Of a stretch of DNA of 64,000 nucleotides, positions 1-64,000 are shown piece by piece. Where the stretch lies: positions 81,021,067-81,085,066 of the forward strand of contig OX359245.1 of NCBI GenBank assembly GCA_947179485.1, given 5' to 3'. Under the pieces are notes generated by a model that saw only the letters and a list, made by a program, of their open reading frames with translations, ran no database searches and had not been told where the DNA came from. The first letter of the stretch is position 1, and each line of letters opens with the position of its first letter. This DNA comes from Allacma fusca (lineage: Eukaryota; Arthropoda; Collembola; Symphypleona; Sminthuridae). Both the position numbers and the translations under genes were made by a program.

Positions 1-3000
1 GAAGTTATCACTTGAGTTTGAAGTTTTCGCTTGAGTTTGAAGTTTTCGCTTGAGTTTGAAGTTTTCACTTGAGTTTGAAGTTTTCGCTTGAGTTTGAAGT
101 TATCACTTGAGTTTGAAGTTTTCGCTTGAGTTTGAAGTTATCACTTGAGTTTGAAGTTTTCGCTTGAGTTTGAAGTTTTCGCTTGAGTTTGAAGTTTTCA
201 CTTGAGTTTGAAGTTTTCGCTTGAGTTTGAAGTTATCACTTGAGTTTGAAGTTTTCGCTTGAGTTTGAAGTTATCACTTGAGTTTGAAGTTTTCGCTTGA
301 GTTTGAAGTTTTCACTTGAGTTTGAAGTTTTCGCTTGAGTTTGAAGTTATCACATGAGTTTGAAGTTTTCGGTTGAGTTTGAAGTTTTCACTTGAGTTTG
401 AAGTTTTCACTTGAGTTTGAAGTTTTCGCTTGAGTTTGAAGTTATCACTTGAGTTTGAAGTTTTCGCTTGAGTTTGAAGTTATCACTTGAGTTTGAAGTT
501 TTCGCTTGAGTTTGAAGTTTTCGCTTGAGTTTGAAGTTTTCACTTGAGTTTGAAGTTTTCGCTTGAGTTTGAAGTTTTCACTTGAGTTTGAAGTTTTCGC
601 TTGAGTTTGAAGTTTTCACTTGAGTTTGAAGTTTTCGCTTGAGTTTGAAGTTATCACTTGAGTTTGAAGTTTTCGCTTGAGTTTGAAGTTATCACTTGAG
701 TTTGAAGTTTTCGCTTGAGTTTGAAGTTATCACTTGAGTCTGAAGTTATCACTTGAGTTTGAAGTTATCACTTGAGTTTGAAGTTTTCGCTTGAGTTTGA
801 AGTTATCACTTGGGTTTGAAGTTTTCGCTTGAGTTTGAAGTTTTCGCTTGAGTTTGAAGTTATCACTTGAGTTTGAAGTTTTCACTTGAGTTTGAAGTTA
901 TCACTTGAGTTTGAAGTTATCACTTGAGTTTGAAGTTTTCGCTTGAGTTTGAAGTTTTCGCTTGAGTTTGAAGTTTTCACTTGAGTTTGAAGTTTTCGCT
1001 TGAGTTTGAAGTTATCACTTGAGTTTGAAGTTTTCGCTTGAGTTTGAAGTTATCACTTGAGTTTGAAGTTTTCGCTTGAGTTTGAAGTTTTCACTTGAGT
1101 TTGAAGTTTTCGCTTGAGTTTGAAGTTATCACTTGAGTTTGAAGTTTTCGCTTGAGTTTGAAGTTATCACTTGAGTTTGAAGTTTTCGCTTGAGTTTGAA
1201 GTTTTCGCTTGAGTTTGAAGTTTTCACTTGAGTTTGAAGTTTTCGCTTGAGTTTGAAGTTATCACTTGAGTTTGAAGTTTTCGCTTGAGTTTGAAGTTAT
1301 CACTTGAGTTTGAAGTTTTCGCTTGAGTTTGAAGTTATCACTTGAGTTTGAAGTTTTCGCTTGAGTTTGAAGTTATCACTTGAGTTTGAAGTTTTCGCTT
1401 GAGTTTGAAGTTATCACTTGAGTTTGAAGTTTTCACTTGAGTTTAAAGTTTTCGCTTGATTTTGAAGTTTTCGCTTGAGTTTGAAGTTTTCGCTTGAGTT
1501 TGAAGTTTTCACTTGAGTTTGAAGTTTTCGCTTGAGTTTGAAGTTATCACTTGAGTTTGAAGTTTTCGCTTGAGTTTGAAGTTATCACTTGAGTTTGAAG
1601 TTTTCGCTTGAGTTTGAAGTTTTCACTTGAGTTTGAAGTTTTCGGTTGAGTTTGAAGTTTTCACTTGAGTTTGAAGTTTTCACTTGAGTTTGAAGTTTTC
1701 GCTTGAGTTTGAAGTTATCACTTGAGTTTGAAGTTTTCGCTTGAGTTTGAAGTTATCACTTGAGTTTGAAGTTTTCGCTTGAGTTTGAAGTTTTCGCTTG
1801 AGTTTGAAGTTTTCACTTGAGTTTGAAGTTTTCGCTTGAGTTTGAAGTTTTCACTTGAGTTTGAAGTTTTCGCTTGAGTTTGAAGTTATCACTTGAGTTT
1901 GAAGTTTTCGCTTGAGTTTGAAGTTATCACTTGGGTTTGAAGTTTTCGCTTGAGTTTGAAGTTTTCGCTTGAGTTTGAAGTTATCACTTGAGTTTGAAGT
2001 TTTCGCTTGAGTTTGAAGTTATCACTTGAGTCTGAAGTTATCACTTGAGTTTGAAGTTATCACTTGAGTTTGAAGTTTTCGCTTGAGTTTGAAGTTATCA
2101 CTTGGGTTTGAAGTTTTCGCTTGAGTTTGAAGTTTTCGCTTGAGTTTGAAGTTATCACTTGAGTTTGAAGTTTTCACTTGAGTTTGAAGTTATCACTTGA
2201 GTTTGAAGTTATCACTTGAGTTTGAAGTTTTCGCTTGAGTTTGAAGTTTTCGCTTGAGTTTGAAGTTTTCACTTGAGTTTGAAGTTTTCGCTTGAGTTTG
2301 AAGTTATCACTTGAGTTTGAAGTTTTCGCTTGAGTTTGAAGTTATCACTTGAGTTTGAAGTTTTCGCTTGAGTTTGAAGTTTTCACTTGAGTTTGAAGTT
2401 TTCGCTTGAGTTTGAAGTTATCACTTGAGTTTGAAGTTTTCGCTTGAGTTTGAAGTTATCACTTGAGTTTGAAGTTTTCGCTTGAGTTTGAAGTTTTCGC
2501 TTGAGTTTGAAGTTTTCACTTGAGTTTGAAGTTTTCGCTTGAGTTTGAAGTTATCACTTGAGTTTGAAGTTTTCGCTTGAGTTTGAAGTTATCACTTGAG
2601 TTTGAAGTTTTCGCTTGAGTTTGAAGTTATCACTTGAGTTTGAAGTTTTCGCTTGAGTTTGAAGTTATCACTTGAGTTTGAAGTTTTCGCTTGAGTTTGA
2701 AGTTATCACTTGAGTTTGAAGTTTTCACTTGAGTTTAAAGTTTTCGCTTGATTTTGAAGTTTTCGCTTGAGTTTGAAGTTTTCGCTTGAGTTTGAAGTTT
2801 TCACTTGAGTTTGAAGTTTTCGCTTGAGTTTGAAGTTATCACTTGAGTTTGAAGTTTTCGCTTGAGTTTGAAGTTATCACTTGAGTTTGAAGTTTTCGCT
2901 TGAGTTTGAAGTTTTCACTTGAGTTTGAAGTTTTCGGTTGAGTTTGAAGTTTTCACTTGAGTTTGAAGTTTTCACTTGAGTTTGAAGTTTTCGCTTGAGT

Positions 3001-6000
3001 TTGAAGTTATCACTTGAGTTTGAAGTTTTCGCTTGAGTTTGAAGTTATCACTTGAGTTTGAAGTTTTCGCTTGAGTTTGAAGTTTTCGCTTGAGTTTGAA
3101 GTTTTCACTTGAGTTTGAAGTTTTCGCTTGAGTTTGAAGTTTTCACTTGAGTTTGAAGTTTTCGCTTGAGTTTGAAGTTATCACTTGAGTTTGAAGTTTT
3201 CGCTTGAGTTTGAAGTTATCACTTGGGTTTGAAGTTTTCGCTTGAGTTTGAAGTTTTCGCTTGAGTTTGAAGTTATCACTTGAGTTTGAAGTTTTCACTT
3301 GAGTTTGAAGTTATCACTTGAGTTTGAAGTTATCACTTGAGTTTGAAGTTTTCGCTTGAGTTTGAAGTTTTCGCTTGAGTTTGAAGTTTTCACTTGAGTT
3401 TGAAGTTTTCGCTTGAGTTTGAAGTTATCACTTGAGTTTGAAGTTTTCGCTTGAGTTTGAAGTTATCACTTGAGTTTGAAGTTTTCGCTTGAGTTTGAAG
3501 TTTTCACTTGAGTTTGAAGTTTTCGCTTGAGTTTGAAGTTATCACTTGAGTTTGAAGTTTTCGCTTGAGTTTGAAGTTATCACTTGAGTTTGAAGTTTTC
3601 GCTTGAGTTTGAAGTTTTCGCTTGAGTTTGAAGTTTTCACTTGAGTTTGAAGTTTTCGCTTGAGTTTGAAGTTATCACTTGAGTTTGAAGTTTTCGCTTG
3701 AGTTTGAAGTTATCACTTGAGTTTGAAGTTTTCGCTTGAGTTTGAAGTTATCACTTGAGTTTGAAGTTTTCGCTTGAGTTTGAAGTTATCACTTGAGTTT
3801 GAAGTTTTCGCATGAGTTTGAAGTTATCACTTGAGTTTGAAGTTTTCACTTGAGTTTAAAGTTTTCGCTTGATTTTGAAGTTTTCGCTTGAGTTTGAAGT
3901 TTTCGCTTGAGTTTGAAGTTTTCACTTGAGTTTGAAGTTTTCGCTTGAGTTTGAAGTTATCACTTGAGTTTGAAGTTTTCGCTTGAGTTTGAAGTTATCA
4001 CTTGAGTTTGAAGTTTTCGCTTGAGTTTGAAGTTTTCACTTGAGTTTGAAGTTTTCGGTTGAGTTTGAAGTTTTCACTTGAGTTTGAAGTTTTCACTTGA
4101 GTTTGAAGTTTTCGCTTGAGTTTGAAGTTATCACTTGAGTTTGAAGTTTTCGCTTGAGTTTGAAGTTATCACTTTAGTTTGAAGTTTTCGCTTGAGTTTG
4201 AAGTTTTCGCTTGAGTTTGAAGTTTTCACTTGAGTTTGAAGTTTTCGCTTGAGTTTGAAGTTTTCACTTGAGTTTGAAGTTTTCGCTTGAGTTTGAAGTT
4301 ATCACTTGAGTTTGAAGTTTTCGCTTGAGTTTGAAGTTATCACTTGAGTTTGAAGTTTTCGCTTGAGTTTGAAGTTATCACTTGAGTCTGAAGTTATCAC
4401 TTGAGTTTGAAGTTATCACTTGAGTTTGAAGTTTTCGCTTGAGTTTGAAGTTATCACTTGGGTTTGAAGTTTTCGCTTGAGTTTGAAGTTTTCGCTTGAG
4501 TTTGAAGTTATCACTTGAGTTTGAAGTTTTCGCTTGAGTTTGAAGTTATCACTTGAGTTTGAAGTTTTCGCTTGAGTTTGAAGTTATCACTTGAGTTTGA
4601 AGTTTTCGCTTGAGTTTGAAGTTTTCACTTGAGTTTGAAGTTTTCGCTTGAGTTTGAAGTTATCACTTGAGTTTGAAGTTTTCGCTTGAGTTTGAAGTTT
4701 TCGCTTGAGTTTGAAGTTTTCACTTGCGTTTGAAGTTTTCGCTTGGGTTTGAAGTTTTCGCTTGAGTTTGAAGTTTTCACTTGAGTTTGAAGTTTTCACT
4801 TGAGTTTGAAGTTATCACTTGAGTTTGAAGTTATCACTTGAGTTTGAAGTTTTCGCTTGAGTTTGAAGTTTTCGCTTGAGTTTGAAGTTTTCACTTGAGT
4901 TTGAAGTTTTCGCTTGAGTTTGAAGTTATCACTTCAGTTTGAAGTTTTCGCTTGAGTTTGAAGTTATCACTTGAGTTTGAAGTTTTCGCTTGAGTTTGAA
5001 GTTTTCACTTGAGTTTGAAGTTTTCGCTTGAGTTTGAAGTTATCACTTGAGTTTGAAGTTTTCACTTGAGTTTGAAGTTTTCGCTTGAGTTTGAAGTTAT
5101 CACTTGAGTTTGAAGTTTTCGCTTGAGTTTGAAGTTATCACTTGAGTTTGAAGTTTTCGCTTGAGTTTGAAGTTTGCACTTGAGTTTGAAGTTTTCGCTT
5201 GAGTTTGAAGTTATCACTTGAGTTTGAAGTTTTCGCTTAAGTTTGAAGTTTTTACTTGAGTTTGAAGTTTTTACTTGAGTTTGAAGTTATCACTTGAGTT
5301 TGAAGTTATCACTTGAGTTTGAAGTTATCACTTGAGTTTGAAGTTTTCGCTTGAGTTTGAAGTTTTCACTTGAGTTTGAAGTTTTCGCTTGAGTTTGAAG
5401 TTTTCGCTTGAGTTTGAAGTTATCACTTGAGTTTGAAGTTTTCGTTTGAGTTTGAAGTTATCACTTGAGTTTGAAGTTTTCACTTGAGTTTGAAGTTTTC
5501 GCTTGAGTTTGAAGTTATCACTTGAGTTTGAAGTTTTCGCTTGAGTTTGAAGTTATCACTTGAGTTTGAAGTTTTCGCTTGAGTTTGAAGTTTGCACTTG
5601 AGTTTGAAGTTTTCGCTTGAGTTTGAAGTTATCACTTGAGTTTGAAGTTTTCGCTTGAGTTTGAAGTTTTTACTTGAGTTTGAAGTTTTTACTTGAGTTT
5701 GAAGTTATCACTTGAGTTTGAAGTTATCACTTGAGTTTGAAGTTATCACTTGAGTTTGAAGTTTTCGCTTGAGTTTGAAGTTTTCACTTGAGTTTGAAGT
5801 TTTCGCTTGAGTTTGAAGTTTTCGCTTGAGTTTGAAGTTATCACTTGAGTTTGAAGTTTTCGTTTGAGTTTGAAGTTATCACTTGAGTTTGAAGTTTTCG
5901 CTTGAGTTTGAAGTTATCACTTGAGTTTGAAGTTTTCGCTTGAGTTTGAAGTTATCACTTGAGTTTGAAGTTATCACTTGAGTTTGAAGTTATCACTTGA

Positions 6001-9000
6001 GTTTGAAGTTTTCGCTTGAGTTTGAAGTTATCACTTGAGTTTGAAGTTTTCGCTTGAGTTTGAAGTTTTCGCTTGAGTTTGAAGTTATCACTTGAGTTTG
6101 AAGTTTTCGCTTGAGTTTGAAGTTATCACTTGAGTTTGAAGTTTTCGCTTGAGTTTGAAGTTATCACTTGAGTTTGAAGTTTTCGCTTGAGTTTGAAGTT
6201 TTCGGTTGAGTTTGAAGTTTTCACTTGAGTTTGAAGTTTTCACTTGAGTTTGAAGTTTTCGCTTGAGTTTGAAGTTATCACTTGAGTTTGAAGTTTTCGC
6301 TTCAGTTTGAAGTTATCACTTGAGTTTGAAGTTTTCGCTTGAGTTTGAAGTTTTCGCTTGAGTTTGAAGTTTTCACTTGAGTTTGAAGTTTTCGCTTGAG
6401 TTTGAAGTTATCACTTGAGTTTGAAGTTTTCGCTTGAGTTTGAAGTTATCACTTGAGTTTGAAGTTTTCGCTTGAGTTTGAAGTTATCACTTGAGTTTGA
6501 AGTTTTCGCTTGAGTTTGAAGTTATCACTTGAGGTTGAAGTTTTCGCTTCAGTTTGAAGTTATCACTTGAGTTTGAAGTTTTCGCTTGAGTTTGAAGTTT
6601 TCGCTTGAGTTTGAAGTTTTCACTTGAGTTTGAAGTTTTCGTTTGAATTTGAAGTTTTCGCTTGAGTTTGAAGTTTTCGCTTGAGTTTGAAGTTTTCACT
6701 TGAGTTTGAAGTTTTCGCTTGAGTTTGAAGTTATCACTTGAGTTTGAAGTTTTCGCTTGAGTTTGAAGTTATCACTTGAGTTTGAAGTTTTCGCTTGAGT
6801 TTGAAGTTTTCACTTGAGTTTGAAGTTTTCGCTTGAGTTTGAAGTTATCACTTGAGTTTGAAGTTTTCGCTTGAGTTTGAAGTTTTTACTTGAGTTTGAA
6901 GTTTTTACTTGAGTTTGAAGTTATCACTTGAGTTTGAAGTTATCACTTGAGTTTGAAGTTATCACTTGAGTTTGAAGTTTTCGCTTGAGTTTGAAGTTTT
7001 CACTTGAGTTTGAAGTTTTCGCTTGAGTTTGAAGTTTTCGCTTGAGTTTGCAGTTATCACTTGAGTTTGAAGTTTTCGTTTGAGTTTGAAGTTATCACTT
7101 GAGTTTGAAGTTTTCGTTTGAGTTTGAAGTTATCACTTGAGTTTGAAGTTTTCGCTTGAGTTTGAAGTTATCACTTGAGTTTGAAGTTTTCGCTTGAGTT
7201 TGAAGTTATCACTTGAGTTTGAAGTTTTCGCTTGAGTTTGAAGTTATCACTTGAGTTTGAAGTTTTCGCTTGAGTTTGAAGTTTTCGCTTGAGTTTGAAG
7301 TTTTCACTTGAGTTTGAAGTTTTCGCTTGAGTTTGAAGTTATCACTTGAGTTTGAAGTTTTCGCTTGAGTTTGAAGTTTTCGCTTGAGTTTGAAGTTTTC
7401 ACTTGAGTTTGAAGTTTTCGCTTGGGTTTGAAGTTTTCGCTTGAGTTTGTAGTTTTCACTTGAGTTTGAAGTTTTCGCTTGAGTTTGAAGTTTTCGCTTG
7501 AGTTTGAAGTTTTCACTTGAGTTTGAAGTTTTCGCTTGGGTTTGAAGTTTTCGCTTGAGTTTGAAGTTTTCACTTGAGTTTGAAGTTTTCACTTGAGTTT
7601 GAAGTTATCACTTGAGTTTGAAGTTATCACTTGAGTTTGAAGTTTTCGCTTGAGTTTGAAGTTTTCACTTGAGTTGAAGTTTTCACTTGAGTTTGAAGTT
7701 TTCGCTTGAGTTTGAAGTTATCACTTGAGTTTGAAGTTTTCGCTTGAGTTTGAAGTTTTCACTTGCGTTTGAAGTTTTCGCTTGAGTTTGAAGTTTTCGG
7801 TTGAGTTTGAAGTTTTCACTTGAGTTTGAAGTTTTCACTTGAGTTTGAAGTTTTCGCTTGAGTTTGAAGTTATCACTTGAGTTTGAAGTTTTCGCTTCAG
7901 TTTGAAGTTATCACTTGAGTTTGAAGTTTTCGCTTGAGTTTGAAGTTTTCGCTTGAGTTTGAAGTTTTCGCTTGAGTTTGAAGTTTTCGCTTGAGTTTGA
8001 AGTTATCACTTGAGTTTGAAGTTTTCGCTTGAGTTTGAAGTTATCACTTGAGTTTGAAGTTTTCGCTTGAGTTTGAAGTTATCACTTGAGTTTGAAGTTT
8101 TCGCTTGAGTTTGAAGTTATCACTTGAGGTTGAAGTTTTCGCTTCAGTTTGAAGTTATCACTTGAGTTTGAAGTTTTCGCTTGAGTTTGAAGTTTTCGCT
8201 TGAGTTTAAAGTTTTCACTTGAGTTTAAGGTTTTCGTTTGAATTTGAAGTTTTCGCTTGAGTTTGAAGTTTTCGCTTGAGTTTGAAGTTTTCACTTGAGT
8301 TTGAAGTTTTCGCTTGAGTTTGAAGTTATCACTTGAGTTTGAAGTTTTCGCTTGAGTTTGAAGTTATCACTTGAGTTTGAAGTTTTCGCTTGAGTTTGAA
8401 GTTTTCACTTGAGTTTGAAGTTTTCGCTTGAGTTTGAAGTTATCACTTGAGTTTGAAGTTTTCGCTTGAGTTTGAAGTTTTTACTTGAGTTTGAAGTTTT
8501 TACTTGAGTTTGAAGTTATCACTTGAGTTTGAAGTTATCACTTGAGTTTAAAGTTATCACTTGAGTTTGAAGTTTTCGCTTGAGTTTGAAGTTTTCACTT
8601 GAGTTTGAAGTTTTCGCTTGAGTTTGAAGTTTTCGCTTGAGTTTGAAGTTATCACTTGAGTTTGAAGTTTTCGTTTGAGTTTGAAGTTATCACTTGAGTT
8701 TGAAGTTTTCGCTTGAGTTTGAAGTTATCACTTGAGTTTGAAGTTTTCGCTTGAGTTTGAAGTTATCACTTGAGTTTGAAGTTTTCGCTTGAGTTTGAAG
8801 TTATCACTTGAGTTTGAAGTTTTCGCTTGAGTTTGAAGTTTTCGCTTGAGTTTGAAGTTTTCACTTGAGTTTGAAGTTTTCGCTTGAGTTTGAAGTTATC
8901 ACTTGAGTTTGAAGTTTTCGCTTCAGTTTGAAGTTATCACTTGAGTTTGAAGTTTTCGCTTGAGTTTGAAGTTTTCGCTTGAGTTTGAAGTTTTCGCTTG

Positions 9001-12000
9001 AGTTTGAAGTTTTCACTTGAGTTTGAAGTTTTCGCTTGAGTTTGAAGTTATCACTTGAGTTTGAAGTTTTCGCTTGAGTTTGAAGTTATCACTTGAGTTT
9101 GAAGTTTTCGCTTGAGTTTGAAGTTTTCGCTTGAGTTTGAAGTTTTCGCTTGAGTTTGAAGTTTTCGCTTGAGTTTGAAGTTTTCACTTGAGTTTGAAGT
9201 TTTCGCTTGAATTTGAAGTTTTCGCTTGAGTTTGAAGTTTTCGCTTGAGTTTGAAGTTTTCACTTGAGTTTGAAGTTTTCGCTTGAGTTTGAAGTTATCA
9301 CTTGAGTTTGAAGTTTTCGCTTGAGTTTGAAGTTTTCACTTGAGTTTGAAGTTTTCGCTTGAGTTTGAAGTTTTCACTTGAGTTTGAAGTTTTCACTTGA
9401 GTTTGAAGTTATCACTTGAGTTTGAAGTTTTCGCTTGAGTTTGAAGTTTTCGCTTGAGTTTGAAGTTTTCACTTGCGTTTGAAGTTTTCGCTTGGGTTTG
9501 AAGTTTTCGCTTGAGTTTGAAGTTTTCACTTGAGTTTGAAGTTTTCACTTGAGTTTGAAGTTATCACTTGAGTTTGAAGTTATCACTTGAGTTTGAAGTT
9601 TTCGCTTGAGTTTGAAGTTTTCGCTTGAGTTTGAAGTTTTCACTTGAGTTTGAAGTTTTCGCTTGAGTTTGAAGTTATCACTTGAGTTTGAAGTTTTCGC
9701 TTGAGTTTGAAGTTATCACTTGAGTTTGAAGTTTTCGCTTGAGTTTGAAGTTATCACTTGAGTTTGAAGTTATCACTTGAGTTTGAAGTTATCACTTGAG
9801 TTTGAAGTTTTCGCTTGAGTTTGAAGTTATCACTTGAGTTTGAAGTTTTCGCTTGAGTTTGAAGTTTTCGCTTGAGTTTGAAGTTATCACTTGAGTTTGA
9901 AGTTTTCGCTTGAGTTTGAAGTAATCACTTGAGTTTGAAGTTTTCGCTTGAGTTTGAAGTTATCACTTGAGTTTGAAGTTTTCGCTTGAGTTTGAAGTTT
10001 TCACTTGAGTTTGAAGTTTTCGCTTGAGTTTGAAGTTATCACTTCAGTTTGAAGTTTTCGCTTGAGTTTGAAGTTTTCGCTTGAGTTTGAAGTTTTCACT
10101 TGAGTTTGAAGTTTTCGCTTGGGTTTGAAGTTTTCGCTTGAGTTTGAAGTTTTCACTTGAGTTTGAAGTTTTCACTTGAGTTTGAAGTTATCACTTTAGT
10201 TTGATGTTATCACTTGAGTTTGAAGTTTCCGCTTGAGTTTGAAGTTTTCGCTTGAGTTGAAGTTTTCACTTGCGTTTGAAGTTTTCGCTTGAGTTTGAAG
10301 TTATCACTTGAGTTTGAAGTTTTCGCTTGAGTTTGAAGTTTTCACTTGCGTTTGAAGTTTTCGCTTGAGTTTGAAGTTTTCGGTTGAGTTTGAAGTTTTC
10401 ACTTGAGTTTGAAGTTTTCACTTGAGTTTGAAGTTTTCGCTTGAGTTTGAAGTTTTCACTTGAGTTTGAAGTTTTCGCTTGAGTTTGAAGTTATCACTTG
10501 AGTTTGAAGTTTTCGCTTGAGTTTGAAGTTTTCGCTTGAGTTTGAAGTGTTCACTTGAGTTTGAAGTTTTCGCTTGGGTTTGAAGTTTTCGCTTGAGTTT
10601 GTAGTTTTCACTTGAGTTTGAAGTTTTTACTTGAGTTTGAAGTTATCACTTGAGTTTGAAGTTATCACTTGAGTTTGAAGTTTTCGCTTGAGTTTGAAGT
10701 TTTCGCTTGAGTTTGAAGTTTTCACTTGAGTTTGAAGTTTTCGCTTGAGTTTGAAGTTATCACTTGAGTTTGAAGTTTTCGCTTCAGTTTGAAGTTATCA
10801 CTTGAGTTTGAAGTTTTCGCTTGAGTTTGAAGTTTTCGCTTGAGTTTGAAGTTTTCGCTTGGGTTTGAAGTTTTCACTTGAGTTTGAAGTTTTCGCTTGA
10901 GTTTGAAGTTATCACTTGAGTTTGAAGTTTTCGCTTGAGTTTGAAGTTATCACTTGAGTTTGAAGTTTTCACTTGCGTTTGAAGTTTTCGCTTGAGTTTG
11001 AAGTTTTCGGTTGAGTTTGAAGTTTTCACTTGAGTTTGAAGTTTTCACTTGAGTTTGAAGTTTTCGCTTGAGTTTGAAGTTTTCACTTGAGTTTGAAGTT
11101 TTCGCTTGAGTTTGAAGTTATCACTTGAGTTTGAAGTTTTCGCTTGAGTTTGAAGTTTTCGCTTGAGTTTGAAGTTTTCACTTGAGTTTGAAGTTTTCGC
11201 TTGGGTTTGAAGTTTTCGCTTGAGTTTGTAGTTTTCACTTGAGTTTGAAGTTTTCACTTGAGTTTGAAGTTATCACTTGAGTTTGAAGTTATCACTTGAG
11301 TTTGAAGTTTTCGCTTGAGTTTGAAGTTATCACTTGAGTTTGAAGTTTTCACTTGCGTTTGAAGTTTTCGCTTGAGTTTGAAGTTTTCGGTTGAGTTTGA
11401 AGTTTTCACTTGAGTTTGAAGTTTTCACTTGAGTTTGAAGTTTTCGCTTGAGTTTGAAGTTTTCACTTGAGTTTGAAGTTTTCGCTTGAGTTTGAAGTTA
11501 TCACTTGAGTTTGAAGTTTTCGCTTGAGTTTGAAGTTTTCGCTTGAGTTTGAAGTTTTCACTTGAGTTTGAAGTTTTCGCTTGGGTTTGAAGTTTTCGCT
11601 TGAGTTTGTAGTTTTCACTTGAGTTTGAAGTTTTCACTTGAGTTTGAAGTTATCACTTGAGTTTGAAGTTATCACTTGAGTTTGAAGTTTTCGCTTGAGT
11701 TTGAAGTTTTCGCTTGAGTTTGAAGTTTTCACTTGAGTTTGAAGTTTTCGCTTGAGTTTGAAGTTTTTACTTGAGTTTGAAGTTTTCACTTGAGTTTGAA
11801 GTTTTCGTTTGAGTTTGAGGTTATCACTTGAGTTTGAAGTTTTCGCTTGAGTTTGAAGTTATCACTTGAGTTTGAAGTTTTCGCTTGAGTTTGAAGTTAT
11901 CACTTGAGTTTGAAGTTTTCGCTTGAGTTTGAAGTTATCACTTGAGTTTGAAGTTTTCGCTTGAGTTTGAAGTTTTTGCTTGAGTTTGAAGTTTTCACTT

Positions 12001-15000
12001 GAGTTTGAAGTTTTCGCTTGAGTTTGAAGTTTTCGCTTGAGTTTGAAGTTGTCACTTGAGTTTGAATTTTTCACTTGAGTTTGAAGTTTTCGCTTGAGTT
12101 TGAAGTTTTCACTTGAGTTTGAAGTTTTCGCTTGAGTTTGAAGTTATCACTTGAGTTTGAAGTTTTCGCTTGAGTTTGAAGTTTTCGCTTGAGTTTGAAG
12201 TTTTCACTTGAGTTTGAAGTTTTCGCTTGGGTTTGAAGTTTTCGCTTGAGTTTGTAGTTTTCACTTGAGTTTGAAGTTTTCACTTGAGTTTGAAGTTATC
12301 ACTTGAGTTAGAAGTTATCACTTGAGTTTGAAGTTTTCGCTTGAGTTTGAAGTTTTCGCTTGAGTTTGAAGTTTTCACTTGAGTTTGAAGTTTTCGCTTG
12401 AGTTTGAAGTTATCACTTGAGTTTGAAGTTTTCGCTTCAGTTTGAAGTTATCACTTGAGTTTGAAGTTTTCGCTTGAGTTTGAAGTTTTCGCTTGAGTTT
12501 GAAGTTTTCGCTTGAGTTTGAAGTTTTCGCTTGAGTTTGAAGTTTTCGCTTGAGTTTGAAGTTATCACTTGAGTTTGAAGTTTTCGCTTGAGTTTGAAGT
12601 TATCACTTGAGTTTGAAGTTTTCACTTGCGTTTGAAGTTTTCGCTTGAGTTTGAAGTTTTCACTTGAGTTTGAAATTTTCGCTTGGGTTTGAAGTTTTCG
12701 CTTGAGTTTGTAGTTTTCACTTGAGTTTGAAGTTTTCACTTGAGTTTGAAGTTATCACTTGAGTTTGAAGTTATCACTTGAGTTTGAAGTTTTCGCTTGA
12801 GTTTGAAGTTTTCGCTTGAGTTTGAAGTTTTCACTTGAGTTTGAAGTTTTCACTTGAGTTTGAAGTTATCACTTGAGTTTGAAGTTATCACTTGAGTTTG
12901 AAGTTATCACTTGAGTTTGAAGTTTTCGCTTGAGTTTGAAGTTTTCGCTTGAGTTTGTAGTTTTCACTTGAGTTTGAAGTTTTCACTTGAGTTTGAAGTT
13001 ATCACTTGAGTTTGAAGTTATCACTTGAGTTTGAAGTTTTCGCTTGAGTTTGAAGTTTTCGCTTGAGTTTGAAGTTTTCACTTGAGTTTGAAGTTTTCGC
13101 TTGAGTTTGAAGTTATCACTTGAGTTTGAAGTTTTCGCTTGAGTTTGAAGTTATCACTTGAGTTTGAAGTTTTCGCTTGAGTTTGAAGTTTTCACTTGAG
13201 TTTGAAGTTTTCGCTTGAGTTTGAAGTTATCACTTGAGTTTGAAGTTTTCGCTTGAGTTTGAAGTTTTTACTTGAGTTTGAAGTTTTCACTTGAGTTTGA
13301 AGTTTTCGTTTGAGTTTGAGGTTATCACTTGAGTTTGAAGTTTTCGCTTGAGTTTGAAGTTATCACTTGAGTTTGAAGTTTTCGCTTGAGTTTGAAGTTA
13401 TCACTTGAGTTTGAAGTTTTCGCTTGAGTTTGAAGTTATCACTTGAGTTTGAAGTTTTCGCTTGAGTTTGAAGTTTTTGCTTGAGTTTGAAGTTTTCACT
13501 TGAGTTTGAAGTTTTCGCTTGAGTTTGAAGTTTTCGCTTGAGTTTGAAGTTGTCACTTGAGTTTGAATTTTTCACTTGAGTTTGAAGTTTTCGCTTGAGT
13601 TTGAAGTTTTCACTTGAGTTTGAAGTTTTCGCTTGAGTTTGAAGTTATCACTTGAGTTTGAAGTTTTCGCTTGAGTTTGAAGTTTTCGCTTGAGTTTGAA
13701 GTTTTCACTTGAGTTTGAAGTTTTCGCTTGGGTTTGAAGTTTTCGCTTGAGTTTGTAGTTTTCACTTGAGTTTGAAGTTTTCACTTGAGTTTGAAGTTAT
13801 CACTTGAGTTAGAAGTTATCACTTGAGTTTAAAGTTTTCGCTTGAGTTTGAAGTTTTCGCTTGAGTTTGAAGTTTTCACTTGAGTTTGAAGTTATCACTT
13901 GAGTTTGAAGTTTTCGCTTCAGTTTGAAGTTATCACTTGAGTTTGAAGTTTTCGCTTGAGTTTGAAGTTTTCGCTTGAGTTTGAAGTTTTCGCTTGAGTT
14001 TGAAGTTATCACTTGAGTTTGAAGTTTTCGCTTGAGTTTGAAGTTATCACTTGAGTTTGAAGTTTTCACTTGCGTTTGAAGTTTTCACTTGAGTTTGAAG
14101 TTATCACTTGAGTTTGAAGTTTTCGCTTGAGTTTGAAGTTTTCGCTTGAGTTTGAAGTTTTCGCTTGGGTTTGAAGTTTTCACTTGAGTTTGAAGTTTTC
14201 GCTTGAGTTTGAAGTTATCACTTGAGTTTGAAGTTTTCGCTTCAGTTTGAAGTTATCACTTGAGTTTGAAGTTTTCGCTTGAGTTTGAAGTTTTCGCTTG
14301 AGTTTGAAGTTTTCGCTTGAGTTTGAAGTTATCACTTGAGTTTGAAGTTTTCGCTTGAGTTTGAAGTTATCACTTGAGTTTGAAGTTTTCACTTGCGTTT
14401 GAAGTTTTCACTTGAGTTTGAAGTTATCACTTGAGTTTGAAGTTTTCGCTTGAGTTTGAAGTTTTCGCTTGAGTTTGAAGTTTTCGCTTGGGTTTGAAGT
14501 TTTCACTTGAGTTTGAAGTTTTCGCTTGAGTTTGAAGTTATCACTTGAGTTTGAAGTTTTCGCTTGAGTTTGAAGTTATCACTTGAGTTTGAAGTTTTCA
14601 CTTGCGTTTGAAGTTTTCGCTTGAGTTTGAAGTTTTCGGTTGAGTTTGAAGTTTTCACTTGAGTTTGAAGTTTTCACTTGAGTTTGAAGTTTTCGCTTGA
14701 GTTTGAAGTTTTCACTTGAGTTTGAAGTTTTCGCTTGAGTTTGAAGTTATCACTTGAGTTTGAAGTTTTCGCTTGAGTTTGAAGTTTTCGCTTGAGTTTG
14801 AAGTTTTCACTTGAGTTTGAAGTTTTCGCTTGGGTTTGAAGTTTTCGCTTGAGTTTGTAGTTTTCACTTGAGTTTGAAGTTTTCACTTGAGTTTGAAGTT
14901 ATCACTTGAGTTTGAAGTTATCACTTGAGTTTGAAGTTTTCGCTTGAGTTTGAAGTTTTCGCTTGAGTTTGAAGTTTTCACTTGAGTTTGAAGTTTTCGC

Positions 15001-18000
15001 TTGAGTTTGAAGTTATCACTTGAGTTTGAAGTTTTCGCTTGAGTTTGAAGTTATCACTTGAGTTTGAAGTTTTCGCTTGAGTTTGAAGTTTTCACTTGAG
15101 TTTGAAGTTTTCGCTTGAGTTTGAAGTTATCACTTGAGTTTGAAGTTTTCGCTTGAGTTTGAAGTTTTTACTTGAGTTTGAAGTTTTCACTTGAGTTTGA
15201 AGTTTTCGTTTGAGTTTGAGGTTATCACTTGAGTTTGAAGTTTTCGCTTGAGTTTGAAGTTATCACTTGAGTTTGAAGTTTTCGCTTGAGTTTGAAGTTA
15301 TCACTTGAGTTTGAAGTTTTCGCTTGAGTTTGAAGTTATCACTTGAGTTTGAAGTTTTCGCTTGAGTTTGAAGTTTTTGCTTGAGTTTGAAGTTTTCACT
15401 TGAGTTTGAAGTTTTCGCTTGAGTTTGAAGTTTTCGCTTGAGTTTGAAGTTGTCACTTGAGTTTGAATTTTTCACTTGAGTTTGAAGTTTTCGCTTGAGT
15501 TTGAAGTTTTCACTTGAGTTTGAAGTTTTCGCTTGAGTTTGAAGTTATCACTTGAGTTTGAAGTTTTCGCTTGAGTTTGAAGTTTTCGCTTGAGTTTGAA
15601 GTTTTCACTTGAGTTTGAAGTTTTCGCTTGGGTTTGAAGTTTTCGCTTGAGTTTGTAGTTTTCACTTGAGTTTGAAGTTTTCACTTGAGTTTGAAGTTAT
15701 CACTTGAGTTAGAAGTTATCACTTGAGTTTGAAGTTTTCGCTTGAGTTTGAAGTTTTCGCTTGAGTTTGAAGTTTTCACTTGAGTTTGAAGTTTTCGCTT
15801 GAGTTTGAAGTTATCACTTGAGTTTGAAGTTTTCGCTTCAGTTTGAAGTTATCACTTGAGTTTGAAGTTTTCGCTTGAGTTTGAAGTTTTCGCTTGAGTT
15901 TGAAGTTTTCGCTTGAGTTTGAAGTTTTCGCTTGAGTTTGAAGTTTTCGCTTGAGTTTGAAGTTATCACTTGAGTTTGAAGTTTTCGCTTGAGTTTGAAG
16001 TTATCACTTGAGTTTGAAGTTTTCACTTGCGTTTGAAGTTTTCGCTTGAGTTTGAAGTTTTCGGTTGAGTTTGAAGTTTTCACTTGAGTTTGAAGTTTTC
16101 ACTTGAGTTTGAAGTTTTCGCTTGAGTTTGAAGTTTTCACTTGAGTTTGAAGTTTTCGCTTGAGTTTGAAGTTATCACTTGAGTTTGAAGTTTTCGCTTG
16201 AGTTTGAAGTTTTCGCTTGAGTTTGAAGTTTTCACTTGAGTTTGAAATTTTCGCTTGGGTTTGAAGTTTTCGCTTGAGTTTGTAGTTTTCACTTGAGTTT
16301 GAAGTTTTCACTTGAGTTTGAAGTTATCACTTGAGTTTGAAGTTATCACTTGAGTTTGAAGTTTTCGCTTGAGTTTGAAGTTTTCGCTTGAGTTTGAAGT
16401 TTTCACTTGAGTTTGAAGTTTTCACTTGAGTTTGAAGTTATCACTTGAGTTTGAAGTTATCACTTGAGTTTGAAGTTATCACTTGAGTTTGAAGTTTTCG
16501 CTTGAGTTTGAAGTTTTCGCTTGAGTTTGTAGTTTTCACTTGAGTTTGAAGTTTTCACTTGAGTTTGAAGTTATCACTTGAGTTTGAAGTTATCACTTGA
16601 GTTTGAAGTTTTCGCTTGAGTTTGAAGTTTTCGCTTGAGTTTGAAGTTTTCACTTGAGTTTGAAGTTTTCGCTTGAGTTTGAAGTTATCACTTGAGTTTG
16701 AAGTTTTCGCTTGAGTTTGAAGTTATCACTTGAGTTTGAAGTTTTCGCTTGAGTTTGAAGTTTTCACTTGAGTTTGAAGTTTTCGCTTGAGTTTGAAGTT
16801 ATCACTTGAGTTTGAAGTTTTCGCTTGAGTTTGAAGTTTTTACTTGAGTTTGAAGTTTTCACTTGAGTTTGAAGTTTTCGTTTGAGTTTGAGGTTATCAC
16901 TTGAGTTTGAAGTTTTCGCTTGAGTTTGAAGTTATCACTTGAGTTTGAAGTTTTCGCTTGAGTTTGAAGTTATCACTTGAGTTTGAAGTTTTCGCTTGAG
17001 TTTGAAGTTATCACTTGAGTTTGAAGTTTTCGCTTGAGTTTGAAGTTTTTGCTTGAGTTTGAAGTTTTCACTTGAGTTTGAAGTTTTCGCTTGAGTTTGA
17101 AGTTTTCGCTTGAGTTTGAAGTTGTCACTTGAGTTTGAATTTTTCACTTGAGTTTGAAGTTTTCGCTTGAGTTTGAAGTTTTCACTTGAGTTTGAAGTTT
17201 TCGCTTGAGTTTGAAGTTATCACTTGAGTTTGAAGTTTTCGCTTGAGTTTGAAGTTTTCGCTTGAGTTTGAAGTTTTCACTTGAGTTTGAAGTTTTCGCT
17301 TGGGTTTGAAGTTTTCGCTTGAGTTTGTAGTTTTCACTTGAGTTTGAAGTTTTCACTTGAGTTTGAAGTTATCACTTGAGTTAGAAGTTATCACTTGAGT
17401 TTAAAGTTTTCGCTTGAGTTTGAAGTTTTCGCTTGAGTTTGAAGTTTTCACTTGAGTTTGAAGTTATCACTTGAGTTTGAAGTTTTCGCTTCAGTTTGAA
17501 GTTATCACTTGAGTTTGAAGTTTTCGCTTGAGTTTGAAGTTTTCGCTTGAGTTTGAAGTTTTCGCTTGAGTTTGAAGTTTTCGCTTGAGTTTGAAGTTTT
17601 CACTTGAGTTTGAAGTTTTCGCTTGAGTTTGAAGTTATCACTTGAGTTTGAAGTTTTCGCTTGAGTTTGAAGTTATCACTTGAGTTTGAAGTTTTCGCTT
17701 GAGTTTGAAGTTATCACTTGCGTTTGAAGTTTTCGCTTGAGTTTGAAGTTTTCGGTTGAGTTTGAAGTTTTCACTTGAGTTTGAAGTTTTCACTTGAGTT
17801 TGAAGTTTTCGCTTGAGTTTGAAGTTTTCACTTGAGTTTGAAGTTTTCGCTTGAGTTTGAAGTTATCACTTGAGTTTGAAGTTTTCGCTTGAGTTTGAAG
17901 TTTTCGCTTGAGTTTCAAGTTTTCACTTGAGTTTGAAGTTTTCGCTTGGGTTTGAAGTTTTCGCTTGAGTTTGTAGTTTTCACTTGAGTTTGAAGTTTTC

Positions 18001-19822
18001 ACTTGAGTTTGAAGTTATCACTTGAGTTTGAAGTTATCACTTGAGTTTGAAGTTTTCGCTTGAGTTTGAAGTTTTCGCTTGAGTTTGAAGTTTTCACTTG
18101 AGTTTGAAGTTTTCTCTTGAGTTTGAAGTTATCACTTGAGTTTGAAGTTTTCGCTTCAGTTTGAAGTTATCACTTGAGTTTGAAGTTTTCGCTTGAGTTT
18201 GAAGTTTTCGCTTGAGTTTGAAGTTTTCGCTTGAGTTTGAAGTTTTCACTTGAGTTTGAAGTTTTCGCTTGAGTTTGAAGTTATCACTTGAGTTTGAAGT
18301 TTTCGCTTGAGTTTGAAGTTATCACTTGAGTTTGAAGTTTTCGCTTGAGTTTGAAGTTATCACTTGAGTTTGAAGTTTTCGCTTGAGTTTGAAGTTTTCA
18401 CTTGAGTTTGAAGTTTTCGCTTGAGTTTGAAGTTATCACTTGAGTTTAAAGTTTTCGCTTGAGTTTGAAGTTTTTACTTGAGTTTGAAGTTTTTACTTGA
18501 GTTTGAAGTTATCACTTGAGTTTGAAGTTATCACTTGAGTTTGAAGTTATCACTTGAGTTTGAAGTTTTCGCTTGAGTTTGAAGTTTTCACTTGAGTTTG
18601 AAGTTTTCGCTTGAGTTTGAAGTTATCACTTGAGTTTGAAGTTTTCGCTTGAGTTTGAAGTTTTTACTTGAGTTTGAAGTTTTTACTTGAGTTTGAAGTT
18701 ATCACTTGAGTTTGAAGTTATCACTTGAGTTTGAAGTTATCACTTGAGTTTGAAGTTTTCGCTTGAGTTTGAAGTTTTCACTTGAGTTTGAAGTTTTCGC
18801 TTGAGTTTGAAGTTTTCGCTTGAGTTTGAAGTTATCACTTGAGTTTGAAGTTTTCGTTTGAGTTTGAGGTTATCACTTGAGTTTGAAGTTTTCGCTTGAG
18901 TTTGAAGTTATCACTTGAGTTTGAAGTTTTCGCTTGAGTTTGAAGTTATCACTTGAGTTTGAAGTTTTCGCTTGAGTTTGAAGTTATCACTTGAGTTTGA
19001 AGTTTTCGCTTGAGTTTGAAGTTTTTGCTTGAGTTTGAAGTTTTCACTTGAGTTTGAAGTTTTCGCTTGAGTTTGAAGTTTTCGCTTGAGTTTGAAGTTG
19101 TCACTTGAGTTTGAATTTTTCACTTGAGTTTGAAGTTTTCGCTTGAGTTTAAGTTTTCACTTGAGTTTGAAGTTTTCGCTTGAGTTTGAAGTTATCACTT
19201 GAGTTTGAAGTTTTCGCTTGAGTTTGAAGTTTTCGCTTGAGTTTGAAGTTTTCGCTTGAGTTTGAAGTTTTCGCTTGGGTTTGAAGTTTTCGCTTGAGTT
19301 TGTAGTTTTCACTTGAGTTTGAAGTTTTCACTTGAGTTTGAAGTTATCACTTGAGTTTGAAGTTATCACTTGAGTTTGAAGTTTTCGCTTGAGTTTGAAG
19401 TTTTCGCTTGAGTTTGAAGTTTTCACTTGAGTTTGAAGTTTTCGCTTGAGTTTGAAGTTATCACTTGAGTTTGAAGTTTTCGCTTCAGTTTGAAGTTATC
19501 ACTTGAGTTTGAAGTTTTCGCTTGAGTTTGAAGTTTTCGCTTGAGTTTGAAGTTTTCGCTTGAGTTTGAAGTTTTCACTTGAGTTTGAAGTTTTCGCTTG
19601 AGTTTGAAGTTATCACTTGAGTTTGAAGTTTTCGCTTGAGTTTGAAGTTATCATTTGAGTTTGAAGTTTTCGCTTGAGTTTGAAGTTTTCGCTTGAGTTT
19701 GAAGTTTTCACTTGAGTTTGAAGTTTTCGCTTGAGTTTGAAGTTTTCGCTTGAGTTTGAAGTTGTCACTTGAGTTTGAATTTTCCACTTGAGTTTGAAGT
19801 TTTCACTTGAGTTTGAAGTTTG
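1..19822. repeat. 19-bp satellite array with higher-order structure
   Basis: Head-to-tail monomers of 19 bp, consensus GAAGTTTTCGCTTGAGTTT, fill the first 19.8 kb and run off the left edge, about 1,040 copies. Three main variants differ at monomer bases 7 and 10: TTTTCG, TTTTCA and TTATCA, often alternating as 38-bp dimers. Rare private variants recur at exact multiples of 19. GTTTAAAG is at 1441, 2733 and 3854 (spacings 68 and 59 monomers). GTTTGAATTT is at 12060, 13561, 15461, 17133 and 19109 (79, 100, 88 and 104 monomers). These mark higher-order units of about 1.1-2.0 kb. A few monomers lack one base (near 7671, 10254 and 19149). The minus strand has open frames of 60-127 codons because three monomers (57 bp) encode a 19-residue cycle. 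Nothing else suggests they are genes. A pericentromeric or heterochromatic location is inferred. Confidence 0.98.
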
Positions 19823-20160
19823 TACTTGAAATTGAAGTTTGTATTTTAGTTTGAATGTTTCACTTTGGTTTGAAGGTTAAACTTGAGTTATAAGATTGCA
19901 CTTGAGTTATAATGTTGCACTTGAGTTTGAAGATTACACGTAATATCGAAGCTTGTATCTGTGCTTCATTTGAAAGTTGTAAAGTAAGTTGACTTTCGTG
20001 GTTTCAAACGTCCACCTGGTTTTTAAGTTTTTGCTCGAGTTTCAAGTTAGCATTCCGGTTTCTTTTAGCTCTTAAATTACGCATTGGCACTCCAGTTTGA
20101 AGTGAAATTGCACTCGATTTTTAAGGTTGCATTCGAAAATCAAATTAACTCGCTTTTACT
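19823..20160. repeat. Decayed edge of the satellite
   Basis: Beyond the last clean monomer the unit is still visible but diverged and of variable length, as in CTTGAAATTGAAGTTTG, CTTGAGTTATAAGATTGCA and CTTGAGTTTGAAGATTACA. After about 19,945 only scattered fragments such as CCAGTTTGAAGTGAAATTGCA remain in mixed sequence. This gradient is what is expected where unequal exchange no longer homogenises an array. Confidence 0.8.
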
Positions 20161-21669
20161 TCAGTTTCAATGTTTATTACTCCGTGGTATGAAATTTATT
20201 ATGCGTACAATAACAATTGGACGATTTTCTTAATTTTTGTAAACTGGCCTCCAATAAATGCATTTCTTGTAATGCAACTAACACCTTTAGTATTTGATAT
20301 AATATAATAAGAGCCAAATTAGCGTTTACATTTTAAATTTGCAGTCACAAGATCTCATGCCAAAGCAAATAAAACGTTAATTCAATCTAAGACTCTTGAA
20401 TATACATACAAGAGCTTTTTCTCTGTAAGGTTAAATAATTATCTTATATTTGATTCTTACCACCACGGTTACATTCCCCTCGCTCAAATTAGAATAGAGG
20501 ATTTTTTAAGCACTTTTTTATTGAGTATGTAATTGCATTGTTAATTATTGAAAATTAAACAAATTATTTATAATAGCCCAATGAAATTTCCGGTCCTGAT
20601 GAAATATGCACTTAAATCAAAATCCGGAATACAAAAATTCTGGAGCCGTTATAATATTTTCTTAAGGTAGTCTTTACTATACAAGAGCAATTTAAAGCAT
20701 TGAGTACAGTTACATACTCGTAGTTACAATTACTCATACAGTTACAACCCTTCATCTCCAAACAAATAATAACTCACAATCAGTCGATAATTAAATGGAA
20801 GACCCGCCAGTGTACAAGAGCTTCTTCTCTGTAATGACATTTAAATGTTGTAAATAATTACCAATTACTGTAATTTCAAAAAATTTAAAAGCTCTCCGTT
20901 TTCTGGGTTTAAATCAAATATATACATGCAAAAATTATTCTTTTGGAAGTTTTTATAAATTATCGGGTCATAATTTATAGACGCATGGTTTTATGTATGT
21001 ACATATGTGGGAGGTTTCGGCTTTCCTGTGCAATTGTAATTTTATCTTACTTGAGTACTTTCGTATTGAGCATTGTGTATGTAAACCATGTAATTGGGTT
21101 GTTTATATATTGTAACTTTAAAGACAGATCGATAACAGCTCTACAAAATTCCGGCCCTGATTAAGTATTGACCCAGAAATGAATATCCCTACTGCAAAAA
21201 GTTTTCAACCGTCCTAGGAAAAACGCAGACCTTCAAAGTTATTCAAGTTCTTCCTACGCAAAACATAGGAGTTATATATGTACATATATATGTACGTACC
21301 TTGATACACGTTTGCTTACAGGCAATGCATACAAAGCTGTACCACCACAAAGCATTCAAATACAGGTCTTATTTTCTGTCAGACTCGACTGTGAAGAAAT
21401 ATCAGTGGTGGCTATTACGGAATGTCTTAGCTTACCCCTAGAGCTAAAAATTCACTGGAAACAGGAATTTTATAAGGTATTGGTTTAAAGGACGCTCAGC
21501 TACAAGATACAAGCCAGAAGACTTTAGCATTTTGAAAAAAAAACAACTGATTTGGATTATGTATGTATCTGTTTCTCCCTCTGCTGCAAAAATCCTATAA
21601 AAAAGGTTAAGGTACGGGATTTACAAGGAACATGGGAGTCAACTTAGAGTTCAGTTAACGTTCTGTTAG
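20161..21669. other. AT-rich intergenic DNA
   Basis: No gene is supported here. A weak, diverged internal duplication is visible: TACAAGAGCTTNTTCTCTGTAA occurs near 20408 and near 20813, and TTCCGGYCCTGATNAA near 20588 and 21149. The stretch 21,370-21,640 resembles intron 2 of the intact gene at 32,284 (GGAATGTCTTAGCTTA versus AGAATGCTTTAGCTTG), so the decayed gene copy that follows keeps part of its upstream intron. Confidence 0.5.
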
Positions 21670-21830
21670 GTAGACAATATTTTCCAGAGGCTTGGTTACA
21701 TTTAATAAGGTCAGCCGGGGATGCCGTTCGGATTCTTTAAAAGATTGGATAATTTATTTTTGATTGTGTGATATATGAATGTATGCAACCACTAGATATA
21801 TATGTATGTGACTAGAGGTTTCATTCACTG
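21670..21830 (+). pseudogene. Relic of the eight-cysteine secreted family (exons 3 and 5)
   Basis: After a TTAG acceptor the sequence reads VDNIFQRLGYI and then two stop codons, matching exon 3 of the intact paralogue (TDCIFERLGYI) with the cysteine replaced by asparagine. About 40 bp further on, TGATTGTGTGATATATGAATG followed by TATGTGACTAGA matches the intron 4/exon 5 boundary of the intact copy at 33,870-33,920. Exon 4 is deleted and I found no exon 1 or 2. It is a dead fragment on the plus strand and the copy nearest the satellite. Confidence 0.7.
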
Positions 21831-23637
21831 GTGATAGTTATCTTGAAATGCTAGCAATTTTTATTTAACTATACACTTAGTACTTGCTTAAGCAATAATA
21901 TGTGGGTTAATTTAAAATCATATTTCAGTTGATTGCAATGCATGTCACTTCCATAACTTATGTTGATAATTAGATTTCGAATTGAGTTCTGAATATGTCA
22001 ATTATAAAATAACAAATAAAGGCTTAACATTCGCAGGGTCATTCTTTGTAATTATATAGTATACTATAATAACTATATAATTATATAGTAAACTATAGTT
22101 GATAATAGACAAATATGAGTTCAAAATCATGCAACAGATGACAAAGTCGAGTTCGAGAAAATGACTTGCACTTGGTAATCCATTTTTGAAATTTAAAGTT
22201 ACATTGAACCTTAACATGGCTAGTGTTTTAATTTAAGCATAATGGACAAATCCTCCCTAATTTTATGCTTGTGGTAATGCATAAACTTTTTGGAAAAGTT
22301 CAATTCAGGTTCGGTTCATTTTATTTTCTTCCGCGTAGAGTTCACCCATACTCAGTTCATTGTTATTGGTTATATCATTCACACTTACAATTAGTTCAAT
22401 TCATACGTATGTAGGTATTTTTGAGTACAGTCACGTTCACTCAAATTCACACACATCACAATTCTCGAACATTCACGCTCAGATTATCAATCTCGTCATT
22501 TCTTCAATTTAAACATGAGTATTCAATATAAAGTTCCTATTTTGATTTTGAATGTTATTTTTAGTTGAGAATTATGATTTTTCAGGGGTGTCTTTTGAAA
22601 ATATCTAGTTCTTTGCTGGTTTGAATCAGTTTAAACATTAGAAACTTATACGCTAAATCATAAATCCGTAATAAGTATCCTCACATTCAGTTCAATTGAG
22701 ATCTTTTAACTATACCTAGACACTCGCGTTCATTCACGTTCGTTTCAATTGCCAAATTCAATTCAAACTCATTCGATACATAATTTGATATGTTTGGAAT
22801 TCACTCAAGTTCATTCAACTCCTGAAATATTCCAGAAAATTTCAATAAACAAAAGAGCTCATTGAACTAATTTTTGCATGCATGCTTCTCGTATAAAGTT
22901 GTTCGGAATTCTACGTTGTCTTATATTTCTTGTTGTTTCATTCTTTAAGAGTCGAGTTCTTGCCAAGTTACAAATTCCGATATTCAGTTTCGCAGTTTAA
23001 GTCAAAATAATAATTAATGAATGTATATGATCAAATGATTACTGTTGAGTTGATATTCTCACTTGCTGCAATTATATAAAAGCACTTATAATTTTGATTT
23101 ACATTAGAATTTTTTGCATTTTGACAACAATGGTTTGTAAAATATGTTAAACACATTTTGACATCCCAACAAAATGCACTGGCACTGCTCTAAAATCGTT
23201 TTGATCTTTAGTCCTAGGAAGTTCAAAGGTTTGGAAAACAAAATAAAATAAAATGTATCAGTCATTGAAAACGATGAACGATCAGTTTTTTATGAAATTC
23301 GATTTCTATGTGTGTAACAAAAATTCTCGACAAACTTGGATTAGTTAGCAAGCGTGCAAGAATTGTATAGGGTTTTCCTTACAAAAAGACCTCATCAGCG
23401 AACACCAATTGTTTTACAATTGTTTTTTAGACTTCCAACCATGTATTATTTATTGAAATTGTATTTGAATACCTTTAAAAAAGAATGTATAAAAATTATA
23501 CAATCAAATCGTGGTAAAGCTCCCCAAGGTATTGGCAATTTATTTTAAAGACGCCAATAAAGTTTGTAGAGCCGTTAAATCTGAATTATTATACTTGTAC
23601 ACATTAATGGTGCAAGCTACTTCACAAGAATGCTTTC
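21831..23637. other. Intergenic DNA with TTCA/CATTCA word-rich stretch
   Basis: No gene is supported. At 22,290-22,830 variations of TTCATTCA, TTCAATTCA and CACGTTCA recur many times without a fixed period, giving a cryptic-simple segment. A small palindromic AT tract (TATAATTATATAGTAAACTATA) lies at 22,065-22,100. Confidence 0.5.
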
Positions 23638-24410
23638 CGGGAATACTTCTTCCAAACAAAGGCGAATCACAGACTTAATTAAAGGACTGGTACGACAGAA
23701 TTCTCAGAACAGGTTGGGCGTAGCTGCACTCGGATAATTTTGAGCACAGTCCATTGGAAAATAACTGTATTGTATATAGGAATCACCCAGTTTCATTTTG
23801 AAAATCAGACATTAAATTTTTTTTAAATGAGGATTTCCATTTACATAACAGTTGTTTTATTCTTTGACACGATAGGGAAACGAAGTATTTTTATTTCCTT
23901 TAAAATACAAATTATTATCTAACAACGTGTTTTCATATCGCTCATGGATTCAGATGACGATTACATGTTCCCATTACATCCAGTGACTTGAAATGTTGGG
24001 AACAAGAGATCAGGATGTCATTGAGGCCACAATTACTGTGGTGGAGGGAAAGATCATTTGGTAATCGCAGACCAGTATGTAACAAAATAATTTTCAAATG
24101 GCTTTTTCATTGGAACTGTGCACAAAACCCATTCTCAAGGGACCATTAGCTGAGAAGCTAAAATTGAATTTCTACTTTTTAGATAAAATGCATCATGGAG
24201 AGGCTTGGATATATCGTAAATGGTACGATAAATCAGGACAAACTAGTTGAATCGTACAATAAAACTTTACCTTTACACTTTGAGCACTTTTTTGATCTCT
24301 CTCTCTCTGTATATTCGAATATTAATGTCGTATATTTACTTGGAACTTTTAGGAACATACGTTCACATTTTACAGGGGCACTTGCTGATAATGTCAGATT
24401 ATTCGTTTAA
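23638..24410 (+). pseudogene. Broken paralogue of the eight-cysteine secreted family (exons 1-3)
   Basis: Upstream sequence at 23,638-23,680 (CTTCTTCCAAACAAAGGC) matches the region upstream of the copy at 50,341. Exon 1 (23,827-23,871) still encodes MRISIYITVVLFFDT, a signal-peptide start of the family's exact 45-nt length, but the donor GT has become AT. Intron 1 keeps the family block TTTCCTTTAAAATACAAATT (23,894). The exon 2 acceptor CAG is now CAT. Exon 2 (from 23,937) reads IAHGFR, then a stop where the first conserved Cys should be, then PITSSDLKC, and after a frameshift YCGGGKDHLVIADQ. Exon 3 starts at 24,183 and reads IKCIMERLGYIVNGTINQDK before losing similarity. A possible exon 4 remnant near 24,520 is too weak to claim. 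Several independent lesions make this a pseudogene. Confidence 0.85.
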
Positions 24411-25268
24411 AATTTAAAATGTAGTGAAGTTAAAAGAGGAATTCAAATAAATCTATTTTCTGAATTGTTTTCCAGTTTTGTGTGGCTTAATTTTTTCTGA
24501 CTTTAAGTATTAACAATTGACAGGGTCAAGGAACAACGACAACATTATTTAACTCAGGGTCTACGTTAGTTCATTCATTTTTCAATATGCAAATTTTCTG
24601 TGAATAAACGTTGTCTTGGTGCTAACAATAAGTACATTCTAATGGACTCCATTTTGAAAGGTATACATTTTGTTACCTTAAGTCCTTAGCCGTAATTTCG
24701 TGAGAGAATTGTCTGTTTCTATGATCAGCGATTCCTGGGTTCATAAGTCATTATAACTTCCGTGGGAATAATTATTATTATTCTCTTGGGAGTTATAATG
24801 CCTTATGGGGTCATGATTTGCATGCGCATGGTTATGAAATGTCCATGTTTATAGGAGGTTTGGGACCTGCCTATAGATGCTTATTGAGTATATGTTTTCA
24901 TTGTTTATCAAAAGATCTATTGATTACAACCCAATCAAATTTACAAATGTGATTAGATATTGACAAATGAATCAAAAATTACTCCAAAAGTTAGTCAAAC
25001 TACAAACACAGATCATCAAAGTTTAAAGGATTCATTCTAGTGCTGGAGACTATTCCATGTTCCTGCATTTTGAAGCACCAACGTCAGGTATTGTTTTAGA
25101 TTCAAATATCAAAGCGCTAAAGTCTAACCACTATAAACGTATCATAGTGTATAGATGAGATAGTGTAAGCACTTCCAGTTAAGCGGAAATCATTCAGAAA
25201 CGATTTGCATTAACTCGCCGCATGCAGCGCTGTGGTAACTTACCGCTAGAGAATTTCTGGTCTAACAT
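24411..25268. other. Intergenic DNA
   Basis: No gene is visible. It is AT-rich with no clear repeat apart from a short CTCTCTCTCTCT run just upstream at 24,296. Confidence 0.4.
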
Positions 25269-25319
25269 GTGTTCAGTTGTACTGGTAGTGAAATTCTCTT
25301 ATTTAATAATAAATACTTA

Positions 25320-25545
25320 ACTAACTGTGAATTAAATATATCTTGCTTTGTTTTTGGGTGTAAGCCTGGGTATAATGGATCAAAAACACATTTGTTTAAG
25401 TGTCCAAAACACGCTGATAAATCAGCTTGGTTAAAAATATTCCCAAGAGAGAAATTATTTCCGACTTCAACAAGTCATCAATTTGTCATTTACACTTTGA
25501 AGGGGCACAATTAACTAAAAACAGGGAATACATAATAATACATTA
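25320..25545 (+). pseudogene. THAP zinc-finger fragment, frameshifted
   Basis: From 25,344 the frame reads CFVFGCKPGYNGSKTHLFKC then PKHADKSAWLKIFPREKLFP. This has the THAP layout: C-x4-C, a short loop, an F/P segment, then the invariant W before I-P-R. The end of the domain is out of frame. After a shift at about 25,470-25,480 another frame gives SSICHLHFEGAQLTKN, matching the C-x2-H closing pair of THAP domains (CSxHF). THAP domains are DNA-binding modules of P-type transposases and of genes derived from them. No transposase core follows. It is most likely a transposon relic, although a decayed exon of a host THAP gene cannot be excluded. Confidence 0.65.
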
Positions 25546-26903
25546 CTGAAAGGTATTAGGCCAGTAAAAAGGCCAGTGGATTATTTAAATTCTAATCTAA
25601 ATTATATTCGGACACATTCTGTCTACTGAATACGTGTTTCCCTATTTTCACTAAAGCAATTTAATTCTTTAATATTTTATCTCCTCAGATTTTGTGCAGT
25701 GGGGAGTTAAAAGTACTGGCTCGAGGCAAAAATTTGACGCATAAGTTTCCTTCCTCAAGAACTCCTTCCTTATTGGAACTTGTTGAAATCATTGCCACTC
25801 TGGACAACATGTAGATTTGCGAAGATTTCGAGGGATTTGCGTAGGTTGGAAGATTGGGCAAAGTATCTTAAGTCAACGGAATTAAATATTTACCAAGTTC
25901 TACAAGTTCATCAATGTTTCAAGTGACACGATTGGAATCTGGACTAATTATTTACATTCTTGTGAACGTGTCAAAAATTGTAATGACGGGAATGAGGGTT
26001 CAAGGCAATCTACTAGAACGAGAGAGCTGCCGTAAAAGAGCCTATTGGAACTTTTTAGCTTTAAGGAATTGATAAGGTACAAAAGATTGTGAGTTTATAG
26101 ATGTTTTTGCTTCTTTAGAGTTTACTTTTGTGGGAATCCGCATGTCTGGGGTTTTTATTACAGGCCTAAAATTAGTACAAGTTGAGTATGTAGTATGAGT
26201 GTCATATTAGGTACTACTGAAAAGTCTCAAAATAACCTGTAAACTGTCAGTTCAAATAGGCAATCTCTCTTCCCAGCAGTCAGGTCACGGCCCTATTTTA
26301 ATTGCAAGAGTTATGTTTCTATGTTTTGATACGTTATTATTTTCACTAAGATTCACAATAATGATATTTTATTGAAAACAATTAAATTACACTAGTAATG
26401 TTTAAAGCTTAGTGAGTTTTGTCTCCCATTCATGTATTGTATTTGTTGATTAATTGTATTGTATGAATAATTATATTTTACGGCTATATATATTAAACAG
26501 TTTTTTAATAACTAATTATGTGTCAAATAACAAGCAATGTGGTTTTTATGCATTTTTGATGTATTATTTGATGGATTATACTCATTTACCATGTCAAGCA
26601 TGCAAAAACCGAGCGAAAAGCTACTGAAGCGCCAGCCACCAAAAGTTAAGTAGCGAATCCCGAAACTAGCCATGCAAGTGAATTCACTATCTCTATCTAT
26701 ACACTATGAACGTATCTTCAGGTAGCGCCAAACATTTTTGAATGAAGAGAATACATTATTGAGAGCGTTAAAAAAATTCAGTTGTGAAGAACGCAATTAA
26801 ACACATTGAGTATCGTCTGATTTTTTCAGAAGCCTGGGTTCACATACGTTTACACTTATGATTAGTGGTTTACAATATTTCGGGTGGTTCATGTGAATCT
26901 TAT
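25546..26903. other. Intergenic DNA
   Basis: No gene, tandem repeat or element end is recognised in this AT-rich stretch. Confidence 0.4.
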
Positions 26904-27052
26904 TCAGGGGTGGATTAATAAACTAATTATTACCCTGGTAATAACCCTCAAAATAGGTTTGCAAGCCTTTTTGAATGCAATCTTAGGGTTTTAGCGAAAC
27001 ATTTTTGACCCTGGTCGTACCAGGGTGGGTAATTCCATAAATCAACCCCTGA
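26904..27052. mobile_element. 149-bp MITE with CAGGGGT ends (hAT-like)
   Basis: Left end TCAGGGGTGGATTAAT and right end, read in reverse complement, TCAGGGGTTGATTTAT. The imperfect inverted arms continue inward about 35 bp to ACCCTGGT. Total length is 149 bp with no coding capacity. CAGGGGT termini are typical of non-autonomous hAT elements. The expected 8-bp target duplication is not evident, so the superfamily call is tentative. Confidence 0.65.
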
Positions 27053-27760
27053 TTGTAAGGATCTGTGAACACAATACTCGTGGCTGCATTAATACATTGA
27101 ATTAAAAACTGAACACAACAAACAAAGTGACATTCTCACATCAAAAATATTTGCGTGACCTATTTCCTCTATCTCTATCTATTTGAAAAGCAATGTCGAT
27201 ACTGGGATAATTATAGAGTCATATGTTCTCTGTTGAGAGACACTCGCTCTCACATATCAGCATATGATTTTTCCTTAATAATGCACTGACAATAAATGAG
27301 GATTTAAATATCAATATTTCTTTCAGTGCAGTTGGAACATATATACAAAGACCTTGATTACTTTGATCTTGAATTATTCATTCAGGCACTTCAAGAAAAA
27401 GTGGGGGACAACATTTTTTAATTAATTTTAATTACTTTGCAAGGCTTGCTTACTTGCATTAAATGCATTTGTGTACATACAAGATTACACTTTATTTTGC
27501 TTAAGCTGGCTCATTTACGTCCACATGCAAATTATAAGTCTTCTAATTTTTTGAAATCGTTTTAGTTTTAAAGCAATGCTTCCACAAAAGACACCGCAAT
27601 TGAATCTTACATATTGGAACCATATTCTTACAGTAGTTCTTGGAAAAGGATCGATTTGTTCTTTGATTTTTAGTCTGGTCTGGTCCAAACTTAGGACCAT
27701 TCAGCGAGGTATGTTCCACAACTTTGGAACAAACAACATTTTCCTGTGGAATTACTGGTT
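27053..27760. other. Intergenic DNA 3' of the LINE
   Basis: No gene is supported. Short overlapping frames at 27,515-27,797 on both strands share no protein-like features and end at the LINE tail. Confidence 0.4.
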
Positions 27761-30700
27761 TAATGTAATGTAATGTAATGTAATGCTTTATTGTCAAGTC
27801 ATCTCAGCGCAAGCACTGATTTCCAGATACAGACAGTGATATATATATTTAAATATGAACACACTAAGTTTGAAATTTATAGTTTCTTAAAAGTACAGTT
27901 ATAATCAAATTTACTCGGGAAGCAAGAAGGGGATCATTTTCGACTTTTAATTAACCATTTACTTATTTCAAACTGAAAATCTTTAATATTAGAGAATTGG
28001 TGGATACTATTAGGAATCATATTCCAAATCTTCGCAGATCTATATTGGAATGAATTGTGAAAAAATGAGGATGAGAGAGGAATTGTAAGGAAATGGCCAT
28101 GGCGGGATTGTCGGGTTCGTACTGGTTTAGTGATTTCCAAGAAACATGTGAGTTTATCAGGTTGTTTAAGGATGGTTTTCGTGATTGAAGCCATAATATA
28201 AGTATACCTCTCAAAGATACTAAGAATACTGAACGATTCATACAGATTATGTAGGTCAAAGGATTTCCGCTTTGTGGATTTTAAGTATAAAAAGGAATTT
28301 ACAGGTTTTAAGAAATCAAAACTATATCCTTTGAAGGAGACACATTTGAGGAAATGATCAATAGTGTTTTGGCATTTCTGTAGTGAGGAGTTAGAAACGG
28401 CACCCCATATTGGAAGTCCGTGGTCAATGTGAGAAAAAACTAGAGATTTAAAAACAATATTGAGGAGTTTTGGGGTTATGAATCTTTTAAATTTTACAAG
28501 ATTGTGACATTTAAATGATATTTGTTTGTTAACATAATTACAATGCTTTTCAAAATTGAGTGTAGTGTCAAGTATGATACCTAAGTATTTCAATTCATCA
28601 ACTTTGTGAACAGATTGGCCATTACAATATATTTTATCGTATTTAAAACATTGTTTGGCCCTCGGACGGGCAAATACCATAAACTCAGTTTTAAGGAAAT
28701 TAATTTCCATATTATTTTCAACACAGGAGTTGTGGATTGTAAGAAGTTCTTTTTCAAGTTTTTCTTTCAGTCTGAGTGGATCTTTAGAAGTACAAACAGA
28801 CCCAATATCATCAGCATAAATAGCAGAGTCAATAAGAATGTTACACAAATCATTAAGACATATGATAAATAAAACAGGGCCAAGTACACTTCCCTGTGGT
28901 ACCCCACCGTTAAGCTCATATGGCTTAGATACATAGGTTCCAAGTTTGATACAGTATTCCCGTCCAGATAAGTAGCTACAGATAGTTCTTAATAAATAGT
29001 TTGGTAAATTATAGACGTATTTTAGTTTATGTATTAGTTTTAGGTAATTGACACTGTCAAAAGCTTTTTTTAGGTCAACAAACAGGACTGCAGTAAGTTC
29101 CTTGTTTTCTAAAGCTTTGCAAATTCTATGAGAGAGGTCAATAAGCGCATAAGTTGTGGATTTACGTTTACGGAAACCATATTGGTTTTTCGAGAATAAT
29201 TTTAGAGTTTCCATATGATAAATAATTCTGTTGGCCAGGATGGATTCAAATACTTTGGATACAAATGGAAGAACCAAAATTGGTAAGTAGGACTGTGGTG
29301 CATATATACTGTTTGAGCCTTTTAAAATAGGGGTGATAATAGCCGACTTCCAGTTGTCAGGATATTTGCCTGTAGATACAATATAGTTAAATATATTAGT
29401 TAGTACAGGTGCAAAAATGTCAGTATGTTCTTTGAATATTTTAGGGGGGATACAGATCAGGGTGTTGCCATTGCTGCCTTTGGTGTTTTTTAATGATACA
29501 CATACTTCTTCTACAGTAATAGGATTACTCAGTGTATCATGAGCTATAACATTTGCAAAATTATTCAAGGCAGCATCAGCGTTCACATGATCAAGTACAA
29601 AGGCTTTTGACAGTTCATTACAAATTTTCTCTTCCTCTACGATAACAGATTGGCCTATCCTAAGCTCAGTAATATTTGTAGATTTTAGCTTATCGCCTAT
29701 TAGGGATTTAAACATATCCCAGGATTCTTTAGGAGTTTTACAGTTAGAGAATTTGGAAAAGTAATATTTATATTTATCTCTACGAGTATGTTGAGTTGCT
29801 AGGTTTCGGCATTGTTTATATGAAGACCAAGCTTCACCGGTATTACTTTCACAAGCTACACGTTTCAGATGAGATTGCTTATGTAAAGTTTTCTTAGTGT
29901 TAGCACTTAACCAAGGTACAGGTTTACTTGTAATACATCTCTTTACAAGTGGAGCAGTACCGTCCAAGGCTGAAAGCACAAGGTTATTCATAACATTAAC
30001 TTGGTCATTTACAGAGTCAAATGAAGGTATAATCTCCCATTTACAAGATGATAGCACATTACATAATTTGTCATGAGTAAGAGTTTTATAATTACGGGTT
30101 GTAATTACAATCGGGGAGAACTTGATTTTAGGTTTCTTTCTTACTACATAGATTATATCGTGATCTGAGATACCACATTGTAAGACACCACACGACCGGG
30201 CATAGCTACCACAATTAGTGTATATATGGTCAATTAAAGTCCGAGTCAGCATAGTGGTACGGGTGGGATGCACGATTAGTTGTTTAAGGTTAAGTCTATT
30301 ACAGCAGTTCAGGAGATAGTTGGAGTTATTACTACGTGTTGATAGATCAACATTAAAGTCTCCTAAGATATAATTCTCCAGGTATTTATTTTGAAGGAGA
30401 AGATAATGTTGAGAGAGTTCTAATAAGAAATTGTCGTCAAGTACAAGGTGTCCAGGCGGTCTGTATATAGTAAAGATAGATAATGGTCGAGTGTGAGGAA
30501 GTGTAATAGAGATTGAGAGGCATTCAACAGAAATCATGCAATCAGTGAGTAATTCAACATTGAGGTTTTCTTTTGCATAGATTACTATTCCACCCCAATT
30601 GGATATTTGCCTATCTTTTCTATAGAATTTATAACCTGGGATTTGTATACAGCTATCAGAAATGTTACCGTTGAGCCATGACTCCGTTACACACATAATG

Positions 30701-31560
30701 TCAGCATTGTAGTTGTTCATTAATACTGTCAGTTCATCTACTTTAAGTCTAAGGCTGCAGATATTAACATGCATTATTGTAAAACCTTTAGCTAGAGATT
30801 GAGAGGCAAATGATTTTTCTTGAATAATTGAGTCTTCAGATGCAAAGAAGGAGTCATTGTTATTTCCTAGAGTCCGTAGGAAAGTATCGATGTTAGGATT
30901 GGCCTGAAGTTTACATTTAAAACAGGTCCATGTTTGGGATAGGATAAGATCCTTGAACTGCTGATTAGATAGAGGTAGTTTCAAGCAGTTGGTATTGTGA
31001 AACAGAGTGTGACAAGTTATGCATTTGATAGCTAACTTACGGCCATCTGCTTTTTTGCATATTTCGCAAATTGCATTGTGACCAGCCTTGTAGTAGTAAT
31101 TAGACATATTTATTATAGCCAATAAATGAGAAATTAAATACTGTAATAATAATACAAACGATAATATAACTAAAAGAAGTGAGTTTAGAATTTTAACATA
31201 GCCTGGTTGAGTTATCCTTAGAGGTCGGTCCTAGGCTATTGAATCTAAGATGTGAGCTCAGGTTGGTTGGTAAAGGCGTCTTCTGGCGGCTAGGAAAGAT
31301 TTGCGTTCCAGAAATGTTGACTGGTCACGAACTGGAAACAGCAGCCAGTAAGTGATCCAAATGTCCCACGGGGGTACAGATGGGCCTATAGCCGTGACAT
31401 TACGGCGTCAGGGTACCGGCAGCCCTTACAGCTGGTTAAATCCAATCAGTCGTGTCAGTTAATGATGCCGCCAGAAGCAGGCCCGAACTTACTTAATGAA
31501 GAATTGGCTCAAGAGCCATAGCTTGTTAATACCTCTCAGCTCGGCAGTCTGAGAGGGAAT
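27761..31560 (-). mobile_element. Non-LTR retrotransposon (LINE), CR1/L2/Jockey-like
   Basis: The element lies on the minus strand. It has an intact ORF, a 3' UTR of about 150 bp containing an AATAAA signal (complement of 27,786-27,793), and a 3' tail of five TAATG units (27,761-27,785) instead of poly(A). Short tandem-repeat tails are known in CR1/L2-type LINEs. Upstream of the ORF (31,123 to about 31,560) there is a GC-richer segment unlike the flanking DNA, read here as the 5' UTR. The exact 5' boundary is not defined by the sequence, and I could not find a target-site duplication. The uninterrupted ORF suggests recent insertion. Confidence 0.9.
27934..31122 (-). CDS. LINE polyprotein: PHD finger, AP endonuclease, reverse transcriptase
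   Basis: This single 1,062-residue ORF has no internal stop. Residues 19-70 form a complete C4HC3 PHD-type zinc finger (C19, C22, C34, C37, H42, C46, C67, C70), presumably for chromatin or nucleic-acid contact. Residues about 113-325 are an apurinic-type endonuclease that nicks target DNA: N120, E147 in TESWL, Y220 in YRPP, D255 and N257 in GDFNVDL, and ISDHD at 318-322. Residues about 585-840 are the reverse transcriptase, with FVDLKKAFDSV (D683), GGVPQGSVLGPVLF and the catalytic IYADDIGS (D771, D772). The C-terminus has no RNase H. All visible catalytic residues are present, so the protein may be active. Many CR1 elements carry the PHD finger in a separate ORF1; here it is fused to ORF2 and no ORF1 is seen. 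The first ATG gives the intact finger. Confidence 0.95.
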   Translation of the reverse strand: MAIINMSNYYYKAGHNAICEICKKADGRKLAIKCITCHTLFHNTNCLKLPLSNQQFKDLILSQTWTCFKCKLQANPNIDTFLRTLGNNNDSFFASEDSIIQEKSFASQSLAKGFTIMHVNICSLRLKVDELTVLMNNYNADIMCVTESWLNGNISDSCIQIPGYKFYRKDRQISNWGGIVIYAKENLNVELLTDCMISVECLSISITLPHTRPLSIFTIYRPPGHLVLDDNFLLELSQHYLLLQNKYLENYILGDFNVDLSTRSNNSNYLLNCCNRLNLKQLIVHPTRTTMLTRTLIDHIYTNCGSYARSCGVLQCGISDHDIIYVVRKKPKIKFSPIVITTRNYKTLTHDKLCNVLSSCKWEIIPSFDSVNDQVNVMNNLVLSALDGTAPLVKRCITSKPVPWLSANTKKTLHKQSHLKRVACESNTGEAWSSYKQCRNLATQHTRRDKYKYYFSKFSNCKTPKESWDMFKSLIGDKLKSTNITELRIGQSVIVEEEKICNELSKAFVLDHVNADAALNNFANVIAHDTLSNPITVEEVCVSLKNTKGSNGNTLICIPPKIFKEHTDIFAPVLTNIFNYIVSTGKYPDNWKSAIITPILKGSNSIYAPQSYLPILVLPFVSKVFESILANRIIYHMETLKLFSKNQYGFRKRKSTTYALIDLSHRICKALENKELTAVLFVDLKKAFDSVNYLKLIHKLKYVYNLPNYLLRTICSYLSGREYCIKLGTYVSKPYELNGGVPQGSVLGPVLFIICLNDLCNILIDSAIYADDIGSVCTSKDPLRLKEKLEKELLTIHNSCVENNMEINFLKTEFMVFARPRAKQCFKYDKIYCNGQSVHKVDELKYLGIILDTTLNFEKHCNYVNKQISFKCHNLVKFKRFITPKLLNIVFKSLVFSHIDHGLPIWGAVSNSSLQKCQNTIDHFLKCVSFKGYSFDFLKPVNSFLYLKSTKRKSFDLHNLYESFSILSIFERYTYIMASITKTILKQPDKLTCFLEITKPVRTRQSRHGHFLTIPLSSSFFHNSFQYRSAKIWNMIPNSIHQFSNIKDFQFEISKWLIKSRK

Positions 31561-32283
31561 GAACTTTAGAAGTGCGAAGTTTTAAGTTCTTTAAATGCAA
31601 TTAATACGAATTTTGCAGAGTATGTTTTTATTAATTAAAGCTTTATTACAATTTTGACAAGTCATTGGCAGAGCCAAGGAACTACATGGTCTGTATCTGG
31701 TCATCAATTCAGTATGTAATAGTAACTCTATTGGTAGTCAGTAATAACGTTTTTTGGAAATATTTGGAAACGTTCAAACATGAGTACTCACTTTAATAAA
31801 AACTTCATTACTTTCATTATGTCTTTATAAAAGACTGTAATCTTGTTTGGACATTTCTAAATGTTTCCAAACAGTTTTTAAATATGCACGTTAAATTAAA
31901 TTCCAGGTGCGTTTAGAAAGATATACATTTGGTTACCCTTTGTCTTTAGTGCGTATTTATTCGGATAATGAACTTACAATAATTAGGAGCATATTTGAAG
32001 CCTTATGTGATTATGCCTTCATAGTTTTTCAATCGTCACAAACAATCTTTGTATTCACATTTCATCAATAATGAATTACCAGGATCATAGATATGTATGT
32101 ACATATACTTCTTGGAATTGAAGCTCATAAATAAAAAACAACCAGCTTTGATTTGCTTCAAGTATCAATGAGCTACATTCTATCGTCATAGTATTCTCAA
32201 AGCAAGGGCGATAATTTCCACGCGGAGAAAATTTTTCAAATTATCATTATTTTGTTGCTCAAAGAGCTTTTGAGTCTTCCAAA
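31561..32283. other. Upstream region of the secreted-protein gene at 32,284
   Basis: Noncoding. The upstream dyad shared by other copies of the family is not recognisable here, and no clear TATA box or initiator is seen. This copy may therefore be controlled differently or have diverged. Confidence 0.4.
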
Positions 32284-33938
32284 ATGAACATGTTTATTTA
32301 CATTGCTGCGATTCTGTTTACTGTCTCGGTAAGTAATTCAAACATATAAATTTGACTATTTCGTGTAAAATACGTGGTAAATAATTTCCGCAAGAATTTA
32401 CAATATTTATAGTAATACTATCATCTGCAATACTCGGTGCCATAGTAAGGAAAAAAATCCGTCGAATAATTTTTATTTCCTTTAAAATGCAAATTAATAT
32501 TCTACCAAGGTGTTTTCAGATCGCTCAAGGAGACAGATGCCGATTTAATCTTCCCGTGACGGCCAGTAACATCAAATGTGAGGACCAAGTGTACCATAGG
32601 ACTCCTAGCGCCATAGCAGCTGTTAATGCCTGTGGTGAAGGGAAAAATGGATCTGAAATAACGATCACGGATGTAAGTTACAAAACATAGGTTTCTCGAA
32701 AATTATATAGACAAACATACAATTGACTGTCATCATAATCACGTCCCACGCTCAAGAATATTTTGTCCCTCATGAGACATGTATATGCCATACAAAACAA
32801 TTGATGTAGATCATTTTTCCCCTCTAGGGACGACATTACTTTCAAATCGAAATGGCTTTCAAGGGAACCATTTCATGTATATGACATGCATATAGCGGAA
32901 AACACATCTTATACAAATAGATAAATTAAGGAGTAATAATTTCAATACATAGACTACTCCAGCTTCAGATAAATCCTGTTTTTTATTAGGTATTGATATG
33001 ATTAGTTGAACTTTCAGCAAATGTTTTCATTAACAAACATGTCATTGAATAAGTAAAATTCCAAGAACACTTATTTCATGATTTACACTCATTGTAAGCT
33101 CAGTATACAATCGTTTGCTTTTGTATGGGATGCTAAACATGGTTCTTGAACTTACCATGAAGCGTTTGTTTTTACACCCAGAGAATGGAGCGATACTTAT
33201 ATTACAATGTTATTGTAGATGAAAACATTGAATGGTGCTTATTACAGAATGCTTTAGCTTGTCAATAAACGCACAAAAAACTTGCAGCAAGGACGTTGAA
33301 ATGACGATTTTTCACAACTCTCACAGTAACAACCCAGGAGCTCTTTGCCTGTCTAAAAAAATTTATTTTGTATATGCTTCTTTCTACGGTTAAAATGATT
33401 TAGAAAGTAGTTAAGGTATAGGATTGGCATGACATCCGCGATTCACGTTAATATTTGATTTATATTCTTTTAGACAGACTGTATTTTCGAGAGGCTGGGC
33501 TACATTTACGATGGCAAATTGCAGCCGCATATATTGTTAGCAGTTAACAAAATTAATTTTCCTCGTCATTATGAAGCTCTAACGAAGGGAACCACTGCCT
33601 GTGCTGCAGGTATGAGTACTGACATAAAACATGGAATAAAATTGTCTTATAGTTGCTTAGTTATTTATGTCAAATGTTCACAATTCTCCTGCGTTTTTGT
33701 ATTTGGTATAGCAAACACCAAGGAGACGGATGACGTAGACCCATTCAAACACGTCGAATGTCGTTTGAGAGTTTTCAAAGAGGTATATTGACAAATGTTT
33801 AATTCTTAATTATTATCTCAAAGTCATTTCATAATTATTCTGACATTCGTGAGAAAATTACTCACTTTATTATTTATTGTGTGACATATGTAGGTCTGCA
33901 AACATGAGACATGTGACTGGATGAATACGTTGGATTAG
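32284..33938 (+). CDS. Secreted eight-cysteine protein, OBP-like (intact, copy 1)
   Basis: Five exons: 32284-32328, 32520-32672, 33474-33609, 33712-33782 and 33894-33938, with GT..AG introns in phases 0, 0, 1, 0. The product is 149 residues. Exon 1 encodes a hydrophobic signal-peptide start (MNMFIYIAAILFTVS), with cleavage likely after AQG. The mature part has eight cysteines (22, 35, 53, 69, 109, 128, 137, 142) and motifs CGEGKNG, CIFERLGYIYDGK and DPFKHVECRLRVFKE, ending CKHETCDWMNTLD. The LGYI-DGK helix and the DPxxxxxxC segment recall insect odorant-binding proteins (C-x3-C..LG..DG.., DPC..A..C), which carry small hydrophobic ligands in extracellular fluid. Here the OBP cysteine after DP is Phe. 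Exon structure and spacing agree with copies at 38,956 and 45,307, which supports every splice site. OBP-like function is inference; secretion is well supported. Confidence 0.88.
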
Positions 33939-34231
33939 TGACTGGCTTGGGATTCAAACTTGAATACAATATTTTTGGAAATCCAATTAAGCCTCAAAGT
34001 TTGCATCCTTTTGCCAGAAACAGATGGAAAAATATATGGCTAAATATTTCAATAATATATAATGATTCGTACAATTAACCATTTGAACTGCTTTGATAAC
34101 TGGTGGTTATCACTAATTAATTTATCAGCTTAGAATTAAAGGCTCGGAATTTATTACTGGAACTAGTAGAATAGCTCACTACCATCTACATAAAAGTTAA
34201 AAAACAATTGCGTCAAATATTTATGATTTGG
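33939..34231. other. Region 3' of copy 1
   Basis: AT-rich and noncoding; no convincing AATAAA signal was seen near the stop codon. Confidence 0.35.
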
Positions 34232-34642
34232 ACTTTAAAATAATAGCAATACCCAGTCACTCGAAATGTATAGGATCTTGCATGTAAAATTTATAGGATA
34301 AAATTATATATAAGTATCAGATTTGAGGACGATATCTCAAACGATTTTACTACAGGGTCCTGTACTTTCTCATACTTACCAATCCCTACCTCGTATGGGA
34401 TTTTCTCCAGCTTGTCCTATAGCTGAAAATTCATAATTATCTTATGCACTTCTCTACCTCCACTCCATTTTCCTCCAAAATTAAAACTACATAACTATTT
34501 TTAAAACAGTTAGTTTAATTTTTAGACAACTGTAAATAGTAATTATCAATATTTACAATTGTCCAAACAATTAAGGTAACTGTCAATAAGATTTGTATAC
34601 ATATAGATACATCTCCTCAAATTGTCATCCGTAGTACATCCT
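34232..34642. repeat. Segmental duplication A, copy 1
   Basis: About 410 bp align with 36,338-36,732 in the same orientation. Shared blocks include TCAAACGATTTTACTACA, CCTCGTATGGGATTTTC, AAATTAAAACTACATAACT and CATCTCCTCAAATTGTCAT. No coding sequence is conserved. It is either a dispersed repeat or a local duplication. Confidence 0.9.
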
Positions 34643-36337
34643 GGTATTGGTACATGGTATTGAAATCAGGCTTACTGCGTATTCTTGCTAACAGAGCATT
34701 TTGTCTTGTTGTTGGAGAAAATATTTGAACATACTCCCAGTTTCCCGAAATGTTAATTTTTTTTTGTCTTTTTGCAAATTCTTTCGGATTGGGAATAATA
34801 TGGTTAAATATACGCCTGACGACTAATTTCTGCATACAAAACCATGTCAGAATCTGCGTATGTATATTGTTACATTTTTCTTTATAAAATTGTTTACCTC
34901 TTTACATAAGAGTTGTGTCCCTTTAGATATAGCTCATGGGGAAAAATAGCAATAAATAATTAGCCCTTGAGTTAGTTAGTTCTTTCATATTGTGATGAAC
35001 AGAAAATTGTGAACTATGTATGCTAGCGGGCACACTTGTGTTCGTCCAAAAGTTATAAATTTGTTTTTCTTACAAATTGAAATTTAAGCATTAACTACAG
35101 GAATTTCGGAGTATATCACTAAAACTGTAAGCTAGAAAACACGCTAATTGGCTGGAAGGCTAGAGAACTCACTAATAGGCTGGAAGAGAAATAACCACTG
35201 ATTGAAATTACTATCTATCAGAAGTTAGTCATGCCATTTTAAAGTTGCTAACCGCATACAATTCAAATGGACAATAAATTCGATATATAATTCAGCTTCC
35301 CTATCCATTGAAAATGTGACTGGTCGCTTAGCCTTCGAGATTTGTACTGCACTGGTTTAAAGTTCAAAAGAAAATAATGCTTTGATAATCCTTATTAATC
35401 CTACGTATGTAAAATTCAAGTGATCAATTATCTCACCTGGTGTCATTGAAAATAAATTGATTAGGTGTCATTGTTCCAGCAACTATAGGGTATTAACGAA
35501 TTAGTATGTAACCAGACGTTCTCATTTGTGATTTTTCCCTTTGCTGTGTCCCCATATATTTGGATAAATATTCTGAATCCAAGCTGGTGACTAAATGTTG
35601 GTGCCCAGCAATTTAAAAAAAATTTAAAATGGAAAACGTCCAAAAAAACTCACCTCTCCACATATGCCCAAAAGCAGGGCTTTGTGAAAAATTAACTACG
35701 CGCCCAACAATTTGGAGGGCAGGCATTTTGGACATTTTTATATGGGTGAGAATATATTGCAGGGCTTGTTCAATCGACATACGCTAGTCGTAAGTTTTAG
35801 TGTCATCTCCATAGATTAGCAGGATTTTTTTCAACCCTTTGGAACAACTAAAATTGTAATTCACTGTAATTACACCAAAAGTAGTGCGTGACTATTTATT
35901 CTCAAAAATGTCCACTGTTTTTGTCCTTTGACGAAACATTAAAAATAATTGTAAAACTAATGAACCTAATGTAAAGCCCTCGTATGCTGTTGGTTGAGAA
36001 GGTCATGTAAAGCTTTATCTTCAGCCGCATCTTTCAGAATTTTTTTTTCCTGGGCCTTAGAATGCATAACGACTACATCAAACAGTAGCTGTTGACATAT
36101 ATGGTAAATTTTTGTTTACGTAAATCTTGTTCTAATTTCTGGGTATTTACCTTTAAGATCACAACGAAGTAAGCATGGATAGGAATTGCTCTTGTCCTGT
36201 ATCTTTAAACTGATACAACAAATCCAGCCGTTTTTTTGAAACAAATCTCAAAGTAGATATAAAGTCTCGTACAAAGGGCTATGGGGATTTAAAAAATGTA
36301 TACTGTATTTTAGGGAAAACCATTTTGCAACCCGAGA
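34643..36337. other. Intergenic DNA between the two duplication-A copies
   Basis: No gene is recognised. Short open frames at 34,617-34,835 and 35,461-35,643 (minus) show no family features or splice logic. A GGCAGGCATTTT word at 35,721 recurs at 40,081. Confidence 0.4.
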
Positions 36338-36732
36338 TTTTAAAATCGGTTGACCCAGTAACTCGAAATGTTTAGGATCCTACATGTAAAATCTATTGGA
36401 TGAACGTATAAGATATGCGGACGTTAGCTCAAACGATTTTACTACACTAACATAATCCTATGCTTTCCCATAATTACTAGTACAAACCTCGTATGGGATT
36501 TTCCCTATCTTGTCATATAAGTGAAAATTTATAATTATCTTTTGCACAGCTCTACCTTTACTCCATTTTTCTCCGAAATTAAAACTACATAACTGTCTTT
36601 ACTACACTTGGTTTAATTTTTAGACAATTGTAAATAGCCACAATATTTACGATTGTTTAAACAATTAGGCTAACTGCCATTAACGTTTTCATACATATAC
36701 ATCTCCTCAAATTGTCATTCGTAATACAACCT
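36338..36732. repeat. Segmental duplication A, copy 2
   Basis: Direct partner of 34,232-34,642. Similarity begins at TTTTAAAAT before CCCAGTAACTCGAAATGT and ends at CAAATTGTCATTCGTAATAC. Differences are mostly substitutions with a few small indels, so the duplication is old. Confidence 0.9.
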
Positions 36733-37226
36733 AAACTACACTATACATAGTACCATGTTTAAATAAAAACTACAAAATAATATTGCAGCCACAAATAAAC
36801 AATTTCACGTAGGAATTGAAAAAAACACTGACAATCACACAAATTATGTCTTCCTCTTGTCTTACTATTACTAATTGCAAGTAATAATTGAAACAAACTA
36901 AAGAACAAGTAAGTCGATTTGGCGTTCAGCACAATCAAAGAACATGTAAACGTCAACTGGTGCTGCAGTATGGCGAATTTGGCGTCTATAATCTATGTTT
37001 TGTATATAAAAACGCTAAGGAGCGCAGAATCCTTGTCAAAATAATTACGGGATTTTTTAACAAATTCGTTGACGACTTCCCTGCAGGGACTTAAGATTCA
37101 GCAGGAAAAAGTAAAAACGATCTTTCAAGGAGATTCACAAACCTTAGACTCCTGCTTTGAGGAAGCGATAAAAAGTTTAATGAATAGAATAAAGTTAGGA
37201 GAGTATTTAAAATTGACTATACGCTA
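36733..37226. other. Intergenic DNA
   Basis: No recognised feature. An open frame at 36,888-37,094 has no recognisable domain and no family partner in the window. Confidence 0.35.
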
Positions 37227-37240
37227 CTCATACGCTGCAG

Positions 37241-37256
37241 TGTGATTCCAATTATA
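37241..37256 (+). promoter_or_regulatory. Upstream dyad, diverged copy in a duplicated promoter
   Basis: TGTGATTCCAATTATA is a decayed version of TGTGATTNNAATCACA. With the following ATACGCCATTACTTCAGC and the block GAGTTAATGGAGCAAA (37,353), it matches the upstream region of the gene at 38,956. No gene follows in this repeat, so this is a tandem-duplicated promoter fragment, later split by the element at 37,384. Confidence 0.6.
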
Positions 37257-37383
37257 CGCCATTACTTCAGCTCGCATCATTCAGCAATCAAAATATTCCA
37301 CGCTAAGCGATTATAGAAATGTGCAGTTGTGTACTACAACCTTGAAAGGATTGGAGTTAATGGAGCAAATTATTGCAAACCAG

Positions 37384-38290
37384 TGCATCGCATGGGTACC
37401 GGTAGTGCCTAAGTATTTGGGTACACGTACAGGTCCGAAATGGGTACTCTGCTTAAGTACCCAAACCGAATGGGTATTTTATGGGTACCATAGTACCCAT
37501 AAATTAGCTATAGCTTTATGTACCCAAATTTTGGGTACAAAGCCAGGAGTTGGGTACAGGAATAAACTTGGAAGTTTTTTAGTTGTACCTGACAGGAACA
37601 GGTACAAGCTTCCAATATACCTGGACCTTATAAATTAGTACCTGAAAATGTGGTTGCTTTTACGAACAGAAATCCATCTTACGTGACATCAAGTGTAGTT
37701 TGTGACTCTCTTCGACCTAAAGGTTTATTTTGCTATTCAGTGTGTTTTCAGGAGGGCATCGTAAGTTTTGAAAAACCATACGTTTAAGCAATGGTTAATG
37801 AGCTTAGCACAACGTGCCAGCAATAAGTACGTGTAATTTCAAATTCCACCTGGGATTCAGTCATAATGTCGTTAAATGATATTGTGGTTACAGAGGATGA
37901 CGTAGAATGGAAGATTTAATTAAAGATGGCAATATCTCAGATGTATAGAAGTTATAGTTCCTTTACGATGTCTTGTATTCAAAAAACTATGGCGAAGCAG
38001 AATTCTCTCCAGCTTGTAATTTCTGTGATGTAAAACATCAATTGTAAACATGTTGAATCGTTTACAGTATTTTTTAAAGTACCTGATTGGGCACAGGTAC
38101 GCAGGAAAATCTTTCAGGTACAGGTCCATATATTGGGAATATTTTGGGTTCAGGTAAAATTTAAATGCAGATACCAACATTTCTTTAATAGATACTTATA
38201 ATCCGGCACAGGTCTGGGTTCGATTTATGCCTTTATACCTTTTATTTGGGTTCAGGCCCAGGTACAACATTTTTGTACCCATGCGATGCA
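37384..38290. mobile_element. 907-bp DNA element with 16-bp terminal inverted repeats
   Basis: Both ends carry the perfect inverted repeat TGCATCGCATGGGTAC (37,384-37,399 and complement of 38,275-38,290). The interior is packed with GGTAC/GTACC words, especially at 37,390-37,650 and 38,080-38,280, and codes for nothing convincing. The flanks (GGAGCAAATTATTGCAAACCAG and CGAGAATTTCGTCCAAGC) join into sequence matching the undisrupted upstream regions at 38,690 and 50,090, which serve as empty-site comparisons. A second inverted copy lies at 60,158-60,545. It is a non-autonomous or fold-back type element; the superfamily is unknown and no clear target duplication was identified. Confidence 0.8.
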
Positions 38291-38565
38291 CGAGAATTTC
38301 GTCCAAGCAAAGCCGACCAACCGAAATTAATCATTCCCAACATCTCGAAAATCAAGTTTACCATGAAAAAAAACTAACGTTATTTTACAGTTGAGCATCA
38401 AAATTAAAATACTGTGAGAACATGTAGAGCTTAACATTACTCAGGTGATATTGAGAATAACAAATCTAACCTGTATCAACGTTCATTTTCAATAGTGCTC
38501 TAAAAACGAAAATAAAGTAATGAAAGCAATAAAACTTATTATACGGAAATGCATAAAATCCTCTG

Positions 38566-38581
38566 TGTGATTTCAATCACA
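38566..38581 (+). promoter_or_regulatory. Conserved upstream dyad of copy 2
   Basis: TGTGATTTCAATCACA is a perfect 7+7 inverted repeat with a 2-bp spacer, ending 375 bp before the start codon at 38,956. It is followed by TCCCATTACGTCAGC. The same dyad stands at an equivalent distance upstream of the copies at 46,267 (minus) and 50,341. Closer in, AATCAGTTTTG at 38,913 resembles the arthropod initiator TCAGT about 40 bp before the ATG. Confidence 0.65.
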
Positions 38582-38955
38582 TCCCATTACGTCAGCGCTC
38601 GTCATTCATTAACCAAATTCTCCAACTTTCTGCTATCAACTTTACTACCAATTGTCCATCACAACCTTAAAAAAATAGTATTAATGGGGCAAACTCATCC
38701 GAACAACGCCTTACACCAGAATTATTTCCACCAAACCAGTTTCTAAATTTATTCACACTTTTTGTTACCTAATTTTACTTCACCGTGAAAACAACGGAAG
38801 TTAATTTATAGTTGAATATCGAAAGTGAAAAATTATATTGATGGAATTTTAAAACGAAGTGGGGCTCCTATGTGCGAATATAATATTGTGCATCATCAAA
38901 TAAGTGTATGGGAATCAGTTTTGATTTAGGTTTGAAGACAGACCAGTAGTTTAAA

Positions 38956-39856
38956 ATGAAGATTTCAATTCACACAGCAGTTGCTCTATTTTGTGCTACG
39001 GTAAGGACAGGAAATTAATTTTTTCCATAATTTTTTGAATTTCCTTTAAAATGCAAATTTGAAATCTTCAAAAGTGTTTCCAGTTCGTTCAAGGAGAAAA
39101 ATGCCGATTTAGTTTTCCTTTGCCTGAAAGTAACCTAAGATGTAAGAACTCGACATACCCTGTAGAAGCGGAATACCTAAATGCCGTCAATTTCTGTGGA
39201 ATCCACAGAAATGGAACTGAAATCACCGACCAAGACGTAAAATAAATAATCTTCAAAAGGATATTTTATAGAAACGGTGACAGGCACGAGTAATCTCAGT
39301 ACGCTATTAGTTTGAAATTTCAAAGTAAATCCGCATTTGTGTTTTAGATCCGTTGCATCTTAGAGAGGGCGGGATACGTCACAAACGGCAGAGTTGCCTC
39401 TTCCACGAATGATTATATCATGAATACTTTCAGTGACACAGAGCTTCTGAATGGCGTATATCGGTGTGTATTAGGTATGATCACGAATTTCTGACTTCAA
39501 TTATATTTGATAGTACTTTAGAGCAAACGTATGAAAACAATAAATGGGACGTAACCACATTAACCTTTACTATTAAAGATTTCATGAATTGACCCTTCCA
39601 CAACTGCTCTGTCAAAATATTCTAATAATGTTTCTTTGTAAATAACACAGAAAGCTTCAAAAATACCGATCAAAAGAACCAGTTCGAACACGTTAATTGT
39701 CGTTTCAATGTTTACAAAGACGTTAGTTAATAATGTTTTTTATCACGAGTTAACTGAAGTTATTTCCACGATATTATGTGAAAATCTTAAATTATTCTGT
39801 GAATTCTGTAGGTCTGCGGTTACAAGACGTGTGACTGGATAACTACATTTGATTAA
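38956..39856 (+). CDS. Secreted eight-cysteine protein, OBP-like (intact, copy 2)
   Basis: Five exons: 38956-39000, 39084-39236, 39348-39474, 39651-39721 and 39812-39856, with phases as in the copy at 32,284. The product is 146 residues. The signal peptide is MKISIHTAVALFCAT. Mature cysteines are at 22, 35, 53, 69, 106, 125, 134 and 139. Visible motifs are KCRFSFPLPESNLRC, FCGIHRNGTEITDQD, RCILERAGYVTNGRV, FEHVNCRFNVYKD and VCGYKTCDWITTFD. Donors after exons 2 (GTAAAA) and 4 (GTTAGT) are weak but sit at the family positions. The linker of exon 3 is three codons shorter than in copy 1. Intron 1 carries the block TTTCCTTTAAAATGCAAATT (39,040). AATAAA at 40,026 is a likely polyadenylation signal, 170 bp after the stop. 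An OBP-like extracellular carrier role is inferred from weak motif resemblance only. Confidence 0.88.
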
Positions 39857-40059
39857 AACCTGTTCTGAACTTAACACATTCACGCTCCCACAACAAATTT
39901 ATCTTGCATTTTTATTTTCTTTCTCTTATAATTGCAGAATGTATGGGTTATTTAAATCATAATTGGACCAAAGTTTCACTATTGTCTGATACAGTCGTTA
40001 TCATTTGGTAATATCTAAATATTACAATAAACAGTTTAACAATTAAGAATTTTCGGCAT

Positions 40060-40500
40060 TTTGGGCATATTCAGTCTAGGGCAGGCATTTTCGGCATTTT
40101 AGCCCCGATTTTTTCGATTGAGCTTTAGCTACCCCCTAATTGTTCATACGAAATTATAAAACACGTTCTTTAAATAGACATTTTTACGAAAAACAAATTG
40201 TTATTTTACATGAGCAATCTAAAATTACTTGAATTTGACCATGAAATCTCAAGTTCATGGTCAACTGTTTTCTTTTCTCTACTTAACCCTGAACTTGACC
40301 TGAGGTGCAAGTAAATTATACTGATGTGACTTATACTTGAACCTGACTTGCCTTAGAATGGCATGGCCAAGCCTTGTACGTACTTGAACTTGACCCGAAT
40401 GATTTAAGTAAAAAAAAGTCGCCTTCTTGAACTTGCCCCGAACTAATACTTCAAAACTCAAGTATTACCCGAGTGCCACTGACTGAGTATTCATAACCGC
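40060..40500. repeat. Cryptic-simple segment rich in CTTGAACTTGACC words
   Basis: Irregular repeats of ACTTGAACTTGACCC, TTGAACCTGACTTG, CTTGAACTTGCCCC and their complements occupy 40,215-40,500, and GGCATTTTCGGCATTTT repeats occupy 40,060-40,110. TTGACCATGAA and TTCATGGTCAA (around 40,236 and 40,253) form an 11-bp inverted repeat. Spacing is not periodic and no ORF is credible. Confidence 0.6.
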
Positions 40501-41862
40501 ATCCACTTCATTTTCCAAAACCCATAATACCCGTGTAGTAACCGCACCTATTTATACAAACATTACCCGTACACTGGACGAGCACTGATGCAGAGATCAC
40601 CGTGTTTTTAAGGTAAACACGTTTTAATGACTAGAATGATGAACAGAAAAGACCAGATGCCTTTTAACATGTACAATGGTAGTCGCATATCAAGTTTGGT
40701 TCCAACCAAGTTGGTTTTGACCCGTAAGTGACCTCGCTGCGATATAAATCCCAAAACGGTCTTCTTACCCAAACTTTATAGGAAAACTTCAGAATAGCGT
40801 TAATAAAACTACATCTTTTAAAGAGTCAAGTTTCATGGAACGGAAAGTATGAGGATAAAGTCATGTGAGATCTGTATCATTCATATTTGTTTGCTGGATT
40901 GGGGTGAAATTACGCCTGTTAAGCAATTTCGTTGGATAAAAAGTACTGTAAATGGAGAGCATACTATGAAACCTCGTTCTTTGCATAACACACATGCACT
41001 TGCATTGTATGAATTATTTAGGCTCTTAATGCTGTGTACAATTGTTTGATATTAAAATGGTCAGTAGATACTTGATGACCCGTTATTGCAGGGAACCTTT
41101 TTTACCTGTACCAACATCTACAGTGTATAGGTCTGCCAATTCTGTATTTATATATAAGTATATATTAGTCTTAAAGTAATTGTCAATAGGTCTTAAAATA
41201 ATCCGTATTATTAATGAGGAATACTTGTCCATTTATTTACTGTTTAGCGTGCCATTTTAAAAATAAGAGTTCAAGGTTTTGGCATGTAATAAGTCCACGA
41301 CATGGCTTGAGCCGTTTAGCTTTTAATTTCTTAACAGAGCTTTCACTAATTTTTAAGAAGTAGTACGATAAGCATAATGTAATACTGGCTTCTATGCACG
41401 TAGTGTTTACACTGTAATAATGACATGAAATTTATACCTGAATGACCTTCAAGCAGAATGTAATAAAAATTCACGAAGCAAAACGTAACGTTTATACAAA
41501 GTGGTGTCAACATATTTTATTGATGTTAACAAAGATTTTAGAGCCGTAAAATTAGACAAAGGAAATTCATATACAATTCCCTTTAATAAATTATCTAAAT
41601 GTTCCACAAACTTTATTTACAATTATCTAGCACCACTTAACGAGGGTCGAGTACGGTGTAACGAGCTACTTCACGCACCGTGCTTTTCATTAGCATTTCT
41701 TGCAAACAAAGATGAAGTAGCAGACGTAATGATCCTTTACATTATAAAATTGATGTTCATCGCAAAATATAATTCATTATCTTGAGCATAAATCATTGAT
41801 GAATAAGGGTAACAGACTTATTCAGTTTCAGTTTGAACTTCAAGGCAACCCAGTTGCTCCAG
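40501..41862. other. Intergenic DNA
   Basis: No gene is supported. TTGGTTCCAACCAA (about 40,698) is a perfect 14-bp palindrome. Open frames at 40,849-41,049 and 41,501-41,785 have no recognised domain. Confidence 0.4.
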
Positions 41863-41907
41863 ATAAAGATTTCCATTTACACAGTACAGTCGACTCTCCT
41901 TATAGCG
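41863..41907 (+). pseudogene. Exon 1 relic of the eight-cysteine family
   Basis: Exactly 45 nt align with family exon 1, but the start ATG is ATA. It then reads KISIYTVQSTLLIA and is followed by TAAAAA where the donor GT should be. Upstream TTCAGTTTCAGTTTGAAC resembles the initiator region of the copy at 50,341 (CTCAGTTTGAACTTGAA). No later exon was found, so this is an orphaned first exon with its promoter. Confidence 0.7.
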
Positions 41908-42754
41908 TAAAAATAAAATTAATGAAGGGGAAATTTTGATTGAATTTTCGCCTTCGATGGTTTCAAGTAAGGCTATGTTCTTTGCGCATCTCTGGAACTA
42001 CTGGATCCCAACTTAATACTATTTTCAGTAAAATCGTGAGTGAATAAGGTGGTTCTATTGTTATTTTCAGGTTAATTTTGGTTTGTTTGTTTACTAGGTA
42101 TAATGTAAAAACCAACTACGAATACAATCCGAACCGAATTCGAGCCGTTTCTGAAATTTTAATTAAAAGTCAAATAGAATTCAAATTCACATTTTTTGTC
42201 TTCTTTGGTTAGAGGATTCCAATAGTCCTATCAAAATGATTTGAATAAAAAACCGAATGCGAATTCACATATAAAAAATCCAAAACTTCAATCGATTCAT
42301 CGATTGCAATAGAAGCGAAGCACGGATTTCAAGGTAGAGAAGATATTTTTACAACCTTAGTGATCAACGAGTATGTTCCTGTGGTTAAACCAGGTTTAAA
42401 CATCAATTCAAAGGTTTTTGAAATAGAAAATTTGAAAAAAAATTTCCGCAATAGTCACCGTTAAATGCATGGAATACTGCGGACCTGAATAATAATGTTT
42501 GCAATGTTGTATCGCTATATATTTTTAATGTAAACTTAAATGTTTCATGATATGTTTTCTTTTAATTATTAAGATACTTTACCTTGCATTTCTTTGTTTA
42601 AGTGTGACCTTTGGAAACATTTTGCCTCACAAGAATTTTATGCCAAACTTAGAGCTAGGCTCCAGTCATGTGTTGACATTTTTCAATGGTTTCTTATTCA
42701 GTAATGTTTTTTAATGATACAATTTGCATTTTGGTTCAACATTTCCAATGGTAA
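41908..42754. other. Intergenic DNA with CGAATTC/CCGAA word cluster
   Basis: At 42,110-42,310 the words CCGAATTCGAG, GAATTC, TCGATTCATCGATTG and CCGAATGCGAATTC recur irregularly. It is similar in style to the AACCGAA segments near 60.7 and 61.4 kb. No gene. Confidence 0.45.
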
Positions 42755-42939
42755 CCTCGGTCTTCACACTATGGAAGTCACGGGAACATTAAATCGACAT
42801 ATGTTTATTTGATTAATTTACAACTATTGTAAATAAAAAGTTATTTCAATATTTTTTACCCAAGTGCCAATATTGTACCCTTACATTTAAATACCATGTT
42901 GGAAAGGAAAACCGTTGCAGAGTAAATAAAATTTTCCAT
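42755..42939 (-). pseudogene. Minus-strand broken paralogue (exons 1 and 2)
   Basis: Exon 1 (42,895-42,939, minus) is still open for 15 codons, MENFIYSATVFLSNM, with a GTATTT donor. Exon 2 begins at 42,817 (minus) and reads INQINICRFNVPVTS, aligning with IAQGDRCRFNLPVTA of copy 1. Its acceptor AG has become AA, and a stop codon follows two codons after PVTS. Downstream similarity is lost and exons 3-5 were not found. It is a decaying copy oriented like the intact gene at 45,307-46,267. Confidence 0.75.
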
Positions 42940-43560
42940 TTTGGTAGTCGTGAAAATTTTTTAACTACAAATAGGTAACTTACAATTTAATCTCTGCGTA
43001 TATTTTTCTTTCTTGCGCCGAGAATACTATGGTAATATACTATTATTTTGAAGGAAATCTTAGTTACTAATTTTTTATATACGAGTTTAAACAGTATTAA
43101 CTGTAAATAACCTTAGTAACTGACCATTGATGTAAATGCAAGCAATGGTTTGTAACCATTGAAAAGATATAATGCCATGTCATAAGGCGTCCGAAAAGCT
43201 GGTAATTCTAGTACATGCCGCCCAAGCCATAAGGTAGCTAAATATACGAATTTCAAATGCAAAACTCATTTTCATAGGATAATTTCGGCATACTAAATAT
43301 TGAATTAATGACGATACTATCAGAAGTGTCGGTCTAGAGTAGAGCAATTGGGAGGTTAAATTTTGCTGGTAAGCTCGCAAAAAGCCCGGACTTTGGGTGG
43401 CTACGGATACACATTATTACGCTTGAGAGGTTACGGGCATGAAAGGTCTTTTTATCGTGCTTAAAAAAACGTGAAAGCCCGTACGAGTCCGTAAAAAATT
43501 CCATGAGTTGCGCATGCAGGAGCAGCGGTTGAGAAAGTTCATACAATAAAGCCTCATTAT
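42940..43560. other. Intergenic DNA
   Basis: No gene is recognised. Minus-strand frames at 43,180-43,546 show no domain. Confidence 0.35.
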
Positions 43561-44060
43561 AGTCACATCGCAGGGGACCGTATATAAAAGTTGACTATAG
43601 AGAATGTTGACTACTGAGTAGTCAACTAGTTGACTACTCGGAATATATATAATTATTTGCTGAATGTGCGAATATTAATTATTTTTGTATACAATTAAAA
43701 ACAATGAATGAGCAATTTTACGTGTTGTCAACGTACTGGTAAACTACTGTGGTGCACATTGTATGTGCATAATAAGGTTTAAATATATATTATTCGTTAA
43801 TATTGGAATTATGATCCCCCTTGGCCCGGATTTTTTTAAATAATGTGACTATATGGAGAGCTGTGGAATCCTCGGGACGGAAAACATGCTGGACAATAGA
43901 GAGGTCATGACTATTGGGAAGTTGACTATTAGGAAATTAGTTAACATTGCAGCATACGGGAGAATCACCGGGGCCAAATTATTTTATGACTATAGAGAGA
44001 AGATGCTTATAGCGGTAGTGACAATAAAGAGGTTTAACTGTATAGACTTGAATGGCTTGA
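43561..44060. repeat. GACTATAGAGAG/GTTGACTA word-rich segment
   Basis: Irregular repeats include GTTGACTATAGAGAAT, GTGACTATATGGAGAG, CATGACTATTGGGAAG, TTGACTATTAGGAAA and ATGACTATAGAGAGAAG. GTTGACTACTGAGTAGTCAAC (43,606-43,626) is a palindrome around one central base, followed at once by a third GTTGACTACT. The open frame at 43,853-44,167 lies in this repeat and is not taken as a gene. Confidence 0.6.
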
Positions 44061-44470
44061 ACAAATTTCAAACGTTACTAATTTTAGCATTGAAAGAAAC
44101 CACGACTTTGTGTACGGTACTTCCTGCCATTATTGTGTATAGATTCATGCCTGCCTTTGTTATTTAGTAAATTTCATTTCGGTCTTCATTACTGTGAAAA
44201 ATAACAGTTACTCCAGAAGATGCATCCAGACAGTAGTTCACGATTTTTTAATAAAAACGATCTATATGATTAAAGGAAGAATATAGTAATCTTACACGCG
44301 CAAAAACCTGGCAGAAGAAGAAGGCTGCTCAAAATTAGAAGGGATATTATTGAAGTAAGATTTCCTCAGTTTTGTCTGCTTAATACTACTATTTACGATA
44401 AGTCCAAGCGTCTCCATGATATAATTAATCTAAAAAGTAGAAATTCAATTCTTTTCCTTGCCCTGGCACA

Positions 44471-44833
44471 AAGTGGATTGTTTTTTGTGATTAGCTTAGT
44501 ACATAGTCATTAAATCTGGTGTTTCTCCTTTGTTTGAAAAAATACTCATGAAAAGCAGTGTGATGTGGTTTGCTCAACCAATTTGACTCCTACCAAACTG
44601 TTGTTAGATAATTAGAAATAAAATTGTACATGGAAGATTTGGATTGTCGAAAGGCAAACGATGACGTGATGTTGCGACTGGAATCACATTGCCGAGTGTA
44701 TGTGTACATATAGATACTTATTCAATATTTCCGTCTTTCAAAACTTTATACACATCATTATAATCTATTGACACTACCTTCAGAAACTTAATAGAAATAG
44801 ATTCCGTAATATTTATTGTATGTCGTTGTTATT
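44471..44833. repeat. Segmental duplication B, copy 1
   Basis: It aligns in direct orientation with 46,432-46,809. Shared blocks include CCTTTGTTTGAAAAAATACTC, GGAAGATTTGGATTGT, TTGACACTACCTTCAG versus ATGACACTACTTTGAG, and TTCGGTAATGTTTACTGTA versus TTCCGTAATATTTATTGTA. The partner is the promoter of the intact minus-strand gene, so this may be the promoter of a lost minus-strand copy. It contains a decayed dyad at 44,673-44,688 (GAATCACA half intact). Confidence 0.85.
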
Positions 44834-45306
44834 TCGTCCCGAGTCGCATGATAGAATTCGTCCTAACATTGTGTGGTAATTACTGCTAGAGTGTGTAGTA
44901 GAGTGGTAAAGTGTCGTATCACGCCATATTGAATTTTGCCATTAAAGAATGAAGTAATGGATGGACTAACAAATATCTACAGCTACATATTGCTGTCCTT
45001 ATTCCTTGACACTGCAAATGTTAATCAGTTAGATCAAAAGAATTTAAATCTCTCTATGCTGGAATTTAATCGCTGAAAATACTTTTAATTGAATCCTCTT
45101 TTAAACCTCACTGTTTTAAATTTTAACAAATATTCCGACTGGAAGAAATGAAAGGAAACATCTGTCAGCAGTGAATCCATGATCCTACGATGATACAAGA
45201 AAACATGCTACATTACAATTTAAATACACAGAGAGAAAATATAATGTCATCGAAATAGTTTTGATGTGAGAGCCGAGCCGTGGGAGGAGATGTGTCTAGA
45301 TTAATT
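44834..45306. other. Region 3' of the minus-strand gene
   Basis: No gene. AT-rich. The nearest AATAAA on the minus strand is at about 44,812, some 490 bp past the stop, so the end of the transcript is uncertain. Confidence 0.35.
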
Positions 45307-46267
45307 TTAATCCACCGTATTAATCCAGTCACAGGTAATGTGGCCGCAGGCCTATGAAAATTCACATATTAGTTTTTAATTGTTACATGCAATGTCCGAA
45401 AAGTTGTGAAATGTTTTAGTTATTTAACTGTTTACATCCCTGGCATTAGGGAAGTAGACATATAGCAACTCACTAGAACATAAGCATTCATAAGACACGT
45501 AATTCTTGAGAGTGGGTCCTTAACATCGTCATTATCCGAGTCTACAATTATTACAATTTAATAATTACAAACATTTCCAAACCAAACGTATCAAATATTT
45601 CAACATTGGCTGAAAGATCCATAAAATATTTTAAGTATTAGGATTCATGTTGTGCGACATGTCCTTTATATGTCACACCTATAGATCCTGTGCTGACTCA
45701 ACATGTTACTAAATTACCATCTCATATATTATATATAATTGGCGGCAGAAATTAAAAGTTATACCTGTAAAACAATTCAAGGTCTTTTCAAAAAGACTGA
45801 CACCATAAGCTCCGAAAATCTTACGAAACTCGTCAAGCAGTTTTCCCACCAGAATGTGGCCGTTTATACTGTACCCCAGCTTGTCGAAGATGCATGTAAC
45901 CTGAGAAGTAGGAATTTAATTTTAAAGTCTCAGCTTACAGCGTACTGAGGGCGCTCATTCAATTCATTCTTCCATTAAAGCACCACAAATTATTTTGTCT
46001 TACATCCTTGTTGGTGATTTCAGCCCCATTTTTTCCTTCGCCACAGAAATTGGTAGCATTAACTGCATTCTCATCTCTCTGCACTATCAAGCCCCCACAT
46101 CGTAAGAATCTTGAAGTAACGGGAACTTTGAATCGGCATTGTCCTTGAACGATCTACAAAAATTTGTTAAACTATTACTTTGCAAAACAATGACAAAATT
46201 CCTATCCATTTTCTTTCTTTACCGTGACGCAAAATAGAACCACTGCTATGTAAATGGGAATCTTCAT
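45307..46267 (-). CDS. Secreted eight-cysteine protein, OBP-like (intact, copy 3, minus)
   Basis: Five exons on the minus strand: 46223-46267, 46004-46153, 45765-45900, 45474-45541 and 45307-45351, again in phases 0, 0, 1, 0. The product is 147 residues. The signal peptide is MKIPIYIAVVLFCVT. Mature cysteines are at 21, 34, 52, 68, 108, 126, 135 and 140. Motifs are QCRFKVPVTSRFLRC, FCGEGKNGAEITNKD, TCIFDKLGYSINGH, DNDDVKDPLSRITCLMNAYV and ACGHITCDWINTVD. Intron 1 is only 69 bp and lacks the conserved block of the plus-strand copies. All splice sites are canonical. It is closest to the broken copy at 50,341 (shared VPVTS, CGEGKNG, CGHITCDW and 68-nt exon 4). The upstream region is duplicated at 44,471. 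The role is probably as extracellular binding protein; only secretion and the disulfide-rich fold are clear from sequence. Confidence 0.9.
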
Positions 46268-46431
46268 TTTTAATAAATTGATTGTCAACTGGAAGTGTTT
46301 ACTACTTGCACCCTTACTTACCAATGGATAATGTTCAAGATTACCGACGTGCAGATAAGCCCATCTTGTTTTAAAAATTCCACCATGATTTTTTTATTTA
46401 ATAATTATGTTTTTGTAAATTGAAAATAAAG

Positions 46432-46809
46432 CCCATTGTTTTCTGCGATTAACGTCTCATGCAACAAGTGCAGGGTCATTAAGTGAGGTGTATCACCTTT
46501 GTTTGAAAAAAATACTCAAATAAAGGCATTGCGTGGTATTGTTTTCTCCAACAATTCCACTCCTTAATCAAAGGGTTGTTAGAAAATTACAAATAAAACT
46601 ACACGTGGAAGATTTGGATTGTGAAAAGGGAAAAGATGACATGACATTGTGATTAGAATCACACTTACGAGTATATATGTCTAAATACATCTATAGTTAA
46701 TTTTTCAGTTTCTCAAAACTTCAAACACATCGTTTAAATCTGATGACACTACTTTGAGGAACTTTAATAGGATTCGATTCGGTAATGTTTACTGTATTTT
46801 GTTGCTATA
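46432..46809. repeat. Segmental duplication B, copy 2 (promoter of copy 3)
   Basis: Direct partner of 44,471-44,833. It starts about 165 bp upstream of the minus-strand start codon at 46,267 and includes the intact dyad at 46,648-46,663. The duplication therefore copied cis-regulatory DNA. Confidence 0.85.
46648..46663 (-). promoter_or_regulatory. Conserved upstream dyad of copy 3
   Basis: Read on the minus strand, TGTGATTCTAATCACA is a perfect 7+7 dyad with a 2-bp spacer, 381 bp before the start codon, followed on that strand by ATGTCATGTCATC. This corresponds to positions 375 and 366 bp upstream in the copies at 38,956 and 50,341. Confidence 0.65.
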
Positions 46810-47206
46810 GCACCCTTCCTAATTCGCGTCTTAAATATAAAAATATATCCCGTCGAAGTTGTGATATTGCTATACAATGGTTGGTTACTCCATTTTATAT
46901 GAAACTTTACTGGAGACCCCTTGAAAAGGTCAGTGTGCATACCAATATTCGAATAGATTGGTGTTTCGAGTTCCAGTACACAGTTTAAGAAAATAGATAT
47001 GTTCGTAAAAAAGCAATTATTTCAAAAATTTTGGTTAGGGTAATTGGCTGTTGTCTTTAAATTCGATTCTCTGAAAATTCGGAAATAGTAACTAGAACAG
47101 CGTTTTCGTAGTCATGACCCACCCAGCACTGCTCCGTTACTTAAACGATTAAGCTGCACCGCCCCATAAAAGTTGTTATTTTCAGGCATGGTAAACAGAA
47201 TATATG
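46810..47206. other. Intergenic DNA
   Basis: No feature is recognised. GTTGTTATTTTCAGG at 47,173 recurs as GTTGTTTTCAGG at 48,324 just outside the other end of the element below, a possible imperfect flanking repeat. Confidence 0.35.
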
Positions 47207-47409
47207 GTAGCGACAATCCCCATAAGAGCAAACCGCGCGAAATAAAATCGAACGCGTGACGTCACCGTGGAAGATTCTTTAGACGAGTTCCCTGTATTCT
47301 TATTGTTAGTTGTGTTTAGTTGCTTTTTATTAGAGTTTAATAGTAGTTCTAATTCAAAGTAATTTTTTAAAAAACATTAATTTGTTCGGTGAAAAACAGG
47401 ATATTTAAT

Positions 47410-47690
47410 ATGTCATACGCTTGTGCTGCAGCAACATGTCCCCGAACAAAAACAACAAAAGTAGTGAGAGGGACGTCTTTGATACTCCGCAAGTTTCCCT
47501 AACATGATAAAAATTGTATCAAAAGTTTGGGGAACAATTGAAAAAGAAAACGCCAAATAAAATTAAGGATTTGTTCCAACCACTACTGCTGCTGATTACG
47601 AAAGAAAAAGTGAATTGATAGGACTACCGTCAAAGTGTTTTCTAATCCTAAGACAGCCTAGCAGACTCGATTAAAAAACCTTGGACAGTA
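47410..47690 (+). pseudogene. THAP-domain fragment inside the DNA element
   Basis: ATG at 47,410 opens MSYACAAATCPRTKTT and ends with LRKFP and a stop at 47,500. This is the start of a THAP zinc finger (C-x4-C plus an F-P segment). Further on, ADYERKSELIGLPSKCF at about 47,580-47,640 in another frame resembles the later part of a THAP domain. Stops and frameshifts separate the parts, and no transposase catalytic core remains. Confidence 0.55.
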
Positions 47691-47742
47691 CAGACATTTG
47701 AATATATAAGTTTGGGATGTATTAATTGAAATTGCTAATTTA

Positions 47743-47818
47743 TATTTGTTTTGCGTTATCTAGTTGCTTTTCTGTGGGTTTCGTCCAAATTTAAAGCAAC
47801 TAGATAACACAAACAATA
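47743..47818. repeat. Hairpin: 16-bp perfect inverted repeat
   Basis: GTTATCTAGTTGCTTT (47,755-47,770) and AAAGCAACTAGATAAC (47,793-47,808) are exact complements around a 22-bp loop. The arms extend imperfectly outward (TTTGTTTTGC / CACAAACAA). It lies within the THAP-containing element. It may be a nested small inverted-repeat element or a structural part of the host element. Confidence 0.75.
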
Positions 47819-48322
47819 TAAACTAACAATGGCCATTCAAAACTAATTTATTGCAACCCGGATCTATTGCCACAGAACCTTCGTCCACGGATCAAAATGA
47901 CAGACCGAAAAGCAATCTCTACTTTATTTTACGGGCTACATTTCGTTTAAATCAAATTAAAAGGTAGGTACAAATAAATTTGGATTTGCTGGTTGTTTCG
48001 GGTCAATAAGAGGAACTTCATGCTGTCTCATAGAGGGTTTTGTAATTTGAGCAATTTGCGAAAAGCTGCTCCGTATTTGATTATTCTGAAGGTATACGAC
48101 TGAAATAATATATATGAATTTTGAAAGGAAAATAAAACTAATTATTGTCGATTTCTTTTAACTTTAATTAAGTACTTTAAGTACTAATTAGCGTCGCAAA
48201 GAATGGGATGAAAGACACTTGTATACAAGTGTAGCGAATGGATGAGAAATTTCTCATCTTCCCCCGTGACGTCACCATAGTGAAACTCCGCCCTCTTTTC
48301 TGCTGTGTAGGGATTGTCGCCC

Positions 48323-49060
48323 CGTTGTTTTCAGGGAGGATTTCATTAAAATAATTTTTCTGTAAAAAGTCTCGAGTTTAAACTTCTACAATATCTCAGT
48401 CATCGCCCAGATGGTTCCAAAGAAATCAAATAGTATTTATACTTGGGGTTACATATATACCAAACCGTAAGTAAGAACATAGTGACAACGTAGACAGCGT
48501 CGGCGGGTCAAATCATTTTGGTTATATTTTGGGTTGCCTTTTCGGGTAGACAAAGCATTATTTGCACATTGGTTATTCCTCGCTTCAGGACCTATCAAGG
48601 GATAAGGGCTGTCAGGTAAGAGCTCGAATTCTTTTATATAATTTCTTAACTCATAAAAATTGTCTCCTAAAGACAAATCGATCTGGACACGTTGAATCAT
48701 ATTGTTTTTAGAATTTTACTGTTTAAAAAATAAACGTGTTTATATCTTCATATAAAGACCGATTGGCCAAAATTCAACGAAAGTTTGAAATGGTTGCGAA
48801 TAAACATTGTAAGTGAAATCCAAGTCTTGAAGCAAGACATGAGTGCGATTCTTTCAAAAACAATTGAAAAAACCAACGTCAAAATATTACTTGAATGTCA
48901 TGTGAAAGTGTCGATTGGGGTAGTTTGAGAAAATTCAATTGTACTGTCTGGAAAACAAGAATTCGCAAAAATATTTTAGGGGCAAGCTAGGAGAATCCGT
49001 AATAATCACCGTTAAATACAAACATTACATAAGATCTGAAACTGGATACTTTGTAGCGAG
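48323..49060. other. Intergenic DNA
   Basis: No gene is established. An 83-codon minus frame (48,449-48,700) contains one C-x2-C pair but no known domain, and I cannot place splice sites around it. Confidence 0.35.
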
Positions 49061-49330
49061 TTGTGTTTCTTGTCAATTGCAAGTTAACCGAAATTACAAA
49101 TTAAACTTGCAAGTTCGGTTCAATTGCGGTTATTTTACACCAAGGAATTGCAATGGTCTGTGCAAGTGCAATTTCGGTGTACTTAGATTGCAATTAGAAA
49201 AGCATTTAATACTCGCAATTACCGGTTAAGTAGAACTGAAATTGCAAGAAATTCAATTGCAGTTACAAATTCTTGCACTGCAAAAAGTTGCAAATTAAAA
49301 AATACTTCCTAAGTTAATTGCAACTTGCAA
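49061..49330. repeat. Cryptic-simple segment rich in AATTGCAA/TTGCAATT
   Basis: Many irregular copies of CAATTGCAA, TTGCAATTG, AATTGCAACTTGCAA, AAATTGCAAG and ACTTGCAAGTTC occur in both orientations. Because the word and its complement alternate, the segment can fold in many registers. The open frame 48,939-49,229 overlaps it and is not accepted. Confidence 0.65.
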
Positions 49331-49959
49331 CAGTTTCGAATTTGAGCGCAAAATTCCACAAAATGCCTAAATAGGCCGTTCCGCTCTAATAACCAATGTA
49401 AATAATAATATATAGTATTGTCGCAACGAGTGTAATTACTGTACTGGCTGTACAATTTCGTTGGTGAGGACGCGAATTTAGGCAAAATTTATCTAAGTGA
49501 AATTTTGATAAGCATGAAAATTATAGAAAAATTAAAATAATATTTTAAGGGTTTTTTGTAAAGACATGCTGAATGATGAAATATTACAATATTTTAGCCT
49601 TGGAAGGCGCATAGAAAGACTTCCATTTGTGGATCTCGGTTGCATTATGCATTGCAACTACATTTCCAATAAACCCTGTCAAACCACGGATTTTATTGTT
49701 TTTTTCGGCAATATTGCTTCAATGATCAACTTATTCGTTTCACTGTAGTTTTTGTTATGCACAGACCACATCAGTGAGCATTGCTGTTTATCATTATTTT
49801 TGGGCTTCCAAGGTCCTATTTGTTGTAACGATTGTATATGAATACATTCAAAAACCAACATAAAATTTTCAAATTCCTCAAGTAATGTCAAAATATTTTA
49901 GTGAATAGGGTTCTGAAGGTCGAATGAATTGAGTGTACGCAGAAACATGTATTTGTCAA
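49331..49959. other. Intergenic DNA
   Basis: No feature is recognised. Short frames at 49,566-49,891 overlap each other on opposite strands and lack domains. Confidence 0.35.
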
Positions 49960-49975
49960 TTTGATTCCAATCACA
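49960..49975 (+). promoter_or_regulatory. Upstream dyad of the broken copy at 50,341
   Basis: TTTGATTCCAATCACA differs from the dyad TGTGATTNNAATCACA by one base in the first half. It ends 366 bp before the ATG and is followed by CCATCACTTCATC. The initiator-like CTCAGTTTGAAC lies at 50,305. Confidence 0.55.
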
Positions 49976-50340
49976 CCATCACTTCATCTTTTGCACTTCA
50001 ATAGTCGAAATGTTGTAATCAAACTTCGGTGACTAACGTAATTTCCAATTGATTAACATCACAATGATACGAGTGGAATTAATGGAGCAAACTATACCGC
50101 ACAATTCTTTTCCAGGAGTGTTTCTTCCAAACAAAGGCAAAACAACAGACTTAATGGCCCTGCACCTTCATGAATGGACGTTCATCGAGAAAAACTGGCT
50201 TTTAATTCACAGTTGGCATACAAATTTAAGAATTTTTAGAATAGGTTGGACTTATCTTCAAGCATACAATTTTAGGCAAAGCGTGAGTACAAGAATTATC
50301 CCGTCTCAGTTTGAACTTGAATACCACCAAGTAATTCAAA

Positions 50341-51301
50341 ATGAAGATGTTAATTTACGCACCTGCAGTTCTATTTTGTACCACGGTAATGAATTGCAAT
50401 GGGTAGAAATTTGATTATTTCCTTTAAAATGGAAAGTAAAAAATGGCCCAAATATTTGCAGATTGTCCATGGACATAGTTGGTGATTCAATGTTCCTGTG
50501 ACTTCGAGTAATTTGAAATGTAGGGACTTTGTATTCTACAGAGGTCAGGATGCCTACGACGCTACCAATTCCTGTGGTGAAGGAAAAAACGGAACTAAAA
50601 TAACCAGCCAGGATGTAAGACAAAATGATTTGAAAATGATTTTTATTGGAAGAGTACATTGTACTAGGGCTCTTACAATCCGTACACTGTTAGGTAGGAA
50701 GTTGAAATTGATTTTCCACATTTTATATACATGGTATCTTCGAAAATATTGAATACAATGCAGACGGTAATATAATGTTGGCAAATGGATGATGTCATAT
50801 ATGAAAAATTTCCCTTTTGACATGCGATGGATTTATGAAGGAACCATCGGGTGTAGAGCAAGTAAAGTTACAAATTTCTGCCTTTAATCATTCTAGCTCG
50901 TAATTTATTAGCATATTGGTTAGCAGGGGGCTAGGGATGAGGATAAAAACGAAATACTGTAATCCCATGATTCTTTATCCTTAAACAATTTGATGAGTAC
51001 ATCTTTCACCAACTTTTGAACTATTTGGTAACTTTTTGTAAAATGTTTAATTTCTAATTGCAAATGACACAGTTACCAAGGGAGAAGCAGACATAGACGG
51101 ATTTGGACTAGTTAAGTGTCTTACGCTTATGTATCCAAATGTGAGTGGTCATCTGTTTGCTTTCCTAAATAAAAGGATGAAAACAGCTAGCTAAGACATT
51201 TTTACTTTTTCGGGCATCCCATGTAACGATTTAAAAGATTTTTGTAATTTGTATAGGTCTGCGGACACATTACCTGTGACTGGATTGACACGTTGGATTA
51301 A
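50341..51301 (+). pseudogene. Broken paralogue of the eight-cysteine secreted family (five exons)
   Basis: All five exons can be placed. Exon 1 (50,341-50,385) encodes MKMLIYAPAVLFCTT. Exon 2 (50,462-50,614) reads IVHGHSW and then TGA at 50,483, where copy 1 has CRF: the first conserved cysteine is Trp and the next Arg codon CGA became a stop. The rest of exon 2 is intact (SSNLKCRDF, SCGEGKNGTKIT). Exon 3 (about 50,727-50,861) has lost its acceptor, reads IFENIEYNADGNI, then needs a frameshift to reach FPFDMRWIYEGTIGCRA. Exon 4 (51,073-51,140, GEADIDGFGLVKCLTLMYPN) and exon 5 (51,257-51,301, VCGHITCDWIDTLD) are open with canonical splice sites. AATAAA lies at 51,475. It has lost function recently, because regulatory and terminal parts are preserved. 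Confidence 0.88.
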
Positions 51302-51689
51302 AAACATTGATATATTGACTGGAATATTGTATGGACTAATTATATTGATTGGACGTTCACTATGTTTTATTAGTCCTAAAATACCATGTATAAAGCATTA
51401 ATTAAAAAAGGAAATATCAAAGAAGCACTTAATTAATTTATAGTTAAATGTAATCAGGTTCAAAAGGGGTATGAAATAAAAGCAATTTCGAATTCACTGC
51501 AGTTTATCTAGAGGTTGATAATGTTTGGATTTAAATATTAACCATTGATATTGTCAAACGTAATTATTGAACTACATTAGCCTGTTCATGATTCATTTTT
51601 CCTATAGAAATTTTCCTGTAAAACAGAGTCAGCGTACATATGATTGATCATTTCAAAATATTCCCGTCTTTTGCGGTATGCGCATTTAA

Positions 51690-51907
51690 CAACATTCAAA
51701 CTACATTTAAAATTTTTAGCTTTTGGCTACCTGATGACTTTAGATGCACATACAAGAATTAGCAGCTTTTTTATACAACACATAACATGTCGCAATAGTT
51801 TTTTAATCGTTAGAGGCAATTATTTGTATTTACTTTCAAAAACGTTACGGATTTTAAGCTCGTGAATAAAAATATTGACTGGCTTCAAAGTAATCCCGTT
51901 ACAAAGG
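51690..51907. repeat. Segmental duplication C, copy 1
   Basis: Diverged direct match to 58,970-59,228. Shared runs include TAGATGCACATACAAGAATTA versus TAGATGCACGAATTATCAGC, CAATAGTTTTTTAATCGTTA versus CAATAACTTTTTAATTGTTA, TTTTAAGCTCGTGAA versus TTTTAACCTCGTAAA, and TTGACTGGCTTCAAAGTAA versus TTGATTGGCTTAAAAGTAA. Probably an old dispersed repeat. Confidence 0.75.
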
Positions 51908-52711
51908 AACGTTAAGAATTAAGTCAAAGTGAAGATGACTCAAGGTAAGACAATAAGCCAGTGAAAAAATCTATATCACAGTGCCATTTAACTATTTGTG
52001 GTGACACTCATAAATACACCTCAAAAATGTTTTAGCTGCCAATATAATTAAAATTAAATCATAAGGTAACATTTTGGGATGGCACACGTGGGTTCAAACA
52101 AAGCATAACACAAAATATTGATTTTAAAGGAGTTAGGCTCATCCTTCTAACTTTGAAATAGTATAGGTCACATAAAAACAAACATTTTCGATACGCTTGC
52201 CGGTTTTCTAATGATGGAAGGGCTCTCTTTTAACATGTATTAGTCAAGGACAGGGGGTGTAAAGTAACCGGTCTCTGTTAGCAGACACAGGAGGATTACA
52301 AAAGTTATTTTTTGAAGCGTTCAAGGTTCCCTCGTAAGCTTCCTGGGAACGAAATTCTATGTATTGAGAAACTATATCCTTTTGTCTTATAGATGGGAAA
52401 AACGATTGTCATTGGGAGAGCAAGTCTGCAAATCGAGATTGATGATATAAAGCGTATGCACATTCTACAACTATGGAATGAGAATAAAACCTCATGGTGA
52501 TTCATAATGCAACAAATTATAATGCAGGAATAAGGTAATGCGAACCGTACGTTTAATGAACATACGGAATACTATTTCATCATTTACGAGTCATTTGCTC
52601 CCTTGAGGCACTTACACTTACATTGTGGGTTTCCCCTCACTTAATTTTAGTGTCCCCTAGTCACAACATTCAAATTCGTTCATCTAATTTTTTTTTCCAA
52701 AAAATCTGAAA
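51908..52711. other. Intergenic DNA upstream of the gene at 52,712
   Basis: No gene is recognised and no clear core promoter. Confidence 0.35.
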
Positions 52712-53380
52712 ATGAAGTACATTTACAGGTTGTGTGCGGTTTGCTCCAAACGTGTCTATATTCCTTCAGGAAAAGCATCAAGAGGTTAGACGTCCCTACC
52801 ACCTACTAAGTCACAAAAAATGAGACGTTGAAAAGTTTCTTAGACGAATATTATAGCTTTGGCAGAAAAGCCTGGCGAATGGAGTCAGTTGTCTCTATTA
52901 TTAACAATATTACTAGTAGTGAGCATTATGGACACGAGTCCCGTTTTTATGCTTCCTGCTACACACTAGAAACGTTCTGCTGACATAGCATGTTGGAATT
53001 AAGTTTGATTCGTCAGACTTTGAAGTCAAATGTCCGTACAAAACTTTTACATTGCGGTTTCTATTTGCAGAACACCTTAAGATTATTCCAACAAAGGCTC
53101 TGAACCTTGACAAACATAATTGCCATGAAAACGTTTTCGAGAAACGTAAGTGTTTATTAGTGTTGTTTATATTTATATTACAATCATTTCACTGTTGTGT
53201 ACATACATGTACACCTTGTTTTTTATTAACCGGAAATCAAATTGACATTTTGTTTATTTTACAGTGCTCAACTTTGAAAACATCGAGGCGCTGGACAAAA
53301 AAGTTACGGCATTGGCATGCGGTTTTCCTAAGAAACAAAATACATTCCAAAAGTGGAACCTGAAAGCTCCTTCAATATAA
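52712..53380 (+). CDS. Unrecognised multi-exon gene, first three exons
   Basis: Three segments join in phase through splice sites. Exon 52,712-52,784 starts MKYIYRLCAVCSKRVYIPSG and ends phase 1 at GTTAGA. Exon 53,071-53,145 follows a TATTTGCAG acceptor, reads HLKIIPTKALNLDKHNCHEN, and ends phase 1 at GTAAGT. Exon 53,265 onward follows TTTTACAG and reads LNFENIEALDKKVTALACGF, with a stop at 53,378 if not spliced earlier. The C-x2-C followed by a distant H-x2-C (KHNCHE) could bind zinc, but I cannot assign a family. The phase agreement supports a real gene. The start codon and third-exon end are uncertain, and the ORF at 53,453-54,045 may be its continuation. Confidence 0.45.
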
Positions 53381-53421
53381 AATCTCGAGGTGACCATTAA
53401 ATTTAAATTAATATATGTGTA

Positions 53422-54045
53422 ATGAAATTGTTTGTAAAATTTCTTTTTATAGAAATGGTATACTTGAACCTAATCGACATTTTTGTAATTTATGGAACAG
53501 GCAATGAGGCATCCAGTAGCAGTATAGGACCTCCAGGAGGAAAATGTCTGAAAGCTCATTCAGACTACAATCCGGTAGGTTTCAAGCATCCGTCGGATCT
53601 GACAATTGTGCCCTTAAAGGGAAAATCCATGGAAATTATGAAGGAAGTTTTAAAGCCTGACCTAGCCCCAGACTTAATTTGGTATGAAAATATCAGTCCA
53701 ACAACTTCTCCTGAACCAGCGACTGAACCTATCGATCTTGATGTCGCGATCAATGAGTGGATGAATCAAAACCTAGGGATAGAAAAAGCAGCAGATGAAG
53801 TTAATTTGCAAGATTTACTGAATAATGACATCTTCAAATTCATCGCTGAAGTTGTTGAGCCTGGCTGGTTGCCGAATCGTTTATTTACTTCACGAGAAAC
53901 TGGATTGTTTAATAAAAGATCTGGCAAGCAAGTTGTTGAACTGACAACCAGTCCCACTCGACCTGTGTTTAGGTCAATGTCAGCACTAGACCAAAACTCA
54001 CTTCTGTCTCCCTTCCAAGAATATGTGCGAGTATCCTTGACTTAA
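53422..54045 (+). CDS. Hypothetical acidic protein or last exon of the preceding gene
   Basis: An open frame of 207 codons, long for this AT-rich non-LINE sequence. The part after about residue 28 looks like real protein: SSSSIGPPGGKC, HSDYNPVGFKHPSDLTIVPL, a Pro/Thr-rich acidic stretch (SPTTSPEPATEPIDLD), then DVAINEWMNQNLG and PGWLPNRLFTSRETGLFNKR. Acceptor-like TTTTTATAG at 53,452 and GGAACAG at 53,500 suggest that the true exon begins at one of these and that the hydrophobic first residues are intron. No known domain is recognised. It lies 1.3 kb upstream of a helicase relic, so it could be part of a mobile element, but nothing proves that. Confidence 0.45.
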   Translation: MKLFVKFLFIEMVYLNLIDIFVIYGTGNEASSSSIGPPGGKCLKAHSDYNPVGFKHPSDLTIVPLKGKSMEIMKEVLKPDLAPDLIWYENISPTTSPEPATEPIDLDVAINEWMNQNLGIEKAADEVNLQDLLNNDIFKFIAEVVEPGWLPNRLFTSRETGLFNKRSGKQVVELTTSPTRPVFRSMSALDQNSLLSPFQEYVRVSLT

Positions 54046-55351
54046 AGATATGGGATGCTCTCAAAATTTGCGTCTCTATCATCCTGCTTTTTCGAAACTT
54101 GATCCAATATCGTTGCAATAAATGATAGGATTGAAACCCCCTGAAATTTGAAGAATTTCAACACGGTTGGACGCCCGCTTTGGGACTGTCGTCCTAGAAA
54201 GAAAAAAATCAGAGTTGAACTTGGGGTTCGAATGCATTCAAACAAGCACAATTGCTTCAATCTGAATGAATTAAAACGGGGTATGTTCTAATGCATGTGT
54301 AATCAATAACGATAGTAGTTAATTGAAATAATAGTTTTACTTTACCAAAGGCAATACTTACAATAAAGCTATCAGGCTGTTCAAAGAAGTTCCAGCTTTC
54401 AAATTAGTCGAAATTTGTCGCTTTGCGAGACCTTTTGTAACAGGGTTGTAAAACTCCAGTTTTGCAATTGGCCGGCTTGCAACTCTCTTCGAATCATTGG
54501 ATTTTGACCACATGGTCGAATCTTTAAATATGTAAAAAGTAAATTCAGTGCTCAAATGAAGTAAGGGTTGGAAACTTTAAAGAAAAAATGAAATAAACTT
54601 AGCACATACCGTTACTGTATTCGCACATTTGTCTGCATTTATCCTTATTACTTTGAATAAGTGCTGGAACTTGGGAGCTTCAATTAGGAGACGGTAGTAA
54701 TTTGTATGAGAACTGTTATGAGAGAAGGATTGATATTTTTCAGACGACACGAGCGAGAGTACAGAACAACCAGAGTACATGCAATAGAGTTTATAAAGCG
54801 AGCCCTCATGGCTTCGTTCTTATCTGAGAGCTACCAATAGCATTTTTTCAAATGAAACCGATGAGTGATGCATAGTTCATTTCTGCTATGTAGCTGCAGA
54901 TAGTCCACTTTTGGTACACATTTGCTGATACTGCTTTTCTCGGCAACTATTTATGAAGTATAGTGCTTTCTCAACCCTCCGTTTTTTCCCAAAAAGGCTT
55001 GTGTCATACATTCATCTTATTCGTTCTCATTCATTTTCATTCATGTATTCATGTTACTGGCTGCTCCATGCTGTTTTTGCGTTTACAGACACTGGTCTAT
55101 CCCCAACAAAAATGATTTTATCAATCACTAGTTTGTGGCGTTCGCTCGTGTTTAGTTCAAGGTATAATAAGTATTGATTTCCTCGAGTTGCAAGCAAGTG
55201 TAACTAACTGTAAGTGATCATATAGTTCTAATCTATCTATTGAAAAAAATAATGGATATTAAATCCAATTAAGTCAAATATTATTTTTTATTCAATCATG
55301 CAGTGTTGTGATGTGACAAACAAACATATAATGCAATAGTAAAAATCATGC
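54046..55351. other. Intergenic DNA, possible minus-strand exons
   Basis: Two minus-strand frames (54,577-54,780 and 54,358-54,555) end at GT donors, but their phases do not agree, so no gene model is offered. At 55,005-55,050 a CATTCATTTTCATTCATG stretch resembles the TTCA-word segment at 22.3 kb. Confidence 0.35.
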
Positions 55352-56680
55352 AAGTACTCGCGTTCGGATAAAAACATCCCAGATGTTGCATTTGAATTTT
55401 TGAGTGATAAACAGAAAAATATCCTTAATCGTGTAAATCAACATATTAAAAAAAATTTGAAGACCAGATAAAAGCACCTCTTCGATGTATCTTGATTGGA
55501 GGGTCCGGAAATCGGAAATCTCAGGTTGGCACAGCCTGCCATTTAGTGGGAGGACTGACATTGCACTCTGCATTCAATTTGGACATTTGTATTACAAATA
55601 CACGTTCTTATTGGAATGCTTTAAAAGGTAGTGACCATTTAGCAGAATTACGCAAGGTGTCAAAAATTATTATTAATGAGTTTACCCAGCTTGGGATGCG
55701 CTTACTAATTCAAATCGATGAAACTCTTAAGCTAGCTTACTCTGAGAATAATAATACTGATTTTGCTGCTCGAAGCGTTATTTTCATTGGAAATTTTTTT
55801 TAAACACGACTAATTTGTGATTTCCCTCTTTCTTGTTTTGGAAATGAAACATTTGGTTTAACTCAAATTCACAGAGCTTACAAAAATATTAGGAATGTTT
55901 ACATTTTGGATACATCTGATCGTCAGGCCGGATTTGAATCTGACCAAGTGATTTTTCGTGAACTCCTGAATCGCTTGAAAAGGCAAGAATGCACAAGTGC
56001 TGACATTGAATTACTTCGAACCCGACTTAAATCTAAACTCTCGGAAGAACAACGATTGTAATTTACTAATGCACTGTATATTGTTCCATTGAAGCGTCAA
56101 GTCCGACTGCATAACAGGTACGAATTGCTAACGTGGATGTGCATTTTATAGCAGTTAATTTTATTTTCAATTAATTGCGACTACATGATACACAAGAACT
56201 ACCCAACAAATGACATCTTGAAAATAGAGTAAATGGATACAAATTCATATAAATTTTGATAGAGTTGGTACATTAAATGTAAAATTCATACGCGTAGATT
56301 TCGTGGGTTATTCGGGTGACAAATTTGTCATTGAAGAGTATGGTAGAAGAGGATTTCACATCTTCCGTATGCAGGAAAGTGCGTTTAACTCAAGAACATG
56401 CGAGTGTGTAACAGTAAAGAGATTTCCACTAGTTTTGTGTTATAGTCAAACAGGACACAAGTCACAAGGGTCTTATTTGAAACACACATCTGTATATTTA
56501 GACTTTGAAGAATTTGTAACTGGACTGGACTTTGTCATGCTAAGTGGATGTAAAACATTAAACGATGTTATGATTTAAGATGAAGAACTAGAAGCGGATA
56601 AATTAACAGGAAATAGAAAAAAGTCTACATTACTTCAAATTTACGAAGAAAAGCGTTTAATCGATTTACATGATTTGTAG
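55352..56680 (+). pseudogene. Decayed PIF1-like DNA helicase
   Basis: PIF1 family (superfamily 1B, 5'-3' helicase) motifs appear in order. These are an N-terminal SDKQKNILNRVNQHI, a Walker A region reading LIGGSGNRKSQV (canonical GGAGTGKS altered), LTLHSAF, a Walker B region SKIIINEFTQLG (D to N), and SVIFIGNFF where GDF is expected. Next come ELLNRLKRQECTSADIELLR and the C-terminal KRFPLVLCYSQTGHKSQGSY with FVMLSGCKTLNDVM and LLQIYEEKRLIDL. In-frame stops are at 55,801, 56,059 and 56,576, with a frameshift in an A-run near 55,450 and a gap or intron between about 56,120 and 56,285. PIF1 helicases in such contexts usually derive from Helitrons, but no Rep domain or Helitron end was seen. It is dead but well conserved in places. 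Confidence 0.85.
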
Positions 56681-57277
56681 TATGTTGCATATACATATGT
56701 ACATTTTTATTAGCGTCAGGAACATCAAAAATGTTTTTAGTTTGAGTTACACCCCTCTTCGCTTCACTCCGAATCACTTCATAAATTAAGGTAACGCTAT
56801 TTATTATCATTTTACAACATGCATGTGAACGAAGTATACGATAACCAGAAGTTATCTGGTTCATTTTCAGGCATCTTAGGATTTTTAAAAAATATACCTG
56901 ATATTCAGGACAACGCCAGAGTTCAGAATGACTCATTTCAAATTCCATTGCATGTTATCCCATTATTAAAATGGAATTCTCACAGATCTTGCACACCGTA
57001 CAAACTACATAATAATATCAAATCATAATCATGCCACTGAAAAGTATTTTGACTCAAATGGTTTGTATTTGAAACACGTTTAAAATGCCATTGAGAGTGA
57101 GTAAATTCTAAATACATTTTGTACATGCAGACCTTTAAAATACTAAGTAAAAAATACTTTCCCTCTAATTTCCAACCTTAAATTACGAAATACAAAATAC
57201 TTTGTGGTCTGCAAATACATATTTTAAAAAACTGCATAGCTCTGATTATTTATATTTTTCATAACTGAAAAAACGCC
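56681..57277. other. Intergenic DNA
   Basis: No gene is recognised. Short frames at 56,625-57,028 overlap on opposite strands. Confidence 0.35.
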
Positions 57278-57832
57278 TTAAAGCGGCAGCGGAATCCCCC
57301 CTCTGGTCACGGACTTTGTGTGCGGGCGCTCGAACTGTCCAACACGCCAGTCACCTTCTTCATCAGGGTCACCGTCTTCCGCAGCGGCTGACAGCACACC
57401 GACGCCGACGAACCCATTGTCATCCATAAACCCTCCTACACCACCACCCTCGTTTCCAGCTTTGAAGCCACCTCCATCCACCATCCCTCCGACACCAGCA
57501 ACCTCGTCACCACTGCTGAAGCCGCTTCCATCGCCAATACTCTCGACACGAAAGAACTCGTCTACATTCCCAAACCTGCCGATACCGTAAACACCAGCCT
57601 TTAAACTTCCTTCGCGCAACAAAGGGATTTACTCACCCTGCAAGTCTTCCCGAACAATAAAAGGCTCGCGAACCGCTCTCCACAGAGCCCGAGCAGCCTC
57701 CAGAACTGCATCCAACCGATCGATCCTGTCACGAAGGAAATCCAGGATTCTCCAACGATTGCAGTCCAGGACCGCTCTAACGACGCCTACCCCAACGACG
57801 CCTCCTACGACACCAAATCCTGGAAATGACAC
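57278..57832 (-). CDS. Gly-rich reading frame in a GC-rich island, one in-frame stop
   Basis: A sharply GC-richer stretch in AT-rich surroundings. On the minus strand one frame runs from about 57,832 to 57,278 with a single stop (TAA at 57,629-57,631). The first part (FGVVGGVVGVGVV, then an amphipathic Arg/Leu helix ILDFLRDRIDRLDAVLEAAR) begins after a TTTCCAG acceptor-like site and ends at a perfect donor, CAGG|GTGAGT. The second part is Gly-rich and acidic (GGGVGGFMDDNGF, AAAEDGDPDEEGDW). The stop lies in the 27 bases between that donor and the next AG. Possible readings are a pseudogene, two exons of a larger gene with an unusual junction, or chance openness from composition. The plus strand is also open and Pro-rich (57,318-57,590), which lowers confidence. 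Confidence 0.3.
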
Positions 57833-58969
57833 AAAAAAAACCTACAAGCGTAAACGAAACATTCATGCCTACAATCATATTATTTTTTAAGGTCTCAACC
57901 TTCCAACCAGGAGAAAAAAGATTCCTCCACTGAAGAATGGGGTGTAACCTCACACATGATAGCCTGGAAGTATCCGCAAGACTGTCCTGGCCTGACAGCC
58001 CCAGCTAAATTTAGACCCAACATGTGCCATTCATTCTAGCAACATAGTTGCATGATGCCCCAACAAACGCCTCACAATTAATCACCTTTGAAAAATCTAA
58101 AAAACGTTATAATACATGTATATATATTACACACAAATACATACATAATATATTATAAAAACTATAAACATCCATAATAAATATTTTATAAAAGAAATTT
58201 ACAAAATTACCCATCTCATCTACAGCGCAACCTTTGTCCCGAATCTCGTCACAAGCTCTCACCAAAAACGTTTAGCAGGCTTCCAACAGAAAAACTTCCA
58301 CTCCCTCCTTAGCACCCATCTTCCCATCCTTATAGACGTTACAATCCCAGTAGCTATTATCATCCCCTATTTAGAGAGGGAGAATACAGGACCGCATGAG
58401 GACTTTGTTCCAAGTCCTCACGCCTCCTCAGACTTTGTGCCTGGTCCCTATCCTTTAACACTACTACTACGGTCAATAATAAAATCTCGACGATAAAACC
58501 AGACAAACAACGCTGATTAACTGTTAGCACCATTAATAATCTTTTTCGCTAACGAGCTCAGATTTTGAATAATATCATGTGGCATTATACTATACCAATC
58601 TATGTATACATACACACATGACGTCATATATAGTTAGTCAGTCTGCATTGTGACGACGAATGAACACCCAGTCAGTCAGTCGTAATTTGTCATATTTTTG
58701 GATGACGTCATTTGTGGCACATTCCTAAGAATTTCCAAATTTTGAAAGTCGATGAAATTTGTAAGAATTGAATATATTGAAGTTTTAACGTTTACATTGG
58801 TATACTAACTAAAGAAATACTCCGAAACGAATCCCTCCATCATGTCGCATCAATATGTATGTGGTCAGTTTTAAATAGTCACTCCATATTTAATCACTTC
58901 GACATACATGTTAACTAGACTAAGTCCTTTTTTTAAGAATTCCCCTTTGATGTACACTACTAATAATTA
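57833..58969. other. Intergenic DNA
   Basis: No gene is recognised. It is AT-rich with TA/ATAC simple runs at 58,110-58,200, and TGACGTCA occurs at 58,618 and 58,703 flanking CAGTCAGTCAGT, forming a loose inverted arrangement. Confidence 0.35.
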
Positions 58970-59228
58970 ATTCCAACTGCATTTATAAATTTTTACATTC
59001 GAATACCTTATGACTCTAGCGGTATATATGTAGATGCACGAATTATCAGCTTTTCTGGCGCCTTCTAATAACGTGTTGCAATAACTTTTTAATTGTTACA
59101 AACAACCATTAGTATAAACTTTCACAAATGGTCAAATACCAGGATTACGTGTAGGTTAATACGTCTCGAATTTTAACCTCGTAAATGGAGGAACGCGTTT
59201 TGATTGGCTTAAAAGTAACCACGTTATT
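58970..59228. repeat. Segmental duplication C, copy 2
   Basis: Direct, diverged partner of 51,690-51,907, with about 40 bp of additional sequence around 59,120-59,160. Confidence 0.75.
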
Positions 59229-60086
59229 TGTAAGAATTGCATTTATATTACATTACATATAAGTAAGAAATATGCATAGAAAAAAATTTTAAATAACCAA
59301 TTTTAAAATAAATTGTTTTAGGGTTACCATAAAGGAGACAAAAATGTGCACTTCACACGAACATAAAACATGCAATTTGCAGGTCTTGGCGGCAGAGTTT
59401 TCTTTAACTTTTATGTTACTCCTTCCATTTGCGATTAATTGAAAAATATATGCACCAGTAGCACATACAAATATGCCTGTAATTTCATGACGCCTTAGAC
59501 TATCTATTTTGAAGGCAAGGGTGCAAGTGTATTTTTTGCTTCATTACCTTATTTTGACTACAAGCTTGTTAAAGAAAATCCTTGCACCCTATAAATAGGC
59601 TACAAGTAGACCTAAACTTTGGATAGGCGGACACCTTTGAATGGAATTCCATAACGATGGAACTTCAAAGTAGACTTCATCGCAGTAGGCTTGAATATCA
59701 AATGCATAAAAGCAGGTATCGGCTGGTTATATTGAGACAGTGGATCAAAGTAAAAGTGTCCTGTTTTTGTCTTTAAAATTATTATTATCTTTGAAGGAAC
59801 TTATTATTGCTCATTTGTTGGAAGTTTCCACGAAGATAGTTATTAAAGCTTGGTTGAAACGGAAAGACAACGCAGTACTAAGAAACGTTTCACTTCTTAC
59901 GCTCTTCTTAGAAGCATAAGTTTACGAGTAAGGCTGTACCTGACATTGTCAACGGTATAATATTGGAATTTTTGTGAGTATACGGTAGTCTTCTACAGCT
60001 AAAATTAATTATTATTTGTAATTTACACTATGTTGCCAATAATGTTTGGAACTAAATTTGCAGTCATTGACATCTGCCTAACCAGT
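59229..60086. other. Intergenic DNA
   Basis: No feature is recognised. Confidence 0.35.
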
Positions 60087-60133
60087 GTTGGTTTGGTTTA
60101 AACCAAATGATTTAAACCATGGTTTAAACCAAC
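60087..60133. repeat. Nested palindromes of GGTTTAAACC
   Basis: TTTGGTTTAAACCAAA (60,092-60,107) and TTTAAACCATGGTTTAAA (60,111-60,128) are perfect palindromes, enclosed by GTTGGTTT (60,087-60,094) and AAACCAAC (60,126-60,133), so the whole block can fold as one stem or two. It adjoins the inverted copy of the GGTAC element. Confidence 0.85.
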
Positions 60134-60157
60134 ATAGTTAAAAATTACGATGCACTC

Positions 60158-60545
60158 ATGAAAACACGCTGATTATCAAAACACACCTGTAGGTCGGAGA
60201 GAAAGCCGCATACTACACTAGATGCCTCGTAAGATGTATTTCTGTTTGTGAAATTACCCACATTTTCAGGTATTAACTTGTCGGGTCCAGGTAGAAGCTT
60301 TGGAAGGTGGTTGGAAGCTTGTGCCTGTTCCTGTTAGGTACAACCCATAAAATTCCAAGTTTGTACCTGTACCCAACACCTGGTTTTGTACCCAAAATGT
60401 GGGCACATATAGCTAGTACCCATAAAGTACCCATTCAGTTTGGGTACTTAAATAGAGTACATTTTTCAGACCTGGACCTGTACCTTTACCCCAATACTCA
60501 GGTACTACCCCCCCGTAACCATAATACCCGTAACCATACGATGCA
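60158..60545 (-). mobile_element. Partial inverted copy of the 907-bp GGTAC element
   Basis: On the minus strand this matches 37,384 to about 37,770 throughout. It has the terminal TGCATCGTATGGTTAC (one end only), AAGTACCCAAACTGAATGGG, TTTTGGGTACAAAACCAGG, CAGGAACAGGCACAAGCTTCC and AATACCTGAAAATGTGG. The other half and second terminus are missing. This proves the element is a dispersed family and not a local duplication. Confidence 0.85.
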
Positions 60546-61868
60546 TTGCTTGTAAATGGTTTTTACGGTACGGGAGGGAAGAAAAAATCGGATAACGAGT
60601 GGAGTGAGTGAGTAGGAAAAATTGGTCGTACAAAACACCTCAAAACAAAAACGTAAAGCGAGTAGGGGAAATATGAGGCGCTGAGGTATTAGCAAGAGAT
60701 TGATTTGGATAAAACACAAATCCGAACCGTAAACGAAACGAACCGAGGTTTTTGGCAAATATTTTGTCAAAATCCGAACCAAACCGCCATATATTGGTTC
60801 GAATGATTTTAACAACTGGACCGTTGATCGGTTATCGGAATAACTGAAACAGTATTGTACATATTACCAGTGGAAGCTTCATTTGAAGCAAATAAATATT
60901 AATATCTTTTCTGAAAATCATTGTTTTAATAAAATATCGTTTTCACTTAAAACAACTATTACAAATTTCTTGATCAAATTCTAACTATTATTTAACTTCA
61001 AATGACTACTAAAAATTGTAGAACCAAATTTCCAGAAATAACAAATGGTCCCAAACTTGGCATTTCATCCTTTTTTGGAGTTCCATTGCTCCCGGTAATT
61101 TATGATGTTAAAACAGAGTCGTAGGTTTCAACTGATGATATATTAGTTGTTGTAGTAAGACAGTTATTTAGTTTATTATAGAAATTAAACAGTAGTGAGA
61201 AATAATTGCTATGTGATGAGCAAACGTATCCCTGCTTGTGGTCCGTGCGTTAAGCTTTCTAAATATATTGCAGATACATTATGAAACAATCGTTTGTCTT
61301 CTGAAATTCATGCTAAAGCCGTTCTCGATTACGATTTGGTAAACATTTTAGAAAAGAAATTCAAAATCCATTATCCGTCGGTTTAACCGAGCGGATACAT
61401 TTACGTAATCATAACCGAAATTATAAATTCATATTTAAAACCGAAATCCCGTTAGGCATTGACGTATCCGAACGGTATTCGGTTCATCCACGGATCACCC
61501 GTTTCGACTAGCAAGCACACAATGGAAGATGTAATCTCCGGCAGTAGCTTCCCCACTGTATTGTCAATCTTGTCCTTCCATTCTCACATCAAAACGTTAC
61601 AAATTTTGCTTCAGATAATCGTTTTACAGTAATGCAATGCCTGAATCCTCATACTAGTCGTTTTATAATGATCCACATTGATGGCGAATTCTTAGGGGTA
61701 ACCGGAATATAAATTTTCACGAAACATGTATTGTAGTCGTGAAACAAGCAGCTATTTGTAATCAAAAACCACAAAATTCCAATGTGTAAAAAATAAATTC
61801 TTTGTAATTCCTAAAACCTACCAGGTATGCAAGCCGCACGTTTGCAGAGGACAGAAAAACGGTTTTAT
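60546..61868. repeat. Noncoding DNA with AACCGAA word clusters
   Basis: Clusters at 60,710-60,850 (AATCCGAACCGTAAACGAAACGAACCG, then GGTTCG and CGGTTATCGG) and 61,370-61,510 (GGTTTAACCGAGCGG, ATAACCGAAATTATAAATT, CGAACGGTATTCGGTTC) repeat the word ACCGAA and its complement without period. The rest is ordinary AT-rich DNA with no gene. Confidence 0.45.
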
Positions 61869-62106
61869 TTAATTATCAATCCAAATGACCTCGTATCGCC
61901 AGCGCGGGTCCACGGAACGGACTGAAGAAATGTTATGTGTTTTGTTTTGCTGTATATAGTTGAAGTTTGAGATGGGTGGCGGAGGACTTTTTGGTGAAGG
62001 GGGAGTTACTCTGGGCGGAGTTCGTAGTGGAGGTTTCGTGGACGTGTCACTTGAGACATTGGGGAAAGACAAAGGCCACCTAAATTGTCTAATTCGTCGA
62101 TTCCAG

Positions 62107-62284
62107 GAACCCCAAATGGTTTGGATTTTGTAGCTGGGTCAAAGTTTTGTTTTCTACTATTCTCTATTGGTCGACAATATCGGATTCTGAATGCTTACTT
62201 GGACGGAATTGGGTTACTTTGGCAATGCAGTATTAACGGGTTGGGGTCTGGGCTTTTTAGGCAAGGCTGGTTTGTATTACCGAG
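62107..62284 (+). CDS. Possible orphan internal exon
   Basis: An open frame bounded by an acceptor-like CGATTCCAG and a consensus donor CCGAG|GTAAGT. The frame (GTPNGLDFVAGSKFCFLLFS..QYRILNAYLDGIGLLW) stays open exactly to the donor and meets TAA three bases into it. No partner exon, domain or start is identified. A Pro-rich minus-strand frame (61,869-62,072) lies next to it. This is only a candidate. Confidence 0.2.
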
Positions 62285-63410
62285 GTAAGTCATTTGGCTT
62301 ATTAACGATGATGCAACCGTAAAGCGAGCAAAACACATACTTCAAAGCATAAGTTTCAAATATTGTAACTACAGTTTTTCTCCTTTCCTTTTAGTTCGTT
62401 GATAATCCTGGCTTAGTAATCATCTCTGCAGATATAATTTAGTTGAATACAGCACAGACTTACAAATTCAACGAATATAGCACATGCTTAAGGAAATTTG
62501 TGTAAATAAATATTCTTCACTTTTTGCAGAAATTTGGCAGATGTCTTAAAATGCTAATGCATGGATGTATTTGCGAAGTACTTATTTTGTTAGGTTTGCA
62601 AGCTTGGACATTTATGCGGTAGCATCACCCATTGGTTACTTCCCATAGTAGTGATTTTCCTACATAGTTGTTTGAGAGGGATTACAACATATATGCTAAT
62701 ATGTGTAGATAAAAATGTTTTACTATAGGGTAAATCAAATGTAATCCTACGGACATATTAAATGTGTCCATATAAAGGGAATGCTGACTAAGCGGAAACC
62801 ACTATATAGTATATGTATTGATTCAGTTTTAGCAGTTGTCTCGTTTCATTGAACTGGAAGGCGTTGCCCATATCATTTCGTCGTGCATTTTAACGGTATA
62901 CGCGGTAGTAGGTTTCCTTACGTACATCAGCTGCAACTCCAGTTCGAAAGTGTTCCTTTTTCCTCTGATATCATAAGAGTTGCCCTACCAGTCCGTCGCG
63001 AGTGATATTAATTTTGGTCAATTCAATCAACTAGTATTATTATTATCTTGGTTCGAATTAGTTAGTCTGAGCAAGATTTACTCCTCGTGAAAATAATGTG
63101 TGTTACATGCGTAATGTGAAAAATCCTGAACGTTTTCAAGGGACAAATATTTGTTGACGGTTACTTCTCCAAATCAAAGTGAAATTTTCTAGTATAAATC
63201 TCTGGAACACAACAACTCGAGGGCCTAATTACTTGAACCAACAATATAAAATTCCAGTACCGTGTTAGTATTAATAAATCTCTCGAAATACCTTTATTTC
63301 GTAAGATGTCACTGTATTCGGGTTCTGACATGTACAACATAAATAAATTGGAGTATGTTTTTATGCATGTTTTAAATATGTAAAACATATACACAAGTTT
63401 TTTTCCGTAG
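62285..63410. other. Intergenic DNA
   Basis: No feature is recognised. The minus frame 63,161-63,460 has no domain and overlaps the tandem repeat that follows. Confidence 0.35.
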
Positions 63411-63580
63411 GATAGATTGGTTGAAAACGGATAGTATAAACATATTGGCCGGAAGGACATCTGTACATATACGATAGGTTGGTTGAAAATGTATGGTATA
63501 TATATATACGGGCCGGCAGGATGTTTTTACATAGATAGGTTAGTTAATCATGTATGTTTTATACATGTAAGATGACTAAT
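63411..63580. repeat. 62-bp tandem repeat, about 2.7 diverged units
   Basis: Units start with GATAGATTGGTTGAAAACGG (63,411), GATAGGTTGGTTGAAAATGT (63,473) and GATAGGTTAGTTAATCATGT (63,534). The first two continue in parallel through GGCCGGMAGGA and a TACATA end. Confidence 0.85.
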
Positions 63581-64000
63581 GGATGCACGCAGGCCGAACG
63601 TTCTGTAATGAACGTTGATTCGTGACAATACTTTTACACGAAACTTATGGCACATACATATACAGGCAGAAACGTATTTAATAACAACATGCAAATGTAT
63701 TTATTTGTAATATTATAAACGCATATAATACATTTATTTTGTATACATTTATAATAATTATACATTTTATTATTTGTTTTTTATAAATATATAAAATAAT
63801 TTATTTATTCTATACATATGTGTGTATTTATTTAATTAAAACATTACATGAGAGAAATACATTGTTAACACTGCTGAGGTAGCCCTTATGGAATCAGTGT
63901 ACAATCAACTATTTGTGCGTTTGCTGATTGCAACTTCTTGAGCTAACAATGCTACCTTTTGGGTTGATCACGGGCAAACCTAATGAGTGAAGGCTCGTCG
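63581..64000. other. AT-rich noncoding DNA
   Basis: Long AT-rich run with ATTTATTT and ACATATG words at 63,640-63,840. No gene. Confidence 0.4.

Follow-up and report, generated by a model that had tools for sequence, protein, structure and literature searches.

A birth-and-death array of eight-cysteine genes with modest resemblance to odorant-binding proteins on one chromosome arm of Allacma fusca

What kind of protein is encoded by the short five-exon genes that lie, intact and broken, on both strands of a locus of the collembolan Allacma fusca, and how has this cluster evolved? The window, that is the whole stretch of 64,000 nucleotides that was analysed (assembly GCA_947179485.1, contig OX359245.1, forward-strand positions 81,021,067 to 81,085,066), contains three intact genes, copies B (32284-33938) and C (38956-39856) on the plus strand and copy D (46267-45307) on the minus strand. 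With the predicted splicing they encode proteins of 146-149 amino acids, have GT-AG borders at all introns, no internal stops, and intron phases 0/0/1/0. Exons 1 to 5 are 45, 150-153, 127-136, 68-71, and 45 nt long. Copy B is composed of exon 1 at 32284..32328 (a signal peptide by eye, with a phase 0 donor), exon 2 at 32520..32672, exon 3 at 33474..33609 (phase 1 donor), exon 4 at 33712..33782, and exon 5 at 33894..33938. The respective exons of copy C are located at 38956..39000, 39084..39236, 39348..39474, 39651..39721, and 39812..39856, and those of copy D, on the minus strand, at 46223..46267, 46004..46153, 45765..45900, 45474..45541, and 45307..45351. Exon 5 includes the stop codon in all three genes. 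The mature proteins have eight cysteines in common at pairwise identities of 38-40%, and copies C and D each have one further cysteine inside the signal exon. A sequence-only reading had described these genes in the same way, and the models agree with it. Scans for Rfam families and tRNA genes found nothing in the window.

The same reading had counted at least eight copies on both strands, at least five of them broken at different stages. Exon profiles built from 17 genes of the family find slightly more, namely nine places at E <= 0.1 on both strands, of which three are intact and six broken. Broken copy A (23820-27112, plus strand) has traces of all five exons. Its exons 1-3 (23820..24292; 31.3, 70.2, and 61.0 bits) have lost the donor of exon 1, the acceptor of exon 2, and the frame of exon 2, and the probable exons 4 and 5 follow 2.5 kb downstream (26757..27112, plus strand; 12.6 and 25.7 bits). 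Broken copy E (50326..51306, plus strand), also with traces of five exons, has kept exons 1 and 5, but exon 2 contains an in-frame stop, exon 3 is degenerate, and exon 4 is eroded. The others are remnants: an orphan exon 1 without its start codon (41844..41886, plus strand; 15.1 bits), exons 1 and 2 at 42745..42944 on the minus strand (19.2 and 24.9 bits), and an exon 3 with a changed family cysteine at 44324..44447 on the minus strand (22.8 bits). Because the upstream flank of the latter matches the upstream flank of copy D, exons 1-2 have apparently been deleted. The weakest remnant is an exon 3 at 21679..21736 on the plus strand (11.0 bits, E 0.0082), on which the cluster start at 21670 depends; a still weaker exon 5-like trace is found nearby (21763-21816, plus strand; 10.1 bits, E 0.028). 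When the exon profiles are built from the three window genes only, the weakest matches accepted as remnants in the real window have 9.5 to 16.2 bits; in ten shuffled windows the profiles of exons 1 to 5 reached at most 10.1, 9.7, 6.5, 8.2, and 7.3 bits, respectively.

The family reaches far beyond the window. There are at least 36 family places, all within 5.4 Mb of one chromosome arm, whose end consists of TTAGG repeats. Thirty-one of the 36 were in the DNA analysed and could be examined, partly overlapping with the window places; genes were judged intact at 17 of these 31, and the other 14 are without an intact gene. With the spliced-gene finder the 17 genes reach scores of 438 to 707. In 60 shuffles of 30 loci its score never exceeded 3.4, and in 84 overlapping stretches from elsewhere on this arm, searched on both strands, it never exceeded 24.4. 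All 17 genes have the same exon structure and a 45 nt exon 1, which appears hydrophobic by eye and is a candidate signal peptide. Their median identity is 42%, and all of them encode eight mature cysteines, a count that is partly by choice because seven of the 24 models scoring at least 300 (L008, L011, L014, L015, L016, L043, and L051) were left out, as was L006 with a score of 292. These models had lost cysteines, contained exons that were poor or shortened, or had the wrong exon 1; L011, for example, scores well in every exon, and its fifth cysteine is absent. The three genes of the window are repeated as an inverted duplicate 3.1 Mb off, and two broken copies with identical profile scores are only 5 kb apart. 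Together with the coexistence of intact, decaying, and fragmentary copies, this recent segmental duplicate and this like-scoring pair support the birth-and-death evolution that had been proposed. The family is real and sizeable, and it is of a broadly known kind.

The earlier guess of a chemosensory family finds modest backing at the level of the odorant-binding protein (OBP) superfamily, through the 17-gene profile and Pfam, but not from the three window proteins by themselves: copies B, C, and D have no OBP match in Pfam, and their three-protein profile finds no OBP among the solved structures. The 17-gene profile matches seven solved structures at E <= 10, with OBPs or an OBP-like carrier in the first four places: OBP4 (6jpm, E 0.0049, the only one below 0.01), 5dic (E 0.069), THP12 (1c3y, E 0.076), and ASP5 (3r72, E 0.14). 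A D7 salivary protein comes sixth (E 0.84), and the seven also include two unrelated proteins, RIB35 (E 0.35) and NDUTT3 (E 0.89). For L021 alone, 6jpm is the sole structure at E <= 1 (E 0.011). The Pfam profile PBP_GOBP matches six of the 17 members with a best E of 1.8e-4 at 22.0 bits, so that a single member reaches the gathering score, and this exactly at the threshold. In four of the five members with known coordinates the match spans the sixth cysteine of the family, close to the last of the profile's 113 positions. Both libraries therefore favour OBPs, and in the same register. When the family was compared, profile against profile, with three classic OBPs, no match emerged (probability 0.4%). 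Six-frame genome searches found no match for PF01395, a weak result since introns interrupt the genes and the control was also silent, none for PF02949, again with a silent control, and three for PF03392 (OS-D).

The cysteine layout does not correspond to any of the named classes. By alignment, the family retains C3, C4, and C6 of the OBPs, lacks C2 and C5, and has other cysteines added, by this mapping one before a C1-like cysteine, one between the C1-like and C3-like cysteines, and two after C6. Exon 3 corresponds to the stretch from C3 to C4. None of the 17 genes has a cysteine at C2 (column 65) or C5 (columns 117-120), which rules out the classic pattern of six cysteines with C2-x3-C3 and C5-x8-C6. 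A C-x8-C pair is present but is aligned as C6 and a later cysteine; the alternative of taking the sixth cysteine as C5 and the seventh as C6, again with a C-x8-C spacing, is contradicted by the Pfam and structure alignments, in both of which the sixth corresponds to C6. In lacking C2 and C5 the family resembles the Minus-C OBPs, but these are defined in the available part of PMC3428353 by fewer than six cysteines, and all 17 proteins have eight mature ones. This number agrees with the Plus-C definition of more than six in the same text. The Plus-C spacing as given in the excerpt of PMC2808328 has C2-x3-C3, C4a, and C6a; in the family C-x3-C is absent and the spacing differs. The four-cysteine pattern of the OS-D chemosensory proteins in that excerpt, C-x5-8-C-x18-19-C-x2-C, is absent as well. 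The fourth and fifth cysteines are spaced by 39 residues in copy B and 36 in copy C, within the C3-C4 range of every six-cysteine pattern in the same excerpt. As aligned, the layout departs from the classic, the Minus-C, and the published Plus-C patterns and lies between the named OBP classes. It is undescribed in the titles and abstract openings of the literature found, a scope outside which most subscription journals and supplements fall, so that it might already be published.

Taken together, the genes probably encode small secreted proteins of the OBP superfamily, likely carriers of small ligands, that evolve by birth and death. A signal peptide encoded by exon 1 would be followed by an OBP-like domain that has lost the C2/C5 pair and gained cysteines to a total of eight. 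Such proteins might be helical and folded like an OBP, with four disulfides and a hydrophobic pocket, and could act as extracellular carriers of small hydrophobic molecules. The array would grow towards the chromosome end by tandem and segmental duplication and lose copies by deletion, splice-site loss, nonsense, and insertion, and the copies may drift or be selected for different ligands via exon 3.

Whether selection acts on these genes had been left to codon statistics, and the answer is divided, with one recent duplicate pair constrained, one leaning to constraint, and one without. Copy B and its duplicate B' are clearly constrained, differing at 12 of 450 exon bases versus 97 of 1200 intron bases (p 3e-5, omega 0.36). 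Copies D and D' show no constraint: 14 nonsynonymous changes stand against 3 synonymous ones, for an omega of 1.32. In L017/L041 the exons differ by 24.8% and the introns by 10.7% (p 4e-8), with only 4 of 45 bases changed in exon 1, and in five of ten close pairs, which were hand-chosen, have genes in common, and are in part not independent, the nonsynonymous divergence of exon 3 exceeds the intron divergence (p < 0.05). Fast exons of this kind, together with THP12, a carrier protein, and the D7 protein among the structure matches, would suit OBP-superfamily proteins used for purposes other than smell. Like D7 or THP12, these would be secreted into saliva, venom, haemolymph, or seminal fluid, and a host, prey, or mate would drive their diversity. 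We regard this as a serious possibility while leaning against it: the D7 match is weak, the exons of B/B' are slower than their introns, and conversion between paralogs could yield the same pattern, because in some fast pairs the synonymous divergence of the exons is also above the intron level. Somewhat unlikely, and offered tentatively, is a new OBP class in which a Minus-C core plus two further disulfides would provide a fixed eight-cysteine frame, and a pocket-lining exon 3 would be positively selected, outpacing the adjacent introns through an arms race or ligand tuning, in a 5.4-Mb array near the telomere. Should diversifying selection act on exon 3, the 17 genes, aligned and with their introns, would be a test bed for pocket diversification on a fixed disulfide frame, and the inverted duplicate supplies paired recent copies of the same genes.

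That the family is a separate group of disulfide-rich secreted proteins, resembling OBPs by chance or convergence, would explain the weak scores, the cysteine-free C2 and C5 positions, the several cysteines without OBP counterparts, and the missing match to the three classic OBPs. Against it, Pfam and solved structures agree in preference and register, and the fourth-to-fifth cysteine spacing fits the C3-C4 ranges in the excerpt of PMC2808328; we consider it improbable. Mostly neutral debris, in which a repeat-rich chromosome end spins off duplicates of which few function, might account for the lack of an intact gene at six of the nine places in the window and at 14 of the 31 that were examined (two overlapping sets) and for the omega above 1 of D/D', but is very improbable given the slower exons of B/B' and 17 open five-exon genes with eight cysteines at 42% median identity, which would be difficult to account for in the absence of selection even if the set was partly chosen for completeness.

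As probable members of the OBP superfamily, the genes add to it a cysteine layout between the named classes that standard searches miss, because the window proteins have no Pfam OBP match and the exons are only 45-153 nt long. The D7 salivary proteins, which belong to the OBP superfamily, are likewise secreted, but they match the family weakly. The Minus-C OBPs, to which Tenebrio THP12 presumably belongs, correspond to it best in sequence over the C3-C6 stretch but differ from its eight cysteines. In honey bee, according to the accessible part of PMC3031547, the C-minus OBPs (OBP14-21) have likewise lost the C2/C5 pair and form a tandem array. Like the family, the Plus-C OBPs exceed six cysteines and carry some of these beyond C6, but the family lacks C2-x3-C3, and its spacing is unlike the pattern in the excerpt of PMC2808328. 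Nasonia vitripennis has 90 OBPs, and the available text of PMC3428353 describes no eight-cysteine class and reports no Plus-C members among them; however, it does describe, as found here, a large clustered set with pseudogenes and cysteine losses, often of C2/C5, and its Figure 1 legend names splice sites that fall between codons or follow a codon's first base, the same as in the genes of Allacma fusca.

Nine family places lie in the window, three of which are intact genes: B (+32284-33938), C (+38956-39856) and D (-46267-45307). As read from the sequence, their exons encode proteins of 149, 146, and 147 aa, with C and D being 38% and 40% identical to B. Each gene consists of five exons in phases 0/0/1/0, as the sequence-only reading had proposed, and the broken copies at different stages that it described are also found. 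The exon borders of the three genes are GT-AG. Copy A (+23820-27112) has lost the exon 1 donor and the exon 2 acceptor, its exon 2 is out of frame, and its exons 4 and 5 are probably located 2.5 kb downstream. Copy E (+50326-51306) has retained exons 1 and 5, but its exon 2 is interrupted by an in-frame stop and its exon 3 is degenerate. The remaining places are four remnants. In the one at 44.4 kb (exon 3, -44447-44324) exons 1 and 2 appear to have been deleted, because exon 3 is directly adjoined by the upstream flank of D. Parts of this flank are also present at A and E, and the duplication units therefore include the flank. The first 20 kb of the window (1-19932) are occupied by a single satellite array (38-bp unit, about 525 copies). 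A non-LTR retrotransposon lies between A and B; its long open reading frame (27934-31230, reverse strand) encodes an endonuclease domain, a reverse transcriptase domain, and a stretch resembling a PHD finger that scores below its cut-off. A fragment of a PIF1-like helicase at 55450-55800 (forward strand) is presumably Helitron-like.

In the 393 Mb genome, searches with D and with a paralog gave 54 and 72 matches, respectively, among the best candidates scored by the tool, all on the chromosome of the window, which itself covers positions 81,021,067-81,085,066. Grouped by hand on exon 2 (E <=0.01), these best candidates define at least 36 family places, a lower bound, spanning 76.20-81.56 Mb. 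The chromosome is 81.89 Mb long and its terminal 720 bases are TTAGG repeats, so that the 36 places are 0.33 to 5.7 Mb away from this end. Examination of 31 of them yielded 17 genes judged intact; the other 14 places gave none. The 17 genes are what remains of 24 distinct models of the spliced-gene finder scoring >=300 after excluding seven: L016 and L051 (exon 1 interrupted), L008 and L015 (without a family-like exon 4), L014 (cysteines lost), L043 (exon 2 shortened), and L011, which scores well in every exon but lacks the fifth cysteine as modelled. Because of these exclusions, the sharing of all eight cysteines by the 17 is in part a product of the selection, whereas B, C, and D carry them independently of it. 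The 17 genes score 438-707, compared to maxima of 3.4 in 60 shuffles of 30 loci and 24.4 in 84 overlapping stretches from elsewhere on this chromosome arm. With exon profiles of the three window genes, ten shuffled windows reached at most 10.1, 9.7, 6.5, 8.2, and 7.3 bits (exons 1-5), and in the real window the weakest traces are one of exon 3 at 21658 (12.8 bits) and one of exon 5 at 21763 (10.1 bits). Exon lengths are 45, 150-153, 127-136, 59-71, and 45-57 nt across the 17 genes, and base entropy averages 0.88, 0.80, and 1.07 at the first, second, and third codon positions, an order that matches the expectation for coding sequence.

Duplicates of the window genes are found elsewhere on the chromosome. 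B, C, and D at 81.053 (+), 81.060 (+), and 81.067 (-) Mb correspond to D', C', and B' at 77.964 (+), 77.972 (-), and 77.978 (-) Mb, which is the same gene order, inverted. Family copies most likely arise by local and segmental duplication and disappear by several routes. The broken copies L027 and L029 (80.824 and 80.819 Mb) are 5 kb apart, and their exons 1-2 match the profiles at identical positions with identical scores, which suggests that an already dead copy was recently duplicated in tandem. In the paralogs L051 (77.972 Mb) and L016 (78.020 Mb), exon 1 is interrupted at one and the same position by different insertions (690 and 1255 bp), which share no similarity by blastn (E <=1e-3). 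The ends of each insertion are the inverted sequences CAGAGCTG/CAGCTCTG, accompanied by a direct repeat of 8 bp, a hallmark of hAT transposons. Since only 3 of the 14 inner branches of a tree of the 17 proteins are well supported, the order of duplications can mostly not be read from it.

Codon statistics, which the sequence-only reading named as a test of selection across the intact copies, differ between them. Exons and introns differ at 12/450 and 97/1200 positions in B/B' (p 3e-5, omega 0.36), at 24/439 and 37/460 in C/C' (p 0.14), and at 17/444 and 18/517 in D/D' (p 0.86, omega 1.32 from 3 synonymous and 14 nonsynonymous changes). Exon 1 of C' is interrupted; exons 2-5 of C/C' alone differ at 16/396 positions (omega 0.41, 6 synonymous and 10 nonsynonymous changes). 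Therefore, B is constrained, C leans to constraint, and the D/D' pair shows no constraint. In ten close pairs, which were selected by the analyst, have genes in common and are not independent, nonsynonymous divergence of exon 3 exceeds intron divergence in five (p <0.05), is significantly lower in one (B/B'), and does not differ significantly in four. Among three copies at 80.909, 80.915, and 80.950 Mb, whole exons diverge more than introns; the p values are 0.084, which is not significant, 5e-4, and 4e-8. Synonymous exon divergence is likewise raised in some pairs, and gene conversion from other paralogs therefore competes with positive selection as an explanation.

The family is filed as a variant of the odorant-binding protein (OBP) superfamily, although scores are weak. 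The 17-gene profile has seven hits to solved structures at E <=10, ranked as four OBPs or OBP-like carriers followed by RIB35, a D7 protein, and NDUTT3. Six of the 17 members are matched by Pfam PBP_GOBP; ten members were scanned singly, of which five match with 16.8 to 22.0 bits. The proposed profile search finds OBPs with the 17 genes but not with B, C, and D alone, which hit no OBP in Pfam or solved structures. A comparison with three classic OBPs gave no match either; these two negative results, like the weak scores, argue against membership. Judged by the family match, the product is likely a secreted, disulfide-rich protein, which would carry small hydrophobic molecules in extracellular fluid. 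An N-x-S/T sequon is present at alignment column 58 (residue 58 of B) in 12 of the 17 members.

The eight cysteines common to the 17-gene alignment are spaced C-x12-C-x17-C-x15-C-x39-C-x18-C-x8-C-x4-C in B. Pfam and structure alignments place the fourth, fifth, and sixth on OBP C3, C4, and C6, and none of the 17 has a cysteine at the positions expected for C2 and C5 (columns 65 and 117-120). Distance makes the second cysteine the likeliest counterpart of C1, as 33 residues separate it from the C3-like cysteine in B, against 30 in ASP1; the first, third, seventh, and eighth cysteines would then be extra. Every six-cysteine pattern in the table consulted in PMC2808328 accommodates the C3-C4-like spacing of 39. 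No description of the eight-cysteine layout was found in the portions of the OBP literature searched. With more than six cysteines the family falls under the count-based definition of Plus-C OBPs, as worded in the part consulted of PMC3428353, but its spacing differs from the Plus-C spacing given in the portions searched. Birth-and-death, C-minus arrays, and OBP expansions are already known themes, as described in the consulted parts of studies on Drosophila (PMC2258175), fire ant and honey bee (PMC3031547), Nasonia (PMC3428353), and sawfly (PMC10542623).
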